Source: Tichowtungia aerotolerans
GTDB taxonomy: Bacteria > Verrucomicrobiota > Kiritimatiellia > Kiritimatiellales > Tichowtungiaceae
Assembly (NCBI RefSeq): GCF_009905215.1
Contig: NZ_CP047593.1
Span: forward strand, 2,422,900-2,486,899
Direction of reading: 5' to 3'
DNA: 64,000 nt
Positions 1 to 64,000 of this stretch are shown piece by piece. The notes beneath the pieces were generated by a model that made no database searches, was not told the origin of the DNA, and worked only from the letters and a program-made list of their open reading frames with translations. How positions within the stretch are numbered: position 1 is the stretch's first letter; each line of letters starts with the position of its first letter. The translations under genes and the position numbers were made by a program.

Positions 1-66
1 GCGCAAAGGTCGCGTAGGACCTGCTTTGTGAATTTGGCGGCTCTGCGCCTTTGCGAGAAAAAGAAA

Positions 67-1101
67 ATGAGTGCCAATCCATCCATACACGGCTTGCTTC
101 CCGAGGAACTCGAGGCGTTCTGCAAAGAGCAGGGGCAGCCGGCTTTTCGCGCGAAGCAGGTTTATGACTGGCTGTACGGCAAGCTGGTCTCTTCTTTCGA
201 TGAAATGAAGAACCTGCCGGCGGTATTTCGGGAAAAGCTGGCCGATCATTTCAGTTTCCAAACCTTGGAAAAAATGGAGGTGAGCGGCGCATCGGGCGAA
301 ACGCAGAAACTGCTGTTTAAGCTTTCGGACAGGGAAATGATCGAGACGGTGATCATTCCCGCGCCGAAACGCGGGACCAATACGGTCTGTGTATCGAGCC
401 AGGTTGGATGTGTTTACGGCTGCGCATTTTGCGCCAGTGGTCAGAAGGGGGTTATCCGCAACCTGACCGCCGGTGAGATTGTGGCCGAGGTGCTGGAAGT
501 GTCGCGTGAGCTGGGCGAGCGTCCCAATAATGTCGTTTTCATGGGAATCGGCGAACCGTTCGATAACTACGACGAGGTGATGAAGGCGATCCGCATTCTG
601 AATCATCCGGACGGACTGAACATCGGTGCGCGCAAAATCACGGTCAGTACCTGTGGCGTGGTTCCGGGCATCGAGCGCTTTTCGGAAGAGGGGCTTCAGG
701 TGGAGTTGTCCGTTTCTCTGCATGCGCCGGATACTGAAACCCGTTCAAGAATTATGCCGGTCAATGAGACCTGGCCCATGGATGAGCTTCTGGACGCCTG
801 TCGGGAGTATACCCGAAAAACCAACCGGATTATTACGTTTGAGTATACGCTGATCAAAAATATCAATGATGCTCCGGAGCAGGCGCGCGAGCTGGTCAGT
901 CTGCTGCGCCGTTTCCCGTGCCGGGTGAACCTGATTCCGCTCAGCCCGGTCGAAGAATTCGACGGTGAACGTCCCGACTCTGAATCGATGAAGATTTTTT
1001 TCCAAACCCTGGAAAAAGCCGGAATCAATACCACCTTGCGCGACTCCAAAGGTTCCAAGCTGAAAGCCGCCTGCGGCCAGTTGCGCGCAGGACGGCTCTA
1101 G
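67..1101 (+). CDS. rlmN: 23S rRNA (adenine-2503-C2)-methyltransferase RlmN
   Basis: Radical SAM enzyme of 344 residues that methylates C2 of A2503 in 23S rRNA, and in many bacteria A37 of some tRNAs. The [4Fe-4S]-binding motif C-VYG-C-AF-C is at residues 115-122. The family features GEPFDNY and the late segment CGQLRA, with the conserved Cys near the C-terminus, are also visible. Length is normal for RlmN. An in-frame ATG at 28 would add 13 residues, but that extension (LCEKKK) is unlike the family, so the ATG at 67 is preferred. The gene converges on the VWA gene, with 15 bp between stop codons and no hairpin. Two copies of the TTCCAA-N3-TTGGAA-type palindrome lie inside it, at 256-270 (perfect) and 1000-1014 (one mismatch), and both encode FQTLE. 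Confidence 0.95.
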   Translation: MSANPSIHGLLPEELEAFCKEQGQPAFRAKQVYDWLYGKLVSSFDEMKNLPAVFREKLADHFSFQTLEKMEVSGASGETQKLLFKLSDREMIETVIIPAPKRGTNTVCVSSQVGCVYGCAFCASGQKGVIRNLTAGEIVAEVLEVSRELGERPNNVVFMGIGEPFDNYDEVMKAIRILNHPDGLNIGARKITVSTCGVVPGIERFSEEGLQVELSVSLHAPDTETRSRIMPVNETWPMDELLDACREYTRKTNRIITFEYTLIKNINDAPEQARELVSLLRRFPCRVNLIPLSPVEEFDGERPDSESMKIFFQTLEKAGINTTLRDSKGSKLKAACGQLRAGRL

Positions 1102-1116
1102 TTTTGTCTGTCGGGA

Positions 1117-3033
1117 CTATTGCTTCAGCGCTTTTGCATTGCGGACGAGATCGATGAATTCGCGGCGGTAGCCGAATTCATCTTTGCCTAATGAATCCTG
1201 CGCCCATTCGATCACCTGATCATAGGTCAAGTCGTCTTTGAGTTCCGAATCGCGCAGCATCATTCCGAATCCGGCGACGGCGGTTGCAAAGCGGAAGTCG
1301 TCGTCGGCCTGCTCGAAGGAGCGGTCTTTATCTTTCAGCGGGAACTCAAGCTTGCTGCTGGTGTCGCCGTCTGGCTGCTTGTAGCGCAGTTTAACGGTCA
1401 GCAGGTCGCTGGAATCAACCGGCAGGCTTCCGGTCACCTGATATTTCAGTTCATCGACCGGCGGAACCCCGTTGACGGTCTGTCCGGCCGGGACGATTTC
1501 GTACAGCGCGGTCACCGTATGGCCCGCGCCGATTTCCCCGGCGTCTTTGGTGTCGTCGTTGAAGTCTTCAGCGGCCAGCATGCGGTTCTCATAACCGATC
1601 AGGCGGTAGCCCGCCACGCGTGCCGGGTTGAACTCGACCTGAATTTTTACATCCTTGGCAATCGTCACTAGCGTGCCGCTCATCTGGTCGACCAGCACCT
1701 TGCGCGCTTCGCTGAAGGTGTCGATATAGGCGTAGTTGCCGTTGCCCTTATCGGCAAGGCCTTCGAGCGTGCTGTCTTTGTAATTGCCCATGCCGAAGCC
1801 GAGTACGCTCAGGAAGATTCCGCTCTTGGCTTTGTCTTCAATCAGTCGGTTCAGGTCGCCGCCCTGCGTGACGCCGATGTTGAAGTCGCCGTCCGTGCAG
1901 AGGATGACGCGGTTGACGCCTTCTTTGTGGAAGTTTTCGAGCGCGGTTTTATAGGCCAGTTCAATGCCTTGGCCGCCGTTGGTGCCGCCGCCTGCCTGCA
2001 GGCGTTTAAGTGCGTCGAGGATCTTATTGCGATCCGCTCCGGAGGTTGGCGGCAGAACGAGGCCGGATGCCCCGGCGTAGACCACAATGGAGACGCGATC
2101 GCGTTCATCAAGCTGGCGGGTCAGAATATCCAGTGACTGTTTTACCAGAGGAAGCTTGTTCGGGCTGTTCATCGAGCCGGAGACATCCATCAGGAAGACC
2201 AGATTCAGCGGCGGGCGGTTTGCCGGATCCATCACGCGGCCTTTGAGTCCGATGCGGACCAGCTTGTGCTGTGGATCCCACGGGCAGCGACTCAGTTCCA
2301 GGTGCGTTGCAAATGGAGTTCCGTCGTGCGGCGGCTCGTAGGAGTAATCGAAGTAGTTGATCATTTCTTCAATGCGTACCGCATCCTTTGGCGGCAGCAT
2401 TCCGCCTTCCAGGAAGCGCCTCACGTTGGCATAAGACGCTGAATCCACATCGATTGAGAAGGTTGACAGCGGTTCATTGGCTACGCTTGTGAAAAGGTTC
2501 TCTTTGATTTCAGTATAATCTTCGATGCTGGGTCCCCATTGTTTCTTTGCCGGTTCTACTATTGAGGAGTCTAGTGTACGACCGGTACAGTAAAGCTCCT
2601 GTCTGGGCGCTCTTAGTTTGGCTTTATGTAGAGACATTTTTGGCCTTGGGGTCGAAGTCGGAGGACAGAACGCCACTTCACGTTTTTCGACAACTGAAAA
2701 AATAACGAGGCTTCCGGAGAATAAGACAAACAGGATGCTGATGGATGCGGCAATCGCCATCGGAATCCACGGTTTGCGGGGGAAAGGAACGATCTTTTCT
2801 TTTTTCCGTTTTTTGCGGGCGGCGGCGTAGATGGCTTCGCGCTGTTCGTCGGTCAGGCCGATGTTTTCTTCAGCGGCGTAGTGTTCGGTCAGAAGAGCAG
2901 ACTGTTTCCGGGTTTCTTCGACGGCTTTGCGGGCTTCGGGATTGGTTTCCAGTTCGGCTTCAACGGCCCGGCGTTCGTCTTCGGGCAGCTCGTTCAGTGC
3001 GTAGGCGGTCCATTTTTCTTCGTTGGTTTTCAT
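1117..3033 (-). CDS. membrane-anchored VWA protein with anti-sigma-like N-terminus
   Basis: Protein of 638 residues. An N-terminal helical segment (about 1-80) resembles cytoplasmic anti-sigma domains. One transmembrane segment follows (about 90-115, rich in I, L, V, F). Next comes the N-terminal domain typical of YfbK-type von Willebrand factor proteins, with STFSIDVDSASYANVRRFL, then a VWA domain with an intact MIDAS motif DVSGS, and a DUF3520-like C-terminal domain. The start at 3033 follows a TAAGGAG-like site; the in-frame ATG at 3132 would run back into the upstream sigma gene. The gene lies 14 bp downstream of the sigma-factor gene on the same strand, so the pair is probably co-transcribed. 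Inference: it binds the sigma factor and senses an envelope signal through the VWA domain. No zinc-binding HxxxCxxC motif was seen. Confidence 0.85.
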   Translation of the reverse strand: MKTNEEKWTAYALNELPEDERRAVEAELETNPEARKAVEETRKQSALLTEHYAAEENIGLTDEQREAIYAAARKKRKKEKIVPFPRKPWIPMAIAASISILFVLFSGSLVIFSVVEKREVAFCPPTSTPRPKMSLHKAKLRAPRQELYCTGRTLDSSIVEPAKKQWGPSIEDYTEIKENLFTSVANEPLSTFSIDVDSASYANVRRFLEGGMLPPKDAVRIEEMINYFDYSYEPPHDGTPFATHLELSRCPWDPQHKLVRIGLKGRVMDPANRPPLNLVFLMDVSGSMNSPNKLPLVKQSLDILTRQLDERDRVSIVVYAGASGLVLPPTSGADRNKILDALKRLQAGGGTNGGQGIELAYKTALENFHKEGVNRVILCTDGDFNIGVTQGGDLNRLIEDKAKSGIFLSVLGFGMGNYKDSTLEGLADKGNGNYAYIDTFSEARKVLVDQMSGTLVTIAKDVKIQVEFNPARVAGYRLIGYENRMLAAEDFNDDTKDAGEIGAGHTVTALYEIVPAGQTVNGVPPVDELKYQVTGSLPVDSSDLLTVKLRYKQPDGDTSSKLEFPLKDKDRSFEQADDDFRFATAVAGFGMMLRDSELKDDLTYDQVIEWAQDSLGKDEFGYRREFIDLVRNAKALKQ

Positions 3034-3047
3034 GATAAAAATTCTCC

Positions 3048-3539
3048 TTACAGGTTGATCATCTGTTCGCGCAGGGTTTTGAGTCCCGTATGCAGCAGAT
3101 AGCCCACATTGCTTTCGCTGAGCTGCGTGCATTGGGCGATTTCGCGGTAGCTCAGCTGCTGCTGGAATTTCAGCCGGATGACTTCCTGCTGATTCTTTGA
3201 GAGCTTCGCGAGGAAGCGCGGGAGCAGGGCGATCAGGTCGTTTTGTTCGGTCTGTTGGTCCGGAGTCGGATCATCGGTAACAGTTTCCGGTGATTCGCTC
3301 AGGGGCTCGGAAGGTTTTTCTTTGCGCAGGATGTCGAGTGAGCGGTTGCGGCAGACGCGGAACAGCCACGGGGCCTCGCGCCCCTTGAGTTTGGCAGGTT
3401 TTTGTCCGCACAGGCGCAGGAAGGAGTCCTGCACAGCGTCGCGCGCCCATTCGAGATTTCGCAGCAGGCCGTAGGCATAACTGCAGAGGGGACGCTCGTA
3501 GCGCCGCACCAGAGAGAGTATCCACGTCTCTTTGTCCAT
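3048..3539 (-). CDS. ECF-type RNA polymerase sigma factor
   Basis: Sigma-70 family protein of 163 residues. Region 2 is near the N-terminus (YAYGLLRN, WARDAVQDSFLRLC). After a linker, region 4 contains KNQQEVIRLKFQQQLSYREIA and a helix-turn-helix (SESNVGYLLHTGLKTLREQ). Size and layout fit extracytoplasmic-function sigma factors. The start at 3539 has a GGAAG site 5-7 bp upstream, which favours it over the in-frame ATG at 3575. It precedes the VWA gene by 14 bp, a common sigma/anti-sigma order. Confidence 0.9.
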   Translation of the reverse strand: MDKETWILSLVRRYERPLCSYAYGLLRNLEWARDAVQDSFLRLCGQKPAKLKGREAPWLFRVCRNRSLDILRKEKPSEPLSESPETVTDDPTPDQQTEQNDLIALLPRFLAKLSKNQQEVIRLKFQQQLSYREIAQCTQLSESNVGYLLHTGLKTLREQMINL

Positions 3540-3666
3540 GTTTGCTTCCTTTCGGGTTGATTCCCTGACCTGCACGCGCAGGCTTCTATCAGGTTAACGG
3601 GCGAGCAAAGAAGTTCTTAGAAAAATAATAAATATTTTTTCTACGCAGTGGAGAAAGTCCGCAAAT

Positions 3667-3716
3667 GTGGCAGAGGCTTCCAGTCTCTGTGCAGGCGGCA
3701 GAGATGCCGCTACCAC
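3667..3716. repeat. tandem-hairpin repeat element, copy 1
   Basis: Intergenic block beginning GTGG and ending CCAC. It contains two successive hairpins: CAGAG...CTCTG, and GGCGGCA with loop GAG and arm TGCCGC. It lies between the sigma-factor and thyA promoter regions, which are divergent. It has the same layout (outer short complementary ends, two inner hairpins) as the elements at 5172-5258 and 30877-30926, although the inner sequences differ. Confidence 0.6.
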
Positions 3717-3808
3717 TTTTGCCAATGTTTGGACAATTCCGTGCGCGTCTATGCAATAGACTTTGGAATTCCCAATGATCGACCAGGTGTGCTAGCTTGG
3801 TCGGAATC

Positions 3809-4681
3809 ATGAATATTGATCAGGTATACAAGCAGGTTGTCGAAAAAGTCCTCCGGGAGGGGAAAAAGAAAACCAACCGGACGGCCACGGATACAATTTC
3901 CGTCAGTGGCTGTATGATTGATTACGACATGGCCAACGGCTTTCCGCTGCTCACGACCAAAAAGATGGCGTGGAAGACTCTTCGGGTCGAATTAGAGGGA
4001 TTTATCAAAGGCGTGACCGACAAGTCGTGGTTTCAGGAGCGCGGTTGCAAAATCTGGAACGAGTGGTGTACCCCGGCCAAGGTACCTTACGGTCATGACG
4101 AAGCCACCTATAAAGCGATGGCTGAAGAAAAAGATCTCGGCCCGATCTACGGTTTTCAATGGCGGAATTTCAACGGGCAGTATGAGTTCGGTGCCGAAGA
4201 TTTTACCGGCGGCGTTGATCAGCTGGCTAATGCCATTGAGACCCTGAAGACCAATCCAAACAGTCGCCGGATTTTGGTGAATGCCTGGAATCCGCAGCAG
4301 CTCGACCAGATGGCGCTGGTCCCATGCCACTATTCCTATCAGCTTCTCTGTAACGATGGTGTGCTGGATCTTCTCTGGAATCAGCGGTCGTGCGATATTT
4401 TTCTCGGAATCCCCTTCAACATCGCATCCTACGCCCTGTTGTTGGAACTAATCGCCAAGGAGTGCGGGATGAAAGCCGGCAAGCTGATCGGTTTTCTCGG
4501 CGACGCCCATATTTATGTCAATCATCAGGCTCAGCTGGATGAGCAGATGAGTCGCGAGCCCTATGCTCCACCGACGCTGAAACTCGAAGGCTACGATTCA
4601 ATTTTCGACTGGGAGTGGCAGTATGCCACGCTCGATGGCTATGAATGCCATCCCACTATTAAAGGCGAGGTGGCGGTTTAA
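3809..4681 (+). CDS. thyA: thymidylate synthase
   Basis: Makes dTMP from dUMP using 5,10-methylenetetrahydrofolate, producing dihydrofolate. Protein of 290 residues with the active-site motif LVPCHYSYQ (Cys about residue 173), the substrate-binding segment QRSCDIFLGIPFNIASYALL, and the C-terminal Y-HP region. It lacks the long insert of some lactobacillus enzymes. An in-frame TTG at 3797 is possible; the ATG at 3809 is chosen because the family begins at this point, and neither start has a strong ribosome site. The stop codon overlaps the folA start (TAATG), so the two folate-cycle enzymes are translationally coupled. Confidence 0.96.
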   Translation: MNIDQVYKQVVEKVLREGKKKTNRTATDTISVSGCMIDYDMANGFPLLTTKKMAWKTLRVELEGFIKGVTDKSWFQERGCKIWNEWCTPAKVPYGHDEATYKAMAEEKDLGPIYGFQWRNFNGQYEFGAEDFTGGVDQLANAIETLKTNPNSRRILVNAWNPQQLDQMALVPCHYSYQLLCNDGVLDLLWNQRSCDIFLGIPFNIASYALLLELIAKECGMKAGKLIGFLGDAHIYVNHQAQLDEQMSREPYAPPTLKLEGYDSIFDWEWQYATLDGYECHPTIKGEVAV

Positions 4682-5133
4682 TGATTGCGATTGTTGCCCG
4701 ATCTGAAAACGGAGTCATTGGCAAAGACGGCGGCCTGCCGTGGCGGTGCAAGGGCGACCTGCAGTTTTTCAAGCGCACCACGATGGGGCGGAAGATCGTT
4801 GTCGGCCGTACCACTTTTGAAGGTCTTCCGCCGCTGAAAGGGCGCGAGATTTTTGTGCTGACCCGCAAGCCGGACGCAGGTTTTGAGGGGGCAACCGCAG
4901 TTTCCAATCCCGCTGACGTTCCGGCTGACGCGATTGTCTGCGGCGGTGCAGCGATTTATGACCTGATGATTCCGCAGTGCGACCAGCTGCTGGTGACCAC
5001 AGTGAAAAAAGAGGTCGAGGGCGATACCTTCTTTAATTTCCAATGGCTGGAAGGGTTTGAGCCGGAAGAAACCATTGAAGAGACCGATGAGTATTCGGTT
5101 GTTTCCTACAGGCGATCCGGTCCATCTTCCTAA
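4681..5133 (+). CDS. folA: dihydrofolate reductase
   Basis: NADPH-dependent reduction of the dihydrofolate produced by thymidylate synthase. Protein of 150 residues. Family features: MIAIVARSENGVIGKDGGLP with the Trp after it, the cofactor segment MGRKIVVGRTTFEGL, and ICGGAAIYD for the second glycine-rich loop. The usual length is about 160 residues, so this is compact but complete. It overlaps thyA by one base. Confidence 0.94.
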   Translation: MIAIVARSENGVIGKDGGLPWRCKGDLQFFKRTTMGRKIVVGRTTFEGLPPLKGREIFVLTRKPDAGFEGATAVSNPADVPADAIVCGGAAIYDLMIPQCDQLLVTTVKKEVEGDTFFNFQWLEGFEPEETIEETDEYSVVSYRRSGPSS

Positions 5134-5171
5134 TCTTGTTTCAGATCGGTTTCAGTTTATTCTTGGTCTGA

Positions 5172-5258
5172 TGTAGTCACGTTTACCTGACGAAGGAAGG
5201 AAACGTGTTCCTTTCCGCAAAGATCGCTTCCCTCGTTCCTCGGGTAAGCGATACTACA
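5172..5258. repeat. tandem-hairpin repeat element, copy 2
   Basis: Intergenic block between the convergent folA and NAD synthase genes. It starts TGTAGT and ends ACTACA, which are complementary. Inside are a hairpin with arms near CACGTTT/AAACGTG and a second with arms near ATCGCTT/AAGCGAT. The outer ends match copy 3 (TGTAGC...GCTACA). It may also serve as a two-way terminator. Confidence 0.6.
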
Positions 5259-5300
5259 TTTTTGCCGAAGCAATAACTCAAAACCAAATTGTCATTGGTA

Positions 5301-6290
5301 TCAAACCTCCGGTACAGGGTCGATCAGTATCGGGCGGGTATGGAGATAGCGGGTGCTTCGTCTTTTGTGATCGATGTCTTGGTATACCCGCTGGACCTGT
5401 TCTGCGGTCAGGCCGCAGACTGCGCTGACTTCTTCACTGGAATAGCCGTGGTTTTTTCCATACAGGCAGAGATCCATTTTGTCGTGCGGCAGCGAAAAAT
5501 AGAATTCCTCCTGGCTTTGGGGCATGGAATAGGTGTCTGTTGTTGGGGGGCGCTTCCGGATTTCTTCCGGGATGCCGAGAAATTCTGCGAGTTGGTAGAC
5601 CTGTGTCTTGTAGAGGTGGGCGATCGGTTTGACATCGGCCGCGCCATCTCCAAGTTTGACGAAAAATCCCTGGTCGTATTCCAATCGGTTCGGGGTGCCC
5701 GCAACGGCGTAGTTCAATCGGTCGGCATGATAGTATTCGAGCATTTTCCGTACGCGCTGCTTAAAATTGCTGGCGGCCAGAATTCCGGCATATGCGTCGG
5801 GCGGAAGCAGTTCGGTGCGGGTGCTTCCGTCCGGTGCTTGAACGGCAACGGAAAATAGGCGGTAGCTGTCGTTATCCAGTAAGCTCGGAAGCAGGATTTT
5901 GCAGGTATATCCGGCGCCGTATTCGGGAATGACCTTGCGGATGGCCTCGTCCCGGTGGTGATAGCACCCGACAGCCTCCAGGATGTTGGTGATGTCCGTT
6001 TCGTTGGTTGCAATTCCCAGGTGATCTACGAGCTGATGGCCCAGCCTGCGGGTTGCGTCCGAAGAATCCTGCTCCGGCAGTAAAAGGCCGAAGACCTGCT
6101 CCTTGCCGACGGCGCGAATACAAAGCGCCCCGACCACGCTGCTGTCAATTCCTCCGGAGAGGGCGACGATCAACCCTTGTTTTTTGAATTGGCGGGAGAG
6201 TATCTCGCGCAGTGATTTCGATGTTTTTTCGACCTCCTGTTCGCAGTCAAGCCGGAGGCATTCACTCGAGAACGGTTTTTTACTGTTCAT
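5301..6290 (-). CDS. nadE: NAD synthase-type N-type ATP pyrophosphatase (NadE family)
   Basis: Protein of 329 residues with the PP-loop SGGIDSS (about residues 44-52), the family segment NRLEYDQGFFVKLGDGAADVKP in two conserved halves, and LYKTQVYQLAEFLGIP. In the family these act in ATP-dependent amidation of deamido-NAD. There is no glutaminase domain, so ammonia or a partner would supply nitrogen. It is the last gene of a minus-strand operon, 15 bp after the AsnB-type gene. It may be the cell's NAD synthase, or a paralogue that amidates a product made by the upstream ligase, carrier protein and amidotransferase; sequence alone does not decide this. The gene symbol refers to the family. Confidence 0.85.
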   Translation of the reverse strand: MNSKKPFSSECLRLDCEQEVEKTSKSLREILSRQFKKQGLIVALSGGIDSSVVGALCIRAVGKEQVFGLLLPEQDSSDATRRLGHQLVDHLGIATNETDITNILEAVGCYHHRDEAIRKVIPEYGAGYTCKILLPSLLDNDSYRLFSVAVQAPDGSTRTELLPPDAYAGILAASNFKQRVRKMLEYYHADRLNYAVAGTPNRLEYDQGFFVKLGDGAADVKPIAHLYKTQVYQLAEFLGIPEEIRKRPPTTDTYSMPQSQEEFYFSLPHDKMDLCLYGKNHGYSSEEVSAVCGLTAEQVQRVYQDIDHKRRSTRYLHTRPILIDPVPEV

Positions 6291-6305
6291 GGCTGGATCC
6301 TCTGT

Positions 6306-8282
6306 TTATGCGGGTTGTGCGGCATTTCTTCGGTCAATCAGGAGGTCGGGCGAGAAAGTGCAGTCATTGCAGGGTTTGAAGTTTTCGATAAATTGCCGGT
6401 GAAGCAGTTGTGTGGTCAGGATGCCTGTCAGGGCCATGTCGTCTGTTTCACTGACCGACTGTCCGGCCTCTGCCATTTTTACGAGCCTGGCAACCTTGCC
6501 CGGATCGAAAAATCCTGACCGCTCGAGTGAATCACGCGAAAGCCAGGACCGTATCCGGTCTTGCGGTCCGAGGCCGGATAACATGCCGGGACCGGGAGCG
6601 CGATAGGGTTGTTTTGGACGCAATCGAATCGAATCGGGCAGGGTGCCGCGAAAGGCTTTCTTGAGGATGTATTTTTCCTTCAAGCCAAGGATTTTCCAGT
6701 TTGCCGGAACGCGCCCCATAAATTCGATTAGGTTATGGTCTAGATACGGCAGGCGAATTTCAACCGATTGCCCCATGGCCATTCGGTCGCCCTGTGAGGA
6801 CAGCAGATAGTTGCCCATAAAGATGGTCATTTCCAGATACTGTGCCTGGGCCAGATGATCCCATGTCTGGAATGTTTCCGGCAGGCTGTTTCGGATTTCA
6901 TCGCAGCCCGAATAGGATCCGATGGCTGATTTCAGAGAACTGGAAAAATAATTTTTAATGCGGGACGTATTTTGCCAGCGCAAGAGATGGGAAAATAACG
7001 GGTCGGCGGTTTGGTCGAGCCCCCGCGCAAAGAAGGCCTGCATCATCGGTTTCAGTTTCGGATCCTTGAAGATATACGGGTAGAGGTGCGAAATCAGATT
7101 CGCCCGTTTTTGTGAGTCGGGGAACTTGGCCCAGAAACGACGGATGGAGGCCTCCCGGAAAATGTTGTAGCCGCCGAAAACCTCATCGCTTCCTTCGCCG
7201 GTCAGTACCACTTTCAGTTGTTCGGCTCGTACTTGTTTTGCGAGCAGGTACAGCGGCACGGGCGCGGTGCGCAGCAATGGTTTTTCGCTAAACCAGACGA
7301 CATCGGACAGGGCGTCGCCAATGTCGCTGTTTGAGATGATGAGTTCCATATGTTTAACCCCGAGAAGTTCAACCATCTGCCGCTGATACACGCTTTCGTC
7401 GTAGTGTTCGTTTTCGAAGCTGATCCCGAAGGTCTGGACGTTGCGGTTAAAGTTTCGGGCGACCAGTGCGGTGATGCCGGAGGAGTCGAGTCCGCCGCTC
7501 AGATAGGTTCCTGCCGGAACATCCGCCCGCAGGCGGATTCGTGTGGCTTCTTTGAGCAGATGCTGAACCTGCTCGCTGATTCGTTCAGGAGACCAGTCAA
7601 CCTGATCCTGTTTGGGAACAAAAGGCGTTTGCCAATAGCGGCTGACCATGCATTTCCCATACTGAAAATAGAGGCAGTGCCCAGCCGGCAGCTCCTTGAT
7701 CCCTTTGAAGGGGGTTCTGCCCGGCAGCGGGGACCAGAAGGTGAAGGTCTGATCCATCGCGATGGGGTCGATTTCGCGCGACACCTGGGGATTCATGAAG
7801 ATGGATTTGATTTCGGAGGCGAAGATGAGTTCCGATTCGGATTCGGTATAGTACAGGGGGCGGATGCCCACGCGGTCGCGCGCCAGGAAGCAGGATCGAT
7901 CCCGAACATTCCAAATTGCGAAGGCAAACTGCCCGTTCAGTTCCTTCAGACATCCGGCTCCTTTTTCTTCGTACAGGTGGAGGATAACCTCGGTGTCGGT
8001 CGTCGTGTAAAAACGGTGCCCTTTGGCAATCAGGTCCGCCCTTAATTCAGGATAGTTGAAGATTTCTCCGTTAAAGACGATCCACATCGATTCGTCTTCG
8101 TTGTGGATTGGCTGGGTGCCGGAGGAGAGGTCGATGATGCTTAGCCGGGTGTGACCGAGAGCGATGGATTCGTCGAGATAGATCCCTGACTCATCCGGCC
8201 CTCGGTGCCTGAGGGCGGCGGTCATGGCGACGATTCGGTTCCTGTCCCGCGGCTTTCCAACAATGCCGGCTATTCCGCACAT
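6306..8282 (-). CDS. asnB: asparagine synthase (glutamine-hydrolysing) family amidotransferase
   Basis: Protein of 658 residues. The N-terminal class II glutaminase starts MCGIAG, so Cys2 is the nucleophile once Met is removed; this fixes the start at 8282 rather than the ATG three codons upstream. RHRGPDESG and FNGEIFNY follow. The C-terminal synthetase domain carries the PP-loop SGGLDSSG near residues 260-270 and LTGEGSDEVFGGYN. It may make asparagine, but its place directly after an acyl carrier protein and an AMP-forming ligase resembles AsnB paralogues that amidate carrier-bound or saccharide substrates. Gaps to the neighbouring genes are 15 and 22 bp. Confidence 0.88.
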   Translation of the reverse strand: MCGIAGIVGKPRDRNRIVAMTAALRHRGPDESGIYLDESIALGHTRLSIIDLSSGTQPIHNEDESMWIVFNGEIFNYPELRADLIAKGHRFYTTTDTEVILHLYEEKGAGCLKELNGQFAFAIWNVRDRSCFLARDRVGIRPLYYTESESELIFASEIKSIFMNPQVSREIDPIAMDQTFTFWSPLPGRTPFKGIKELPAGHCLYFQYGKCMVSRYWQTPFVPKQDQVDWSPERISEQVQHLLKEATRIRLRADVPAGTYLSGGLDSSGITALVARNFNRNVQTFGISFENEHYDESVYQRQMVELLGVKHMELIISNSDIGDALSDVVWFSEKPLLRTAPVPLYLLAKQVRAEQLKVVLTGEGSDEVFGGYNIFREASIRRFWAKFPDSQKRANLISHLYPYIFKDPKLKPMMQAFFARGLDQTADPLFSHLLRWQNTSRIKNYFSSSLKSAIGSYSGCDEIRNSLPETFQTWDHLAQAQYLEMTIFMGNYLLSSQGDRMAMGQSVEIRLPYLDHNLIEFMGRVPANWKILGLKEKYILKKAFRGTLPDSIRLRPKQPYRAPGPGMLSGLGPQDRIRSWLSRDSLERSGFFDPGKVARLVKMAEAGQSVSETDDMALTGILTTQLLHRQFIENFKPCNDCTFSPDLLIDRRNAAQPA

Positions 8283-8304
8283 GTTGCGCACCTCCTGCCG
8301 GTTG

Positions 8305-8595
8305 TCAGCCGGATTTCACGCTCATTTCGCCGGTTGGCTGCGCAATGTTTCTATTTAGAAAGCGGACGATGTTGTCGATGCTGTCTAGGTTTTCCGGTAC
8401 GAACTGCTCGGGGCTGAGCTTAATGTTGCAGCTGTGCTCGATGAAGTCGGTAACTTTCAGGATTCCCAGCGAATCGATGATGCCGGTTTCCATAAACGAG
8501 GTTGAATCGCTTAAGCCGGAAGCATCTCCAAAGAGAAATGTTTCGACGATAAAGTCCCGGATGGTGCCGGGGTCAATTTGCTGTATTTCACTCAT
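8305..8595 (-). CDS. acyl carrier protein
   Basis: Protein of 96 residues with the phosphopantetheine attachment motif in GIIDSLGILK (Ser about residue 41) and the acidic helical pattern of carrier proteins. It lies 22 bp after the AMP-ligase gene and 22 bp before the AsnB-type gene, so it is probably loaded by that ligase. It is not the housekeeping fatty-acid AcpP, which would normally sit with fab genes. Confidence 0.85.
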   Translation of the reverse strand: MSEIQQIDPGTIRDFIVETFLFGDASGLSDSTSFMETGIIDSLGILKVTDFIEHSCNIKLSPEQFVPENLDSIDNIVRFLNRNIAQPTGEMSVKSG

Positions 8596-8617
8596 TGATC
8601 GCTCCTGTATGCCTGCA

Positions 8618-10117
8618 TCATGCAGGTGCCTGATTAATTTCTCTCAACTTTGGTTTTAGCACCTTGCCTGCACTGTTTTTCGGCAGGTGGCTGATGAATT
8701 CAACACTCTCCGGCACCTTGTATGCTTCCAGCCTGCCGGCAACATGATGGCGGACCTCTTCCGCCTCGAGCGCTGTGCCGCTTTTGACAACCAGATACGC
8801 TTTCAGCATTTCGCCCATGGTTTCATGCGGCACGCCGATGATTGCGGCTTCGATGATTTCCTTTAGTTCGCAGATCACGTCTTCCACTTCCTTTGCCCCG
8901 ACGCGTTTGCCGCCGGTTTTAATGAAATCGCGGGCGCGGTCCTGTACGAAAATGAAGCCGTCGCTGTCTACGCGTGCGAGATCTCCGGTGTAGAGCTTCC
9001 CGTTACGGAAAAATTTTGCGGTCTCGGCTTCGTCCGCCCAGTAGCCCTTGGTGATGTTGTCGCCACTGGCCACAATTTCACCGATTTCATCCGAGCCCCA
9101 GCAGACCGGGCGACCGTCCTTCTGCAAAACTTCCAGCCGGGTGGAGGGGAGTCCTTTGCCAATGGAGCCCAGTTTGTCCGTCAGCCGTTCCGGCGGAAGA
9201 TAGCTGAGCCGGGCGGTGGCTTCGGTTTGTCCGTACATCAGGAAAAATCGTGCCGCACTGAATGATTCCAGGATCTCGCTGATGAACGGGTTCGGCAGCT
9301 TTCCGCCTGCCTGCTGGAACCAGCGCAGTTTTGGCAGATTCCGTTGCCGGAGAGAGGTTTTGCGCAGCAGGATCTGGTAGGTGGAGGGGACCCCCGCGAG
9401 GCCGGTGCATTCCCATTTTTCCATATCGTCGAGAACGCTCTCCGGATACATGAACTGGTTGTTCAGAACGACACTGCCTCCGGCCATCAGGTGAGTATGG
9501 AGCAGCGAAGCGCCGAAGCAGTAGTGGAGCGGCAGGACAGCCATGACGCGGTCGGAAGGTGTGAGGTCGAGGTATTGAATGATGTCGCGGCTGTTGCACT
9601 CAATGTTCCGGTGCGTGACCATGACTCCTTTGGCGGTGCCGGTCGACCCGGAGGTGAACATGATTGATGCCAGATCTTCGCGGGGGTTTATTGTCGGCAT
9701 CTGAACGTCGGCGTTGCGAGTCGATAGGATGTTTTCATCTAGAATCTGCACGCCCAGTTTCGTCAGTCCGGGGTCGTGCTTTTTTACGTAGCGCCCGGAG
9801 ACAAAGGCAGCCTTCATTTTTGTGCTGTTGACGATATGGGCGAGAAGCTGATCTGAAATATCTCCCGGCAGGGGGACTGTTACTCTCCCAGCATGGATCG
9901 TTCCCAGATAGGCCGCGACGCAAAAGGGGCTGTTTTCAGAAATGAGCCCGATGCATTCGCCTTTTTCGCTGACTTTGGTTAAGGCGCACCCGATATCGCA
10001 GGTCATTTTGCGGAGGGCTTCGTAACTGGTTACGTTACGACCTTGTAAGATCGCGGGGCTTTGCGGTTTCCCGTTACGCAACAGGGTGTCCGCAATATTT
10101 TCTTCGTTGTATTGCAT
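8618..10117 (-). CDS. AMP-forming acyl/amino-acyl ligase (ANL superfamily)
   Basis: Protein of 499 residues in the acyl-CoA synthetase/adenylation superfamily. The ATP-binding loop TSGSTGTAKGV is at about residues 155-165. MYGQTEAT (A5-type), YTGDLARVDSDGF (A7-A8) and the C-terminal catalytic lysine in KNSAGKVLK are present. It adenylates a carboxylate and, judging by the next gene, probably passes it to the carrier protein. It is the first gene of the minus-strand operon and is divergent from the gene at 10351, with about 230 bp of shared intergenic DNA. The substrate cannot be read from the sequence. Confidence 0.88.
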   Translation of the reverse strand: MQYNEENIADTLLRNGKPQSPAILQGRNVTSYEALRKMTCDIGCALTKVSEKGECIGLISENSPFCVAAYLGTIHAGRVTVPLPGDISDQLLAHIVNSTKMKAAFVSGRYVKKHDPGLTKLGVQILDENILSTRNADVQMPTINPREDLASIMFTSGSTGTAKGVMVTHRNIECNSRDIIQYLDLTPSDRVMAVLPLHYCFGASLLHTHLMAGGSVVLNNQFMYPESVLDDMEKWECTGLAGVPSTYQILLRKTSLRQRNLPKLRWFQQAGGKLPNPFISEILESFSAARFFLMYGQTEATARLSYLPPERLTDKLGSIGKGLPSTRLEVLQKDGRPVCWGSDEIGEIVASGDNITKGYWADEAETAKFFRNGKLYTGDLARVDSDGFIFVQDRARDFIKTGGKRVGAKEVEDVICELKEIIEAAIIGVPHETMGEMLKAYLVVKSGTALEAEEVRHHVAGRLEAYKVPESVEFISHLPKNSAGKVLKPKLREINQAPA

Positions 10118-10350
10118 AAACGGTCCTCGTTAACACCTATGGCTTTGAGGTTTGCATCCAACGAGTGGGATCGTAATCGTCTGCCGGGAAGTGGCAAGAC
10201 TTAACTCGGCTGTCTGTACGATAATTTGAAAGCAGTGGACGGGGTTTGCTTCCCGCCGCTGTTGTGTGCCCAGGACAAGGTTAGCGGGTTGATTTTTGAG
10301 CATAACTCTATAATGTAAGCCGTGCTGGCAATAAACAGAGGGCTCGGAAT

Positions 10351-11445
10351 ATGGGAACCGTTCGTCACTTTCAGCCAACGGATATAATTCCTGTTGCGGA
10401 TCTTTTTCAAAAAGTATTCAGAAGAGGAGCGCAGAGATCATCCCCTTCGCTGCAATCTTACTTTGAAAAGCTGTATTTTAGTCATCCGTCTTATGATGAG
10501 TCCATGAGTTCTCTTGTGTATGTGGATGAGAAAAATAATGTCAGGGGTTTTATTGGCGGCCTTTCGACCGAATTTGAGTTTAAAAAACGCAAGGTAACGG
10601 CGCTTGTAGCCGGCAGCCATATGGTTGATCCTGATTTGAAAGATCCTATAGCAGGCGCTTTGCTGTTGAGAGAGTTCACTTCCGGGCCGCAAGACTTCAC
10701 CTATACTGATACTGCAAACTCAATTTCTATTGAGCTTTGGAGGGCCATTGGCGGAGATCTCCTTTTCCCGTATAGTACACAATGGGTTTATCCGCTTCGG
10801 CCTGGTTATCTATTCAATGTCAGACTCAAAAATCACCGGGGTGGAGATGTTCTTTCATGGCTGTCTTATCCTGCCTGTCGCCTTGTTGATGTTATTCATA
10901 AACGAGTGCTTGCTTGTGCATCTGATGAAAATGTATGCCGGTTAAGAGGGAAGGAGTTGGACGCAAACGCCATGTTTAACTCTTTCGAAACATTCAGGAA
11001 TCACCGGGCTCTTTTCCCCAGTTATGGGATTAAGGAGCTGAACTGGCGTCTTTCGCTCGCTGAAAGTAAGCAGAAAAACGGCAAGCTGTTTAAGATTGCT
11101 GTTTTTGATAAAGAAAAATTACAGGGATGGTACCTGGTATATATCCGGGATGGAGAAGAAGCTCATGTTTTGCAGCTTATTGCTCATCCAGCAAGCTTGA
11201 AACATGTTCTGAATCACCTTTTTACAACGGCTCAGACGCACGGTTGTTCGGCTATTCATGGAGATGTTGACCCCAAATATCTGGTGCAATTTCGGCAAGC
11301 AGGGTGTGATGATTTCCATGTTGGAGGAATGGCTATGCTGCACACTCAGGATCCGGAAATACGAAATGCAATTCTTAGCGGGGATGCATATATTTCTGCT
11401 TTGGAAGGAGAGCGGTGGACTCGTCTGCAGGCTGATGAATTTTAG
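10351..11445 (+). CDS. GNAT-like acyltransferase, function unknown
   Basis: Protein of 364 residues. The N-terminal part (MGTVRHFQPTDIIPVADLF) has the look of a GNAT acetyltransferase first strand and helix, and a second GNAT-like half seems to follow. No exact acetyl-CoA loop (Q/RxxGxG/A) was found. Base composition is visibly richer in A and T than the adjacent operon, suggesting separate origin. It is divergent from the ligase/carrier/amidotransferase operon and could transfer the acyl product of that operon, which is inference. Confidence 0.6.
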   Translation: MGTVRHFQPTDIIPVADLFQKVFRRGAQRSSPSLQSYFEKLYFSHPSYDESMSSLVYVDEKNNVRGFIGGLSTEFEFKKRKVTALVAGSHMVDPDLKDPIAGALLLREFTSGPQDFTYTDTANSISIELWRAIGGDLLFPYSTQWVYPLRPGYLFNVRLKNHRGGDVLSWLSYPACRLVDVIHKRVLACASDENVCRLRGKELDANAMFNSFETFRNHRALFPSYGIKELNWRLSLAESKQKNGKLFKIAVFDKEKLQGWYLVYIRDGEEAHVLQLIAHPASLKHVLNHLFTTAQTHGCSAIHGDVDPKYLVQFRQAGCDDFHVGGMAMLHTQDPEIRNAILSGDAYISALEGERWTRLQADEF

Positions 11446-11714
11446 TGAGCACTGTGTGTTCCGCATCCTGTATTAGCACTGAGCTTTCATCAAAAAGATG
11501 TGCTTACGCATATGATGGCGCTTAACCGCGCAGTTTTTCGACCCGCTGTAAAGCGGGAGTGATTGAAGTTTTGGGTCGGTTTTTCTCGCTCGGCTTCTGC
11601 CATCAGCAATTTATTGAGCTTAATACTGATATTGCCGATGCGAACAAGTTGAACAACGATGTTGACTTTTTGATCTCAATGCGCATCATCTCGCATCAGT
11701 TAGGTGATGCGTTT

Positions 11715-11903
11715 ATGAGTACTTTTGAAGGAACAGGGATCAAAAATCTTAAGGTGCGGGGCGGAGTGTACTACTGGCGCCAGAAAATTGACGGAATTCA
11801 GTTTTCGGAGTCGCTGCAGACCCGTGACCGCGAGGAAGCTTTGAGACGAATGGCGGAAAAAGCCGAAGCCGCGAAGAGCGGAGACATTTTAAAGGAGAAA
11901 TCA
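11715..11903 (+). pseudogene. probable integrase N-terminal fragment, in frame with the aldolase gene
   Basis: Sixty-three codons starting MSTFEGTGIKNLKVRG and continuing GGVYYWRQKIDGIQFSESL and TRDREEALRRMAEKAE. This pattern (aromatic-rich beta strands, then a basic helix ending in AEKAEAAKSG) is what I recognise as the arm-type DNA-binding N-terminus of tyrosine recombinases. No core-binding or catalytic domain follows. The frame runs without a stop directly into the aldolase gene. A CCCGCT-GTAA-AGCGGG hairpin lies just upstream at 11541-11556. The rest of 11446-11714 shows nothing else I can name. It could be a remnant or the 5-prime part of a fused gene. Confidence 0.55.
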
Positions 11904-12884
11904 ATGACGAAACAGAAAGATATCAGCGCGGAGTCGGTCGACTGCTGGCCGCAGCTCAAAGTGCTGGACTGCACCATCCGCGATGGCGGACTGATGAATA
12001 ATCATAAATTCAGCAATGAATTTGTCAGAGGCGTTCATAAAGCGCTGGTCGCTTCCGGAATCGACTATATGGAAATTGGTTACAAGGCGGATAAAAAGCT
12101 GTTCAGTGCAGATGATTACGGAATCTGGAAAATGTGTGATGAAGAGGATCTGAAAGCATTTTTCGGGGATGAGGATCCCGGTGTAAAAATCAGTGTTATG
12201 GCGGATGTCGGCCGCACCAATCACAGCGATATTGCGCCGCGAGACCAGAGCATGATTGATTTGGTTCGCGTCGCCTGCTATATCCACCAGATTCCGGCTG
12301 CGCTTGATATGGTGCGCGATGCTAAGGAAAAAGGATATGAGACATCGGTCAATCTGATGGCAATCTCGACTGTTCCGGAGTTTGAACTCAACAAGGGGCT
12401 GGAGTTGATCGGACGGTGTGAAGCAGCAGATATGCTGTACCTTGTTGACAGTTTCGGGTCCCTCTATTATGAGCAGATTGAAGATTTGATGCGCCGTTAT
12501 CGCGGCGCAATGCAGCACGGTCAGCAGATCGGAATCCATGCGCACAATAATCAGCAGATGGCCTATGTGAATACTGTCTGTTCGGCCATTAATGGTGCAA
12601 CCATGCTGGACTCCACCATCGACGGTCTCGGTCGCGGTGCGGGCAATTGTCCGACGGAACTGCTGCTCGGGTTTCTGCGCAATCCGAAGTTCCATCAGCG
12701 GCCGATTATTGAGGCGGTTGAGAAGCTGATGATTCCTCTGCATGAGCAGATCGACTGGGGCTACAGCATTCCCTATATGATCACCGCCCAGATGAACGAA
12801 CATCCGCGATCAGCCATCAAGATGCGTGAGAGTGAGGGTAAAAATCAACTGGTCTCTTTTTATGATGAAATTCATGACCAGTAA
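11904..12884 (+). CDS. DRE-TIM superfamily aldolase/lyase
   Basis: Protein of 326 residues in the superfamily of HMG-CoA lyase, homocitrate synthase and 4-hydroxy-2-oxovalerate aldolase. The metal/catalytic segment CTIRDGG is at about residues 23-29, and the metal-binding IHAHNN and the glycine-rich loop GRGAGNCPTELL lie later. The ATG at 11904 follows AAAGGAG by 7 bp, a strong ribosome site that marks this as the true start, although the reading frame stays open upstream for another 115 codons. Substrate is unknown. A clear terminator follows the gene. Confidence 0.82.
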   Translation: MTKQKDISAESVDCWPQLKVLDCTIRDGGLMNNHKFSNEFVRGVHKALVASGIDYMEIGYKADKKLFSADDYGIWKMCDEEDLKAFFGDEDPGVKISVMADVGRTNHSDIAPRDQSMIDLVRVACYIHQIPAALDMVRDAKEKGYETSVNLMAISTVPEFELNKGLELIGRCEAADMLYLVDSFGSLYYEQIEDLMRRYRGAMQHGQQIGIHAHNNQQMAYVNTVCSAINGATMLDSTIDGLGRGAGNCPTELLLGFLRNPKFHQRPIIEAVEKLMIPLHEQIDWGYSIPYMITAQMNEHPRSAIKMRESEGKNQLVSFYDEIHDQ

Positions 12885-12902
12885 GAAACCTGTTTAAAAA
12901 TC

Positions 12903-12937
12903 AAAGCCCCTGCTTGCAATGAGCAGGGGCTTTTTTT
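12903..12937 (+). terminator. rho-independent terminator of the aldolase gene
   Basis: Twelve-base perfect stem (AAAGCCCCTGCT/AGCAGGGGCTTT) around a seven-base loop, followed by seven T residues. It lies 18 bp after the aldolase stop and before tRNA-Leu. Confidence 0.93.
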
Positions 12938-12958
12938 ATGTTCTCCGCTTCTCTTGAT

Positions 12959-13045
12959 GCCGGAGTGGCGGAATTGGTAGACGCAGCAGACTCAAAATCT
13001 GCCGATAGCAATATCGTGAGGGTTCGAGTCCCTCCCCCGGCACCA
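12959..13045 (+). tRNA. tRNA-Leu (anticodon CAA)
   Basis: 87 nt including an encoded CCA. The acceptor begins GCCGGAG, the anticodon loop is CTCAAAA (anticodon CAA, reading UUG), a long variable arm is present as expected for Leu, and the T-loop is TTCGAGT. The sixth acceptor pair reads A-C, a mismatch in an otherwise complete cloverleaf. Remnants of mobile elements lie immediately downstream. Confidence 0.95.
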
Positions 13046-13203
13046 CTTTCCTGTTTGACCCTCAATAGGACAGGTCGAGTCTTGGAGCCCTTTGTTGTTA
13101 GGCTTTTTTGATGTGGAATCCTCTATTGGGTCGACCCGTTTCGTCATAGCCCGTTCGATCGGGGGATGCTCTTAGCTAAATTACCAGAATGTGACACTTT
13201 ACC

Positions 13204-13326
13204 AGAAACAACGGCATTACAGAAGGGTTCCGTACCAAAATGGAACTGATTCAGGGGAGAGCCTATGGTTGCAGGAATTTGGATAATTACCAATTGCGGG
13301 TAATTGGATTCCTTCTTTTGGAATGA
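13204..13326 (+). pseudogene. ISL3-family transposase C-terminal remnant
   Basis: Forty codons reading RNNGITEGFRTKMELIQ then GRAYGCRNLDNYQLRV. This matches the conserved end of ISL3-family transposases (the N-x-x-x-E-G-F-H-x-K-M-E region). An in-frame TGA sits just upstream at 13192 and the rest of the transposase is missing. The remainder of 13046-13390 shows no further recognisable gene. Confidence 0.7.
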
Positions 13327-13390
13327 GTCTTATGTGGTTAATACAAATCCGCCCTTGCTCCCCGTCTTTTGGGAGGAGCCCAAAAGAAAC

Positions 13391-14166
13391 GGTCGGCCTG
13401 TCTGGATGGCAATACGAACCTCTCCAAAACCACTCTCCATCCAGCATGGTGTCGATCGAGATGGCAATTCGAACTTAAAAATTTTCACGCTCTGTTTTTG
13501 TAAGGTATTGTAAATCAATAATTTGAAAGTTGATTCCATAAAAACGGGTCAGATCTGCTTTGTGTTCGATTTTTAGACGATTATTCAGCTTGGTCCACCT
13601 TTCCAAATAGCAATGCAAATCTATCCGGTTTCGCAAACCTAACCTTCGGATCACTAAAAACCTTAAAGCTCCGGTACAGAGCTTCATGGTCGAATGCGTT
13701 TGTGGAATGTTATATTGGCAAATGCAACCGGGAATGCCTGAATCACTTTGTCTGAGAAAGTCTTGATCATCTTGACTGCATCAATCGCGAATGGCTGGGG
13801 TATTACAACAATCACTGGTCGTATCAGGGTGTGGATATCGGAACCAAGGTTTTGCGACCGGATTTTACGTCGACAACCGAAGGCGAGATTAAGCGGGAAC
13901 AGAGACTCGGCGGCATTATTTCGTGGTACTACCGCGCAGCTGCTTAAACCTGTTCCGGCCAGTATTATCAGAGCGCGACTCTCCGTTCGGTATGGTCTGC
14001 TGATCTATCACGCCTTGACTCTGCCAATCTTGCTATTTTGACTTCAATCATCGTTTTCATCGTCAGAGAAAGTTGCGCTCTTTTTTGAAATTGCTCTGCA
14101 AATCCTCTTTTACCTGCTATAATTAGCAGGTTTTTCGATCTGCGTTTCGTTTTCGCACCGATCAAT
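13391..14166 (+). repeat. direct repeat copy A bounding the island (left)
   Basis: About 0.75 kb that aligns almost base for base with 62864-63596 in the same orientation. The match starts at GGTCGG and ends just after the TGCG-TTTGTTTTCG-like block. Copy A keeps about 42 bp (near 13681-13722) that copy B has lost. The repeat includes the transposase remnant described separately and roughly 200 bp on each side. The outer limits are approximate because both ends are degenerate. Confidence 0.85.
13684..13947 (+). pseudogene. integrase-core (rve) transposase C-terminal remnant, copy A
   Basis: Reading frame of 87 codons. It has SWSNAFVECYIGKCNREC, then a TGA at 13753, then SLDHLDCINREWLGYYNNHW, YQGVDIGTKVLRPDF and REQRLGGIISWYYRAAA before its stop. 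This is the conserved end of the IS481/IS3-like integrase-core transposases common in Planctomycetes and Verrucomicrobia (HQG plus RLGGxxxxYYR). The catalytic N-terminal part is absent, so the element cannot move by itself. Confidence 0.8.
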
Positions 14167-14250
14167 GGTCGTTTGTTTTGGCTGACTATCCTCATAGATG
14201 TAGATTATTCAGAGCTGATTTCGCTTCTGTTTAATTCTGAACTTTTGTTC

Positions 14251-14284
14251 AAAAAGTCCAAAAAACGAACCGCTTTGTCCATGG
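14251..14284 (+). promoter_or_regulatory. island operator, copy 1 (sulfatase 14368)
   Basis: AAAAA followed by half-site GTCCAAA (14256-14262), 14 bp containing ACCG, and half-site GTCCATGG (14277-14284). The half-sites are 21 bp apart. It lies 84 bp upstream of the GTG start. A TATATA-type sequence follows at about 14290. Confidence 0.75.
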
Positions 14285-14367
14285 CGGGGTATATAGAGAA
14301 ACCTCTATCTTTGAGGAAAAATCAAGCGGGAGTCTGGCCGCTCGAGGTTATAAACGGGAGTGTAATA

Positions 14368-15831
14368 GTGAGATTTTTGTCTTTAAAAATCCGGCTGAAA
14401 CTCTGGGGTATGGCTTTTGTCATATGGGGCGCAGCCGGTTGTGTTGCGAAGTCGCAGCCGAATATTATCATCATTTACAGCGACGATCATGGATATGCCG
14501 ACATTGGCGCCAACGGAATGGCCGATGATATCCGTACGCCGAACATTGATTCGCTGGCGAAGGATGGGATTCGTATGACGGCCGGATATGTGTCGGCTCC
14601 GCAGTGCGGGCCGTCGCGTGCGGGATTGATGACGGGCCGTTATCAGGAGCGGTTTGGGTTTGATTACAACGGGCAGGGGCCGCTGCGCAAGTCGGAAACA
14701 ACCATCGCTCAGCGGCTGAAAGAGGCTGGGTATGTGACCGGGATGGTCGGCAAGTGGCACCTTGCGCCGGAGTGGCACCGTGATCGCGGCTGGCTGAAGC
14801 AGAATGCCCCGCAGTTCAAAAATTCAGGCAAACAAGAGCCGCCGGAATTTGAAAAGTATGCTCTGGGCTTTTCTCCGAATGCGTTTGGTTTTTCAGAATA
14901 CTTCTGGGGGCTGCATAACAAATACCGGATCAACTATACTCTGGACGGCGATGTGCTGGATGAAGAGCAGGTTCAGACTTTTGATACATTCCGGGTGGAT
15001 ACACAAAGTGAAGCCGCACTGTCCTTTATCGACCGGAATCACAAAAAGCCGTTCTTTCTCTATCTGGCCTATTACGCGCCGCACGTTCCGGTGGAAGCCA
15101 CGGAAAAATATCTGGCCCGTTTCCCCGGCGAAATGCCGACCCGTCGCCGCTATGCACTGGCGATGATTTCGGCGATGGATGACGGGGTCGGTCGCATTCG
15201 CGAAAAGCTGGATCGTTACGGGATTGATGACAACACGTTGATCTTTTTCATCGCTGACAACGGAGCTCCGACAAAAATTGACAAAGAAGATAAACCGCTG
15301 TCGGTTCCACTGAACGCATGGGACGGTTCACTGAATGATCCATGGGTCGGTGAAAAGGGCATGGTGACTGATGGCGGTATTCGGGTTCCGTATCTTGTCT
15401 GCTGGCCGGGCAAGCTCCCGAAAGGAAAAGTTTACGACAAACCGGTTCTGCAACTGGATGCCACAGCGACCGTGCTGGCAGCTGCCGGCGTGAACGCAGG
15501 TGACTCACTGGACGGCGTGAACCTGATACCGCATTTGACCGGCGATGACAATGGTGCGCCTCATGAAGATCTGTACTGGCGCTTCTGGAACCAGGCAGCG
15601 ATGCGGTCCGGGCGCTGGAAATACCTTTATCTGCCGGATGGACGGCGCTGGCTCTTTGATATGGAAAGTGAAGAGCACGAGCACAAAAACCTGATCGACC
15701 AGTATCCGGAAACTGCCGAGAACCTGCACAAAAATCTGAAGGCGTGGTGCGGCGAGCTGCAGAACAAAGGCCTGCCGGACAAGCCATTGAACAACCAGGA
15801 AAAAGCGTGGTATACGCATTACCTGAAATAG
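14368..15831 (+). CDS. secreted sulfatase (type I, Cys-type)
   Basis: Protein of 487 residues of the alkaline-phosphatase/sulfatase superfamily. The N-terminal signal ends in GAAGC, so it may be a lipoprotein although the lipobox is imperfect. Metal-binding IIIYSDDHGYADIG follows, then the formylglycine motif C-GPSR at residue 80, with GRYQERFG after it. HxHxK-type residues appear as GKWHL, and the second metal site as FFIADNGAP. The start is GTG at 14368 with GGGAG 7 bp upstream; the open frame extends further up but through the operator. The Cys requires a formylglycine-generating enzyme, which is not in this window. Confidence 0.9.
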   Translation: MRFLSLKIRLKLWGMAFVIWGAAGCVAKSQPNIIIIYSDDHGYADIGANGMADDIRTPNIDSLAKDGIRMTAGYVSAPQCGPSRAGLMTGRYQERFGFDYNGQGPLRKSETTIAQRLKEAGYVTGMVGKWHLAPEWHRDRGWLKQNAPQFKNSGKQEPPEFEKYALGFSPNAFGFSEYFWGLHNKYRINYTLDGDVLDEEQVQTFDTFRVDTQSEAALSFIDRNHKKPFFLYLAYYAPHVPVEATEKYLARFPGEMPTRRRYALAMISAMDDGVGRIREKLDRYGIDDNTLIFFIADNGAPTKIDKEDKPLSVPLNAWDGSLNDPWVGEKGMVTDGGIRVPYLVCWPGKLPKGKVYDKPVLQLDATATVLAAAGVNAGDSLDGVNLIPHLTGDDNGAPHEDLYWRFWNQAAMRSGRWKYLYLPDGRRWLFDMESEEHEHKNLIDQYPETAENLHKNLKAWCGELQNKGLPDKPLNNQEKAWYTHYLK

Positions 15832-15888
15832 CGATGGCTGTTATGGAACATTGCACGCTGTCTCCGCACGATGTTGATCGATAGGATC

Positions 15889-16623
15889 TTATTTCCTGCG
15901 GAATACGGACGGAGTGCAGCCGGCAACTTTTTTAAACAGGCGTGAGAAATAATACTGATTTTCAAATCCACACATTTCGGCAATGTTGGCGATCGACAGC
16001 TCTGAATTCCGCAGCAAAGATTTGGCGTGCTCAATGCGGGCATTGATGATGGCTTTTACCGGTGACAGTCCGGTGTATTGGGTGAATAAATGGCGCAGGT
16101 AATCCTTACTTACAAAGAGTTGGCCGGCAATGTCGTCTATCGATAGGTTTCCGCTTTTAGATTCGATGATATATAAAGCTTTGGATACAATGGCCTGTTT
16201 GCGGTCTTGAGGAATGTTTTCTTTAATCACCCGCTTAATCAGTCCCACGGTGGTGATTAACAAACCTTCTGTGATTTTCAGATAGGCCGAGCGTTTTCCT
16301 GAAAGTTCTCCCATTAGTTCTTCGAGATAGTATCTCACTTCTCCTTCTGTATCGACCCAAACGCCGGGCGATGATTCCAGCCCGCTGTTGCCAATGCACA
16401 GGCAGATGGACGTGATGGCGGTTTCTGAAACCTGAGAGTGTGTTTCATGAGGTGGAATCAGGCAAAAGCTGTTGGCCCGAACCGGATATGTATCTTTTCC
16501 AATAGTTGTTTTCCCGGTTCCTTTGAGGAAGTAAACCAGTTCCAGAAAGTCGTGCTGATGAGGTCCGGCAGATACGGTGTCACCTTTTTTAACGGTTACT
16601 TTAAATGCGACTTTTACGTTCAT
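15889..16623 (-). CDS. AraC-family regulator, paralogue 1
   Basis: Protein of 244 residues. An N-terminal cupin-like ligand domain has HQHDFLELVYFLKGTGKT and PPHETHS. The C-terminal domain has two helix-turn-helix motifs (LSIDDIAGQLFVSKDYLRHL; IANIAEMCGFENQYYFSRLF). The start at 16623 aligns with the two other paralogues at 18670 and 62710 and drops a 50-residue upstream extension that would cross the operator. It converges on the sulfatase gene at 14368 and is divergent from the nucleoside-hydrolase gene. Inference: it is one of the proteins that bind the island operator. Confidence 0.88.
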   Translation of the reverse strand: MNVKVAFKVTVKKGDTVSAGPHQHDFLELVYFLKGTGKTTIGKDTYPVRANSFCLIPPHETHSQVSETAITSICLCIGNSGLESSPGVWVDTEGEVRYYLEELMGELSGKRSAYLKITEGLLITTVGLIKRVIKENIPQDRKQAIVSKALYIIESKSGNLSIDDIAGQLFVSKDYLRHLFTQYTGLSPVKAIINARIEHAKSLLRNSELSIANIAEMCGFENQYYFSRLFKKVAGCTPSVFRRK

Positions 16624-16741
16624 TGTTAAATCCCCGAATGGGTCTGTTGAATATAAGAGGATATAAAGAAGTGTTCCAGAAGTGTTTACTGTGGATTTAC
16701 AGATCTCGCATTTTTGAAAATTATAAAATTCACAAATATCC

Positions 16742-16775
16742 GAAAAGTGTATTTCTGTGACCGAATGGTTCATTC
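16742..16775 (+). promoter_or_regulatory. island operator, copy 2 (moderate match)
   Basis: GAAAA, half-site GTGTATT (16747-16753), 14 bp containing ACCG, half-site GTTCATTC (16768-16775). The 21-bp period is exact. It sits between divergent AraC paralogue 1 and the nucleoside-hydrolase gene and could serve either. Confidence 0.6.
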
Positions 16776-16824
16776 AGTATAAAAAGGTTCGCTTGTACTG
16801 TTGAACTGCAGGGCGTTTTGGGGA

Positions 16825-17784
16825 ATGGGAACAAGAGTTGTTGTGAACGATTCGATGAATGTTTTTTTGGATTTCGATATTGGCGGAGATGTGGATGACA
16901 TGATGTGCCTGGCATTTTTGCTGGCATGTGATGAGTTTGATCTGAAAGGAATTTCCACCGTGTTGTGGAACGTATGGGAACGGGCGGAAGAAGCTTTGAC
17001 CTTTTTGCAGGCCGCCGGTCATTGTCACGTTCCGGTTGCTTGCGGGTGTTCATCAACAATGGCGCCCAATTTTCGCCATCCGGACCGCATTGGATATGAC
17101 CAATGGGCACGGGGTTTTAAGCTGTGTGAACAGGCGCAAATTGCCGGGTTTGAGGATTCTGCCGACAGGCCGCTTCCCATTCATGGAGTGGATTTTCTGA
17201 TTGATCGCTGTATGCGTGAGCATGAGCAGGTGATTCCGGTTCTGACGGCGGTGCTGACTGATATGGCAATGGCTTTGGTGAAGGAGCCGCGTCTTTGTGA
17301 CGTTGTGCCTCAGCTGGCCATTATGGCGGGAGAATTTGAAAGCGACCATATTGAACAGAATATTCGCTGCGATGTAACAGCCGCTGATATTGTATTTCGT
17401 TCTAATTTAAAAGCTACAGTGATTCCGTTCAAGGTCGGTGTTGACTGCCGGCTTTGTGAAGAGGAAGTCCGGGCAATTGGAGAGTCGGAAAAACCGTCAT
17501 TAAAGTTGTTATACAGAGCGATTCGAGGTTGGCAGGAATATTGCAGGGAAGACAGTGCGTTGGCAGGGCCCTGTCTCTTCGATCCATGCGTTCCGATAGC
17601 GCTGCTTCGACCTGAGTTTTTTCAATGGAAACAGGGCCGGGTTTTAGTAGATACCGGCGCGGGCGACAGCTGCGGCAGGACCCGGTTTGAGGAGGATGCG
17701 CTTGGTCCGCATCGACTGGCCGTCAGTGTAGACCGTGATCTGGTGGTTGGGTTTTTTATGGAACGTATTCTGGGTAATGCATAA
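16825..17784 (+). CDS. nucleoside hydrolase-fold protein 1
   Basis: Protein of about 319 residues (309 if the ATG at 16855 is used; neither start has a good ribosome site). The calcium-binding motif of inosine-uridine nucleoside hydrolases is present as DFDIGGDVDDMMCLA near the N-terminus, with a later Asp in DTGAGDSCGRT. In the family these enzymes cut the N-glycosidic bond of ribonucleosides. In a polysaccharide island the substrate may differ. No signal peptide is seen, so it is likely cytoplasmic. It is related to the protein at 45117 only in fold and motif. Confidence 0.75.
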   Translation: MGTRVVVNDSMNVFLDFDIGGDVDDMMCLAFLLACDEFDLKGISTVLWNVWERAEEALTFLQAAGHCHVPVACGCSSTMAPNFRHPDRIGYDQWARGFKLCEQAQIAGFEDSADRPLPIHGVDFLIDRCMREHEQVIPVLTAVLTDMAMALVKEPRLCDVVPQLAIMAGEFESDHIEQNIRCDVTAADIVFRSNLKATVIPFKVGVDCRLCEEEVRAIGESEKPSLKLLYRAIRGWQEYCREDSALAGPCLFDPCVPIALLRPEFFQWKQGRVLVDTGAGDSCGRTRFEEDALGPHRLAVSVDRDLVVGFFMERILGNA

Positions 17785-17844
17785 GGCCTCCACACAATCA
17801 TTCAGGAGATTGTTTCAGTTTGGAGAGAAACATGAATCCGGACA

Positions 17845-17904
17845 GGTTCCAATGTTTGGAACCGACTGCGTCGGGGCATGTGTTGTTTTTCCAAACATCG
17901 GAAA
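17845..17904. terminator. paired palindromes between convergent genes, possible two-way terminator
   Basis: Two copies of the dispersed palindrome in inverted relation. The first (17845-17863) is GGTTCCAA, TGT, TTGGAACC. The second (17889-17903) is TTCCAA, ACA, TCGGAA with flanking T and A runs. They lie between the stops of the nucleoside-hydrolase gene (+) and AraC paralogue 2 (-). A hairpin with a run of T or A on either side suits termination in both directions. Confidence 0.5.
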
Positions 17905-17917
17905 ATCCCGGTATGAA

Positions 17918-18670
17918 TTATGAATCGGAGGAAGACGGCTTGTTTCGGAATGCTGATGGAGTGGCGCCGGTTATATTCTTAAACATTTTCGAGAAATAGT
18001 ATGGGTTTTCGACTCCGCAGTTTTCGGCAATTTTTGCGATTGGGAAGTCGGTGTTTAGAAGAAGGTGTTTTGCATGTTCAATTCGGGCATTGATAATCGC
18101 TTTGATCGGTGACTGTCCGGTATATTGGGTGAAGAGATGCCGAAAATAATTTTTGCTGATGAACAGTTGTCCCGCGACTTCATCAATGGAAAGGTTGCCA
18201 TCTTTCCCCTCAATAATTTTCATGGCTTTTGAAATCAGGGCCTGTTTCCGATCCTGTGGAACATTTTCGTTGATCGCTCTCTGGATCAGTCCGGTGATGG
18301 TCGTTGCCAGTCCTTTTGTTACAAGGGAGTATGCCGGACGCTGGTAGGAGAGTTCTTCCATCAGTTTTTCTAAATAGTCTTTGATTTTTCCGTCGGCGTC
18401 CACCCAGAGCCCAATCGGGGAATCCAGCTCGCAGTTATCGAACCGCAGGCAGATAGAGGTAATGTCTGATTCCGATGTCTGGCTGTGGGTTGTATTGGGG
18501 GGAATCAGACAGAAACAATTGCTTTGAATTCGATAAATGTCATCTCCAATCATGGTTTGCCCCGTTCCTGATAGAAAATAAACCAATTCCATGGATTCAT
18601 GCCTGTGGTTTTTAGCAGAAATTAAGTCTCCTTTTTCCACCGTTACTTTAAATGCGATTTTTATATCCAT
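17918..18670 (-). CDS. AraC-family regulator, paralogue 2
   Basis: Protein of 250 residues with the same layout as paralogue 1: cupin-like domain (ENHRHESMELVYFLSGTGQT without its first residues matches closely), then two helix-turn-helix motifs (LSIDEVAGQLFISKNYFRHL; IAKIAENCGVENPYYFSKMF). The strong similarity to the proteins at 15889 and 61982 points to duplication within the island. It is divergent from the beta-strand protein gene at 18916, with a weak operator copy in the gap. Confidence 0.88.
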   Translation of the reverse strand: MDIKIAFKVTVEKGDLISAKNHRHESMELVYFLSGTGQTMIGDDIYRIQSNCFCLIPPNTTHSQTSESDITSICLRFDNCELDSPIGLWVDADGKIKDYLEKLMEELSYQRPAYSLVTKGLATTITGLIQRAINENVPQDRKQALISKAMKIIEGKDGNLSIDEVAGQLFISKNYFRHLFTQYTGQSPIKAIINARIEHAKHLLLNTDFPIAKIAENCGVENPYYFSKMFKNITGATPSAFRNKPSSSDS

Positions 18671-18812
18671 AACTGTCCTTTGGCTCTTTCAGTATAGGAG
18701 AGAAACAGGCTTCTCCAAATATTTTATTGAAGGCTTTGAGGATAAAGCATCGGTTTGGGTTGCTGGAGAGAGACTGTCTCATTTGTGAGAAATGACGAAA
18801 GTTTTGAGAGCC

Positions 18813-18846
18813 GAAATTTTAATTTATATAACCGATTCTTCTATTC
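18813..18846 (+). promoter_or_regulatory. island operator, copy 3 (weak left half)
   Basis: The right part is recognisable: ACCG at 18831-18834, four bases, then TTCTATTC at 18839-18846, comparable to GTCTATTG in the copy at 33715. The left half-site position reads TTTAATT and is poor. It lies 70 bp upstream of the gene at 18916. Confidence 0.35.
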
Positions 18847-18915
18847 CACGTATCGAGACTGGACGTAATACTCAATACACTAAGAGAATGTAAATCAATG
18901 ATCAGGAGGTAAGCG

Positions 18916-20298
18916 ATGAGAAGGGCGGTTTGCGTATTCATATTTCTGATGGGAATGGCTGCATGGGCGTTTGCTGGGATCAATTATTATCAGGGGGACG
19001 GAGCAAACAATCTGTTCACGACAGCAGAGAGCTGGTCTTTAGGAGTCTTGACAGAAAACGATACCGTCTATTTTTCTGAAGACGGATGGACCGTTCGTAA
19101 TGAGGTTGCTGCAACGACAGCGTCGGGGTCTGTAGGGCTCAGCCATTTGTACTTTAATTCCAATATTGTAAATAATATTCGCTTTTTCTCTAACTCCGAC
19201 TCCGCGCGTCTTCGGGTGGCCGGCCGAATCAAGATTCTGGAAGGCGTTGCCGGAAAAGTGAATCTGGATGGTCGCTGGAACTTTCGGGATAAAGACCTGA
19301 ATATTGATCATTACGGAACCAACACTCTTGAAATCAGCTGGATTATGGTGGAAACGACCGGAACTCCGGGGGCTGATCTGAATTATTACGGCAATAATAT
19401 GAATAAAATCATAATTCAGTCCGGAACGGCCGGAACCGGTCGGGCGAATTATACGGGACGATCCGCTTTGAGTAGTGTGGATGTGGATCTTTCTGTGGAG
19501 GCAAATTCAACCGGCGGCGGTCTGGGGCTTGGAGCGGATCTTCGATTGAATAACGCTATCTTGAATTTGATCGACAGCGGGACGCTTTCGAATGACATGA
19601 TTACGATCGCAGGATCATTGTCTGTTTTCGACGTTTCCGGCACAACTGATGGAAGTTATTCATATAACGGTGTGATGCGCGGGTTTAAAGGAGCTGTTGC
19701 CGGTAACCTGACTTTAACCGGGGACCTGCTGCCTGGTGATGAAACGGGAGGGATCGGTACGCTGACGTTTGAAGACGAGCTGACGATTGGAGCCACGTGT
19801 GAGGTCGGGTTTGAACTGGCCGCAGCAACAAACGGGGGCTTCGACGTTGTTGCCGGGGGAGCCAGCAGCACATTAACTGTTGATTCCGGTTCATCCTGGA
19901 TTTTTGATTTCAGTGATATTTCGGAAGAGGCAATTACGAACGGTGCTGCTTTTGCAGTGCTGGATGGGTGGTCAACTATTTCAGGGAGCAGCACCAATAT
20001 AACCGTTTCCGGTCTTCCGGATGGATATGTTTTTGGCAGTTCCACTTTATTTACAGCTGGATTTGTGTCGGTTCTTCCCGTTGGGTTTGAAGGACCTGCT
20101 GTGAATTTGTCGGTTGCTGGAAATCGTATGGTAATGGGACTGGATGCGGTTGCCGGCTTTTCATATACGATTCAGTCTACGACGAACCTGGTGGAAGGTT
20201 CCTGGAGTAATATGATGGAAGGCGTTAGTGGCAATGGAATGATTTATATGACGAATGATATCCTGTATCCTCAGGCGTTTTTCCAGATTGTTTATTAA
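18916..20298 (+). CDS. secreted beta-strand protein with C-terminal tail module
   Basis: Protein of 460 residues. It has a signal peptide (MRRAVCVFIFLMGMAAWAFA), then a Gly/Asn/Thr-rich, beta-strand-rich body without recognisable catalytic residues, of the kind found in autotransporter-associated or beta-helix proteins. The last 45 residues are a module shared with several island proteins (SYTIQSTTNLVEGSWSN, ending AFFQIVY). The start has AGGAGGT 7 bp upstream. Its body is closely related to residues 1-460 of the next gene, so the two arose by duplication. Function is unknown; binding of glycan at the cell surface is a guess. Confidence 0.75.
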   Translation: MRRAVCVFIFLMGMAAWAFAGINYYQGDGANNLFTTAESWSLGVLTENDTVYFSEDGWTVRNEVAATTASGSVGLSHLYFNSNIVNNIRFFSNSDSARLRVAGRIKILEGVAGKVNLDGRWNFRDKDLNIDHYGTNTLEISWIMVETTGTPGADLNYYGNNMNKIIIQSGTAGTGRANYTGRSALSSVDVDLSVEANSTGGGLGLGADLRLNNAILNLIDSGTLSNDMITIAGSLSVFDVSGTTDGSYSYNGVMRGFKGAVAGNLTLTGDLLPGDETGGIGTLTFEDELTIGATCEVGFELAAATNGGFDVVAGGASSTLTVDSGSSWIFDFSDISEEAITNGAAFAVLDGWSTISGSSTNITVSGLPDGYVFGSSTLFTAGFVSVLPVGFEGPAVNLSVAGNRMVMGLDAVAGFSYTIQSTTNLVEGSWSNMMEGVSGNGMIYMTNDILYPQAFFQIVY

Positions 20299-20323
20299 TA
20301 ACGAGTCCATCTTCGTACAGATT

Positions 20324-20361
20324 GGGCAGGTCGGCGGATTGATGCGACCTGTCCTTCTTTT
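20324..20361 (+). terminator. hairpin terminator or attenuator between beta-strand genes
   Basis: Ten-base stem (GGGCAGGTCG/CGACCTGTCC, one G-T pair) followed by TTCTTTT. It lies only about 10 bp before the ribosome site of the gene at 20374, and no separate operator copy follows it, so partial read-through to the downstream gene is likely. Confidence 0.7.
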
Positions 20362-20373
20362 GAAAGGAATGCG

Positions 20374-23300
20374 ATGATAAGAAGGCGGCATTGGGTTTTG
20401 ATTGGAGTGCTTATTCTGTTGTATTCGAGATTACCTGTTCTTGCAGCGGATAATTATTATCAAGGCGATGGTGCAAACAATCTGCTGATGACCGCAGCGA
20501 GTTGGTCTTTGGGTGTGCTGTCAGAGAACGATACGGTTTATTTTTCTGAAGACGGCTGGACCGTTCGCAATGAAGTTGCGGCAACGGCAGCGTCCGGATC
20601 TGTGGGACTCACGCATGTGTTTTTCAACAGCAACATTGCCAATGATTTTCGTTTATTTTCAAACTCGGATTCTGCCCGTCTTCGGGTGACCGGCCGGATT
20701 AGAATTTTAGAGGGGGTCACCGGCAAGGTGAATCTGGACGGACGGTGGAACTTTCGCGATACGGATCTGAATGTGGATCATTATGGGAACAACACTCTTG
20801 AAATCAGTTGGATGATGGAGGAAACAAGCGGAACGCCGAACGCCAGCCTGAACTATTACGGGAACAACATGAATCCGATCGTGATTCGACCCGGTACGGC
20901 CGGAACGGGAAAGTCGGATTACACAGGACGAACAGCTTTGGGAAATGTGGATGTCGAGCTTTCTGTGGTTGCAGATGCCGCCGGCGGGGGCTTGGGACTG
21001 GGCGCAGATATCCGCCTGAACAACGCGAGACTGGCCCTGATAGACGGTGGGACGCTTTCAAACGACCAAGTTACCATCACCGGGAGCACATCCGTTTTTG
21101 ATGTCTCCGGAAGAACAACCGGTGGTTATTCATATAATGGTGTGCTGCGGGGATTCAGCGGGAAGGTGGTCGGCAATCTTTCGCTGAGCGGTGAATTGCG
21201 AGCCGGAGACGAAACCGGCGGAATCGGCACGCTCGCATTTGAAGATGAGCTGGAGATTGCATCGGGATGTTCTGTTTATATGGACCTGACCAACAGTGTG
21301 GACGGAGCTTTTGACGTCTTGAGCGGTAACGGAACCGGTGTCCTCGCGGTGGATTCGGGCAGCACGTGGGTCTTTGATTTCAGCGGTTGGGACGGTGATG
21401 AGCTGTCGAACGGAACGGCTATTCCGGTATTGTCTGATTGGGCGGGAATCTCCGGTGCCAGTGTCAATATTACAACGGTGGATCTTCCCTCCGGATACGA
21501 CCTCGACACCTCGGTCCTGTTTGACTCCGGAACGGTGACGATGAACGATGTCGGCGGTGCTCCGGCGATGGATATTGTATCTGATAGAGATCAGGTTGTC
21601 ATTTGTTTGGACGGAGGCTCCGGACGCACCTATACCGTACAAAAGGCCGCCGATTTGGTCGGTGGCGGCTGGAGCAACACCTTTTTCGGGGTGTTGGAGG
21701 ATGGGCAGGTGCGAATCACCAATCATCAGGTTGAGGCTAGTGCGTTTTTCAAAACTTTGGTGATGAACGATGTTTCCTATCTGGGTGAAATGGACGGGTT
21801 TTACCGAAACCGCCGTCTTTTGGATCGAATTCTGGACAGTGGGAATTATCTGCTGACCATTCCGGACTGGCTGCGTGATTCGACGCTGGATTTTCACTAT
21901 ACGATGAAAAGCAATGATTTGGTTTCTTCGTCCGGCAGAGAGATTTTTATGGCGGATAACCTGAATCTGGTCCGGGTGCTTGGCGGCTGGATCACAAACA
22001 GCACGAATCCAACGATTGAAGATGTCAAACAGTACGACCTGTTTTATCTGGATGACTTCGGTGAAGCCGCGTATCGCTGGAATCTTCTGGATGACCGTAT
22101 TGATCCTTTGATTGCGCGTGGATACGCCTGTTCCAACATTACCTTGGTGCTGGATAACATTCCATACGACCTGGCGGAGCAGGTGGAGATCGGTACATAC
22201 GGCCAGTGTGGAATTCCTTCAGACTTTACCGTGTGGGGCGAGTTTATTCGCCAGATGAGTTTGCGGCTTCAGTCCAACTACGGGAACGATGCGAACGGCT
22301 TCCGGTTCAGGATCGGGACCGAGTCACAGAGTGCCGAACGTTTCCAAGGTTTGGAAGAGGACTACTTCAAATTTTACGACTATGCGGAAACCGCGATCAA
22401 ATCCGTGCTTTCCGGCGCGAGTGTTGGCCCGTTCAACCGCGCCCAGGTCGGCGATCCGTCCGATGACATCATCTCCGTGCAGCGGTTGGCTGAACACTGT
22501 GCTTCCGGAACCAATAGTGCCTCCGGAGCAATTGGATCAACCTTCGATTGGGTGGCGCATTCGTTTTATTTTTTGGCGAATACTCTTCATCCGGATGACT
22601 TTGTTCCTGTTTTGAATACGCTGTACAACGATGTGCAGGCCGTGGACGAGAGCTATCATAATCTGCCGCTGGAAGTGCATGAGTTCGGACCGCTCGTAAC
22701 CGAAGGATATCTGGTTGCCTCAGACACCGGTGTGCGGGGTGCCGCGCAGATTTTGGAAACTTTGGTCGATCTGCGCAAAATCGGAATGGATCGTTCCTAT
22801 GAATACAAGCTGGAGGAGCCGCTGGTTCAGGCGGAGGGAAAGGTGCTGATCCACGGTATTGGCTGGCTCTACTGCATCTTCGATCATCTCCGCGGAGGCC
22901 CAAGCTGGAGTCTTCCGGTGGACGTGATCTCCGGCAGCGAAACCAACTCTATCGAAACGTTGGCGGCTGTTGTTGACGATACCACGTATCTGCTGGTTTC
23001 CTGCTGGAATCTGAATCGCAAGGTGACGGAGAGTTCTACGGTCACTGTGAAAATTCCGGTTGGTGTTCACAGTTTTTCCGAGGGTGCTCAGATTGAGCAG
23101 GTTGTGTTTTATGAAAGCAACTCCGTGTATGATGTGATCTGGCAGGATTTTTATGACAACGGCATGCTGTCTGCCGCTCAGATCAGTCAATACGAAAATT
23201 ACGGGAAAGCGGTGACCTGGGCAACGACCGGAAACGGGATGGCTGCGGACGCGGCAGCGGCCAAGCAGTACGTCATCGATAACTGGGAGGGATATGAAGC

Positions 23301-23430
23301 CGTGATGGTCGATTCGCTGGATTTAAAGACCTTTTCCGGAACCGTGCAGTATTTGGATAGCGGAGAGGCAGAGCTCACTTTGGAGCTGCCTGTGCCTTCG
23401 GTGTATGTTGTGAAGATGAGTTCGGACTGA
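20374..23430 (+). CDS. beta-strand protein fused to a clan GH-A-like glycoside hydrolase
   Basis: Protein of 1018 residues. It has a signal peptide, then a body of about 410 residues closely similar to the gene at 18916, then the tail module in the middle (TYTVQKAADLVGGGWSN, about 410-460). About 550 further residues look like a TIM-barrel hydrolase and a beta-sandwich end. Candidate catalytic residues are the Glu in FRFRIGTES (end of a predicted strand 4) and the Glu in LPLEVHEFGPL (strand 7), as in GH39/clan A enzymes. The family is an inference. The start has GAAAGGA upstream. A perfect TTCCAA-N3-TTGGAA palindrome lies at 22342-22356. Confidence 0.7.
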   Translation: MIRRRHWVLIGVLILLYSRLPVLAADNYYQGDGANNLLMTAASWSLGVLSENDTVYFSEDGWTVRNEVAATAASGSVGLTHVFFNSNIANDFRLFSNSDSARLRVTGRIRILEGVTGKVNLDGRWNFRDTDLNVDHYGNNTLEISWMMEETSGTPNASLNYYGNNMNPIVIRPGTAGTGKSDYTGRTALGNVDVELSVVADAAGGGLGLGADIRLNNARLALIDGGTLSNDQVTITGSTSVFDVSGRTTGGYSYNGVLRGFSGKVVGNLSLSGELRAGDETGGIGTLAFEDELEIASGCSVYMDLTNSVDGAFDVLSGNGTGVLAVDSGSTWVFDFSGWDGDELSNGTAIPVLSDWAGISGASVNITTVDLPSGYDLDTSVLFDSGTVTMNDVGGAPAMDIVSDRDQVVICLDGGSGRTYTVQKAADLVGGGWSNTFFGVLEDGQVRITNHQVEASAFFKTLVMNDVSYLGEMDGFYRNRRLLDRILDSGNYLLTIPDWLRDSTLDFHYTMKSNDLVSSSGREIFMADNLNLVRVLGGWITNSTNPTIEDVKQYDLFYLDDFGEAAYRWNLLDDRIDPLIARGYACSNITLVLDNIPYDLAEQVEIGTYGQCGIPSDFTVWGEFIRQMSLRLQSNYGNDANGFRFRIGTESQSAERFQGLEEDYFKFYDYAETAIKSVLSGASVGPFNRAQVGDPSDDIISVQRLAEHCASGTNSASGAIGSTFDWVAHSFYFLANTLHPDDFVPVLNTLYNDVQAVDESYHNLPLEVHEFGPLVTEGYLVASDTGVRGAAQILETLVDLRKIGMDRSYEYKLEEPLVQAEGKVLIHGIGWLYCIFDHLRGGPSWSLPVDVISGSETNSIETLAAVVDDTTYLLVSCWNLNRKVTESSTVTVKIPVGVHSFSEGAQIEQVVFYESNSVYDVIWQDFYDNGMLSAAQISQYENYGKAVTWATTGNGMAADAAAAKQYVIDNWEGYEAVMVDSLDLKTFSGTVQYLDSGEAELTLELPVPSVYVVKMSSD

Positions 23431-23455
23431 GTCGCGAGCAGAGAGGTTTGTTCGG

Positions 23456-23489
23456 AAAAAGTTCATGGACTCGACCGTCTGGTCCATGG
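23456..23489 (+). promoter_or_regulatory. island operator, copy 4 (strong)
   Basis: AAAAA, half-site GTTCATG (23461-23467), 14 bp with ACCG, half-site GTCCATGG (23482-23489). It lies 59 bp before the sulfatase start at 23549. A TATTGTG/TTTTTTAAT stretch 20-30 bp downstream could hold the -10 element. Confidence 0.78.
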
Positions 23490-23548
23490 CTTAAACTGCA
23501 GCTTCTTTGTATTGTGTTTTTTAATAAAAATGAGATATGGAGATAAAA

Positions 23549-25093
23549 ATGGGATTTTTTAATCAGAGAACCTCTGTCGGAAGGAAATGTTTAGTTCGTT
23601 CACTTTCTGCGTTGGGATTGTCTGCCGGTGCAACGTTTGCTGAAGATGCAGTCAAGCCGGATCGACCGAACATTCTGCTGATTGTTGCTGATGATTTGGG
23701 TTACGGAGATGTCGGCTGTTATGGTGCAACTAAAATTAAAACACCGAATATGGACCGGCTCGCCACAGATGGAATTCGGCTGACCGATGCCCATTCGGCG
23801 GCGGCGGTCTGCCAGCCCGCCCGTTATTCGATTCTCAGCGGTCGCTATTGGTGGCGCAGCACTCCCAATCCCGGCTACAGCTATTATTTTGATGAAGGCG
23901 AAATCCTTATGCCGCAGCTGTTGAAGCAGGCCGGTTACCGGACGGTTGGGTTTGGTAAATGGCACCTCGGTTTTGATACCAAGCCGTTTGATATTAATAA
24001 GGCGCTGACGCCGGGCACCAAAGACGCCGGATTCGACTACTATTTCGGCACAACCCGTTCCCATAATGAACCGCCCTTTGTCTTTTTTGAAAACGACCAC
24101 TGCTACAAATACGATCCCGCCGATCCGATTCGCATGATTTCCCAGAAGGAAAAACCGCATCCGTACGGCTGGGGTTCCAGCGAAGGCGGCGCGGCCGCCC
24201 ACGCCGCGCGGCCGGAGGACGAGATCGACCTGGTCCTGACGGACCGCGCGGTTGATTATTTAGAGAAGCAGTCAGATGGGCATCCATTTTTCATGTATCT
24301 GGCTTATACCGCGCCGCACTTCCCAATTGTTCCGAACAAAAAGTTTATCGGAACCAGCGAGGCCGATCGGTACGGCGACTTCGTTCAGCAGCTCGACTTT
24401 TGTGTCGGTCGGGTTTTGGATACGCTTGAGAAAAAAGGAATGACGGATAATACACTTGTGTTCCTGACCAGTGACAACGGTGCGGTGAATACCGGAGAAC
24501 CGTTTACTGCCGGGCATCGTTCAAACGGCGAACTGCTGGGACAGAAAACGGATGCGTGGGACGGCGGACATAAGGTCCCCTGCATCGTGCGTTGGCCTGC
24601 GCGGCTTCCGGGCCGAAAAACGTCCGGTATTCTTTTTGGGCTCAACGATCTGATGGCGACGATTCTGGCGGCGGCTGACGTTCCTGTTCCAAAAGGAACT
24701 GCGCCTGACAGCCTGAACCAGCTTCCGGTGCTGGCGGGAGAGAAACCGTTTGTTCGGACTTCCATGGTGTATCAGGGAGTGCTCGGATTTGCGCTTCGGC
24801 AGGGGCCGTGGGTCTATTTGCCGGAAGCGGGCTCGCAGGGCTTCACCACCGAAGGCCGCTTTGGTGTGCCGTACGAAAAAATGGGATTTGAAAACACCTA
24901 TCGCGACAAAACCGGCAAACTGCTTCCCGATGCGCCGCCGGACCAGCTCTACAACGTCCAGAACGACCCGGGCGAAAAGAAAAACGTGGTTCGCGAACAT
25001 CCGGAAAAAGCAAAGGAGATGGCCGCTGTTTTACAGAAACTTCTCGGCCCCAATCCGCTGCCGGTCGTAAAGCGCCCGAAGCAAAAGCAGTAA
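23549..25093 (+). CDS. secreted sulfatase (Cys-type)
   Basis: Protein of 514 residues with a signal sequence ending near GATFAED. The first metal site is NILLIVADDLGYGDVG, the formylglycine motif C-QPAR is at residue 88, then GKWHLGF and FLTSDNGAVN. Length is normal for arylsulfatase A-type enzymes. The ATG at 23549 has GGAG 7 bp upstream; the ATG four codons earlier overlaps that site, so the later start is chosen. It stands alone with its own operator and is followed by a long hairpin at 25147. Confidence 0.92.
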   Translation: MGFFNQRTSVGRKCLVRSLSALGLSAGATFAEDAVKPDRPNILLIVADDLGYGDVGCYGATKIKTPNMDRLATDGIRLTDAHSAAAVCQPARYSILSGRYWWRSTPNPGYSYYFDEGEILMPQLLKQAGYRTVGFGKWHLGFDTKPFDINKALTPGTKDAGFDYYFGTTRSHNEPPFVFFENDHCYKYDPADPIRMISQKEKPHPYGWGSSEGGAAAHAARPEDEIDLVLTDRAVDYLEKQSDGHPFFMYLAYTAPHFPIVPNKKFIGTSEADRYGDFVQQLDFCVGRVLDTLEKKGMTDNTLVFLTSDNGAVNTGEPFTAGHRSNGELLGQKTDAWDGGHKVPCIVRWPARLPGRKTSGILFGLNDLMATILAAADVPVPKGTAPDSLNQLPVLAGEKPFVRTSMVYQGVLGFALRQGPWVYLPEAGSQGFTTEGRFGVPYEKMGFENTYRDKTGKLLPDAPPDQLYNVQNDPGEKKNVVREHPEKAKEMAAVLQKLLGPNPLPVVKRPKQKQ

Positions 25094-25146
25094 TGTTACG
25101 GATCGTTTCTAATGTGCTTGTTGTTGATACAGCCACATGGTCATTT

Positions 25147-25184
25147 AAATAGATACCCCCGGCTTTAGCCGGGGGTATCTATTT
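25147..25184. terminator. long perfect hairpin after the sulfatase gene
   Basis: Seventeen-base perfect stem (arms 25147-25163 and 25168-25184, core GATACCCCCGGC) around a TTTA loop. A/T-rich ends on both sides allow termination in either direction. It lies about 55 bp after the sulfatase stop. Confidence 0.75.
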
Positions 25185-25278
25185 GAAAGCCTATGCTGAG
25201 AAATATCCTGACAGTCGTGCGGTGATGATGATTCAGGCGTATCAGGAAGGTCAGCTTGAATTCCGTAAAAGAAATTAA
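25183..25278 (+). pseudogene. possible C-terminal gene scrap after the hairpin
   Basis: Thirty-one codons in frame from a TTG, reading LKAYAEKYPDSRAVMMIQAY then QEGQLEFRKRN and a stop. The composition looks like genuine protein, but there is no ribosome site or upstream part. The hairpin abuts its 5-prime side. The rest of 25094-25470 holds the dispersed palindrome at 25337-25351 (one mismatch) and the operator at 25367. Confidence 0.25.
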
Positions 25279-25366
25279 CATCAATTTACAGATGTGAACG
25301 GGGATTATGTTGCGCCGGCGTGCGCCTTTTTTGCATTTCCAGACATTGGAAAACGGTAAAAGGTCC

Positions 25367-25401
25367 AAAAAAGTTCATCTGCTTGCCTGTTTTATCCATG
25401 G
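25367..25401 (+). promoter_or_regulatory. island operator, copy 5 (strong)
   Basis: AAAAAA, half-site GTTCATC (25373-25379), 14 bp (CCTG in the ACCG position), half-site ATCCATGG (25394-25401). The 21-bp period is exact. It lies 70 bp before the GH3 start; TATTATG directly downstream may be the -10 element. Confidence 0.72.
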
Positions 25402-25470
25402 AGGTATTATGCAGGATGCTTGTATCCTAAGGTGTTGTTGAAATGGCGCTTAGGAAAAAGGAGTTGCAGG

Positions 25471-28050
25471 TTGAAAATTTCGCGTAAATGGCAGGTGTTG
25501 TTTGTTTTGGGGTTCTTCGGCGCTGGAGCGGTTCCTGCGGAGACACAGATGAAAATCGAACCCTCGTTTCTCAACCAGCTTTTTGCTGACAGCAAATCGG
25601 CGATTCGGTCGGTGTCGGTTTCATCTTCTTCGGAAGGGTTCGCCGCGGCGGCGGCGGCGGACGGCGATCTTTCCACACCTTGGAAGTCCGGCGCGGAGCC
25701 GACGGCGTGGGCGGTGCTGGAGCTGGATAAAAAGACGGTTGTGAAATCTGTGGCGGTACTCTGGGATGTGCAGGCCGCCGAAGCCGGTCTGGTGCAGGTT
25801 TCAATGGACGGGAATGAATGGGAAACCGTCGGCGAATTCAAACAGGTGATTGATGAAACCGCACTGTTTATTCCCTGCCGGCCGACCACGGCGAAGTATG
25901 TGCGGCTGCTTTGCCAGAAGCGTTGCCCGCGCGGCGGCGGTGTGCCCGGCCATTACACGGTTCGGGACATTGCGGTGAATCCTGATCTGAAGCCGTTCCT
26001 GTCCGAGTACAAAAAGCCGGTTCGGCGTACGTTTGCCGATAAAGAGGCCGAAAAGCGTGCCGATGCCATGCTCGCAAAGATGAGCCTTGAGCAGAAGCTC
26101 GACTATATCGGCGGGCAGATCATGAATATCCGGGCGTATCCCGAACTCGGCCTGCCGAAACTTCAGATGAGCGATGCTTCCATGGGAGTAAAGCATCCAC
26201 CGAACACCGCATTCCCGTCCACCATTCTGCTCGCCGCAACCTGGAATCCGGAGCTGGCCGCACTGCAGGGCAAATCGATCGCTCAGGCCTGCCGTCATAA
26301 CGGCATTACCTGTCTGCTCGGTCCCGGCGTGAACATTTACCGCATTTCAACAAACGGACGGAACTTTGAATATATGGGAGAAGACCCGTTCCTGGTCTCC
26401 CGGTTGGCGGTTGCTTATGTGAAAGCTGTCCAGGAACAGGGCGTCATTTCCACCATCAAGCACTTTGCGGTGAACAACATGGAGTTCAAACGCAAGAGCA
26501 ACGACTCCCAGGTCGATGAACGGACGCTGCGCGAAATTTATTTCCCGGCATTTAAAGCCGCAGTGCAGGAAGGCGGCGTGCATGCAGTGATGACGGCTTA
26601 CAATTTGCTCAACGGTCAATACTGCGCCGAGAATCCGTGGCTGATCAAAGACGTTCTCGAAAAGGATTGGGGATTCACCGGCATTGTCATGTCTGACTGG
26701 CGCTCTACCTACGATCCGGTCATGTGCTTCAATTCCGGGCTGGATGCTGAAATGCCGGTCGGCCGTGCCATGCATCCGGATATTATCAGGAATCTGCTTG
26801 ATGAGGGAATTGTCACGCTGGAAGAGCTCGATGATAAAGTGAAAACCATTCTCTATAACGGATATGCGTCGGGCGTTTTTGATCATCCGGATGCGGATTC
26901 GTCATTCCCCGCCGGAACCGAAGAACATGCGGCGGCCGCTGAAAAGGTTGCTGAAGAGGGGGTCGTGCTCCTTAAAAACCGCGGCGGAATGCTTCCCCTG
27001 AATCCCTCGGCAAAAGGGAAAATTATTTTGGCCGGACCGATGGTTGAAAATGCACCCCCGTCCGGCAAAGGATCCGGTGAAGTGAAGTATGTCGACGGCA
27101 AGCAGCCGACTTCGATTCGGGCTGCGTTTGAAAAAGCGGTCGGCGCGGAACGCCTGATTGTCTGCCCCACCAAGGAAAAGTGCCATGCGCTGCGCGACGA
27201 AGACCTCGCGGCTGCCGATGCGGTCATCGTTTGTGTCGGTTTCAACCAGCAAGGATTTGGACAGAGCTTTCGCGAAGGCGAGGCAATCTCTGATCGCCCG
27301 TTCGGCCTCAACGAAATGCAGCAGAAATTCGTGGAGCGCTGCGTCGCGAAAAATCCGCGCACGGTTGTCGCCATTACCGCTGGTGGCGGGATTGACATGG
27401 ACGGATGGGATGGACAGGCCGGAGCCATTCTGCACACATGGTACACCGGAGAATGCGGCGGAACGCCGCTGGCAAAAATTGTTTTCGGCGAAGTCAACCC
27501 GTCCGGCCGCCTGCCGATCAGTATCGAGCGCTCGTGGAGCGACTCGCCGGGAGCGGCTTCCCCGACCATAACGGGACCCGCGCACTTCATGCATGGACAC
27601 AGTCTGGTGGATACGCCTTACAAGGAAGGCATTTTGGTTGGATACCGTTATTATGACACCAAAAACATTCCTGTGCGGTATGCGTTCGGGCATGGACTGT
27701 CCTACACAACCTTTGACTATTCAAACCTGAATATGGTGAAGAGCGATGATGGTGTTTCGGTGACTGTGACCGTGAAAAACTCTGGTGATCGTGCCGGCAA
27801 AGAAACCGTGCAGGTGTATGTTCACGATAAAGATTCTTCACTGCTCCGCCCGCTTCGTGAACTCAAGGGGTTTGTGAAAGTGGATCTCAAACCCGGTGAA
27901 TCCCGTGAAGTGATCGTCCAGCTCGATCGCCATGCGTTCGAATATTTTGATCCCGATCAGAAGAGCTGGGTGCTCGAGCCCGGTGAATTTGAAATCCAGG
28001 TTGGAAAATCCTCACGCGACATTCAGCTGACAGGCAGTCTGTCGTTGTAG
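25471..28050 (+). CDS. secreted GH3 glycoside hydrolase with N-terminal F5/8-type domain
   Basis: Protein of 859 residues. After a signal peptide (VLFVLGFFGAGAVPAE) comes a discoidin/CBM32-like domain of about 120 residues (FAAAAAADGDLSTPWKSG, WAVLELDKKTVVKSV). A GH3 barrel follows with KHFAVNNMEFKR and the nucleophile Asp about residue 409 in GIVMSDW. The second GH3 domain and a fibronectin-like end (AGKETVQVYVHD) complete it. GH3 enzymes act on beta-glucosides, beta-xylosides or related exo-linkages; the substrate is not readable. The start is a TTG with AAGGAG upstream. The last 28 codons recur as a remnant at 36219-36302. Confidence 0.92.
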   Translation: MKISRKWQVLFVLGFFGAGAVPAETQMKIEPSFLNQLFADSKSAIRSVSVSSSSEGFAAAAAADGDLSTPWKSGAEPTAWAVLELDKKTVVKSVAVLWDVQAAEAGLVQVSMDGNEWETVGEFKQVIDETALFIPCRPTTAKYVRLLCQKRCPRGGGVPGHYTVRDIAVNPDLKPFLSEYKKPVRRTFADKEAEKRADAMLAKMSLEQKLDYIGGQIMNIRAYPELGLPKLQMSDASMGVKHPPNTAFPSTILLAATWNPELAALQGKSIAQACRHNGITCLLGPGVNIYRISTNGRNFEYMGEDPFLVSRLAVAYVKAVQEQGVISTIKHFAVNNMEFKRKSNDSQVDERTLREIYFPAFKAAVQEGGVHAVMTAYNLLNGQYCAENPWLIKDVLEKDWGFTGIVMSDWRSTYDPVMCFNSGLDAEMPVGRAMHPDIIRNLLDEGIVTLEELDDKVKTILYNGYASGVFDHPDADSSFPAGTEEHAAAAEKVAEEGVVLLKNRGGMLPLNPSAKGKIILAGPMVENAPPSGKGSGEVKYVDGKQPTSIRAAFEKAVGAERLIVCPTKEKCHALRDEDLAAADAVIVCVGFNQQGFGQSFREGEAISDRPFGLNEMQQKFVERCVAKNPRTVVAITAGGGIDMDGWDGQAGAILHTWYTGECGGTPLAKIVFGEVNPSGRLPISIERSWSDSPGAASPTITGPAHFMHGHSLVDTPYKEGILVGYRYYDTKNIPVRYAFGHGLSYTTFDYSNLNMVKSDDGVSVTVTVKNSGDRAGKETVQVYVHDKDSSLLRPLRELKGFVKVDLKPGESREVIVQLDRHAFEYFDPDQKSWVLEPGEFEIQVGKSSRDIQLTGSLSL

Positions 28051-28200
28051 AATTTACAGATTTTCAAAGGTTTGGAAGAAACCTGAGCTGCAATGCAGTT
28101 GCTTCCCGAACATTGGAACCGGGCTGATTGACATATCACCCAGAATGCACCAAATCATCAGGATAATATATGTTTGGTTCCTGAATTATACGAAACATTC

Positions 28201-28235
28201 GGAAATCTCTATTTTTTCAACCGCTTTGTCCATTG
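28201..28235 (+). promoter_or_regulatory. island operator, copy 6
   Basis: GGAAA, half-site CTCTATT (28207-28213), 14 bp with AACCG, half-site GTCCATTG (28228-28235). The core of the 14-bp spacer and right half is nearly identical to copy 8 at 33715. It lies 85 bp before the ATG at 28321. The remainder of 28051-28320 holds imperfect copies of the dispersed palindrome near 28063 and 28104. Confidence 0.7.
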
Positions 28236-28320
28236 CCGAATCCGATATGCATTTGCACCATATTCAATGCACTCTGGGATAGGATTGCCTATAGCGAAGA
28301 ACTGTGAAAGGAGAACTCCG

Positions 28321-30675
28321 ATGAGTAGAATTAGAACAGCGATTGTTGTATGGTTGGCAGTTATCGGCCTGACTCAGGCTGCCATATGGACAGGGGCCAC
28401 CACTAGCTGGCTGAGCACGAATGCGTGGGACACCGCAAATATTCCAAATGGAGTCGGCGAATATGCCGCCTTCGGGGATTCTTCCGAATATAATGTGAAT
28501 ATCGGGAGCGCGGTTGTTGTGGGCCGCCCCATGGGAAGTTCTATCACGGTAGATGGTGCAGGAAGTTATACATTTGGCGGCGAGGGAAGCCTGAAAATAC
28601 AACGTGCTGCGACTGCTACATTTGCAAATGATATATATTTTTCAACGACGGGGGATTCGGTTTTCAATGTGCCGGTGACGCTTGCCCGCGGTGTAGTTGG
28701 TTCTGTTGCGAATCGGATTCGGGCGAATTCCGGGTGTGGAGACGTTATATTCAACCTGCCTTTATCATGGAGTAATGCCTCCCTGCAGCTCTATCATGAT
28801 TCTTCAAACGGAAGCATGCAGATCAATGGGGGGATGACTGCCTCTATTAATAAAGATCTCTGGATGTGGACGTCTCAGCCGGCAGGGATCACTGTAAACA
28901 GCACGATTTCTTCGTCTGTACCGGGTACCCGGATTGCAATCGCCAACGGTGCGGGGACGGTTCGTTTTTCGAATCCGAACGACGTGGCTGCGGACAGTTC
29001 CCTGGATCGGGTCGGTATTAATACGGGTACTTTGGAATTGGGCGAAGACAATCAGATTGCCACGACGGTTACGTTGCTCGCCAACGGTGGAACGCTGGAT
29101 TTGAATGGGCACAGTAACTCGAATACGACTACGCTTGCTCTGATTGCAACGACAGCACAAAAAACTTTAGCCATTGATTTCAGCGATGCTGCGGGCGAAA
29201 CTCTTTATTTCTCAGACTGTAGTGCTCAGTCTTGGACATCCGGCAACCTGCTCGATCTGATAGGGTTTGAGTTCGGTGTCGATGAGCTCCGCTTCGGAAC
29301 CGGCGCAAACGGGCTGACCCCGACGCAGCTCGGTCAGATTCGGATTGACGGAGCCACTGTCGATAATCTGTGGCTGGATGCAGACGGGTTTCTGTCGACC
29401 AATGCGGTTGCGCCGGTTCTGGCTACCTGGACCGGTTCCACCAACAGCTGGGCGAGCACCAATGCGTGGGACTCTGTGACGGTTCCGGGTTCTGTCGGAG
29501 ACGGAGTTGTTTTCGGTGATTCTGGAGAATACAGCGTTGAAATTGACGATGCAGTTTCTCTTGGTCGGGTGGCTGGAACCACATTTTCCGTGGAAGGCAC
29601 AGGAAGTTACACATTCAGTGGTGACGGATCGTTGAGAATTGAACGCGGAACGGCGAACAGTTTTGTGAATGGGGACCTGTATATGACAACGTCCGGCGAC
29701 ACGATTTTCAATGTGCCGCTGGCGGCTGCCCGCACGGAAGCAGGCCTCTCGGTAATCCGGATCAGAACCGGTGTTGATGCCGGGGATACCACGTTTAATC
29801 AGCCAATTACATGGGAAAACACGTCGCTGCAGATTGATAATGATTCTGCGAGTGCAACCATGGCGTTCAATGGCGCGATGACTGGAAGTTCCGAAAATCT
29901 GCAGGTCTGGGTTTATGCACCTCTGGAAGGAGGAACCATCTCCCTGAATAACGTGATCTCCGCGACAACAAACCATATCCGGATTTCCATCGCCGATGGA
30001 GACGGTACGATTCGGCTTGCGAATCCGTCAGGAGTTGTGGTGGACAGTTCCTTGGCCTTTCTCTCTATGCTTGGAGGGCGGGTTGAGCTGGGCGCCAATG
30101 ACCAGATTGCCGCGGATGTTGTATTGTACAATAATGGCGGGACTCTGGATCTGAATGGATACAGCAACTCCAATGCGGATACGCTGACTCTGGCATCAAT
30201 AAGTGGAGACGCCACGCTGGTTGTTGATTTCAGCGATGCTGTGGCAGAGTCACTTTGCTTTGCCGACAGCAGTACGAATGAGTGGGTCTCCAGTGACCTG
30301 CTTAATCTGTCCGGATTTGTGTTTGATACCGACAGCATCCGGTTCGGAACCGATGAAAACGGACTGACGGAAACTCAGCTCAGTCAGATTCAGGTGAATG
30401 GCGAAACGATTGTCGGCCTGAAACTGGACAGCGACGGGTATCTGGCGCTGCCGACGGTTGGTACCGTTGGTTCCCAGATGGTTTCCGGCGGAACGGGGTT
30501 GGCACTGACATGGGAAAATGTGGACGGCGTATCCTACAGCGTGGAAACCAATGACGATCTGGTTTCCGGATCATGGGGCGTTTTGCAAAGCAACCTGACA
30601 GGTGTTGGCAGCTCGCTCAGCTATACCGGAACAGTTTCCGCGGCCCAGACCTTCTTCCGGATTATTCAGGAATAG
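28321..30675 (+). CDS. secreted protein with two beta-strand repeat units and C-terminal tail module
   Basis: Protein of 784 residues. It has a signal peptide (MSRIRTAIVVWLAVIGLTQA) and two tandem units of about 350 residues, each opening with a TWTG-type start (AAIWTGATTSWLSTNAWD; LATWTGSTNSWASTNAWD) and containing GSYTF-GG and FNVP segments and the late block LDLNGHSNSN or LDLNGYSNSN. The tail module follows (SYSVETNDDLVSGSWG, ending TFFRIIQE). No catalytic motif was seen. Unit 1 and unit 2 also match the two units of the protein at 33829. GAAAGGAG precedes the ATG. Its role may be surface attachment or glycan binding (inference). Confidence 0.75.
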   Translation: MSRIRTAIVVWLAVIGLTQAAIWTGATTSWLSTNAWDTANIPNGVGEYAAFGDSSEYNVNIGSAVVVGRPMGSSITVDGAGSYTFGGEGSLKIQRAATATFANDIYFSTTGDSVFNVPVTLARGVVGSVANRIRANSGCGDVIFNLPLSWSNASLQLYHDSSNGSMQINGGMTASINKDLWMWTSQPAGITVNSTISSSVPGTRIAIANGAGTVRFSNPNDVAADSSLDRVGINTGTLELGEDNQIATTVTLLANGGTLDLNGHSNSNTTTLALIATTAQKTLAIDFSDAAGETLYFSDCSAQSWTSGNLLDLIGFEFGVDELRFGTGANGLTPTQLGQIRIDGATVDNLWLDADGFLSTNAVAPVLATWTGSTNSWASTNAWDSVTVPGSVGDGVVFGDSGEYSVEIDDAVSLGRVAGTTFSVEGTGSYTFSGDGSLRIERGTANSFVNGDLYMTTSGDTIFNVPLAAARTEAGLSVIRIRTGVDAGDTTFNQPITWENTSLQIDNDSASATMAFNGAMTGSSENLQVWVYAPLEGGTISLNNVISATTNHIRISIADGDGTIRLANPSGVVVDSSLAFLSMLGGRVELGANDQIAADVVLYNNGGTLDLNGYSNSNADTLTLASISGDATLVVDFSDAVAESLCFADSSTNEWVSSDLLNLSGFVFDTDSIRFGTDENGLTETQLSQIQVNGETIVGLKLDSDGYLALPTVGTVGSQMVSGGTGLALTWENVDGVSYSVETNDDLVSGSWGVLQSNLTGVGSSLSYTGTVSAAQTFFRIIQE

Positions 30676-30693
30676 GTTGGATACAGGTCAGAA

Positions 30694-30735
30694 ATTCAAA
30701 ACCCGCGACAGCTGCCGCTGTTGCGGGTTTTTTGA
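30694..30735 (+). terminator. terminator after the beta-strand gene
   Basis: Hairpin with arms AAACCCGC/GCGGGTTT and a nested ACAGC/GCTGT stem, followed by six T residues. It begins about 20 bp after the stop at 30675. Confidence 0.88.
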
Positions 30736-31211
30736 ATTATACTGAATTTCTTTTTTGCTTGAGCACTGTTCCAATGTTTGGAAAAGCAGGGTGCAGACTA
30801 ATCAAAGAGCACTTTTGATGTGACTGAATATTGAGATGCTTGGTTGAACTGTTGTTTAGAGCGTTTTAATAAGAGCTGTAGCCGTTCGCCTGTGGCGAAC
30901 GAGTCGCCCACAGGGCGACTGCTACAAAGCGGAATAAAAAATGTGGCCACACCTTTTCTTTAATTCCCAGTTTTCGCAATAGATACAGTTCTACAGCCGC
31001 GACCAAGCCACAGTCCTGTTCCGTTGTAGTTGAGCAATGAGCAGTTGGCAAAAATCCGCAGGGAAAACAGATGGACACTCAGGTGATTTTACAGAGGAAA
31101 AATACAGGACTGCGTAAGCAGTTCGCATTGCGGGAGTAAAACCGGTGGACATAATCGAAAACCAGTCGGCCGATGCCGCTTTTGCGTTTTGAGTGGAATA
31201 TCGGATCCGGT
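30736..31211. other. intergenic stretch between convergent genes
   Basis: Contains a perfect dispersed palindrome (TTCCAA-TGT-TTGGAA, 30769-30783) and tandem-hairpin copy 3 at 30877-30926. A 22-codon open frame at 31071-31139 (MDTQVILQRKN...) has no ribosome site and no recognisable relative. Nothing else is seen. Confidence 0.6.
30877..30926. repeat. tandem-hairpin repeat element, copy 3
   Basis: Outer ends TGTAGC and GCTACA are complementary. Inside are GTTCGCCTGTGGCGAAC and GTCGCCCACAGGGCGAC, each a hairpin with loop sequences that are themselves complementary (CTGTGG and CCACAG). The layout matches copies 1 and 2. Confidence 0.7.
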
Positions 31212-33605
31212 TTATTCCTTGTGAACTTTCAACCGGTAGAAGCCGGTGTTGGTGGTGCTGTTGTAATCAATGAACTCGCTTTGCAGGGATATGTTGGTGG
31301 CAATGGTGACGAAGTTTGACTGAAGATCGTCGGTCCATTCGACATCATACCGTCGGCCGAGCTGAGCGTCCCATGAAATTGCGACCTTCCGGCTGTCAAT
31401 TTGTGCTGATAGATACAGAATCTGGTTGGACGTCGGCGCAGCCCCGAGAGCATATGCCTGCAAGAACGTCAGTCCGCCGGGGGTGACGTCGGAAGGATCC
31501 GCGCCGAAGACCGAATCGGCATATTTGAGTTCCCACCAGTCCGGGAGTCCGTCCTGGTCGCTGTCCGGGAGGTCGGATGGTTCCTGCCCGAATATTTCGA
31601 TCTGGTCGACGTAAAGAGAGGATGTGCTGCTGCTTTTGAATGCAAGGGCATGGGCTTCTTCCGGAAGCGATGTGCAAATCATTTTTTCGGCAACATTTGT
31701 CCCGTTCAGGGCGAGCGACCATTGGAGGGACTGCCGGTTGGCGTAGATGTCGAAGGTGGTCCATTGGTCCAGCGGAATGGACGCATCCAGACTGACGGGA
31801 GCGGAGTTGCTGTAGACGATTAAACTGCGGTCGGTGTTGACCTGTATCACGATCCCTTCAGGGTTTGCTATGTCGGGACGCGATGTCGGCGCGGCGGAGA
31901 TGCGGGCCCGGAACCGGATCCAGACATCGTCGTTTTCCACTCGTTGGGTTCGGGCGGCTGTTGCCTGTTCGATTTGCAGTGCCTGTGTTCCTGCATAGAC
32001 GGTGTCGGTCTGTACAACGGCATTCGTACCGTTGGCGGTGGTCCAGTTGTTCTGGCCCGCAACGTCCCCCGTGCTCATTCCCTGCGCAGTTTCAAATGTT
32101 TCAGACAGAATGGATGTTTTCGGAGCGCTGCCTGTGGTTTTTTCGATAACAAGAGTCCGGTTGACTTCGCGGACGAGGGCTTTCTGTTCGGTTCCGTCCG
32201 GCCAGAGGATGGTCATTTTCAGCGGCAGGGCCGGGTCGCTGCCGAGGCCGAAATGCAGTGTGTGTTCGTTGCCGTTGCCCTGGCCGGTTGCGCATTCAAC
32301 CTGCCGTGTCCAGATTGAGGTTCCGTCTGTCAGGCGGACCTGCGTACCGAGTGCCAGCGGGCTGATTTCTCCGGTGCCGACCGGCCGCACTTTGAGCCAT
32401 GCATTGCTGCTGCCTGTATTGCGCAGCAGTCGTCCCCCGGTGATCAGGTCCAGCTGGCCGTCGTTGTCGAAATCCGCCCAGGCGGCCATGTAGGTTGATT
32501 TATTCCCGATAATTGCCCCGATGCCCGAGTCGGCTGTGATATCCGTAAACGTCCAGTCTCCGTTATTCAGGTAGAGCACACTTTGGTCCTGGTTGTAGGT
32601 TTCCCCGTATACGGTTGTAAAATAGAGGTCGAGAAATCCGTCGTTGTCGAAATCCCCGAGTGCAGGGGAGGCATATGACTCCTGCCAGGAGACGCCGCAG
32701 GTGCCCAGGTCTTCAAAATAATAGTTGTTTTCGGGGCCTTGGTTTCGGAAGAAATCGGATTCGGGCTGAATTCCGTAATAGTCGCTGTGATGTGAAAAAT
32801 TCCCGGAAAACAGATCGAACAGCCCGTCATTGTCCAGATCACCCCATGCGGCTCCGATCGAATGGCCGCCGTCATACCCGTTTTCCGTGCTGACGACATT
32901 GTACTCTGTTGCGCCATCTGTGAATAACCCGGTTCCGTCGTTAACCCAGAGGAGGTTGGGCAGAAGCCGGTAGTTGGACACATAAATGTCCAGATCGTTG
33001 TCCTGGTCGAAATCGCAGGCGACGATTCCCCGGGCGCGATATCGGGTTTCACTCCATACATTGTCGAAATATTCGCCGTTCCGGTTCAGCAGAATTGTGT
33101 CCGGATAGGTGATGCCGTTGTCCCAGTCTTCGTATCCTCCGATATACAGATCATCGAATCCGTCTCCGTTGAAATCTCCGCAGACTGCACCCTGACTGTT
33201 CCGGCTTTCGATGGTCGGGAGCATGGAGCTTGTCATATCGGTGAATCCGGTTCCGTTCTGGTTGATAAACAATCTTCGGCTGCGGAAATTGAAGAAGTCG
33301 GGATATTCATCGTCGTCAAAATTGCCCCAGACTCCGGCGTGGGCGATCAGGGACATGTGGTACGGCAGGTCCATTTTTTCAAAAGCCTGCCCCTGTTGGT
33401 TTATCCACAGTGATCCGGCGCAATACAGATCGACCCAACCGTCCCGGTTGACATCGCACCACGTGACTACTTTGTCGTACAGATTGGTTAAATCATTCAG
33501 CCCTGTCTGAAGGGTGACATCTTCGAATGTGTTGACCGTGGCGAGCGAGGCAGAGACGCCAAGCACCGCGACAGCAGCAGCGATTAAGCCCGAATTATGT
33601 TTCAT
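31212..33605 (-). CDS. secreted FG-GAP/VCBS repeat protein with ASPIC/UnbV-like domain
   Basis: Protein of 797 residues. A signal peptide is followed by about 400 residues of repeated calcium-binding beta-propeller motifs (DVNRDGWVDLY, DFNGDGFDDLYIG, DFDQDNDLDIY, DLDNDGLFDLF, DFDNDGFLDLYF). An ASPIC/UnbV-like region (WLKVRPVG, HFGLGSDP, ILWPDGTEQ) comes next, then a LamG/DUF1080-like beta-sandwich, a DSDQDGLPDWWELKY calcium-type linker, and the tail module (RYDVEWTDDL, ending GFYRLKVHKE). It is likely a non-catalytic surface protein. It is divergent from the gene at 33829; the two operators lie back to back between them. Confidence 0.82.
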   Translation of the reverse strand: MKHNSGLIAAAVAVLGVSASLATVNTFEDVTLQTGLNDLTNLYDKVVTWCDVNRDGWVDLYCAGSLWINQQGQAFEKMDLPYHMSLIAHAGVWGNFDDDEYPDFFNFRSRRLFINQNGTGFTDMTSSMLPTIESRNSQGAVCGDFNGDGFDDLYIGGYEDWDNGITYPDTILLNRNGEYFDNVWSETRYRARGIVACDFDQDNDLDIYVSNYRLLPNLLWVNDGTGLFTDGATEYNVVSTENGYDGGHSIGAAWGDLDNDGLFDLFSGNFSHHSDYYGIQPESDFFRNQGPENNYYFEDLGTCGVSWQESYASPALGDFDNDGFLDLYFTTVYGETYNQDQSVLYLNNGDWTFTDITADSGIGAIIGNKSTYMAAWADFDNDGQLDLITGGRLLRNTGSSNAWLKVRPVGTGEISPLALGTQVRLTDGTSIWTRQVECATGQGNGNEHTLHFGLGSDPALPLKMTILWPDGTEQKALVREVNRTLVIEKTTGSAPKTSILSETFETAQGMSTGDVAGQNNWTTANGTNAVVQTDTVYAGTQALQIEQATAARTQRVENDDVWIRFRARISAAPTSRPDIANPEGIVIQVNTDRSLIVYSNSAPVSLDASIPLDQWTTFDIYANRQSLQWSLALNGTNVAEKMICTSLPEEAHALAFKSSSTSSLYVDQIEIFGQEPSDLPDSDQDGLPDWWELKYADSVFGADPSDVTPGGLTFLQAYALGAAPTSNQILYLSAQIDSRKVAISWDAQLGRRYDVEWTDDLQSNFVTIATNISLQSEFIDYNSTTNTGFYRLKVHKE

Positions 33606-33656
33606 AACTGTCCCATGTTAATTTGTACTAAGTATCTGCCGGGATCGGTCTGTAAG

Positions 33657-33691
33657 CCATGCAGGTTTCGGTTCATTGGATGGACATTTTT
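33657..33691 (-). promoter_or_regulatory. island operator, copy 7 (minus strand)
   Basis: Read on the minus strand: AAAAAT, half-site GTCCATC (33685-33679), 14 bp with AACCG, half-site CTGCATGG (33664-33657). The 21-bp period is exact. It lies 52 bp upstream of the FG-GAP gene start. Confidence 0.72.
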
Positions 33692-33714
33692 GGGATTTTG
33701 TAACGGCATAATCG

Positions 33715-33748
33715 GAAACGTCCATTTGTTCAACCGCTTTGTCTATTG
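33715..33748 (+). promoter_or_regulatory. island operator, copy 8 (strong)
   Basis: GAAAC, half-site GTCCATT (33720-33726), 14 bp with AACCG, half-site GTCTATTG (33741-33748). It lies 80 bp before the start at 33829 and 23 bp from the oppositely oriented copy 7. Confidence 0.75.
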
Positions 33749-33828
33749 TTGGGAGGGCCTCATATAGGCACTATGATTGGATCTGCAGTGGGAAAATCAG
33801 CCGGATAATGCATGTGAAGGATCGTTTA

Positions 33829-36012
33829 ATGAGAAGAAATAGAAGTGCCGTTGTTGTGTTTCTGGTAGTTGCCGGGCTGGGCCGGGCTGCAACATGGACC
33901 GGAGCTGCCACTGAATGGCTAAGCACGGCCGCATGGGACACGGCGAACATCCCGAATTCGGTGGGCGAGTATGCTGAGTTTGGGGACTCTTCCGAATATC
34001 ATGTCAATATCGGAAGTACTGTTATTGTCGGGCGGTCTGTGGCCAGCTCGGTCAAGGTGAGTGGTACTGGGAGTTATACATTCGGGGGCGCGGGAACCCT
34101 GAGAGTCGAGCGAACAGCAACCAGTACTTTTGCCAATGACATGTATTTTTCTACAACCGGCGACACGGTGTTTAACGTGCCGGTTATTTCCACCCGCAGC
34201 ACGGCCGGCACCATCGCCAACCGGTTTCGGGCGCATGCCGGCTGCGGGGACGTCATCTTTAACCAGCCTCTCTCCTGGTCCAATACGTCGCTTCAGCTTC
34301 TTCATGATTCGTCAGCCGGAAGCATCCAGATCAACGGCGGGATGATGGCAGAGATTAATAAAGAACTCTGGATCTGGACCTCCCAGCCGGCAGGGATATC
34401 AATCAACAGCACCATTTCCTCGTCTGTTTCAGGTGTCCGGATCACGGTTGCCAGCGGAAACGGGACCGTCCGTTTTTCGAATCCGTCCGGAGTGGCCGTT
34501 GACAGCTCTATAGCTGTGGTCGCAGTCAACGGAGGTGCTGTTGAGCTGGGTGGGAACAATCAGATTGACACGAAGACCGAAATGGCCGCCAACGGCGGAA
34601 TGCTGGATATGAACGGGTACAGCAATCGGAATGCAACTACGCTGGGGTTGTCTTCGACGACCGATGAGAAAACCTTGACGATCGATTTTAGCGATGCCGC
34701 CGCTGAAGCGCTGTATTTTGAAGACTGCAGCAGCCAAACCTGGGCGGACGGTAACCTGCTCGACCTGGTCGGGTTTGAGTTTGGTGTCGATGAGCTTCGT
34801 TTCGGAACCGGGTCAAGCGGGTTGACCGCAGAACAGCTTGGGCAGATCCGGGTAGACGGAGCCGTTGTTGAGAATCTGGGGCTGGACAGCATCGGTGCCC
34901 TGGTGATCAAGAATCCCATTCTGGCAACGTGGACCGGTTTCACCAGCACCTGGGAGAGCGCCGGCGCGTGGAATACGGCAACGTTTCCGTATGCAATCGG
35001 AGATGGCGTTGTGTTCGGGGATTCCGCGCAATACAGCGTTGAAATCGGCACTTCGATTGTTCTAGGAAGAACCAGCGGAACAACATTCAAAGTACAAGGG
35101 TCCGGGAGCTATACGTTCGGAGGTGCCGGAACGCTCAAAATAGAGCGGGGAGCAACAGACAGCTTTGCCAATGATGTGTATTTCACGACGAGCGGGGATA
35201 CGGTGTTCAACGTGCCGGTCATTTCCGCCCGCAGCACGGCCGGCACCATTCCCAACCGGTTCCGGGCCAACGCCGGTTCCGGAAATGTCATTTTCAACCA
35301 GCCTCTTGTCTGGTCCGATAATTCACTGCAGCTTGTGCAGGATTCTTCAAACGGAAGTATGCAGATCAACGGCGGAATGGTGGCCGACACGTCGAGGGAA
35401 CTTTGGATCTGGACCTCCCGGTCGGCTGGAGTGTCGCTTAACAGCACCATTTCCTCGTCTGTTTTATCTCCTCCCCGGATTACGCTCGGGGGCGGAGGCG
35501 GAACGGTTCGGTTTTCGAATCCGTCCGGGGTGGCCGTTGACAGCTCCATGGACCGGGTTGCTTTTAACGGAGGTGTTGCTGAGCTGGGCGGAGACAACCA
35601 GATTGCGACGAAGATCGGATTGTCCAACAGCAGCGGAATGCTGGATATGAACGGATACAGCAACCTGAATACAACCACGCTGGAACTCGCTTCAACGACC
35701 GGTGATAAAACCTTAACCATCGATTTCAGCAATGCCTTCGCCGAAGCGCTTTACTTTGACGACTGCCGCGCTCAAACGTGGGCGGACGGTAACCTGCTCA
35801 ATCTGGTCGGCTTCGAGTTTGGCGTTGATGAGCTTCGTTTCGGGCCGGACGCAAACGGGTTGACCGCAGACCAGCTCAGCCGGATTCGGGTGGACGGGAA
35901 TGAGATCGTTGGCCTGGCGCTCGACAGCAACGGCTTCCTGGTTAAGTCTTCGGTCTGTATTTTTGTTTGCCAGGCGGATGGCTCCGTAACGAGCACGAAC
36001 ACAAAAATCTGA
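33829..36012 (+). CDS. secreted protein with two beta-strand repeat units, lacking the tail module
   Basis: Protein of 727 residues, a close relative of the protein at 28321. It has a signal peptide (MRRNRSAVVVFLVVAGLGRA) and two units opening AATWTGAATEWLSTAAWD and LATWTGFTSTWESAGAWN. The second unit ends normally (GLALDSNGFLVKSS), but the C-terminal tail module is replaced by about 20 unrelated residues (CIFVCQADGSVTS). This looks like truncation by recombination; gene remnants follow directly. AAGGA lies 7 bp before the ATG at 33829, which is preferred to the in-frame ATG at 33739 inside the operator. Confidence 0.72.
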   Translation: MRRNRSAVVVFLVVAGLGRAATWTGAATEWLSTAAWDTANIPNSVGEYAEFGDSSEYHVNIGSTVIVGRSVASSVKVSGTGSYTFGGAGTLRVERTATSTFANDMYFSTTGDTVFNVPVISTRSTAGTIANRFRAHAGCGDVIFNQPLSWSNTSLQLLHDSSAGSIQINGGMMAEINKELWIWTSQPAGISINSTISSSVSGVRITVASGNGTVRFSNPSGVAVDSSIAVVAVNGGAVELGGNNQIDTKTEMAANGGMLDMNGYSNRNATTLGLSSTTDEKTLTIDFSDAAAEALYFEDCSSQTWADGNLLDLVGFEFGVDELRFGTGSSGLTAEQLGQIRVDGAVVENLGLDSIGALVIKNPILATWTGFTSTWESAGAWNTATFPYAIGDGVVFGDSAQYSVEIGTSIVLGRTSGTTFKVQGSGSYTFGGAGTLKIERGATDSFANDVYFTTSGDTVFNVPVISARSTAGTIPNRFRANAGSGNVIFNQPLVWSDNSLQLVQDSSNGSMQINGGMVADTSRELWIWTSRSAGVSLNSTISSSVLSPPRITLGGGGGTVRFSNPSGVAVDSSMDRVAFNGGVAELGGDNQIATKIGLSNSSGMLDMNGYSNLNTTTLELASTTGDKTLTIDFSNAFAEALYFDDCRAQTWADGNLLNLVGFEFGVDELRFGPDANGLTADQLSRIRVDGNEIVGLALDSNGFLVKSSVCIFVCQADGSVTSTNTKI

Positions 36013-36218
36013 CGGTATGAATTGCTTTCGGTTCGGTAAAACAACGAAGAAGAATGACAATCTGAAGCACCGGAACCGTGGATTGTCGGGAGTGCTTCTT
36101 CTGGCGGCGGTTGCGTGTTTTCTGCGTCTGTCTGCCTGTGCGAAACTGATGAACAGACGCTGCGCCGGTTAGGACTTGGCACTGCGGATGACGCGCAAAT
36201 CAGCAAGAGTGAAAAAGT
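36013..36218 (+). other. decayed coding scraps
   Basis: A 51-codon open frame at 36017-36172 begins MNCFRFGKTTKK and contains a signal-like stretch (GLSGVLLLAAVACF). A different frame nearby reads DEQTLRRLGLGTADDAQ. Both look like coding residue but neither can be assigned. They lie between the truncated gene at 33829 and the GH3 remnant. Confidence 0.3.
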
Positions 36219-36302
36219 TGGGTGCTCGAATCCGGCGAATATGAAATCCAGGTTGGTAAATCCTCATGCGATATTCAGCTGACAGGCAGTTTGTCGTTAT
36301 AG
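36219..36302 (+). pseudogene. remnant of a second GH3 gene (last 28 codons)
   Basis: Reads WVLESGEYEIQVGKSSCDIQ then LTGSLSL and stop, against WVLEPGEFEIQVGKSSRDIQ, LTGSLSL at the end of the GH3 gene at 25471. By eye about 10 of 84 bases differ. The homology continues past the stop: the spacer up to about 36420 aligns with 28051-28235, including a decayed operator. So a GH3-operator-beta-strand module existed here twice and this GH3 copy was lost. Confidence 0.8.
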
Positions 36303-36383
36303 AGTGCACAGTTTTTGGATTTAAGAAAAAGCTGTGAGACTTCATCATTTTATGTTTTCGGCTTCAGAATTATAGGGAAGAGC

Positions 36384-36418
36384 CGAAAATCTTACCTATT
36401 CAATTGCCTTGTTTGCTG
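36384..36418 (+). promoter_or_regulatory. decayed island operator, copy 9
   Basis: GAAAA, TCTTACC (36390-36396), 14 bp, GTTTGCTG (36411-36418). It aligns with copy 6 through the surrounding homologous spacer, so it is a degraded duplicate and probably inactive. Confidence 0.3.
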
Positions 36419-36501
36419 GTGAACGACTGCATATGGATGATTGAACGCATTTTTGATAATGGTTTTCAGTGTATCTGCTTGGTAGACAAACGCTTTATCT
36501 G

Positions 36502-36535
36502 AAAAAGTCCATGAAGACAACCGTTGTATCCATGG
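36502..36535 (+). promoter_or_regulatory. island operator, copy 10 (strong)
   Basis: AAAAA, half-site GTCCATG (36507-36513), 14 bp with ACCG, half-site ATCCATGG (36528-36535). A TATATT -10-like sequence lies about 20 bp downstream. It serves the gene at 36610 and probably the rhamnosidase after it. Confidence 0.78.
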
Positions 36536-36609
36536 TGGTAAAAGCTTGTCTGTTATATTTTCTATTCAGAACAATCGATAGGTTATCTGTTGATAAAAAG
36601 GAGGATCGA

Positions 36610-37959
36610 ATGAATAGAGTTGTCTTATACTGCTTCTTAATTGCTGGTGGCGCTGTGTTTGGTGATATGAACTATTTCACCGGTGCGGTGAATTATGGAA
36701 TGAATAATGCGGGCAACTGGTCGCTTGGTGTTATTCCGGAGGCGGATGATGACGTGGTGGTTGCAGACTGGATAACCGCTAGGTCTGTTGCGCAGGCAAC
36801 CATGAATCTGACTGTAAATTCGGTGACATTGAACAATGAATTAAACGGTGTGACCGATGCTTTTCAGCTCAGAGGTGGTAATAATGGTACTGCGCAGCGG
36901 TTTGCGATTGGGGATTTCATTACGGTGAATTCAGATGTAACCCGTAATATTACGATGATGTATCAGATGTCAATTTTGAGTACAGATGCTCCTGGGTTAT
37001 TGACGGTTAATCATTATGGCAGCGGAACGTTTCGTCATGCGGTCAGTACGCTCAATCAGCAGTCACATGCAGGTTCCGTCAAGTGGGGCGGGAATAATTT
37101 GAATATGGTTCAGATCGATACATCACAAAATGTATATTCCGGAAGTACGACGTTCAGTAATATCAGCGCAACGGTTTCCGGGGTCTCGCCTTCTTCGGCC
37201 TCGGGACCATTGGGGACAGGGATTGTTATTTTGCAGGATGGATCAGTGCTTGCGCTGACCGGGTCTGCCAAACTCGGCAATTCGCAGATTCTGGTGAACA
37301 GCGGAACAACGCTGGATGTGTCCGGAATGAACAGTGGAATTTATACCAATTCCGCTATTCTTCAGGGGAGCGGAACTGTGGTTGGCGATATTTGGCAGAC
37401 CGGGCAGATCCGTGCCGGCGGCGGGACTGCAACTTTCACATTTGAAGATGATATTACGATGACAGCTTCCTCGTGGACGCAGTTTGAGATCAATCCGGAT
37501 GCTGGGGTCTGTGATATTCTGGCGGGTAACGGGGATAACCGGATTGCTTTCCAGAATGAGGCGGATATCCAGTTTGCTTTTACTGATAATGTAACAAACG
37601 GGGCATCCTTCACCGTGCTGACCAATTGGGGAGACGTTGCCCACGGCGCCGTGAATTTTGATGCGATCGGTTTGGGACCGTTTCAGACACTGGATTACAG
37701 TCAGTTGTTTTCTGCCGGTACCGTTACGGTTATCGATAACGGAAATCAGCCGCAACTGGCCATGTCGTTTGCTTCCACCAATGCTGTGCTCTGCTGGGAA
37801 GGCGTAAGCAACTTAACCTATAATGTTCAGTTTTGCGATGATCTGGTGTCGGGCAACTGGACCAACGTTGAAGGGGAAATGACCGGCGAAGGAACGCTTT
37901 GTGTGACCAATGAGTTTTCCGGGCCAAACGGTTTCTACCGGATTTATGTTGAGCAGTAG
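36610..37959 (+). CDS. secreted beta-strand protein with C-terminal tail module
   Basis: Protein of 449 residues with a signal peptide (MNRVVLYCFLIAGGAVFG) and a Gly/Asn/Ser/Thr-rich body (NAGNWSLGVIPEADDDVVV, LDVSGMNSGIYTN). The tail module is present (TYNVQFCDDLVSGNWTN, ending GFYRIYVEQ). The body is more distant from the proteins at 18916 and 28321 but keeps the NWSLGV opening. GGAGGA precedes the ATG at 36610. A hairpin separates it from the GH78 gene. No catalytic residues were recognised. Confidence 0.72.
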   Translation: MNRVVLYCFLIAGGAVFGDMNYFTGAVNYGMNNAGNWSLGVIPEADDDVVVADWITARSVAQATMNLTVNSVTLNNELNGVTDAFQLRGGNNGTAQRFAIGDFITVNSDVTRNITMMYQMSILSTDAPGLLTVNHYGSGTFRHAVSTLNQQSHAGSVKWGGNNLNMVQIDTSQNVYSGSTTFSNISATVSGVSPSSASGPLGTGIVILQDGSVLALTGSAKLGNSQILVNSGTTLDVSGMNSGIYTNSAILQGSGTVVGDIWQTGQIRAGGGTATFTFEDDITMTASSWTQFEINPDAGVCDILAGNGDNRIAFQNEADIQFAFTDNVTNGASFTVLTNWGDVAHGAVNFDAIGLGPFQTLDYSQLFSAGTVTVIDNGNQPQLAMSFASTNAVLCWEGVSNLTYNVQFCDDLVSGNWTNVEGEMTGEGTLCVTNEFSGPNGFYRIYVEQ

Positions 37960-37991
37960 CTGTCGGCTGATATCAGAATCTTGGTGTGATT

Positions 37992-38027
37992 ATTCAAGGC
38001 CCCTTTTTTGAAGGGGCCTTGAATTTG
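37992..38027 (+). terminator. hairpin between beta-strand gene and rhamnosidase gene
   Basis: Fourteen-base perfect stem (ATTCAAGGCCCCTT/AAGGGGCCTTGAAT) with a five-base loop and a short T run. It lies 23 bp before the rhamnosidase start, with no operator in between, so it may reduce rather than block read-through. Confidence 0.7.
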
Positions 38028-38049
38028 AGAAAAGAAAGAGAAGTGCGTT

Positions 38050-40803
38050 ATGTATCGGATCTGTTTTTTCGGTCTGCTGTTGTGTTTTGCCGGGGAGCTT
38101 GTTGCCGGCACCAATATTCCAATACGCTTGGAGAGCGAGAACCGCAGTTCGCCGTTTATTGATAATCCGGTTCCTGAATTGAGTTGGAAAATGGAGGATC
38201 GTCGGCAGGGCGCGGCCCAGACGGCATATCAGATTCTGGTGGCCGCTTCCCCGAAACTGTTGGCGGCAGATGCCGGCGATTTGTGGGACAGCGGCAAAGT
38301 GGTCAGTTCGCAGTCGCATCTGGTCCCTTACGGCGGCGCGAAGCTGAATTCGTGTCAGCGGGTCTGGTGGAAAGTCAGGATCTGGGATCAGAACGGTGTA
38401 GTTTCCGAATGGAGCGAGCGGGCGACTTGGGAAATGGCCTTACTGGATAAATCCGATTGGTCGGCGAAGTGGATTGCTGCTCCGGAACTGGCAGAAGTCC
38501 GGCTCCCGGAACTGGATGTTTTCCTGAAAGCAACGGCATGGGATGCAGGTGCCGACGCACGGTTCCGTCAGCGCAAGCCGTCATTGCTGTTTCGTAAAGA
38601 GGTCGTTCTGGATCAGAAAACGGATCATGCAGTGATGCGTGTCTGTGGCCTTGGTGCATTTAATCTGACTGTTAATGGCGAAAAGGTCGGCGACCACATT
38701 CTGGACCCGATCCATACCGATTATGATCGGCAGGCCCGCTATGTGAATTTTGATGTGACCGATCTGTTGAAGTCCGGCGCGAACTGCATCGGGATCGAGG
38801 TGGTCGATGGGTGGTTTGGTCAGTACGTGGTTTGGAACGGCGGGTTCTCCCATGGTGAGCCCCGTCTGCTGGCGCAGCTGGAGGTTGAGAAAACGGATGG
38901 AACCCGTTTTGTCATTGGAACCGATATCGACTGGAAAGTTCATTACGGACCGGTGATTCGCTCCAACATGTATGCCGGTGAATATTATGACGCGCGGTTT
39001 GAACTGCCGGGCTGGAATCATCCGGGATTTGATGCATCCGCATGGCCCGCGGCGGTTTCCTCAAAACCCGGCACGCCGAAGCTGGTGGCGCAGGTTGCGC
39101 CGCCGATGCGGTTTCATAAAGTCATCAAGCCGGTCGCGAAGCATTCGCCTCGCAAAGGCGTGTGGACTTTTGACATGGGCCAGAATTTTGCCGGAGTAGT
39201 ACGTCTCAAGCCGGTGGAGTTTCCGCGAGGAACTGTGATTACAATGCGGCTGGGCGAATATATCAGGGCTGATGATGGATGTCCGGCCACGATCGGTGTG
39301 TCTGCCACGAAAGTTCATCAGACGCAGCAGTATGTTTGCAAAGGCGGCGGTCCGGAAGAGTGGACGCCGCAGTTTTGCTATTCCGGATTCCGGTATGTGG
39401 AAATCAGCGGGCTTCCCGAAGAGCCGGATCTTGATTTGATTGACGGAGTACAACTCCGCACGGCGGTTGAGCCTGCAGGGCATTTCCGCTGTTCGTATGA
39501 TCTGTTCAACACGATGCATGAAATGGCGGTGTGGACGCTGGAGTCCAACATTCACGGCGTTCTGGAAGACTGCCCGACGCGCGAGCGCTGCGGCTGGCTG
39601 GGCGATGCCTATTCGGCCTTCGGCGCATGGTTCATGAATTTCCGCATGGATTCGTTTAACCGGAAATTCATTGAAGACATCCGCGATTCCTATTCGGTCC
39701 ATCCGGTGGACGGGCTGCTCATGGAGATTGCCGGCGGCAAGCGCAGGCATGGTCCGCCAACGATGTATGACTGGATGAATGCCACGATGGTGATTCCCTG
39801 GCGGCAGTATCTTTATTACGGCGACGGGTCGGAGCTGGAGCGGCACTATAAATACATGAAGGATTTTGCCGACGCGGTCTTTCCGATTGTTCAGGAAAGA
39901 TACAATTCTGGCAAACTGGAGCTGGGGCGCAAGGACCGCTTTTTCTTCGGCGACTGGGGCGACATCCCATTGGTCGAAACGAAGCGTAACGGTGCGCTGC
40001 TGTTTCCAGCTGAAACACCGGCCATGCTGACCGGCACGCAGATGCTGATTTACGGATTTCAGAACCTTGCTCGAAGCGCCGATGCGCTTGGTCATTCTGC
40101 CGAACGCAATCATTATAAAAAATTGACGGAGGAGCTGGCTGACCGGGCTAATGCTGTATACTTCGATTCTGAACATGCGACTTACGGTTCGCAGTCAGCC
40201 AATGTCTGGGCGCTTTATCTGGGTATGGTCCCCGAAAAATCAAAAGAGCAGTTTCTTCTGCGGATCGGGCAGGAAGTCCGTATGGAGGATCGGGGACAGA
40301 TTACAGTCGGGCAGTTCGGGCTTGGCCCGCTGTTCCCGATGCTGACCGATACGGGAAACGGTGACTTGGTCGAAAAACTTTGTTCGGCGGAGGGCGGGCG
40401 ATTTGAGCAGATGATCAACCGCGGTGGCACAACGCTTTGGGAATACCAGGGGCGCTGTCATCCCGGCTCGGATCCAATTGGGTCTCTGAACCATCCGGCA
40501 TTTTCGGGTTACGACACGTGGTTCTATCAGTACCTTTGCGGCATCCGTCCGATGGCGGAATTCCCCGGGTTTAAAAAGATCCTGTTCAAGCCGTACTTCG
40601 CGTCGTGGGTAGATTGGGCTGAAGCGGACTATGAAAGTCCGTACGGTACGATCCAAAGCCGCTGGAAACGCAACGGCGACACGGTTATCTGGAATATTGT
40701 TGTTCCGCCGAACAGCTGCGCTGAAATCCAATTCCCTGAAGGCTCTGGCAAATCCGCCGAAACGGTGCCCTCTGGTAAATATCAGTTTCGACTGGGTATA
40801 TAG
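38050..40803 (+). CDS. secreted GH78 alpha-L-rhamnosidase
   Basis: Protein of 917 residues. It has a signal peptide (MYRICFFGLLLCFAGELVAG), N-terminal beta-sandwich domains (PELSWKMEDRRQGAAQTAYQ typed in the family as P-x-L-x-W...Q-x-A-Y-x-I), and a central sandwich with FDMGQNFAGVVRL. The (alpha/alpha)6 barrel has the family signature DCPTRERCGWLGDA at about residues 507-520 and a C-terminal sandwich with IRPMAEFPGFKK. In the family it removes terminal alpha-L-rhamnose by inversion. Length is typical. Periplasmic or surface location is inferred. Confidence 0.94.
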   Translation: MYRICFFGLLLCFAGELVAGTNIPIRLESENRSSPFIDNPVPELSWKMEDRRQGAAQTAYQILVAASPKLLAADAGDLWDSGKVVSSQSHLVPYGGAKLNSCQRVWWKVRIWDQNGVVSEWSERATWEMALLDKSDWSAKWIAAPELAEVRLPELDVFLKATAWDAGADARFRQRKPSLLFRKEVVLDQKTDHAVMRVCGLGAFNLTVNGEKVGDHILDPIHTDYDRQARYVNFDVTDLLKSGANCIGIEVVDGWFGQYVVWNGGFSHGEPRLLAQLEVEKTDGTRFVIGTDIDWKVHYGPVIRSNMYAGEYYDARFELPGWNHPGFDASAWPAAVSSKPGTPKLVAQVAPPMRFHKVIKPVAKHSPRKGVWTFDMGQNFAGVVRLKPVEFPRGTVITMRLGEYIRADDGCPATIGVSATKVHQTQQYVCKGGGPEEWTPQFCYSGFRYVEISGLPEEPDLDLIDGVQLRTAVEPAGHFRCSYDLFNTMHEMAVWTLESNIHGVLEDCPTRERCGWLGDAYSAFGAWFMNFRMDSFNRKFIEDIRDSYSVHPVDGLLMEIAGGKRRHGPPTMYDWMNATMVIPWRQYLYYGDGSELERHYKYMKDFADAVFPIVQERYNSGKLELGRKDRFFFGDWGDIPLVETKRNGALLFPAETPAMLTGTQMLIYGFQNLARSADALGHSAERNHYKKLTEELADRANAVYFDSEHATYGSQSANVWALYLGMVPEKSKEQFLLRIGQEVRMEDRGQITVGQFGLGPLFPMLTDTGNGDLVEKLCSAEGGRFEQMINRGGTTLWEYQGRCHPGSDPIGSLNHPAFSGYDTWFYQYLCGIRPMAEFPGFKKILFKPYFASWVDWAEADYESPYGTIQSRWKRNGDTVIWNIVVPPNSCAEIQFPEGSGKSAETVPSGKYQFRLGI

Positions 40804-40890
40804 GCTGTATGCACGAAAGGGGCAAACACACTAAAACGTGAACTGCAAATATTCTTTTTATCAACCTGGCACGTGTTCCGACGTAGTCGG

Positions 40891-43800
40891 TTATTCGGAG
40901 AATATTCTGTAGAAGGCATTGGTTTCCGTGGCGGTGTTGTCCTCGAAAGTCATCATCTGGTTGGCGGTCAACGGGCCGATGGCCTGGACAGTGATCCATT
41001 CGGGCGAGGTAAGGCTATCGCTTCGTTTGAGAATGTAGGTGTATCCGCTGTATCCGGTCATCTGCATTTGAACTACGCTCGAAATGCCGAGGTCGTGAAT
41101 GAGCATCGGCGATGAGGTTTTATCGGCGTTGCGGAAGTTTTCGAGGCCTGTCGAGTTTGTGCTGTCGAGGCCGTCAAATGCGTCCGGGACGCCGTCGTTG
41201 TCGAGATCGCCGTCGGAAGCCAGAATCCAGTCATACGCGAAGGTCTGGTTTGCGGCGCTGGTGGCCGGGTCGACGCGCAGGCAGGTGATGGTTCCGGTCC
41301 AGTTGGAGCTGTTGCTGACATGGAATGCGCAGACCTGCCAGTCCGGCGAATTGGTATAGTTGACGACCTGCACTTTCCAGGCAGAGTCTTCGTCGTGTTT
41401 CCAGTAGAAAACAGCCAGAGCGTTGGTTTCTCCTCGCAGTTTATAATAGATGGTTTCAATCTGATCGCTGCTGAATGCGCAGTTTGTGGTGTAGAGGTAG
41501 GGATCGGTTGAGGTCGATTGAGCGGAAAGTATTCCGTCGGATACGGCGGCATTGGTGATGTTGGCCCAGTTGGTCCACCCTTCGAAATCATCGTCGGTGT
41601 TGAAGTGGAATGCAATGTCTGATGCGTCGTAAGGATTGCGGCCGGCTGCGTTTTCATCGGCGTCGCTCATGAAGTCGCCGTCGGAGTCGGGGTCGCGGTA
41701 GTTTTCGAGTCCGTCGTTGTCGGGGTCGCCGGAGCCTTCGGTGCTGTCAGCGATTCCGTCGTCATCTAAGTCGCCGTCTGATTCCGGCATGAAACGCACC
41801 CAGTCGATGGAGACGGTTGCGCCAGAATAAATGGTGGGATCCAGGCGAACCCGTTTCATCATGCCGGTCCAGTTGCTCAGCGAGGAGAGATCGAGGGTGC
41901 ACTCGTGCCATTCGTCATCCGGCGGCACAGAAAAGGTGGTGGCATAGGTTCCGCCGTCCAGAGGGAAATAGAAAAACTGAGCGTCGCTGCTGGTTCCGCT
42001 TGCGCTGATTTTGAGGCGGACCTGAAGGGTTTTGTAGATGTCGGCATTGACTGCGTCGCCGGAGTCGACCCACCCGCTGTTGAGGTCAAAATAGGGATCG
42101 CTGCCGGTTTGGGCGGTCCAGATTCCGTTGGAAACCGTGATGTTTGAAATGCTGTGCCGATTGACGAAGTCGTTGGTTGAGTTTCCGTCCCAAGTGTTCA
42201 CAAACAGTGGCATAGGGACCATCCACGGCGAAACAAATCCGGTTCCTGACCGGCGGGCCCGGACGCGCCACCAGTAGAATCCGTCGATGGAGTCTCCAAT
42301 GTACACATGATATGCATTGGTCAGTCCGGAGAGGTTAATCAGTTTGTTGGTAAATCCGAAATCGGTTGCGAGCTGGAATTCGTAGAGGAACGATGAATTG
42401 TCCGGTTCCGTTCCCGGTGTCCATGTGAAGACCGGGTTCGGGGAGTTGATGATGGGGTTATACACCGGAGTGCGCGGCGGGAGCATCAGGGATGAGAGCG
42501 CGATGTAGTCAATCGAACAGGTGGCTCCGGCCTGATTGACCGGATCCAAGCGAAGTTTGGAGGCGATTCCCGTCCAGCGGGGCGTGGCCGACAGGTTCAG
42601 TTCATAGGTGTGCGTGCCGGCGCTGACCGAAAAATTCACTGCACTGTATCCGAGATCTTCAGTCCACCAGTAAAACTGGCCGGTTCCGCTTGTTGATGAG
42701 GTCATGCGGATGCGGACGCGGTCATAACGTTCTGTGTCGATGAAACGCCGGTCGTCATCGACCGCCAGATAAAAGTAATGATCGCCGGTGCTGCCGGTTC
42801 CGGTGAAGCTTCCGTCGGATATGCTCCAGGTTAAGTAGTTGCGCACGGATGTAACTTCGCCGGCTTCATTGAAGTGCCAGCACGGACAGGCCTGCAGCTG
42901 CACCCAGTCCAGCTCCATGCTGTTGCCGGCTCCGCCGGCGAACGTCAGCTTCAGATTTTTGATTTCTTTTTCTCTCCAGTCGGACAGTTCGGAAAGGTTG
43001 ACCCGGCAGAGGTTCCATCCCTGTTCGACGGGAACTGAAACGGACGCGACTGCGTTGTCGGTGTCTGTCCACTGAAAGACGAGATCTCCGGACGGCGCAT
43101 TGCTGAAGAATATGCGGGCGCTCAGTGCGTGGTAGCCGTCAGAGATCAGGGTGTGCCGGTTTTCGTCCAGTTCCAGATCCATCGATGCAGATGGCTGTCC
43201 AAATGTTGCGTAGCAGACGCCGGTGCTGACGTTCAGGGAACTCCATCCCGCCGATGTTTCGATGTCCGAAGAATAACTCATGGTCCAGAGGGCGCTCCGG
43301 GATTCGGCGGTGGTTTCATATTCGGCCAGTCCGGAATACGCCGAATTGCTGCCGGCGGCAAGAAACTGCTGGAGGGCGGTTTCCAGCTCGGAACCCAGAA
43401 TGACGTTGTCCGTCAGTGTCCAGTGGAACGGACAGATGATGTGGGCGTGGGCATTGAATACGGAATCCAGAGCAGTCATGTTTTCGGCAACCGTTGTGAG
43501 GTTCGGGTTGTACTCGACCAGTCCCCAGCTTTTATCGTCGGCGTAGAGGGCATTGAAAATATCTGTATCGACCGCATTGTCTCCGTATGTCGTCACTCCG
43601 TTCCCGCCGTCGTTTACAAACGTGGTGCTCAGAGGCGTCGCTTTCATCGTGTACAGAATGTCCGAGGTATCGTTTTCGCCGCCCGGCTGCTGATGGCCGA
43701 ACAGGCGGTCGGGATTCCAGCCCGCTTCGCGGGTGGCGGTCATTTGTGACTGTTCAAAATGCTGCACCTGTGCGACGCGGAATTCGTGCCATTTCTGCCA

Positions 43801-44676
43801 CCAGAGACCGGTGGAGGTTGAGTTCCACGAAACCGTGGTTGGCGGTTCCACATCATCCCAACTGCTGTACGACAGCCCGAATGTCGAGTTCAGCTCGGAA
43901 ATGCTGCTGTATTGAGCCTTCCCGTCATAAATCCCCGACCCGCTCAGCCAGTCGTGGAATTCCTGCTTGGACCATTCGCTGTAGTCGCTGAAGTTGCCGT
44001 TTCTTATATTCTGGCCGGTTTCAGAAGTCAGCGTACAAAAGGTGACAATATCCGGCGCGTCTTCGCGCAGCCATGCGAAGTAGCGGGCGGCCAGCCGGGT
44101 ATTGCGCAGTATGTAATCATGAACCAGTGGCGCATAGGGGGAAAGTGTGAGCTGCATTTCCAGAAAAGCAAAAGAATCGCCGGTTTCATCAATCGTTGGG
44201 TCCTGATCGAGTGAGGAGTTGCGAATCAGTCCGTTGCGGTCTTTTTGCAGCAGCGAACCGTTATCATATTTTTCGAGGTAGTTGTGCAGGATATCGACGG
44301 ACTGATCGGCCGAGTCGCTCCACGGCAGCGCATTGAGGTGTGTGCCGATGGTCATGTCCGTCCGGCGTCCGGCGTTCAGACTGTCCCGGTATGCGGAAAC
44401 GGACGGTAGATAGTCGTAGTAGCCGCCGGCGGCCCGACCGATTTTCGGGGCCTGGGCGCCGAATCCCGCCTTGATGTTGTACGGCATCATTCCGCCCGTG
44501 TTGGTCAGCATGGATTGGCGATATCCTTCCGAGGCGACTCCGGTTCCTACGCCGATGGTGTTGATGTAAAACGTTTTCCAGTAAACCGTATCCAGCGGAT
44601 CCGAGAAAGTGTTCCCGGCAGCCATCCATAGAAGAAGAAAGACCGTCTTTCCTGGAAAAGAATCGTTGAAGTTCAT
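40891..44676 (-). CDS. large secreted putative glycoside hydrolase with calcium-type repeats
   Basis: Protein of 1261 residues. A signal sequence is followed by about 480 residues resembling a beta-galactosidase-like TIM barrel (IGTHLNALPWSD, FAFLEMQLTLSPYAPLVHDY, FCTLTSETGQN, WHEFRVAQVQHF), with a candidate acid in TSETGQN. Several beta-sandwich domains follow, each with the pattern W-T/S-G-x-x-x-x-L-R-x-D-P (for example IASKLRLDPVNQAG and KRVRLDPTIYSGATVS). A thrombospondin type 3-like acidic repeat (about residues 955-1020: DPDNDGLENYRDPDSDGD) and the tail module (TYILKRSDSLTSPEW, ending AFYRIFSE) complete it. I cannot assign a GH family. Confidence 0.7.
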   Translation of the reverse strand: MNFNDSFPGKTVFLLLWMAAGNTFSDPLDTVYWKTFYINTIGVGTGVASEGYRQSMLTNTGGMMPYNIKAGFGAQAPKIGRAAGGYYDYLPSVSAYRDSLNAGRRTDMTIGTHLNALPWSDSADQSVDILHNYLEKYDNGSLLQKDRNGLIRNSSLDQDPTIDETGDSFAFLEMQLTLSPYAPLVHDYILRNTRLAARYFAWLREDAPDIVTFCTLTSETGQNIRNGNFSDYSEWSKQEFHDWLSGSGIYDGKAQYSSISELNSTFGLSYSSWDDVEPPTTVSWNSTSTGLWWQKWHEFRVAQVQHFEQSQMTATREAGWNPDRLFGHQQPGGENDTSDILYTMKATPLSTTFVNDGGNGVTTYGDNAVDTDIFNALYADDKSWGLVEYNPNLTTVAENMTALDSVFNAHAHIICPFHWTLTDNVILGSELETALQQFLAAGSNSAYSGLAEYETTAESRSALWTMSYSSDIETSAGWSSLNVSTGVCYATFGQPSASMDLELDENRHTLISDGYHALSARIFFSNAPSGDLVFQWTDTDNAVASVSVPVEQGWNLCRVNLSELSDWREKEIKNLKLTFAGGAGNSMELDWVQLQACPCWHFNEAGEVTSVRNYLTWSISDGSFTGTGSTGDHYFYLAVDDDRRFIDTERYDRVRIRMTSSTSGTGQFYWWTEDLGYSAVNFSVSAGTHTYELNLSATPRWTGIASKLRLDPVNQAGATCSIDYIALSSLMLPPRTPVYNPIINSPNPVFTWTPGTEPDNSSFLYEFQLATDFGFTNKLINLSGLTNAYHVYIGDSIDGFYWWRVRARRSGTGFVSPWMVPMPLFVNTWDGNSTNDFVNRHSISNITVSNGIWTAQTGSDPYFDLNSGWVDSGDAVNADIYKTLQVRLKISASGTSSDAQFFYFPLDGGTYATTFSVPPDDEWHECTLDLSSLSNWTGMMKRVRLDPTIYSGATVSIDWVRFMPESDGDLDDDGIADSTEGSGDPDNDGLENYRDPDSDGDFMSDADENAAGRNPYDASDIAFHFNTDDDFEGWTNWANITNAAVSDGILSAQSTSTDPYLYTTNCAFSSDQIETIYYKLRGETNALAVFYWKHDEDSAWKVQVVNYTNSPDWQVCAFHVSNSSNWTGTITCLRVDPATSAANQTFAYDWILASDGDLDNDGVPDAFDGLDSTNSTGLENFRNADKTSSPMLIHDLGISSVVQMQMTGYSGYTYILKRSDSLTSPEWITVQAIGPLTANQMMTFEDNTATETNAFYRIFSE

Positions 44677-44752
44677 TTTGAATCAGGTCTCCTTTTTAGA
44701 CGAGTACAAGATTATTGTAGAAAACAATAATATTAGGTTTCATATATTGTGA

Positions 44753-44787
44753 CCATGGACAAAACCGGCACTGAATTTGCAGAAAAC
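44753..44787 (-). promoter_or_regulatory. island operator, copy 11 (minus strand, moderate)
   Basis: On the minus strand the right half-site is a perfect GTCCATGG (44760-44753), preceded by 14 bp ending GGTTTT. The left half reads TGCAAAT and is poor. It lies 77 bp upstream of the gene ending at 40891. Confidence 0.5.
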
Positions 44788-44872
44788 CTGCTGTTTCTGG
44801 AAACAGCGTTGAAAGGAGTTCGAATCAAAAATGGATTCTCGGATTTGAGAGAGGATGTTTTAGCTGAATCGC

Positions 44873-44907
44873 CGGGATTTATATTTTTTTAGCCGTTTCG
44901 TTCATTA
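44873..44907 (+). promoter_or_regulatory. island operator, copy 12 (moderate)
   Basis: Left half TTATATT (44879-44885), 14 bp with GCCG, right half GTTCATTA (44900-44907). It is upstream of copy 13, repeating the weak-plus-strong pair seen at 36384/36502. Confidence 0.4.
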
Positions 44908-44996
44908 TTGATATTTAAATGCTTGTTTAGAGTGTTAGGCATAAACTCAGGTGTTTTCTGAACGTGAAGGTTCAGTGCCTGCCTGTTGATTGATCC

Positions 44997-45032
44997 AAAA
45001 AAAGTCAATGGATTGACCTGTTCTGTCCATGG
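44997..45032 (+). promoter_or_regulatory. island operator, copy 13 (strong), start of the 10-gene operon
   Basis: AAAAAAA, half-site GTCAATG (45004-45010), 14 bp with ACCTG, half-site GTCCATGG (45025-45032). TTTAATATTAAAT about 15-25 bp downstream contains a good -10 candidate. It is the last operator copy seen, so it probably drives 45117-61977. The rest of 44677-45116 shows only copies 11 and 12. Confidence 0.78.
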
Positions 45033-45116
45033 TCTGATTGAGGACATTTAATATTAAATAGAGTCGATAAGCTGTAGGTCTGATGCAGCCCGCTTTTTAG
45101 AAAAGGATTCGGTTTT

Positions 45117-46118
45117 GTGAAGAAGCCAAATATAATTTTTGATACGGATATGGGAAATGATGTTGATGATGCTCTGGCGCAGGTGTTGTTACACTCATTT
45201 GTTCAGGATGGTACTGCCGAAATTTGTGCGATGATCGTCAACAAAGGCTGTCGTCCGGCTCCGGCCTTTGTAGATCTGCTGAACCGCTTTTGCGGGCGTG
45301 ATGATATTGAAATTGGCTGGTGTGCAGATGGACCCACTCCGGAAGAAGGACTCTTTTTGCGCCCGGTTCTCGATGCAGCAGATGGAGCGCTTCCATATGA
45401 CCCCGCTAAAAAGGAATGGCCGGATGCGGTGACGGTGCTTCGTCGCCGATTGGCCGCAATTCCTGACGGAACCGGGGTGTATGTTTCTATCGGTTTTTTA
45501 ACAGCGCTGGCCGGGCTGTTGAAATCCGGGCCTGATGAAATTTCTCCGCTCAGCGGGGTGGAGCTGGCGGCGCGAAAGTTACGGCTCGTTTCGCTGATGG
45601 CTGGTAATTTTGATCCGGTGATTTTGCGGAATCCTGATCCGGACAATAAGGAGTTTAATGTCAGCCAGGATATTCCTGCTGCTCAGCAGGTGACTCTGCT
45701 CTGCCCGGTTCCGCTGATATTCAGCGGATTTGAGGTCGGCATACAGATCCGGTTTCCTCGTGAAGCGGTCAAAAGCGGTATGGACTGGTGCGAATTTCAT
45801 CCGCTGAAAGAAGCCTATGCCCGGTATGTCTGCCTGGAACATGACCGACCTCTGTGGGATTTGACGTCCCTGTTGTACGCAGTATTTCCAGATCAGGACT
45901 GGTTTGATCTTTCTGAGCCGGGACGGGTGACTTTCCGGGACTGCGGTCATCCGGAATTTATTCCGGATATAAGCGGCAGGCATCGACATTTGATCCTGAA
46001 GCCGGATCGGATTCCTGAAATGATCGATATTTTTACCAGCGGCTGCACGGCTGTTTTTGACAGCTTGTCTGGGGGGGCTGAAAACAGGAGTCGTGATTTT
46101 ACCGTGAAATCGGTATAA
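45117..46118 (+). CDS. nucleoside hydrolase-fold protein 2
   Basis: Protein of 333 residues starting at a GTG with AAGGA upstream. The calcium-binding motif IIFDTDMGNDVDDAL is at the N-terminus and NDVDD matches the inosine-uridine nucleoside hydrolase family. LRLVSLMAGNFDP and IFSGFEVG are in the positions of the family's central segments. No signal peptide, so probably cytoplasmic. It is the first gene of the operon and its stop overlaps a possible start of the next gene. The actual glycoside is unknown. Confidence 0.8.
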   Translation: MKKPNIIFDTDMGNDVDDALAQVLLHSFVQDGTAEICAMIVNKGCRPAPAFVDLLNRFCGRDDIEIGWCADGPTPEEGLFLRPVLDAADGALPYDPAKKEWPDAVTVLRRRLAAIPDGTGVYVSIGFLTALAGLLKSGPDEISPLSGVELAARKLRLVSLMAGNFDPVILRNPDPDNKEFNVSQDIPAAQQVTLLCPVPLIFSGFEVGIQIRFPREAVKSGMDWCEFHPLKEAYARYVCLEHDRPLWDLTSLLYAVFPDQDWFDLSEPGRVTFRDCGHPEFIPDISGRHRHLILKPDRIPEMIDIFTSGCTAVFDSLSGGAENRSRDFTVKSV

Positions 46119-46138
46119 TGATTTTTTTGGAGAAAGCT

Positions 46139-48280
46139 ATGCTTGGACGATCTATTGCTCTGTTTCTTTTGGGCGCAGCATTGTGCTGTAGTGCTGATTC
46201 TGTGACCGAGGCTCGGTTTGAAAATCCTCCTCCAGAATTTCGGCCGCTGATTATTCAGCATTCAGGGCCGATTCGGAAGGCCAATGCCATGCCGTGGCTG
46301 CGTGCACGGCGCGGCGGCGGCTATGTTCTGGACGCAGGCGGCAATAAAACCCCGACCGGCAAGGATGTTGCCAACGGCGAGACTTTCATCAACCTGACTT
46401 ATCTGCAGGTCCCGGAAAATTTCCAAAAAATGGAAAAACTGATCCGTCAGCTGAAAGCCGACGGACGGCAGGCCTGGATTTATGACGAATATGCCTATCC
46501 CAGCGGATCGGCCGGCGGGCTGGTGATGGAAGCCCACCCGGAGCATGCCGCGCGGGTCATTTCGTGCCGGCGCTTCAAGGAAGACGAAGAGATTACCCTT
46601 AAAGAAGGCGCTTCGGTTTTTTCCTGTGTGGCACTGCCTGAAAAAAGCAAGGGTCTGGATTTTGCCGCAGCGAAGGATATCACCGACGAGGTGCGCCCGG
46701 GCGGGTTTACATTCAGTGAGCCTGGAAAATGGACGGTCTGCCTGTTTGAGATCAGCTTTTCTGACACTTGGAAAGGGCACAACATGAGCCGCCGCCTGCT
46801 CAACGTGCTCGACCGGAACGCGGTGGACTGTTTCATCAGAACGACGCACGAAAAATATGCGCAGGAGCTCGGGCCGCTGTTGGGTGAGGTCGATGCGTTC
46901 TTTACTGACGAACCGCAGTTCGGCAGCGCCGAAGCCTGGGGGCGCACCGGCCGCAAAGAAGCCGATCAGATGATCCAGTGGACCGACGAACTGATCCCGG
47001 CTTTTGAAAAGAAAAACGGCTATCCGCTGGTTTCGATTCTTCCGGCGCTCTTTATGGATATCGGGGAGGACACCGCAAAATACCGCTACGATTTTTATGA
47101 GGTGCAGACCGACCTGATGGCCGAGAACTATTTTGGGCAGATTCAAGACTGGTGCCATGCGCATGGTACGCGGTCCAGCGGTCATATGCTGCTGGAAGAA
47201 TCACTGCTGTTTCACGTCATGTTCAGCGGCAGCGCGTTCAAGAACTGGGAACGGCAGGATTTGCCGGGGATTGACCTGCTGGGTGCGATGCCGTACCGCA
47301 GCATGGCATTTCACTGGGAGCCGACAGAAATGCACTTCAAGGAAGATATCAGCTGCAAGATGGTATCGTCCGTGGCGCACCTGATGGGTAAGCCCGGGGT
47401 TTTCTGCGAGAGTTTTGCGACTGCGGAAAAAGCGACGCTACGCGACGTGCTGGGCAGTACGGCATGGCAGTTCAGTGAAGGGGTCACTCATCACTTCACC
47501 TACACCATTCAGAATCATTTTTCCCCTGAGGAGTACGCAGCTTATTCCGACTTCGCCGGGCGGTTGGCACTGTTTGCCCGGCGCGGGAAATCGGTATCGA
47601 AGATTGCTGTGCTGGCACCCGAGTCGTCGGTCTGGGCGGCATACGCTCCGCCAGGCGGCGGCGGGTTCGCTCGTTATTTCAAGGATAATCCTGAGGCTGC
47701 AAAAATCGACGACGGCTTTCGCCGGGTCTGCCAGGAGCTGCTCGCTTCGCAACAACAGTTTGAGTGCATCAGCGAATCCTTGCTGAGAACGGCGGATGTT
47801 CGTGACGGCGGCCTCGCCGTCGAATCGATGGAGTTTTCGACCCTGATTGTTCCGGAAATGCATTTTGCCGCTCCGGGAATTCTCGAAAAAATTGACGAGT
47901 TTGCGGATGCCGGAGGACGGATTATTTTTGTCGGAACGGCTTCGGAGGTGGAAGCCCGCATGAAAAAACAGAAAAACATATCATTTGAATCATCCTTTTC
48001 TTCGGTGTCGCTGACGCCGGATTCCGCTGTGTCATGGAATGGCAGTGATGCCGTGCGAATGCAGGTGAAGCAGGATGGAAAAGAAACCATCGTAATTTTG
48101 GCGAATCCGTCTCGCGACGCGGTTTCCGGATCACTGAAGTTTCCTATGTCTGGAAAACTTCGTGAATGGAATCCGGAATCCGGAGCCTTTACGGACACCG
48201 CCGGGGACTCTTTGGGCATCAATATGGACGCAATGACTGCTCGAATCATCACATTGTCTCCCAAACAGGACACGCTATGA
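46139..48280 (+). CDS. secreted GH106-like glycoside hydrolase (putative rhamnosidase)
   Basis: Protein of 713 residues with a signal sequence (SIALFLLGAALCCSAD). The barrel has AWIYDEYAYPSGSAGG near residue 115, FFTDEP near residue 255 and GVFCESFAT, patterns of GH106 and related families, in which YDE and TDEP segments carry or flank catalytic acids. It is shorter than typical GH106 (about 1000 residues), so a related family is possible. The ATG at 46139 follows GGAGAAAGC; the ATG at 46118 lacks a site. It overlaps the next gene by 4 bp (ATGA). Confidence 0.72.
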   Translation: MLGRSIALFLLGAALCCSADSVTEARFENPPPEFRPLIIQHSGPIRKANAMPWLRARRGGGYVLDAGGNKTPTGKDVANGETFINLTYLQVPENFQKMEKLIRQLKADGRQAWIYDEYAYPSGSAGGLVMEAHPEHAARVISCRRFKEDEEITLKEGASVFSCVALPEKSKGLDFAAAKDITDEVRPGGFTFSEPGKWTVCLFEISFSDTWKGHNMSRRLLNVLDRNAVDCFIRTTHEKYAQELGPLLGEVDAFFTDEPQFGSAEAWGRTGRKEADQMIQWTDELIPAFEKKNGYPLVSILPALFMDIGEDTAKYRYDFYEVQTDLMAENYFGQIQDWCHAHGTRSSGHMLLEESLLFHVMFSGSAFKNWERQDLPGIDLLGAMPYRSMAFHWEPTEMHFKEDISCKMVSSVAHLMGKPGVFCESFATAEKATLRDVLGSTAWQFSEGVTHHFTYTIQNHFSPEEYAAYSDFAGRLALFARRGKSVSKIAVLAPESSVWAAYAPPGGGGFARYFKDNPEAAKIDDGFRRVCQELLASQQQFECISESLLRTADVRDGGLAVESMEFSTLIVPEMHFAAPGILEKIDEFADAGGRIIFVGTASEVEARMKKQKNISFESSFSSVSLTPDSAVSWNGSDAVRMQVKQDGKETIVILANPSRDAVSGSLKFPMSGKLREWNPESGAFTDTAGDSLGINMDAMTARIITLSPKQDTL

Positions 48281-49731
48281 TTACCAAACATAAATTAGTC
48301 TGTTTGGCTGCGGTGTTGTCGGCCCTGATTGCCTCGGCCGCAGAGAAACCGCCCAATATTGTTTTTATTCTGGCCGACGATATGGGCTGGGCGGATCTGC
48401 CCTGTTATGGCAACCGATTTAACGAAGCGCCCAACCTGAGCTGGCTGGCGGAAGAAGGGATGCGCTTTACGGATGCCTATGCCGCCTGTCCGGTCTGTTC
48501 GCCGACCCGCGCCAGTATTCTGTCCGGCCAGTATCCAGCCCGCATTGGCGTTATTGATTTTATTCCGGGGCACTGGCGGCCGTACGAGAAGGTGACTGTT
48601 CCGAAAAACCGGACGCAGCATCTACCGGGCGAAATTATCACCATGCAGGAGTCGATGCAGAAGGCCGGCTATCGGACCGGCTACTTCGGCAAGTGGCACT
48701 TGGGATATGCGGAAGATCAGCTTCCTTCGGCCCAGGGGGCGGATGAATCATATGTGTTTTGCAACTACGATTATTACGCGCCGGAATTTATTCCTGAACT
48801 GAGGCCGGCTCTCAAAGGGCGGCTGAGTGAGGTGCTCACGGATCTGAGCGTGGATTTTATTGAGAAAAATCAGGAGCAACCGTTTTTCTTGTTTCTGGCG
48901 CATTATGATGTGCATGTGCAGCTGGATGGCGACCGCGACCTGATCGAAAAATATCTCAAAAAAGAAAAGCCGGACGGCTATCCCGGTAACGCGGTGTATG
49001 CCGCCATGGTCGAGCATGTCGATCGCAGTGTCGGCCGGGTTCTTCAGGCACTGGACCGGTTCGGGCTGGCGGATAACACCGTTGTTTTCTTTTTCTCGGA
49101 TAACGGCGGGCTGATTTCCCGGTTTGACAATGTTCCGCTGATTGCCGACCGCAGTCTGGATGTTTATGCTCACAGCCCGCTGAAATACATTGCAACCTCA
49201 AACCTGCCGCTGCGCAGCGAAAAGGGAACGGTTTACGAGGGCGGAATCCGCGAGCCGCTGATTGTTCGCTGGCCGCAGAAGATCGCGCGAGGCGCTGTTT
49301 GCGAAGTGCCGGTCAGCAGTGTGGATTTTTATCCAACGCTGTTGGAACTGGCCGGAACCGCCGCTCCGGCAAACCAGGTGCTGGATGGTGTATCGATACT
49401 TCCTGCACTGAGAGGTAAGTCGCTTGATGCGGAGAGACCGCTGTTCTGGCACTATCCTGTCTATCATCATGGTGTTCCCGCCGGCGCGGTACGCAAGGGT
49501 GACTGGAAGTTGGTCGAAAACCAGGAGGACGGATCTCTGGAGCTGTACAATCTTCGAGCTGACATCAACGAATCGACGGACGTCAAAGAACTTTATCCGC
49601 AGAAAGCAACCGCGCTCTATGCACTGTTGAAGAATTGGCAGAATGATGTTGGCGCGCAACTGCCGGTCCCGAACCCCGACTTCAATGCAGAGAAGCGAGA
49701 TGAGTGGGGCCGGCATCCGGATCGCAAATAA
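48277..49731 (+). CDS. secreted sulfatase (Cys-type)
   Basis: Protein of 484 residues. A signal peptide (LVCLAAVLSALIASAAE) is followed by metal site NIVFILADDMGWADL, formylglycine motif C-SPTR at residue 74, GKWHLGY, and the second metal site FFFSDNGG. The C-terminal subdomain has GDWKLVENQEDGSLELYNL. The ATG at 48277 overlaps the preceding stop, so translation is coupled; the open frame upstream is a shadow of the previous gene. Confidence 0.93.
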   Translation: MITKHKLVCLAAVLSALIASAAEKPPNIVFILADDMGWADLPCYGNRFNEAPNLSWLAEEGMRFTDAYAACPVCSPTRASILSGQYPARIGVIDFIPGHWRPYEKVTVPKNRTQHLPGEIITMQESMQKAGYRTGYFGKWHLGYAEDQLPSAQGADESYVFCNYDYYAPEFIPELRPALKGRLSEVLTDLSVDFIEKNQEQPFFLFLAHYDVHVQLDGDRDLIEKYLKKEKPDGYPGNAVYAAMVEHVDRSVGRVLQALDRFGLADNTVVFFFSDNGGLISRFDNVPLIADRSLDVYAHSPLKYIATSNLPLRSEKGTVYEGGIREPLIVRWPQKIARGAVCEVPVSSVDFYPTLLELAGTAAPANQVLDGVSILPALRGKSLDAERPLFWHYPVYHHGVPAGAVRKGDWKLVENQEDGSLELYNLRADINESTDVKELYPQKATALYALLKNWQNDVGAQLPVPNPDFNAEKRDEWGRHPDRK

Positions 49732-49746
49732 TCAGGAGATAACGCA

Positions 49747-51225
49747 TTGAATACGAAAACGCCGTCGACTTCGCAAAAACTGAAACTCAGGGACCTTTGG
49801 GGGTATGCATCCGGAGAGGGGGCTTCCTCCATCACCATGAACGGTTTTTCAAACTTCGGGATGCTGTTTTATACCCAGATTATGGGCATGAGTCCCGAGC
49901 TCGCCGGAATCGCACTGTCCATAGCAACCGTTTGGGATGCCGTCACAGACCCCCTGATGGGAACCATTTCTGACCGGACCGTTACCCGCTTCGGTCGCCG
50001 GCATCCCTACATGCTCGTCGGCGGGATTCTGCTGGCCTTGTCATTTCTGGCGCTGTGGTTTGTTCCGGAATCGTTTCGCGGCGAAAAAGCGCTGTTCGGC
50101 TATCTGTTGTGCATCAATATTCTGATGAAAACCGCATTTACCGTGTTTGTGGTTCCTTTCACCGCCCTCGGTTTCGAAATGTGCAAAAACAATGATGACC
50201 GTGCGCGGCTTCAGGGGGTCCGTTTCGGTTTCAACATGATCATCAACATTCTCTTTGGCGGATTTGGATGGATTCTGTTTTTCAGAAACGGAAAGGCTGT
50301 CGATGGAACGACCATAGACGGAACAAAAATTCACGAGAACTTTTTGAATATGGGCGGAGTGTTGACGACGGTTACGGTTCTGCTGATTCTTTTCTGCGTC
50401 TATGTCACATACAAGTTTGCCGAAAAAGGGATGGTGAAAGCAGCGGGTGAGACGATGTCAGACCACGTAAAGGCATTCGTTCACGACCTGAAAGATGTCT
50501 ACAGCGACCGGCTGGTCTGGTTGGTTTTCGGATTCTTCGGTCTGGCCCAGTTTGCGATGCTGGTGGTTTCGCAGGTGCAGATGTTCACGTATGTCGAATA
50601 CATGAAGTTCTCGGCCTTTGAGAAAACTTTCGTGCATACGGGCGGCATGGTCGGGTTCATGCTGGGCTCCCTGTGTCTTGGAAGTCTGGTCAAACGGCTC
50701 GATAAAAAGAAGACCGGTTTTCTGGCGATGATCATTAATTCATCCGGATGTCTGGCACTGCTGGCCGTGTTTACCGGCGGGCTGATGTCATCGCAGGCCG
50801 TTCCGCTGTTCGAAGATCCCGATGGCTGTCCGTTCCATCTTTCCTGTATTGTTTTCGGACTGCTTCAGATGCTCTGGTGGGGCGGCTGCGGGATTCTTGT
50901 GCCGACGGCCACTTCGATGATTGCCGACCTTTCAATGGTGAAAAAACTGAAAACCGGAGAGGTGACCGAAGGCCGCTATGCTGCCGGCTTTTCATTCTTC
51001 ACCAAAGCAGCAACTGCACTGGGACTTTTTGTGACCGGGTATGTCCTTAAAAGTGTCGGCTATGTGTCCGGAGCCGAAACCCAGGCTGTGGACACGGTCA
51101 ATAAACTGGCGCTGATCACCTTCAGCATTGGACCGATCCTCATGGTCATTTCATTTTTTGTCCTGCGTAAATACCCGATTGACCGGGCTTATATGGAAAG
51201 TCTGCAGGAAAATCAGGATGGTTAG
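49747..51225 (+). CDS. GPH-type sugar:cation symporter (MFS superfamily)
   Basis: Integral membrane protein of 492 residues with about 12 hydrophobic segments. The family signature between segments 2 and 3 is clear: TDPLMGTISDRTVTRFGRR followed by HPYM. In the family (MelB, XylP and others) these import mono- or oligosaccharides or glycosides with H+ or Na+. It is the only transporter in the island, placed among exo-acting enzymes, so it probably takes up the released sugars. The start is a TTG with AGGAGA upstream. Confidence 0.9.
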   Translation: MNTKTPSTSQKLKLRDLWGYASGEGASSITMNGFSNFGMLFYTQIMGMSPELAGIALSIATVWDAVTDPLMGTISDRTVTRFGRRHPYMLVGGILLALSFLALWFVPESFRGEKALFGYLLCINILMKTAFTVFVVPFTALGFEMCKNNDDRARLQGVRFGFNMIINILFGGFGWILFFRNGKAVDGTTIDGTKIHENFLNMGGVLTTVTVLLILFCVYVTYKFAEKGMVKAAGETMSDHVKAFVHDLKDVYSDRLVWLVFGFFGLAQFAMLVVSQVQMFTYVEYMKFSAFEKTFVHTGGMVGFMLGSLCLGSLVKRLDKKKTGFLAMIINSSGCLALLAVFTGGLMSSQAVPLFEDPDGCPFHLSCIVFGLLQMLWWGGCGILVPTATSMIADLSMVKKLKTGEVTEGRYAAGFSFFTKAATALGLFVTGYVLKSVGYVSGAETQAVDTVNKLALITFSIGPILMVISFFVLRKYPIDRAYMESLQENQDG

Positions 51226-51228
51226 TTA

Positions 51229-53535
51229 ATGAGGTTAAAAAACGGTTTCATCGTTGCCTTGTCTGCCGGGGCGCTCTTCGGCGGAATGACCGCTTCCGGC
51301 AGAGAACGCCCCAATGTTGTATTCATCCTTTCGGATGATCATCGGTACGATCTGATGAGCTTCATGGGCAACCCGTATATCAAAACGCCGAACATCGATC
51401 GGTTGGCGGGCGATGGAATCGTTTTCCAGAACGCCTTTTGCGCGTCGCCGCTTTGTACGCCGTCGCGCGCTTCGTTCTGGACCGGGCGCTATCCGGAAAA
51501 AACCGGTGCGCCCTGCATCGTCGATGAACCCGCCGGTTTCCTCGAACTCTCTCGCATTTTCGCCGAAGACCTGCACGACAGCGGTTATACAACCGCTTTC
51601 ATCGGCAAGTGGCATCTTGGCGACGGCAAGAACCCTAAGCGAGGATTCGACCACTGGGCCAGCTGGGACTGGGTCGGCCACGACTTCAACTACACCATTC
51701 AGGAAAACGGACGTCCGGTTCAGATGACCGGATTCACCGACGACAACACCTCGCGCATGGCCGCCGAATACATTCAGCAGCACGCCGCTGACAAACAACC
51801 GTTCTTCCTTTACCTCGGCCTCAAAGCACCGCACCTGCCATATGCCTATCCCGAGCGGCTCGAGCATGCCTTTGACGGCATCGACATTCCCAAGCCGTCC
51901 ACCTTTGATGAAGATTATGCGCAAACCGGCAAGCGCGGGCTGGAGAATGTTTGTATCCGGGCGGCGGACTGGGTGCATGGAATTCCAAAGTTTGGAAACT
52001 GGGAGAACTATGTGAAGTCCTATTACCGCGCCGCGCAGTCCATCGACGAATCTGTCGGCACCGTTGTCCAGGCATTGGAAAAAGCGGGCATCGACGATAA
52101 CACGCTGGTGATCTATTCGTCCGACCACGGCTACCATATCGGCGACCACGGCCTCACCGAAAAGCATTTCACGTATCGCAACGTGCTGCACATTCCGATG
52201 ATCATGCGCCTGCCCGGACTGATCAAAAAAGGAACCGTTTCCGACGAGTTGGTTTCGGCGATCGACGTTGCGCCGACCGTGCTGGATCTTTGCGGCGTCA
52301 AAGCAGCCGAATCCATGGATGGCAAAAGCCTGATTCCGTTGTTGAAAAACAAAGGAGTTGATCCGGCACCGCGCGATAACATTTTCTGCGCGTTTGATGC
52401 GGATACCGATCGTGTGATTTTGCGCGGCAACGCCTGTGTGCGCACGAAGGAGCATAAATTAATCTGGTTTTCGGACATCGATCATTACGAGCTCTACGAT
52501 GTGCACAAAGACCCGGATGAAATGAACAATCTGATAGCGCAGCCCGAATACGCGCCGGTGTTCAAAGAGATGAAGGCGCGGCTCAAGCAGAAGCTTCAGG
52601 AGTCGTCGTGGGGGCAACTCAAAAAACATCCGATGACCGGTACCTGCTATGTACTCGGTCCGGTTGCCGAAAAGGACGAAGAAGCCGTGCGGCAGGAGCT
52701 CAATGTGCCGGGAATCGATTATTCCCATTCGGTCAAAGGCTATAAATGGACTCCGGTGAAAGCCTGCGGCGCACTGATGCTCGGCGAGGAGTTCGGAAAA
52801 GCCGGCGACCGGGGCTTTATCGCGTTTCCGGTGAACAACAAAAAGGACTCCATCGGTTTCCTCCAGATCGATGTCTCAAAAAACGGATTGCCGATGATGG
52901 GTGTCTGGGGCGGTGACGTTGTTTTCGGCAACAAGCTCGCCGAGCGACTGCTCGGCCGCAAAGAGGGATTTCACCAGCGGTTTTTCCAGTATTGCCCGCC
53001 GATTCGCCCCGGACATAACGACGTGGTGATTGAGTTTGCGGTGCAGTCCGGCAAGGCGCCGGTGTTCGAAACAGTCCTGACTTTTGCGGACAGCCTGCTC
53101 GAACTTCCGTCGATGAATTTCGGCGAAGCGGCCGGTCCGGTCCCGCTTCGCCTCGGCGGGGAACAGCATCAGTTGGTTCGGATCGGGCTTCCCGGTGGTG
53201 TGATGCAGATCAAAACGACCGGCGGCGATGCTTACACTTGGGTGCAGGTTCCGCAAAAGTTTGATCCCCAAAAACTCAACCGGATCGAGTTCGAGTACCA
53301 GAGCTGCACCGGCCTCGACGAGATACAGATTTTCTTTGGACCGAATGTTCGCAAGGAAAACAGTGTGGTGACTGGGCCGATTGACGTTTCCAATGTTTGG
53401 AAAAAGTGCCGTGTCGATTTCAGCGCGTTGCCGAACTACGACCGCTCTGTGCCGTTTTTCCGCTTCGATTTTGGTCGTCGGACTGGACGTGAAATCAAAG
53501 TGCGGAACATTCTGTTGACGGGGGAGGGAATCTAA
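51229..53535 (+). CDS. secreted sulfatase with extra C-terminal domain
   Basis: Protein of 768 residues. Signal peptide, metal site NVVFILSDDHRYDLM, formylglycine motif C-TPSR at residue 76, GKWHLGD, and second metal site YSSDHGYHIG, all in the first 480 residues. About 280 further residues are not needed for catalysis: one part with GVWGGDVVFGNKLAERLLG and a last beta-sandwich-like part with FEYQSCTGLDEIQIFF. These may bind glycan. The gene starts 4 bp after the symporter stop. Perfect palindromes occur at 51983-51997 and 53388-53402, in different reading frames. Confidence 0.92.
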   Translation: MRLKNGFIVALSAGALFGGMTASGRERPNVVFILSDDHRYDLMSFMGNPYIKTPNIDRLAGDGIVFQNAFCASPLCTPSRASFWTGRYPEKTGAPCIVDEPAGFLELSRIFAEDLHDSGYTTAFIGKWHLGDGKNPKRGFDHWASWDWVGHDFNYTIQENGRPVQMTGFTDDNTSRMAAEYIQQHAADKQPFFLYLGLKAPHLPYAYPERLEHAFDGIDIPKPSTFDEDYAQTGKRGLENVCIRAADWVHGIPKFGNWENYVKSYYRAAQSIDESVGTVVQALEKAGIDDNTLVIYSSDHGYHIGDHGLTEKHFTYRNVLHIPMIMRLPGLIKKGTVSDELVSAIDVAPTVLDLCGVKAAESMDGKSLIPLLKNKGVDPAPRDNIFCAFDADTDRVILRGNACVRTKEHKLIWFSDIDHYELYDVHKDPDEMNNLIAQPEYAPVFKEMKARLKQKLQESSWGQLKKHPMTGTCYVLGPVAEKDEEAVRQELNVPGIDYSHSVKGYKWTPVKACGALMLGEEFGKAGDRGFIAFPVNNKKDSIGFLQIDVSKNGLPMMGVWGGDVVFGNKLAERLLGRKEGFHQRFFQYCPPIRPGHNDVVIEFAVQSGKAPVFETVLTFADSLLELPSMNFGEAAGPVPLRLGGEQHQLVRIGLPGGVMQIKTTGGDAYTWVQVPQKFDPQKLNRIEFEYQSCTGLDEIQIFFGPNVRKENSVVTGPIDVSNVWKKCRVDFSALPNYDRSVPFFRFDFGRRTGREIKVRNILLTGEGI

Positions 53536-53536
53536 A

Positions 53537-54346
53537 ATGCCGATCAATCAATTTCCCGGATTGCGTAAAATCCGGAGGCTGGTCGAATCGTATCAACGGC
53601 CGGCCGACGAGTTTGATCCGAACGGATCATGGACGCATCAGTACGACATTTACATGATCGCCTATGCCGGATTTTATCCGCAGGGCAGTATCCGGATTTC
53701 GCGGACACCGAATCGGAAAGGTGCACAGCTCGACATCCTGACGGTTCGTCCAACCACGGAACCGAATCTTCAGCATTTTACTCAGGCGACACTGGAGTGT
53801 GCGGATAATCTGCTCGTTTCGCCTCGGCACTGGACGGTGTCGAGCAAAATTGCAGCATCGAAATCCGCCGAGCCGTATTTTGACTCCGGTATGACCAAGG
53901 AAATGGCGTTTGAGAACGGACGGGTCACGATAACAGCGGATGATTTAACCGTGGATCGAACCGTTGAAGTCGGGGATCTGTACGGTTGCAGGCTTGGTAT
54001 GCTGGATGCTGTTCAGCGCCTGCCCGCCGAAGACGGGTTTGTTATTCCTCAGTTCAGTTCATTTGATGAATACGACCAGATTCGGTCCGGCTATCAATTA
54101 AAGTTCAGGGAAACTGCGCCGATTCAGCTCAAAGGTGAACAGGCAAACCTTTCAGGTTTTACCATGACCGGAACGGGCCAGCTTCCCGCTTCGTACTGGC
54201 GCGATGAAACCGGCCGTCTACTGTTCTTCGTTTCCGGGCTGGAGGTGTTTGTGCTCTCGCAAGAGAACGGACGGAAGGTCGACTTTTTCAATAAGCCGAA
54301 TGTATTCAAGCTCTCGGCCCAGCTCGCGAAAGGGGGTAAACGATGA
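53537..54346 (+). CDS. uncharacterised cytoplasmic-type protein in the sulfatase operon
   Basis: Protein of 269 residues with no signal peptide or membrane segment. It is rich in beta strands (QYDIYMIAYAGFYPQGSIRI, LDILTVRPTTEP, GRVTITADDLTVDRTVEVGD, RLLFFVSGLEVFVL) and I do not recognise a family. GGAGGGA precedes the ATG. It overlaps the next sulfatase start by 4 bp, so it is translated together with sulfatases, which supports a function in the same pathway. Confidence 0.75.
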   Translation: MPINQFPGLRKIRRLVESYQRPADEFDPNGSWTHQYDIYMIAYAGFYPQGSIRISRTPNRKGAQLDILTVRPTTEPNLQHFTQATLECADNLLVSPRHWTVSSKIAASKSAEPYFDSGMTKEMAFENGRVTITADDLTVDRTVEVGDLYGCRLGMLDAVQRLPAEDGFVIPQFSSFDEYDQIRSGYQLKFRETAPIQLKGEQANLSGFTMTGTGQLPASYWRDETGRLLFFVSGLEVFVLSQENGRKVDFFNKPNVFKLSAQLAKGGKR

Positions 54347-55860
54347 GTCTGAACCGCAGAGATTTTCTGAAGACAGGCGCGGGCGGAACGCTTTTGGCCA
54401 TGAGCGGTAAATCCGCCGGAGCGGTTCCGAAACAGGCGGACCACCCCAATATTCTGATGATTGTCGTGGACCAGATGAACCTGGATGCTATCTCGGCATA
54501 CCGGGAAATTCTCAGTGAGCCGGCGTACGGCTGCCACTGGCTGAATACGCCGAATTTGGACTGGCTAACCCGAAACGGAACGTCGTTCATCGAGTCGCAC
54601 AGCGCCGACCCGATCTGCTGCCCGGCGCGCGCTTCTCTTTTCACCGGACGTATGTCCTGCGAGCACGGCGTGTTCTATAACAACATCGGCATCGACGAAA
54701 AAGTTCCAAACCTAGGACAGTGGCTCCAGAACGAAGCCGGATACAAAACGGTCTACTGCGGCAAGTGGCATGCGGGCGGCGCGTGGAACTGCCCGACCGT
54801 TTCCGGACCTCGGAAAATTCCCGGGTTCGACACGCTGCCGGTCGGCAGTCACGGCGTCGGGCGCACGCTGGACTACGAAGTGTCGATGGCCACCGAGGCC
54901 TTTGTCCGCAACTACAAAGGTTCGCGTCCGCTGTTCATGGTCGCCGGGCTGCTCAACCCGCACGACATTTGTTTTTGGCATCCGGTATCCGGCAAAGGGC
55001 TGGTTACGCTCGGTGAGGATTATTATCACCTGGGCGAGGCGTTGCCGACTCTGCCGCCCAATCAGGATTTTGAGTTTGATGAAACCGGGGTGACTGATCG
55101 CAATAAAATCGGCCCGAACCAGTGGGGCGACATGAAGTGGAAACAGTATATCTACGATTATCTGCGCCAGATTGAAATTCTCGACCGCGACGTCGGGCGG
55201 ATGCTCGATGCCGTTCGCGCGCGCGACGATAACACGGTGGTGATCTTTACGTCGGATCACGGCGATGGGGCCGGGCGGCATCGCCGCTGCGGCAAATGGC
55301 AGCCGTATGAAAGTTCGGTGAAAGTGCCGCTGATCGTCTGCGGTCCGGGAGTGAAGGCGGATTGGGTGGATCAGGAGCATTTGGTCAGCGGCGTCGATCT
55401 GGTTCCGACTGTCTGCGAATTCGCCGGTGTGGCGCCGCCGCCGAATATGCGCGGGCGTTCGCTGGTGCCGCTGCTGCGCGGAGCCGCGCCGCAGGAATGG
55501 CGCGACCATGTTTATTATTCCTTCCAGCACACCGGCCGCTGCATCCGGACGAAAAAGTATAAATATGTGATGCGCTACAAATTTTCAGGCCAGGTTCCAA
55601 AGCCGCCTGCCGCTTCGAACGTTCTCGACCTGCCGTTTGTCCTGAAAGAAGGCGGCGCGCCGGCGAGGTTTGTTCCCGGCGAGGGGGCCCGATTTGAAAA
55701 AGAGCCGAACGAGTTTCTGTTCGATCTGGAAAACGATCCGTGGGAAACGAAAAACCTTGCCGGCGATGGCCAACATGCCGACACGCTGGCGGCGCACCGC
55801 CGGCTGCTGAAGGACTGGGAACAAAAGCTCACAATCGGAACGCGCTTTGACCGCAATTGA
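54343..55860 (+). CDS. Tat-exported sulfatase (Cys-type)
   Basis: Protein of 505 residues. The twin-arginine signal NRRDFLKTGAGGTLLAMSG replaces the ordinary Sec signal seen in most of the other sulfatases. Metal site NILMIVVDQMNLD, formylglycine motif C-CPAR at residue 92, GKWHAGG, and second metal site FTSDHGDGAGRH. Tat export implies folding, perhaps with formylglycine formation, before transport. The start overlaps the preceding stop (ATGA) with AAAGGGGG upstream. Confidence 0.93.
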   Translation: MSLNRRDFLKTGAGGTLLAMSGKSAGAVPKQADHPNILMIVVDQMNLDAISAYREILSEPAYGCHWLNTPNLDWLTRNGTSFIESHSADPICCPARASLFTGRMSCEHGVFYNNIGIDEKVPNLGQWLQNEAGYKTVYCGKWHAGGAWNCPTVSGPRKIPGFDTLPVGSHGVGRTLDYEVSMATEAFVRNYKGSRPLFMVAGLLNPHDICFWHPVSGKGLVTLGEDYYHLGEALPTLPPNQDFEFDETGVTDRNKIGPNQWGDMKWKQYIYDYLRQIEILDRDVGRMLDAVRARDDNTVVIFTSDHGDGAGRHRRCGKWQPYESSVKVPLIVCGPGVKADWVDQEHLVSGVDLVPTVCEFAGVAPPPNMRGRSLVPLLRGAAPQEWRDHVYYSFQHTGRCIRTKKYKYVMRYKFSGQVPKPPAASNVLDLPFVLKEGGAPARFVPGEGARFEKEPNEFLFDLENDPWETKNLAGDGQHADTLAAHRRLLKDWEQKLTIGTRFDRN

Positions 55861-55873
55861 GCGTAAATATCTT

Positions 55874-57493
55874 ATGAATAAAAAATGGATCATCTCATTA
55901 ATGTGCTTCTGCGGCATGGCCCTGAGCGCTGTGTCCAAAGACCGGATGAATGTCGTATTTATCCTCGCGGACGATCTCGGCTGGAGCGATACGACGCTGA
56001 ATGGAACCACCGACCTTTACCGTACGCCGAACCTGGAACGGCTCGCGGCCCGCGGCATGACCTTTTCCCATGCTTATACGGCCAGTCCGCTCTGCTCGCC
56101 CACGCGGGCAAGCATTTTGACCGGCCAGACCCCGGCCCGCAACGGATCGGTTCGCCCCCAGCACCATTTGAAAACCGTTCGCATGAAATCGCAGGTGGCG
56201 GCGTCCGCTCCGCCGAGCGCGAAGGCGCTGGATTGCGAGTCGGTCACGCGGCTGGATACAAAATTTCCAACCCTTGGAAAAATGTTCAAATCCGCCGGTT
56301 ACGCGACGGCCCATTTCGGTAAGTGGCATTTGGGGCCGGAGCCGTACAGTCCGCTGCAGCACGGGTTTGATGTCGATCTTCCACACACGCCGGGCCCAGG
56401 TCCGGCTGGCAGTTATCTCGCGCCGTGGACATTTGGCGCGGACCCGCAGTCCCGGGGCTTTAAAGAAAAAACGCCACTGGAGCACATCGAAGACCGCATG
56501 GGAGACGAAGCGGTGCAGTGGCTTCAGTCGTTGTCTGAAGATCAGCCGTTCTTTATGAACTACTGGATGTTTTCGGTTCACGGTCCGCTGGATGCAAAAC
56601 CAGATCTGGTCGAAAAATATCGCAAGCTGGTCAAGCCTGGCTCGGGGCAGCAATCTCCAACTTATGCCGCGATGATTCAGTCGATGGATAAAGCCGTCGG
56701 GAAACTTCTCGATGCCGTGGATGCCGCCGGAGTTGCGGACCGGACGATCATCATTTTCATGTCGGACAATGGAGGCGTTACGCATCTGGGCCTTTTAGAA
56801 ACGGATGCCGACGGCAAAAAGTATAAGACTGCGGCAACGTCCAATACGCCGCTGCGCGGCGGGAAGGCGACGATTTATGACGGCGGAATCCGGGTGCCCT
56901 GCGTAGTGGTCTGGCCGGGCGTTACCAAGCCGGGATCAAAATCGGATGCGATGATCCAGAGCACGGATTTTTATCCGACCTTGCTGAACGGCCTCGGAAT
57001 TTCCCTGCCCGACGACTGGACGCTGGACGGTCGGGATTTTTCCCGGGCGCTGCGCGGCAAGTCGTTCGATCGTGATCCGGTGATTACGTATTTCCCGTAC
57101 GGTCCTCACGTGGCCGATTGGCTGCCGCCGTCCGCTGCGGTCCATGTCGGGGACTGGAAGCTGATCCGTTTGTTCTGGCAGGGCGAAAACGGTGCGCATG
57201 ACTACCGACTGTATAACCTGAAAGAGGACATTGGCGAAAAACAGAATCTGGCTGAAAAATATCCGGAAAAGGTCAGCGAGATGGACCGTCTGATCAGTCG
57301 CCATCTGGAAGAAACCGCCGCGGTTCTCCCGCAGCCCAATCCGGCGTTTGATCCGTCAAAATATCAGCCGGATCAGATCGGCGTTCAGGCCGGCGGCGGA
57401 CTGAACATGCGGGCTCAGATTTTTCGCGGGCCGGACGGAACGAAGATTGAAAAGCCGGCACAGAAAAAGAAGCAGGGAAAGAGCAGGGAATAA
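55874..57493 (+). CDS. secreted sulfatase (Cys-type)
   Basis: Protein of 539 residues. Signal peptide (WIISLMCFCGMALSAVSKD), metal site NVVFILADDLGWSD, formylglycine motif C-SPTR at residue 74, GKWHLGP, and second metal site IFMSDNGGVTHLG. The lysine-rich end (KKKQGKSRE) is unusual. The ATG at 55874 is preferred because the signal peptide starts there, though its ribosome site is weak. It overlaps the next gene by one base (TAATG). A perfect palindrome lies at 56265-56279. Confidence 0.92.
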   Translation: MNKKWIISLMCFCGMALSAVSKDRMNVVFILADDLGWSDTTLNGTTDLYRTPNLERLAARGMTFSHAYTASPLCSPTRASILTGQTPARNGSVRPQHHLKTVRMKSQVAASAPPSAKALDCESVTRLDTKFPTLGKMFKSAGYATAHFGKWHLGPEPYSPLQHGFDVDLPHTPGPGPAGSYLAPWTFGADPQSRGFKEKTPLEHIEDRMGDEAVQWLQSLSEDQPFFMNYWMFSVHGPLDAKPDLVEKYRKLVKPGSGQQSPTYAAMIQSMDKAVGKLLDAVDAAGVADRTIIIFMSDNGGVTHLGLLETDADGKKYKTAATSNTPLRGGKATIYDGGIRVPCVVVWPGVTKPGSKSDAMIQSTDFYPTLLNGLGISLPDDWTLDGRDFSRALRGKSFDRDPVITYFPYGPHVADWLPPSAAVHVGDWKLIRLFWQGENGAHDYRLYNLKEDIGEKQNLAEKYPEKVSEMDRLISRHLEETAAVLPQPNPAFDPSKYQPDQIGVQAGGGLNMRAQIFRGPDGTKIEKPAQKKKQGKSRE

Positions 57494-58911
57494 TGGAAAA
57501 GAAGAATGTGGTTTATATGTTTGCCGACCAGCTGGCGGCTTGTGCTCTGAAACTTTACGGCGGGAACTGGATCGATACGCCGAATATCGACCGGCTGGCG
57601 CAGATGGGAACAACGCTGGACAACAGCGTTTCAACCTTTCCGGTCAGCTCTCCGTACCGCTCCATGCTGATGACCGGCCGTTATCCGCAAACGACCGGCC
57701 ATATCGTCAACCATCTCTGTTCCCGTCATGACGAAATCGGAATTGCCGATGCATTTTCTCACGCGGGATATAAAACCGGTTATGTCGGTAAGTGGCATCT
57801 GCACCGTGGATCGTTCCCTGACAGCATGGCGTGTGACTGGGTTCCCGCAGGCCGTTCACGACTCGGCTGGGATTACTGGCGGGCCTATAACCAGCACATG
57901 ATTTATTTCGACGGCCCGGTTCACGCCGGCGACTGGCTGAGCGATCAGGTGGAACCGCACGAAGTGAACCGCCCGCAATGGAGGGGATATGAAACCGACG
58001 GGCTGTGGGAGTTTTCCAAAGAGTTCCTTTCGGAAAACAAAGACGACCCGTTCATCCTGATGCTTTCCCCGCACCAGCCTCACAAAACGCCGGGCGTGTT
58101 TGCGCCGGAAAAATATTATGAAAATCTTCCGGAGCGCTTTGAACTGCCGCCGTCTGTGCCGGAGGAACAGGTCGAAGAGACGCAGGAAATGCTTCGCCAT
58201 TATCTGGCGATGATTCTGACGATCGATGAAATGCTCGGCAACCTGCTCGATTTTCTCGAAGAAAACGGTCTGATGAAAAACACCTATTTCGTGTTCACCT
58301 CCGACCACGGGACCCAGCTTGGGATGCACGGACTTCCGCCGTGGGAAAAACAATACCCTTATGAAGAAAGCCTGAAAACGCCGTTTATCATCTCTGGACC
58401 GGGAATCGCCGCCGGCGTTCGGTCCGACATGCTGATGGCTCCGGTCGATATCATGCCGACGCTCTGTTCGCTGTGTTCCGTTTCCATTCCCAAAACCGTG
58501 GAAGGCATGGACCTTTCGCAGAAGGTTCTCGGCGAAGACGCCGCCGATGAGCGCGAAGCGGCGCTGACGATGAATTATTCCAATGCATACGGCTCACTGA
58601 AAGAGGGCCGCCAGTGGCGCGGGATTCGCACCAAAACGCATTCTTATATTCGTCATTTTGGCGGTTGCTGTGAATTGTATGATTTGCAGGTCGACCCTTT
58701 GCAGATGAACAACCTCGCGGATGATCCGGCGTTCGAACCGGTTTTCCAAGGTTTGGAAAAAACGCTCGGCGAACAGCTCGCCGAGCGGGGCGACACCTTT
58801 TGCGCCTGCAAGGAACTGCGTTCCTGGTTCGATTCCGAGCGCCGCGTGGTCGCCAACGCCTTCGGCCCGCTTCCGCACCCGGAAACAGAACCGGATTGGT
58901 CACTGCTTTAA
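57493..58911 (+). CDS. sulfatase with Ser in the formylglycine position, no signal peptide
   Basis: Protein of 472 residues starting directly at the metal site (NVVYMFADQLAACALK), so it appears to lack any export signal. The catalytic motif reads S-SPYR at residues 52-56, Ser rather than Cys in the first position. GKWHLHRG and second metal site FTSDHGTQLGMHG are intact. Ser-type sulfatases are matured by radical SAM anSME enzymes, none of which is in this window. Cytoplasmic action on an imported sulfated sugar is inferred, in keeping with the symporter in the operon. Confidence 0.88.
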   Translation: MEKKNVVYMFADQLAACALKLYGGNWIDTPNIDRLAQMGTTLDNSVSTFPVSSPYRSMLMTGRYPQTTGHIVNHLCSRHDEIGIADAFSHAGYKTGYVGKWHLHRGSFPDSMACDWVPAGRSRLGWDYWRAYNQHMIYFDGPVHAGDWLSDQVEPHEVNRPQWRGYETDGLWEFSKEFLSENKDDPFILMLSPHQPHKTPGVFAPEKYYENLPERFELPPSVPEEQVEETQEMLRHYLAMILTIDEMLGNLLDFLEENGLMKNTYFVFTSDHGTQLGMHGLPPWEKQYPYEESLKTPFIISGPGIAAGVRSDMLMAPVDIMPTLCSLCSVSIPKTVEGMDLSQKVLGEDAADEREAALTMNYSNAYGSLKEGRQWRGIRTKTHSYIRHFGGCCELYDLQVDPLQMNNLADDPAFEPVFQGLEKTLGEQLAERGDTFCACKELRSWFDSERRVVANAFGPLPHPETEPDWSLL

Positions 58912-58923
58912 GAGAGGAAGATT

Positions 58924-61900
58924 ATGCTGTTAGAGATTACAAAGACCATTGGATGTATGGGGATAATCTGCGGGCTTGCCGCGCAGGCGGACGTGAATAT
59001 TCCCGGGCGGATTGAGTTCGAAAATTTTGACGACGGCGGCGAGAGCGTTGCCTGGCACGATGATCAGCAGAAGCACGGGCTGGCATCATTCCGTCCGGAA
59101 ACCTTTGTTGATGTCGAGCCGACAATGGATGTCGACGGCGAATACAATGTCGGATGGACCGCAGCCGGTGAGTGGCTGAAGTATACGGTTAATGTGAGAA
59201 AGGGCGGGGTGTATACTCCTCAGTTTCGCCTTACGTCGGTCCATAATTCGTCCATTATGATTCAGGGCCGGCGCGACAGTAAATCCGGATTCAAGACGCT
59301 TGAAACGGTCAGTATTCCATCGACCGGCGGAATTAAGAACTGGCAAACCGTTGCCTGTTCAGGTTTTCAGCTGGACAAAGGAACATGGGAACTGCGTTTT
59401 GTTCTGGGGTACGGCGGGATGAACCTGAACTGGGTGGAATTGGTTCCGGGCGGCGAGCTTTCTGCGGCTGCGCAGTTGCGCAAAGAGTTGAAAGGAAAAG
59501 GGCAGGAGGAACAGGTCGAACTCGTTCTGGATGCAATGACGTTTGAGGAGAAGGCCCGGCTTTGTATTGGCGGCGGCATCCTGAATTTTGCCGGAGTTCC
59601 AAGGCTTGGAATTCCGCCGATGAACTGCAGCGACGGGCCGCGCGGCCCGAAGCATCCGCAGGGAACGGCGTTTCCTGCGGGACCCGGACAGAGCGCTTCA
59701 TGGAATCCGCAGCTCCTGCGCGAGATGGGAGAGGTTTGGGGCAAAGAATGCCATGCTCTTGGCGGACGGGAGGTGGCGGTTTTGCTGGCCCCGGCATTTA
59801 ATATTCTCCGGGACCCTTTAGGCGGTCGTTTTTTTGAATATTACAGTGAAGACCCTTTCCTGAACGGCGCGCTGATCGTTCCGGTTGTTGAGGGACTGCA
59901 GTCTGAGCGGGTGGCTGCCTGCCTGAAGCATTTTGTGGCGAATAACCGCGAGGCGAACCGGAACCGTTACATCAGCCATATGGATGAGCGGACGTTGCGC
60001 GAAATTTACCTGCCCGCTTTCCGGATGGGGGTCGAGGCCGGAGCATGGACGGTGATGACCGGAGCGAACGGCGTTCAGATTGAGGGTAGGAATGATCGAG
60101 ATCTGCTGCTGAGCGATAACCGGTTTCTGCTGACCGATATTTTGAAAGGAGAGAGGGGGTTTAAAGGATTTGTGATGACGGACTGGTGCGGTACGCGCAG
60201 CACGGAGCTGGCGGCTAACGCCGGACTGGATGTGTCTATGCCGTGGCGCGGCGGTCCGAATTATTATCAGAATCATCTTTTTGGCCAGCTGCTGCTGGAT
60301 GCGGTGGAAGAAGGGCGCGTGTCGAAAGACCTTGTGGAAGATAAGGCGCGCCGCGTACTGCGCGTCGCCGCCTTCACCGGTGTGTTGGACGGCAGCTTTA
60401 ATTTGACGGTTGGGATTGATGAGGCAAACCATCAGGTGGCACTTGAGCTGGCGGAGGAATCGGCGGTTCTGCTCAAGAATGAAAACCTGCTTCCGTTTGA
60501 TCGCTCATCGGTGAAGGAGCTTCTGGTGGTCGGTCCGAATGCCGACCAGTATTTCTGCGGTCCGCTGCTCGGCGGCAGTTCGTGGGCGCCGGCACAGGAT
60601 GAGGTGACGATCTTGCGGGGCATTCGGGAAGCTGCCGGCGATCAGGTGAATGTAACAACGATGGACCTCGGCGACATGTTCGGTTTTTGTCCGATTACGG
60701 CCAAGGATCTGGTTCCGAATGAAGACGGAACAAAAGGCTTTAAGGCGGAGTATCGTAAAGCCCGCGGCGGTGCGGTACTGAAAGCCGAGATGGTGGATGC
60801 CGTTGATTTCGTCTGGGAAATGCGTTCGCCCGATCTGGAAAAGCTTGGGATGGATTCGTTTCATTGCACGTATATCGCCCGCATCAATCCGCCGGTCAGC
60901 GGAATGTATACGCTGCGTGTTCGTGCCGACGACAAGGCCCGGTTGGGGGATCTGCTTAACGGCCGCGGCGCGTCGCTGGCTTTTGCGGACATCAATCAGA
61001 GCGGCGAGGCGTTTGCAACGGTGGAGATGCAGAAAGGCGTGCCATTTCCGGTGCGGATTGATTTTGAAGAGATTTCCGGGGATGCGTCTGTGCAGCTGGC
61101 TTGGTCGCTTCCCGGCGAACGGCCGGAAGCCGCGCAGGCGATGGAACAGATGGTCGCGGTGGCCAAAGGTGCGGATGCTGTTGTGTTTGTCGGCGGGCTG
61201 AATCATGCCCTTGATACGGAAGGTCGCGACCGGGCAACGATGAATTTTCCACCGGATCAGGTGACGCTTATCCAAATGCTGTCGGTCGCCAACCCGAATA
61301 CGGCGGTTGTGTTGATCAACGGTTCGCCGGTTGAGCTCGGCGGATGGATCGGAACTGTGCCGGCGGTGCTCGAATCGTGGTATAACGGAGAATCCGCCGG
61401 AACGGCGGTCGGCCGGATTCTGTTCGGCGATGTGAATCCATCGGGTCGGCTGCCGTTCACCTGGCCCAGTCATCTGGAAGAAACCCCGGCGCACGCAGTG
61501 GGTTCGCAGACGGCGGATGATATTTACTATAACGAGCGGATTTATGTCGGATACCGGTATTATGACAAACAGAGTATTCAGCCGCAGTTCCCGTTTGGCC
61601 ATGGTCTGAGCTACACGTCGTTCACCTATGATAACCTGACAGTGGAACCGTCGAAGGACAAAGACTATCCGTTGACCGCGTCCGTGACGGTGAAAAATAC
61701 CGGTGCGGTTTCCGGCAAGGAAACGGTGCAGGTGTATGTCAGTGATCCGGAAAGTTCAGTGGATCAGCCGGTCAAGGAGCTCGCCGGATTTGCCAAGGTT
61801 GATTTGAAACCCGGCGAGTCAAAAAGCGTAAGCATTCCTCTGCACTGGACGGCGTTTCAGTTTTTCGATCCGGTATCCAGGGTCTGGAAGTTTGAACCCG

Positions 61901-61977
61901 GTGAGTTCAGGATTATTGCGGCCCGATCTGCGGAAGATTTGCAGATGTCCATTATGATTTCCGTGAATGAGCTGTAG
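58924..61977 (+). CDS. secreted GH3 glycoside hydrolase with CBM6/35-like and PA14-like domains
   Basis: Protein of 1017 residues. After a weak signal sequence comes a carbohydrate-binding domain of the CBM6/35 type (IPGRIEFENFDDGGESVAWH, EYNVGWTAAGEWLKYTVNV). The GH3 barrel has KHFVANNREANRNR and the nucleophile Asp about residue 420 in GFVMTDW. A PA14-like insert (YIARINPPVSGMYTLRVRAD) lies in the second GH3 domain, as in some beta-glucosidases and xylosidases. A fibronectin-like end (SGKETVQVYVSD) follows. It is the last gene of the operon and its stop is 4 bp from the stop of the convergent AraC gene. A perfect palindrome is at 59597-59611. Confidence 0.93.
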   Translation: MLLEITKTIGCMGIICGLAAQADVNIPGRIEFENFDDGGESVAWHDDQQKHGLASFRPETFVDVEPTMDVDGEYNVGWTAAGEWLKYTVNVRKGGVYTPQFRLTSVHNSSIMIQGRRDSKSGFKTLETVSIPSTGGIKNWQTVACSGFQLDKGTWELRFVLGYGGMNLNWVELVPGGELSAAAQLRKELKGKGQEEQVELVLDAMTFEEKARLCIGGGILNFAGVPRLGIPPMNCSDGPRGPKHPQGTAFPAGPGQSASWNPQLLREMGEVWGKECHALGGREVAVLLAPAFNILRDPLGGRFFEYYSEDPFLNGALIVPVVEGLQSERVAACLKHFVANNREANRNRYISHMDERTLREIYLPAFRMGVEAGAWTVMTGANGVQIEGRNDRDLLLSDNRFLLTDILKGERGFKGFVMTDWCGTRSTELAANAGLDVSMPWRGGPNYYQNHLFGQLLLDAVEEGRVSKDLVEDKARRVLRVAAFTGVLDGSFNLTVGIDEANHQVALELAEESAVLLKNENLLPFDRSSVKELLVVGPNADQYFCGPLLGGSSWAPAQDEVTILRGIREAAGDQVNVTTMDLGDMFGFCPITAKDLVPNEDGTKGFKAEYRKARGGAVLKAEMVDAVDFVWEMRSPDLEKLGMDSFHCTYIARINPPVSGMYTLRVRADDKARLGDLLNGRGASLAFADINQSGEAFATVEMQKGVPFPVRIDFEEISGDASVQLAWSLPGERPEAAQAMEQMVAVAKGADAVVFVGGLNHALDTEGRDRATMNFPPDQVTLIQMLSVANPNTAVVLINGSPVELGGWIGTVPAVLESWYNGESAGTAVGRILFGDVNPSGRLPFTWPSHLEETPAHAVGSQTADDIYYNERIYVGYRYYDKQSIQPQFPFGHGLSYTSFTYDNLTVEPSKDKDYPLTASVTVKNTGAVSGKETVQVYVSDPESSVDQPVKELAGFAKVDLKPGESKSVSIPLHWTAFQFFDPVSRVWKFEPGEFRIIAARSAEDLQMSIMISVNEL

Positions 61978-61981
61978 GCGG

Positions 61982-62710
61982 TTACTTCCGGAAAGCGGAA
62001 GGGGATTTCCCGGTGTAGCTTTTAAACAAACGGGAGAAGTAGTAGGGGTCTTCGAAGCCGCACTGGTCCGCAATTTCGACGATGTTCAGCTCCGGATTCA
62101 TCAGCAGTTTTTTCGCGTGGTCGATTCGTACGGAGACGATCGTCTTCATGGGTGACTGGCCCATGTAGTGTTTGAACAAATGCCGCAGGTAGTCCTTGCT
62201 GACAAAAAGCTGTCCAGCGACTTCATCGATGGACAGGTTGCCGGCTTTTTCTTCGATAATGTTCAGTGCCTGTGAAACCAGCGCCTGCTTGCGGTCCTGC
62301 GGTACATTTTCCTTAATGGCCCGTTTAATCAGCCCGATGGCGGCAAGCAGGTAGCCTTCTGATATCTGGGAGTAACCGGTTCGTTGTGTGGTCAGTTCCT
62401 GCATCAGTTTTTGCAGGCAACCCTTTATTTCACCGGTGGCATCCACCCATAAGCCCTGTGATGATTTAAGGTCACAGTCGGAAATGCAGAGGCAGATGGA
62501 TGTGATTGTTGTTTCGGAAATCTGGTTGTGGACAACATGCGATGGGATGACGCTGAAGCAGTTGCTTTGCACGTTATAGGTTTGTCCGTCAATCGTGGTG
62601 GTTCCTGTTCCTGCCAGGAAATAGACGATCTCGACAGCGCGATGTATATGGTCGGAAGCCGCGTCACTTCCTTTTTCTACATCAATCTTGAATGCATATC
62701 GTAATCTCAC
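61982..62710 (-). CDS. AraC-family regulator, paralogue 3
   Basis: Protein of 242 residues with the same plan as paralogues 1 and 2: cupin-like domain (DHIHRAVEIVYFLAGTGTTT), then two helix-turn-helix motifs (LSIDEVAGQLFVSKDYLRHL; IVEIADQCGFEDPYYFSRLF). The recognition helices are close to those of paralogue 1, so the three may bind the same or related DNA. No operator copy was seen in its own upstream region (62711-62863), in contrast to the other two. Confidence 0.88.
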   Translation of the reverse strand: MRLRYAFKIDVEKGSDAASDHIHRAVEIVYFLAGTGTTTIDGQTYNVQSNCFSVIPSHVVHNQISETTITSICLCISDCDLKSSQGLWVDATGEIKGCLQKLMQELTTQRTGYSQISEGYLLAAIGLIKRAIKENVPQDRKQALVSQALNIIEEKAGNLSIDEVAGQLFVSKDYLRHLFKHYMGQSPMKTIVSVRIDHAKKLLMNPELNIVEIADQCGFEDPYYFSRLFKSYTGKSPSAFRK

Positions 62711-62863
62711 AGGAACCCTTTTTAGAGATAAAAACGCGCTAGTTTAGCGATGGAGCCGGGATGACACAAGGTTCTTCCGTCAAAGACGGGCTCTTCTCCA
62801 AAGCAACGGTGATGCGTAAATTGATTATCGCGGCTAACTCTGCGATTAAAACCCAGAGTTTGT
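62711..62863. other. intergenic stretch upstream of AraC paralogue 3
   Basis: A small hairpin is visible near 62781-62795 (CGTCAAAGACG). No operator copy, gene or other repeat was recognised. Confidence 0.4.
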
Positions 62864-63596
62864 GGTCGGTCCGGCTTGATGGAAATACGAACTTCTCTAA
62901 AACCACTCTCTATCAAGATCGGTGTCGATCGAGGTGACAATGCGAACTTAAAAATTTTCACGTTCTGTTTTTGTAAGATATTGTACATCAATAATTTGAA
63001 GGTTGATTCCATAAAAACGGGTCAGCTTTGCTTTGTGTTCGATTTTTAGACGATTATTCAGCTTGGTCCACCTTTCCAAATAGCAATGCAAATCTATCCG
63101 GTTTCGCAAACCTAACCTTCGGATCACTAAAAACCTTAAAGTTCCGGTACAGATGCAACCGGGAATGCCTGAATCACCTTGTCTGTGTAAGTCTTGATTA
63201 TATCGACTGCATCAATCGCGAATAGCTGGGGTATTATAACAATCACTGGTCGTATTAGGGTGTGGATATCGGAAACAAGGTTTTGCGACCGGATTTTACG
63301 CCGACGACCGAAGGCGAGATTAAGCGGGAACAGAGACTCGGCGGCATTATTTCGTGGTACTACCGCGCAGCTGCTTAAACCTGTTCCGGCCAGTATTATC
63401 AGAGCGCGACTCTCCGTTCGGTATGGTCTGCTGATCTATCACGCCTTGACTCTGCCAATCTTGCTGTTTTGACTTCAATCATCGTTTCTCTCGTCAGAGA
63501 AAATTGCGCTCTCTTTTGAAATTGCTCTGCAATCCTCTTTTACCTGCTACAGTCAAAGGATTTTACGACCTGCGCTTTGTTTTCGAACGGATCACT
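62864..63596 (+). repeat. direct repeat copy B bounding the island (right)
   Basis: Aligns with 13391-14166 in the same orientation at high identity, apart from a deletion of about 42 bp after the CCGGTACAG at 63152 and scattered substitutions. The repeats share the transposase remnant and its flanks. The limits are approximate. Confidence 0.85.
63154..63378 (+). pseudogene. integrase-core transposase C-terminal remnant, copy B
   Basis: Seventy-four codons equivalent to copy A, with REQRLGGIISWYYRAAA and the same stop. In-frame TAG codons occur at 63223 and 63256, which copy A does not have, while copy A has its own TGA. The copies therefore decayed separately after duplication or separate insertion. 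Confidence 0.8.
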
Positions 63597-63680
63597 CTGA
63601 GGCAGCAAAGATGCGGTTTGCTAAGTTTTTTTGAAATTTTTTGAGCGTTTGTGACTGGTTTGCGATGGTATGTTGTTCAG

Positions 63681-64000
63681 ATGAAGGAGCCAACTCAGGA
63701 AGAAATTGCACAGCGTTTAGGGGTTTCTCGTTCGACGGTCAGCAGGGTGTTACGGAATATATCCGGACCAAAGTCCAGCACGGCGGCGCGAATTATCGAA
63801 GCAGCCCGCGAAATGGGGTATCGTCTGCCGGCTACGGAAAATACGGCGGCCCGTAAAGGAGCCGGACGGCAGAAGTCGACGGTGCTGGGGCTGTTGCTCA
63901 GTATTCCGGATCAGCGCACATCGCAGACTGCCGAGGTGCCGATGCGTGTTCTGCACGGGGCCACGGATGCGGCCCGCGAACGGGATGTGCTGCTTCATGT
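63681..64000 (+). CDS. LacI-family transcriptional regulator (5-prime part)
   Basis: Open from the ATG at 63681 to the window end, at least 106 residues. The N-terminal helix-turn-helix is typical: TQEEIAQRLGVSRSTVSRVL followed by AARIIEAAREMGYR. The start of the periplasmic-binding-type ligand domain follows (VLGLLLSIPD, VLHGATDAARERDVLLHV). The start codon lacks a clear ribosome site. It lies outside the right-hand repeat, and no island operator precedes it, so it may belong to a neighbouring sugar locus. Confidence 0.88.
   Translation, partial: MKEPTQEEIAQRLGVSRSTVSRVLRNISGPKSSTAARIIEAAREMGYRLPATENTAARKGAGRQKSTVLGLLLSIPDQRTSQTAEVPMRVLHGATDAARERDVLLH

Follow-up and report, generated by a model that had tools for sequence, protein, structure and literature searches.

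The Wbp/Vim system of Porphyromonas and Tannerella is the closest worked example of the type of pathway proposed below for a bacterial gene cassette that may, by analogy, work alike. According to the consulted sections of PMC7468200, the substrate of this system is a di-N-acetyl uronic acid, formation of the uronamide depends on WbpS, and serine or glycine is presumably added to the deacetylated amino sugar by VimA; the same authors remarked on related gene sets in exosortase systems. A WbpS-like gene affects aggregation in Rubrivivax, as stated in the consulted part of PMC3684757. Common to Wbp/Vim and, as proposed here, the cassette are an AsnB-family amidotransferase that makes a carboxamide and a transferase, probably of GNAT/FemAB type, with N-acylation of a sugar amine as its presumed role. 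The two differ in several respects. The text of PMC7468200 does not contain the term "acyl carrier", and its consulted sections name neither a ligase nor a NadE-like enzyme; VimA matches TIGR03019, whereas the probable GNAT protein of the present locus matches no NCBIfam model; and the cassette, as proposed, would rely on a carrier of its own for acyl activation and on a second, NadE-derived amidating enzyme.

Two further systems invite comparison. Among curated models, TIGR03098 (exosortase A, XrtA-associated ligase) and TIGR03108 (XrtA system amidotransferase) ranked first or second for the cassette's ligase and AsnB proteins. However, the scores, 311.1 bits against a cut-off of 592.35 and 449.7 bits against a cut-off of 816.9, fall far under both thresholds, and no exosortase gene lies near the cassette studied here. 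The N-acetylglutaminylglutamine amide (NAGGN) pathway also combines acyl transfer with AsnB-type amidation. AsnB matches the NAGGN amidotransferase model TIGR03104 at 378.2 bits, but the cut-off is 570.1 and no ATP-grasp partner occurs among the five genes. Judged by these family scores, the cassette ligase is not a member of TIGR03098, nor is AsnB a member of TIGR03108 or TIGR03104. A search of open-access literature, to the extent of the text accessible in it, returned no description of the four-gene set as one system.

Organization of the locus

The cassette lies in a window of 64,000 nucleotides (the whole stretch of DNA analysed) from Tichowtungia aerotolerans, whose genome consists of one contig of 3.88 Mb. 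The relevant features are:

8618..10117, minus strand: AMP-forming acyl ligase, 499 aa (PF00501, 215 bits; PF13193, 66 bits)
8305..8595, minus strand: stand-alone carrier protein, 96 aa (PF00550, 20.6 bits; phosphopantetheine Ser 42)
6306..8282, minus strand: AsnB-type glutamine-dependent amidotransferase, 658 aa from an MCGI start (TIGR01536, 513 bits)
5301..6290, minus strand: NadE-family ATP-pyrophosphatase, called NadEL here, 329 aa (PF02540; NF002048, 502 bits), without a glutaminase domain
5796..5969, minus strand: extra region of NadEL, residues 108-165, accounting for 39-50 residues beyond ordinary NadE
10351..11445, plus strand: acyltransferase-like gene with a probable GNAT fold, 364 aa, divergent from the operon
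10118..10350, no strand: divergent intergenic region, 233 bp, from the ligase start to the acyltransferase-like gene

Gene calls and family matches agreed in placing the ligase, carrier, AsnB and NadE-type genes in one operon, as an earlier note on this DNA had proposed. On the minus strand the order is ligase, carrier, AsnB, NadEL, the genes being separated by 22, 22 and 15 bp. The note had also described the acyltransferase-like gene as divergent and of different base composition, and this was borne out: the gene lies on the plus strand and has a GC content of 0.447 and a GC3 of 0.395, against 0.49-0.55 and 0.64-0.66 for the operon genes, so that the deviation is real. Both divergent promoters presumably reside in the intergenic region, where a promoter/terminator scan found promoter-like sites to be no commoner than in shuffled sequences. 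An HMG-lyase-like gene at 11559-12884 was entertained as a sixth member of the cassette and discarded, having no match in any of 86 loci.

Comparison with a ligase-carrier pair of S. meliloti

The carrier scores barely under the PF00550 cut-off of 20.8 bits, and its Ser 42 falls within the motif GIIDSLG. Its score against NF052616, 41 bits, lies below the cut-off of 130, and the nearest NCBI carrier models, those of ornithine-lipid and cispentacin carriers, were each matched under cut-off. The ornithine-lipid pathway (OlsH/OlsI), suggested by the best of these NCBIfam matches, was set aside given that score and the absence of the term "acyl carrier" from the text of the OlsH/OlsI paper. The window ligase is predicted to charge the adjacent carrier. 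It had been suggested that the substrate might be predicted from the ligase's binding pocket; the pocket motif did divide the cassette ligases into two main subtypes, but the substrate could not be read from it. Given that the ligases differ in this motif, the acid may differ between loci.

A precedent for the pair exists in S. meliloti. The pertinent passages of PMC7232532 describe SMb20650, a ligase encoded on pSymB, as cotranscribed with the carrier gene SMb20651 and as a FadD homologue that does not substitute for FadD; citing an earlier paper, they report that E. coli co-expressing the two produces acylated SMb20651. The function of the carrier is said to need further study (consulted passage of PMC5686131). 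We found a cassette at ~1,450.6-1,455.4 kb of pSymB in S. meliloti 1021. Since the single AMP-binding place of this replicon (1452018-1453106) adjoins the cassette carrier, the cassette very probably contains SMb20650 and SMb20651, an identification made by uniqueness in a record without locus tags. The cassette carrier itself, at 1453191, matches PF00550 below cut-off (13.8 bits), and two stronger carrier places exist elsewhere on pSymB. Charging of the carrier by the ligase can thus be regarded as reported for this type of cassette, on the strength of the acylation of SMb20651 described in those passages of PMC7232532.

In S. meliloti RCAM1750 the four homologues likewise form one run, with identities to the window proteins of 56% for NadEL, 46% for AsnB, 41% for the carrier and 33% for the ligase. 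The resemblance extends to an asnB-acp-ligase-nadE run with a GNAT homologue ~10 kb off; the differences lie in the gene order and in the ligase, which, by its 33% identity and its pocket motif, belongs to another subtype. The literature passages on S. meliloti (PMC7232532, as consulted) treat the ligase and carrier alone among the cassette genes.

Recurrence of the gene set

A scan of named genome contigs yielded at least 579 stretches encoding relatives of the NadEL subfamily, of which the best 80 were kept. Their surroundings were searched (E 1e-4) with partner profiles built from the window proteins and from part of the 80 loci themselves, subtypes being pooled; many of the contigs were short. 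Among these best 80 of at least 579, AsnB was present in 68, the ligase in 68, the carrier in 64 and all three in 54. For the 38 loci flanked on each side by over 9 kb, the corresponding figures were 34 (AsnB), 35 (ligase), 32 (carrier) and 28 (all three). By record title, the hosts of the best 80 include Planctomycetota, Verrucomicrobia, Acidobacteria, actinobacteria, several proteobacterial groups, Manganitrophus and a KSB1 bacterium. In contrast, neither a ligase nor a carrier was found near ordinary nadE in any of seven control loci (one a stretch of just 11.9 kb); the one AsnB-profile match in the controls was a NadE itself. Recurrence in the 80 loci against none of seven controls places the gene set beyond chance: it is no local accident.

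Within the phylum, all six other NadEL loci had AsnB and ligase matches, those to the ligase in one of them (L024) being just 25-27% identical. A carrier was detected by BLAST in three of the six, and two of the three others end near NadEL. One of the best 80 loci (L031) has full flanks around NadEL and none of AsnB, carrier or ligase, which counts against the explanation preferred here. Taken together, family assignments, intact motifs and the recurring ligase, carrier, AsnB and NadEL set support the earlier view of the locus as a small amide-forming cluster, and sequence comparison identifies NadEL as a conserved member of the cassette and a distinct subfamily.

A proposed pathway

We postulate, with a probability of about 0.53, that the cassette handles a carrier-bound acid, which would undergo one or two amidations and be transferred to an amine, probably that of a surface-glycan amino sugar. 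The AMP-forming ligase would adenylate a carboxylic acid and load it onto the phosphopantetheine arm of the carrier, a reaction reported for the S. meliloti counterparts and expected for the window proteins. AsnB would hydrolyse glutamine and adenylate a carboxylate, yielding a carboxamide, and NadEL would adenylate a second carboxylate and amidate it with ammonia, perhaps from the AsnB glutaminase; both roles are suggested by family membership, motifs and the frequent pairing of the two genes. The probable GNAT-fold protein would then take the acyl group off the carrier and attach it to an acceptor amine, most likely of a surface-glycan amino sugar. In other lineages different acyltransferases may perform the transfer, and N-methylation of the amide may fall to a PrmC-like enzyme. 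That two amide-forming enzymes of different families are kept together suggests that the product carries at least two amides.

PrmC is known to methylate the amide nitrogen of glutamine. A HemK/PrmC-like methyltransferase forms one cluster in nine of the loci, with the NPPY motif in eight and not in the ninth, which lies at a contig end; it is also present in all four rhizobial examples examined. The methyltransferases of S. medicae and S. meliloti, the two tested, score over the HemK family cut-off and under that of PrmC. Because of the activity of PrmC, these recurring neighbours hint at an amide product, and they point to its N-methylation in some lineages. Beside the window cassette there is no PrmC-like gene.

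Surface-polysaccharide genes around the cassette

The surroundings were analysed with a panel of 25 polysaccharide proteins, 10 of which had been drawn from neighbours of NadEL or phylum loci and therefore bias it. With this panel, surface-polysaccharide genes were found in 27 of the 39 NadEL loci longer than 20 kb, against two of seven control loci. The matches comprised glycosyltransferases (12 loci), exosortases (8), sugar-phosphate transferases (10) and export, flippase or chain-length proteins (16), in agreement with the earlier note's statement that related sets occur with exosortase and surface-polysaccharide loci. The four-gene set of Azospirillum ramasamyi, together with a GNAT gene, comes after genes for glycosyltransferases, an O-antigen ligase and a polysaccharide deacetylase; the GNAT protein there has no BLAST match to the window acyltransferase-like protein. 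In S. meliloti a flippase, GumC, a deacetylase and glycosyltransferases are encoded ~12-25 kb beyond the cassette.

The window itself gave no match to the 25-protein panel at E 1e-5, the deacetylase included. The genome's single exosortase match is ~0.6 Mb from the cassette, so that the reported absence of exosortase and glycosyltransferase genes at this locus stands; it belongs to an exosortase/EPS locus at ~3.00-3.03 Mb, which also has matches to a sugar transferase, a flippase and a glycosyltransferase. The missing glycan context is local, given this locus and the surface-polysaccharide genes of 27 of the 39 long relatives' loci. A polysaccharide deacetylase, which would free an amine, was considered as a regular neighbour and rejected: the panel deacetylase was found in none of the 39 long loci, which counts against the glycan reading.

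These data bear on another scheme, in which the ligase loads a fatty acid onto the carrier, the GNAT protein couples this acid with an amino acid, and AsnB and NadEL amidate the free carboxylates, giving a small lipid-like N-acyl amino acid amide and involving no glycan. The description of SMb20650 as homologous to FadD and as acylating its carrier (in the passages of PMC7232532 cited above) fits this scheme. So do the ornithine-lipid and cispentacin models as nearest relatives of the carrier (both under cut-off), the below-cut-off match of AsnB to the NAGGN model and the 12 of 39 long loci in which the 25-protein panel found no polysaccharide genes. The scheme accounts poorly for such genes in the other 27, or for the deacetylases and glycosyltransferases in the region in Azospirillum and S. 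meliloti, and we consider it rather unlikely.

The divergent acyltransferase-like gene

At E 0.01 neither Pfam nor NCBIfam had a match to the protein encoded by the divergent gene; PF09924 appeared below cut-off at E 0.015. In a weak structural model (mean pLDDT 54.8, three alignment rows), residues 1-118 resembled GNAT folds with Z scores of 11-13. Loci of Mesorhizobium, Sinorhizobium, Aminobacter and Bauldia encode, close to the cassette, homologues 28-30% identical over almost the full length, and a homologue annotated "hypothetical protein" is the first gene of the cassette run in plasmids of Nitratireductor and "Roseateles" XES5. In a plasmid collection the homologue occurred in 104 records and NadEL in 116. 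Genus counts were equal for the two except in Azospirillum (12 with NadEL, none with the homologue), and 37 of the 60 homologue records listed were among the 71 NadEL records listed.

Linkage was analysed further in one order, 41 of whose 397 genomes contain the homologue, at 57 places, all covered by 52 fetched regions, some clipped at contig ends. NadEL lay within ~10 kb of the homologue in 20 of the 52 regions. All 20 were among the 23 regions whose homologue scored at least 195 bits to the Mesorhizobium protein, against none of the 29 others, a cut set post hoc; the three exceptions occurred in genomes bearing a linked pair elsewhere. A 65-row tree placed the window protein among 29 linked and 5 unlinked rows (support 99/95), with 29 unlinked rows and 1 linked row on the opposite side; its exact position is unsure, owing to a long branch (1.68) and an unusual letter make-up.

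The gene might instead be an unrelated newcomer with no part in the pathway. A recent arrival would be in keeping with its low GC3, with its rarity (1 of 387 phylum genomes; 2 of the 80 global NadEL loci, the best 80 of at least 579) and with the 29 of 52 regions, those of more distant homologues, that lack NadEL. It would not be expected of a gene whose alphaproteobacterial homologues lie at or near the cassette and open the run in two plasmids, whose best-scoring relatives have NadEL close by in 20 of 23 loci, and whose product groups, albeit on a long branch, with the mostly linked set. We therefore regard this possibility as unlikely and the divergent gene as probably a lineage-specific partner of the cassette. 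Presence of the homologue in 2 of the 80 global loci indicates that acyl transfer by a GNAT partner of this kind is not universal.

A NadE subfamily with a conserved extra region

NadEL scores well over the cut-off of the NF002048/PRK00876 subfamily (502 against 313 bits). Its predicted structure (pLDDT 89.3) has the NadE fold, matching 2e18 with a Z score of 27.5 and an rmsd of 2.3 over 243 residues, and retains the motifs SGGIDSS, GTxN..E, K..GDG..D, LYK and KRR. We take these to be contacts to ATP, Mg and deamido-NAD, the Mg/ATP residues being presumably shared with NadE and most of its deamido-NAD-binding residues kept. Likeness to ammonia-dependent NadE thus covers the fold and the ATP-pyrophosphatase motif. 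The differences are a separate subfamily, biosynthetic neighbours, an ordinary NadE alongside and a conserved extra region. Between positions 100 and 175 the alignment has 76 residues in 16 NadEL rows against 26-37 in seven ordinary NadE rows; for positions 108-165 the figures are 58 in all 16 against 8-19, an excess of 39-50 residues. Several positions of the extra region, such as Y110 and K131, are invariant across 37 NadEL sequences. The simplest reading is that the old chemistry was kept and a substrate or partner site altered, the extra region probably accommodating the new substrate or partner.

NadEL could also be a genuine NAD synthetase using ammonia, an additional copy that happens to travel with the operon. 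This is what the fold, the ATP and Mg motifs and the deamido-NAD contacts presumably kept would predict, and an over-cut-off NF002048 match was found in the control genome of M. acetivorans. Nevertheless, an ordinary NadE was found in all seven NadEL-bearing genomes searched, the window genome included; the same partners recur with NadEL across phyla, with no ligase or carrier at the seven ordinary nadE loci; and the 39-50 additional residues common to the 16 NadEL rows are missing from the seven ordinary ones. A second NAD synthetase therefore seems distinctly improbable. NadE1 and NadE2 of Azospirillum, considered as possible counterparts, are glutamine-dependent types according to the consulted part of PMC7196632.

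Preferring an amide synthetase, we suggest, at slightly less than even odds, that NadEL is a NAD synthetase turned to amidation of a carrier- or glycan-bound carboxylate, acting with AsnB, the ligase and the carrier in an undescribed and widespread pathway for amide decoration of surface polysaccharides. The annotated records examined, like NCBIfam, name NF002048 proteins NAD(+) synthase, which is probably the wrong name for those of the cassette, as the NAD synthetase of the cell is probably a different protein. If NadEL serves a glycan or lipid pathway, the annotations of at least 579 stretches are wrong, as are the metabolic models that draw on them, and the orphan SMb20650/SMb20651 pair of a model symbiont acquires a set of partners. 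Hundreds of loci would then stand misannotated today as NAD and asparagine synthesis, and re-annotation of the cassette NF002048 proteins would be the most useful outcome.

AsnB and the supply of asparagine

The earlier note had asked for a second nadE and a second asnB in the genome as signs that the cassette is not housekeeping. The former exists, an ordinary NadE of 647 aa (C1:2152827-2153597), which makes NadEL unlikely as the housekeeping enzyme; a second full-length asnB was not found, the window AsnB being the sole full-length PF00733 match in the genome. NadEL was detected in 7 of 387 phylum genomes sampled, the window genome included, and not in the five other genomes of the genus that were listed, from which it is regarded as an accessory trait.

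The window AsnB matches the GATase_7 and Asn_synthase families, scores over the TIGR01536 cut-off of 267 bits and has intact glutamine amidotransferase (GATase) and SGGLDSS/GEGSDE motifs. Formation of asparagine on tRNA by amidation of Asp-tRNA is an established pathway. The genome encodes GatB (514 bits against a cut-off of 315), and its best AsnRS match, at 110 bits, falls short of the cut-off of 343. Asparagine for translation should accordingly, as far as gene content tells, come from Asp-tRNA amidation, for which AsnB is not needed, and AsnB is unlikely to be its source. A purely housekeeping assignment, with AsnB making asparagine and the NadE-like enzyme NAD, has in its favour that this AsnB is the only full-length one found, and is very improbable given the other NadE, the presence of GatB with no AsnRS over cut-off and the lack of a NadEL match in the five congeneric genomes listed; the reading of the cassette as probably not housekeeping is thereby upheld. 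The GTG start listed for the AsnB gene puts three residues ahead of the MCGI start adopted here.

Partial loci and accompanying genes

The loci L163 and L164, retrieved through homologues of the GNAT-like protein, are a reduced variant of the cassette. NadEL, the ligase and the carrier are all without a match in the two stretches. Both encode an AsnB 71-73% identical to that of the Mesorhizobium cassette, accompanied by a GNAT paralogue. At L031, a locus that does carry NadEL and has complete flanks, no match to AsnB, carrier or ligase was found within 10 kb. A second GNAT homologue of S. meliloti adjoins a gene for a Wzx-like flippase and belongs to the other, mostly NadEL-free, branch of the tree:

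L113:21331-22479, second GNAT homologue

In 14 loci the cassette has a GDSL/SGNH-like hydrolase in its vicinity (15 proteins in all), for example:

L048:16672-17526, GDSL/SGNH-like hydrolase

The motif GHQS is present in at least 10 of the 15 proteins; the single one scored against PF00657 fell under the cut-off. Possibly, this hydrolase acts as a trimming enzyme.

Other features of the window

11559-12884 (+), HMG-lyase/4-hydroxy-2-oxovalerate-aldolase-like domain gene (PF00682)
13391-14018 and 62864-63449, direct repeats, 92-96% identical, about 49.4 kb apart
27961-36316, large ORFs with common DNA blocks of 60-86% identity (families D1, D2, D6-D8)

The in-frame stretch preceding the PF00682 domain weakly resembles DUF6538, under the cut-off; the gene may be a fusion, or its start may have been set wrongly. 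The direct repeats flank a sulfatase-containing region and may mark the limits of a duplicated or mobile segment.

Follow-up and report, generated by a model that had tools for sequence, protein, structure and literature searches.

A 37-bp element, present in 8–11 copies, stands upstream of gene groups in a 48-kb sulfatase/glycosidase island of Tichowtungia aerotolerans. In the best explanation, to which we assign a probability of roughly 80%, these copies are operators: a dimer of a regulator from the clade of AraC3, AraC1 and AraC2, encoded within the island, would bind their two half-sites and activate the island. The motif, its period, orientation and spacing, its restriction to the island and its co-occurrence with the regulator clade are computed; from the sequence we infer binding, dimerisation, and activation rather than repression. 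The window, i.e. the whole 64-kb stretch of DNA analysed, covers positions 2,422,900–2,486,899 of a genome searched as one contig of 3.88 Mb.

Structure and inventory of the element

Aligned copies give a consensus of approximately TCCGAAAA-GT[C/G]CAT-n5-TnAACCGnTTT-GTCCAT[G/T]G. It is a tandem direct repeat of the half-site CCG-N4-GTCCAT with a period of 21, the distal half matching more loosely; in box notation, the site reads ACCG-N4-GTCCAT-N7 twice. Over 18 sites, eight of which come from relatives and were retrieved by the island's own model, self-identity peaks at offset 21 (0.49); no other offset from 15 to 27 exceeds 0.30. The 21-bp direct repeat proposed in a preliminary description of this DNA is thereby confirmed, as it is by leave-one-out ranks beyond chance. 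The same description rightly noticed a recurrent ACCG but treated it as part of the spacer: as CCG-N4-GTCCAT recurs every 21 bp, it opens the second half-site as its first box. The A-rich stretch comes directly after the first half-site's opening box.

Two bipartite direct half-sites about 21 bp apart are what characterizes a dimer operator of the AraC/XylS type. The operators of XylS (TGCA-N6-GGNTA-N6, twice) and MekR (CACC-N5-CTTCAA-N6, twice) both have a 21-bp period, and the E. coli AraC half-site araI1 reads TAGC-N7-TCCATA (PMC4514859). The island element shares with the XylS and MekR operators the two bipartite half-sites, the direct repeat and the period, but not the box sequences. With AraC at araI1-araI2 it shares direct half-sites and the TCCAT contained in GTCCAT; its A-box, in contrast, is of a CCG type instead of TAGC, and it serves many promoters within one island.

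Table 1 Features of the island (LOO, leave-one-out; R2, model including sites of relatives).
Feature	Position	Strand	Context and support
Left flanking direct repeat with transposase-like remnant	13391..14164	.	blastn, 87.6% to right copy
Operator	14248..14284	+	before sulfatase gene (start ~14368); LOO rank 1; genome E 6e-7
AraC1, cupin + AraC HTH	15892..16623	-	Pfam; likely start 16623, not 16773 (N-terminal alignment)
Weaker operator (16747)	16739..16775	+	between divergent AraC1 and nucleoside-hydrolase-like gene (start 16801-16855)
AraC2, cupin + AraC HTH	17918..18670	-	Pfam; tree: sister paralogue of AraC1
Weaker operator (18818)	18810..18846	+	between divergent AraC2 and gene 18916-20298
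Operator	23453..23489	+	before sulfatase 23537-25093; LOO rank 1
Operator	25365..25401	+	before GH3 gene 25420-28050; LOO rank 1
Operator (28201/28207)	28199..28235	+	before gene starting ~28321; LOO rank 1
Operator	33657..33693	-	before FG-GAP/UnbV_ASPIC gene 31212-33605(-); LOO rank 1, 17.7; genome E 2e-5
Operator	33712..33748	+	before gene starting ~33829; LOO rank 1; divergent pair with 33657..33693(-)
Decayed operator (36384)	36382..36418	+	relic of duplicated GH3 end plus operator
Operator	36499..36535	+	before gene 36610-37959; same direction onward: GH78 rhamnosidase 38050-40803
Single half-site (GTCCATGG)	44753..44789	-	before gene 40891-44676(-); second half absent
Probable weak second operator of 45117-61977 operon (44879)	44871..44907	+	R2 E 0.033 in window
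Operator (45004)	44996..45032	+	head of ten-gene operon 45117-61977; LOO rank 1
Main target operon	45117..61977	+	NH-like, GH106-like, sulfatase, MFS, sulfatase, unknown, 3 sulfatases, GH3; Pfam
AraC3, cupin + AraC HTH	61982..62710	-	Pfam; conserved orthologue of clade
Right flanking direct repeat	62864..63594	.	blastn

Eight copies had been described as clear (14251, 23456, 25367, 28201, 33657 on the minus strand, 33715, 36502 and 44997), and they are the top eight in the window by leave-one-out scoring. With a position weight matrix (PWM) built without it, each outscores every non-site position (17.7–34.8, against ~15 for the best other place); the best score in 30 Markov-shuffled windows is 20.3. 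Searched over the genome, a sequence-only covariance model of these sites (R1) returns exactly these eight, with E-values from 1.5e-7 (the operator at 36499..36535, the best site in the genome) to 2e-5. The next match is a single marginal one (L009, E 0.015), which has galactokinase on one side and another AraC gene on the other. Since the eight sites are also the training set of the genome model, it is their leave-one-out ranks and the absence of other matches that are informative. The genome search starts with a fast first pass, which weak sites elsewhere may escape; a second model, R2, with the sites of relatives added, revealed no additional strong site in the organism's own genome. For strong sites, the early observation of no copies outside the island extends to the genome, where enrichment is found in the island only. 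A plain pattern, GTCCATG-N14-GTCCATGG with three mismatches, was uninformative: it gave 163 genome-scattered matches versus 62 for a reversed control.

Among the copies first described as moderate or weak (16742, 18813, 44873, 44753 on the minus strand and 36384), only some hold. Sites 16747 and 18818 are real, though weaker. Neither belongs to the R2 training set; in the window, the former reaches an R2 E-value of 0.0033, the latter one of 0.017 and a PWM score of 16.0, the top non-training match. In addition, an operator of a relative, the Pontiellaceae genome G081, occupies the place equivalent to site 16747, next to the araC gene. Site 44879, also absent from R2 training, shares 0.68 identity with both 18818 and 28207 and is probably real though weaker. 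The copy at 44753(-) reduces to one good proximal half-site (R2 E 0.38, over positions 27–40 only). As for 36384, the end of the GH3 gene (27961–28064) recurs at 36213–36316 with 86% identity, and the alignment of 27961–28286 with 36213–36465 runs through the operator with a score of 68 (maximum of 200 shuffles, 44). The copy at 36384 is a decaying duplicate of the operator at 28201.

All ten well-supported sites (the eight, 16747 and 18818) lie between genes, although non-coding DNA makes up only ~7% of the island (~93% coding), and all are oriented toward the downstream gene. The gap between the proximal half-site and the likeliest start codon is about 49–87 bp, which corrects the 50–125 bp given before; placement and orientation had been described correctly. 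The claim of a site before every transcription unit was an overstatement: none of the three araC genes has a site pointing at it, AraC3 lacks one altogether, and gene 40891-44676 has a half-site only.

Regulators and their relatives

AraC1, AraC2 and AraC3 each carry a C-terminal double helix-turn-helix (HTH_18/HTH_AraC; Pfam HTH_18 E 2.8e-23, 1.3e-21 and 3.7e-22) and an N-terminal cupin ligand/dimerisation domain, with AraC_binding/Cupin_2 above cut-offs. In a phylogenetic tree they form one clade (98/99) with three relatives' proteins, and ten further AraC proteins from the same genome, included for comparison, all fall outside it. AraC1 and AraC2 are a sister pair; AraC3 groups with the protein of G204 (78.5% identity), and is 67% identical to that of G081. 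The three paralogues recognized earlier can therefore be distinguished as one conserved orthologue, AraC3, and an additional sister pair. AraC3 is most likely the cognate regulator of the operators, as predicted from these data.

The nearest curated NCBIfam family is that of E. coli AraC (NF007860), with 80.2, 75.2 and 77.1 bits. These scores are far under the equivalog cut-off of 208, so that AraC1–3 are not arabinose regulators, though they belong to the same superfamily; their N-terminal domain, unlike that of E. coli AraC, consists of a short cupin with no equivalence to the arabinose regulator. The DNA-binding domain of the clade aligns to E. coli AraC (2k9s) as its second-best solved match.

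Among 288 genomes of the class, three encode close relatives of the island AraC proteins: G204 (a Kiritimatiellales MAG), G081 (a Pontiellaceae MAG) and G045 (a Verrucomicrobia MAG). The island-only model finds the element in all three, each time on the contig that bears the AraC relative: four matches on G081:C178, one match and one weaker on G204:C37 (the best G204 match being on C11) and, on the 3.2-kb contig G045:C193, an island-type repeat directly upstream of the araC gene. Element and AraC clade thus occur together across genomes, as the preliminary description would lead one to expect. G081 has further sites on two other contigs, outside the training of both models: one set precedes a CBM6-GH78 operon as a divergent pair (G081:C144 5669(-)/5688(+)), like 33657/33712 in the island, the other a GH2/CBM6 gene.

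Target genes are conserved along with their operators. Orthologues of the nucleoside-hydrolase-like, GH106 and MFS genes are found in three members of the order (64–66%, 54–60% and 50–51% identity), and an operator heads each orthologous operon, at 45004 in the island, at C11 5312 in G204 and at C178 15264 in G081. Likewise, it stands upstream of both sulfatase 23537 and its 72%-identical G204 orthologue.

Thirteen further genomes from the genus lack both an AraC1–3-type regulator and any strong motif, which leaves three genomes to document conservation. Of the 284 genomes devoid of the AraC clade, 19 give at least one R1 match at E up to 0.05, where ~14 are expected by chance; most of these matches lie inside ORFs and a few are intergenic. 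The viral contigs searched hold no relatives of the regulator, and a wider contig scan returned the same three orthologue records and otherwise only distant Paenibacillus-type AraC HTHs.

Promoter geometry and competing explanations

At araBAD, the proximal half-site araI2 abuts the -35 position of the promoter. In the 18 sites of the island and its relatives, a -10-like hexamer, TAnnnT, lies 22–23 nt downstream of the proximal GTCCAT; when the downstream sequences were shuffled 1000 times, the observed mean score was never reached, whatever the distance. With an assumed 17-nt spacer, the -35 hexamer starts at the last base of GTCCAT or directly after it. As in E. coli AraC, the proximal half-site then abuts the -35 position predicted from the -10, which is the geometry of a class II activator. 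From this arrangement, a regulator bound to these sites most likely activates.

We propose that a dimer of the island's AraC/XylS-family protein, AraC3 or its paralogues AraC1 and AraC2, would occupy each operator, both helix-turn-helices of a monomer fitting into consecutive major grooves of a single half-site (CCG-N4-GTCCAT). The half-sites would follow one another as direct repeats two helical turns (21 bp) apart, the proximal one ending at the would-be -35 hexamer, 22–23 nt before the TAnnnT of the -10. Once loaded with ligand, the DNA-bound dimer would contact RNA polymerase in the class II manner, and the sulfatase, glycosidase and transporter operons spread over a single polysaccharide-degradation island would be switched on together.

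That bound AraC represses instead, for instance through a DNA loop joining paired sites, is improbable. Two elements do share some intergenic regions (33657(-)/33712(+), 44871(+)/44996(+) and G081:C144 5669(-)/5688(+)), but most targets have a single site, and the abutted -35 with strict orientation is a trait of AraC class II activation. Slightly less likely still is a main regulator of the AraC family encoded outside the island. The genome has 47 AraC-type HTH matches, more than 40 besides AraC1–3, any of which could bind, and the related-looking site L009 adjoins a different AraC gene. Yet the element travels with the AraC1–3 clade in three genomes, on shared contigs, and the strong sites are confined to the island, which suits a regulator encoded in the island itself. 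Because the sites are nearly confined to the island and recur beside an AraC gene in distant relatives, they are very probably the landing sites of that regulator; co-occurrence with the clade, the AraC/XylS-type period, the TCCAT box and the class II -10 spacing all favour the island AraC paralogues as candidates, in agreement with the initial proposal.

A pair of conserved blocks that keeps a fixed distance from the gene downstream and always faces it could also suggest promoters of an alternative (ECF-type) sigma factor. We consider this very unlikely: each block repeats the other at offset 21, a housekeeping-type -10 follows separately at constant spacing, and no sigma-factor domain appears among the island genes scanned. 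Hardly credible, finally, is a likeness due merely to promoter segments duplicated with paralogous genes, despite the gene pairs 28321/33829 and 18977/20448 and the relic at 36384. The sites are 59% identical between copies, whereas their 60-bp flanks average 26% and 29%, about the chance level, so duplication fails to explain the family and was rejected as the source of similarity for all copies but 36384. Moreover, unrelated gene families lie downstream of the sites, which recur in other genomes. Activation by an AraC3/1/2-clade dimer remains the reading we prefer.

A proposed regulon

The island is bounded by direct repeats of 774 bp (87.6%), which contain an apparent transposase remnant and of which the genome has only one further, diverged copy. 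Since regulon and repeat-bounded segment coincide, switch, regulators and targets may have travelled together. The ten genes of the main target operon are packed tightly or overlap. Within the island, 28321 and 33829 are paralogous, as are 18977 and 20448. Family searches of its unknown genes, and PDB searches of two (28174 and 40891), yielded no match.

Rhamnosidase relatives in the island comprise GH78, GH106 and a GH39-like protein weakly matching alpha-1,4-L-rhamnosidase. Together with the sulfatases, they lead us to guess at a sulfated rhamnose-containing glycan as substrate; the inducer would probably be a sugar from such a polysaccharide. More speculatively, and with the odds rather against it, the three AraC paralogues, their sensor domains partly diverged, could compete for or share the operators, so that a mobile repeat-flanked island would integrate several glycan signals and a shared operator code would travel between Kiritimatiellota lineages.

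Polysaccharide-utilization loci of Bacteroidota are controlled by hybrid two-component systems, SusR or ECF/anti-sigma pairs. The present island resembles them as a glycan-degradation island with a locally encoded regulator, but has a one-component cupin-AraC protein and a sharply defined operator. Kiritimatiellota encode very many sulfatases, 165 in one species, whose co-regulation was merely suggested (PMC10880615). Our literature search found no paper joining Kiritimatiellota, sulfatase and AraC, and no prior description of the operator; sulfatase regulation in this group thus appears undescribed.

The type of switch is itself ordinary; what is new is a well-delimited regulon in a little-studied bacterial group. 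Operator, predicted cognate regulator clade and exact gene list would define one substrate-specific regulon, which lets the sulfatases and the family-less genes 28321, 33829, 36610 and 40891 be assigned a common substrate. It also provides a template for locating the operators of this genome's many other AraC genes.

Operator-like sequences outside the island

Elsewhere in the T. aerotolerans genome, a marginal operator match (E 0.015; stretch L009 ~1500-1540, genome position 1,274,466) lies between genes, with an AraC-family gene other than AraC1-3 on one side and a galactokinase gene on the other. From this match, a related operator may be used by another AraC protein. The second-best own-genome site outside the island found with the operator model R2, to which sites of relatives were added (E 0.033; L157 ~4992, genome position 2,238,991) is followed by more than 1 kb without a long open reading frame.

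In the Kiritimatiellales MAG G204 (contig G204:C37), an operator at L073 ~1230-1265 separates araC from a divergent orthologue of gene 40891-44676; judged by eye, its GTCCAT boxes seem to be 22 bp apart, against the usual 21. G149 is a member of the order without the AraC clade, yet carries an intergenic site-like sequence (L154 ~5865), with a zinc alcohol dehydrogenase gene downstream.

Candidate glycan-active genes

Two large paralogous genes of the island, 28321-30675 and 33829-36012, share 70% DNA identity and have one operator apiece. Pfam and NCBIfam searches returned no match for either, nor did a PDB search for the product of 28321-30675. Together with 36610-37959 and 40891-44676, they are candidates for new glycan-active families.

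The second nucleoside-hydrolase-like gene (45117-46118) keeps its GH106 neighbour in two relatives. This neighbourhood hints that such proteins could have a glycosidic role on a non-nucleoside substrate.

Features within and around the island
Feature	Position	Remark
Nucleoside-hydrolase-like gene (IU_nuc_hydro)	16801-17784	within polysaccharide regulon
Nucleoside-hydrolase-like gene (IU_nuc_hydro)	45117-46118	within polysaccharide regulon
Flanking direct repeats	13391-14164 and 62864-63594	87.6% identical to each other; enclose whole island
tRNA-Leu(caa)	12959-13045	just beyond island edge

Island boundaries

Both flanking repeats include a decayed transposase/integrase-like end, and a third, diverged copy is found at genome position 2,652,387. 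The flanking repeats and the adjoining tRNA-Leu(caa) suggest that the island was acquired, or is mobile, as one unit.
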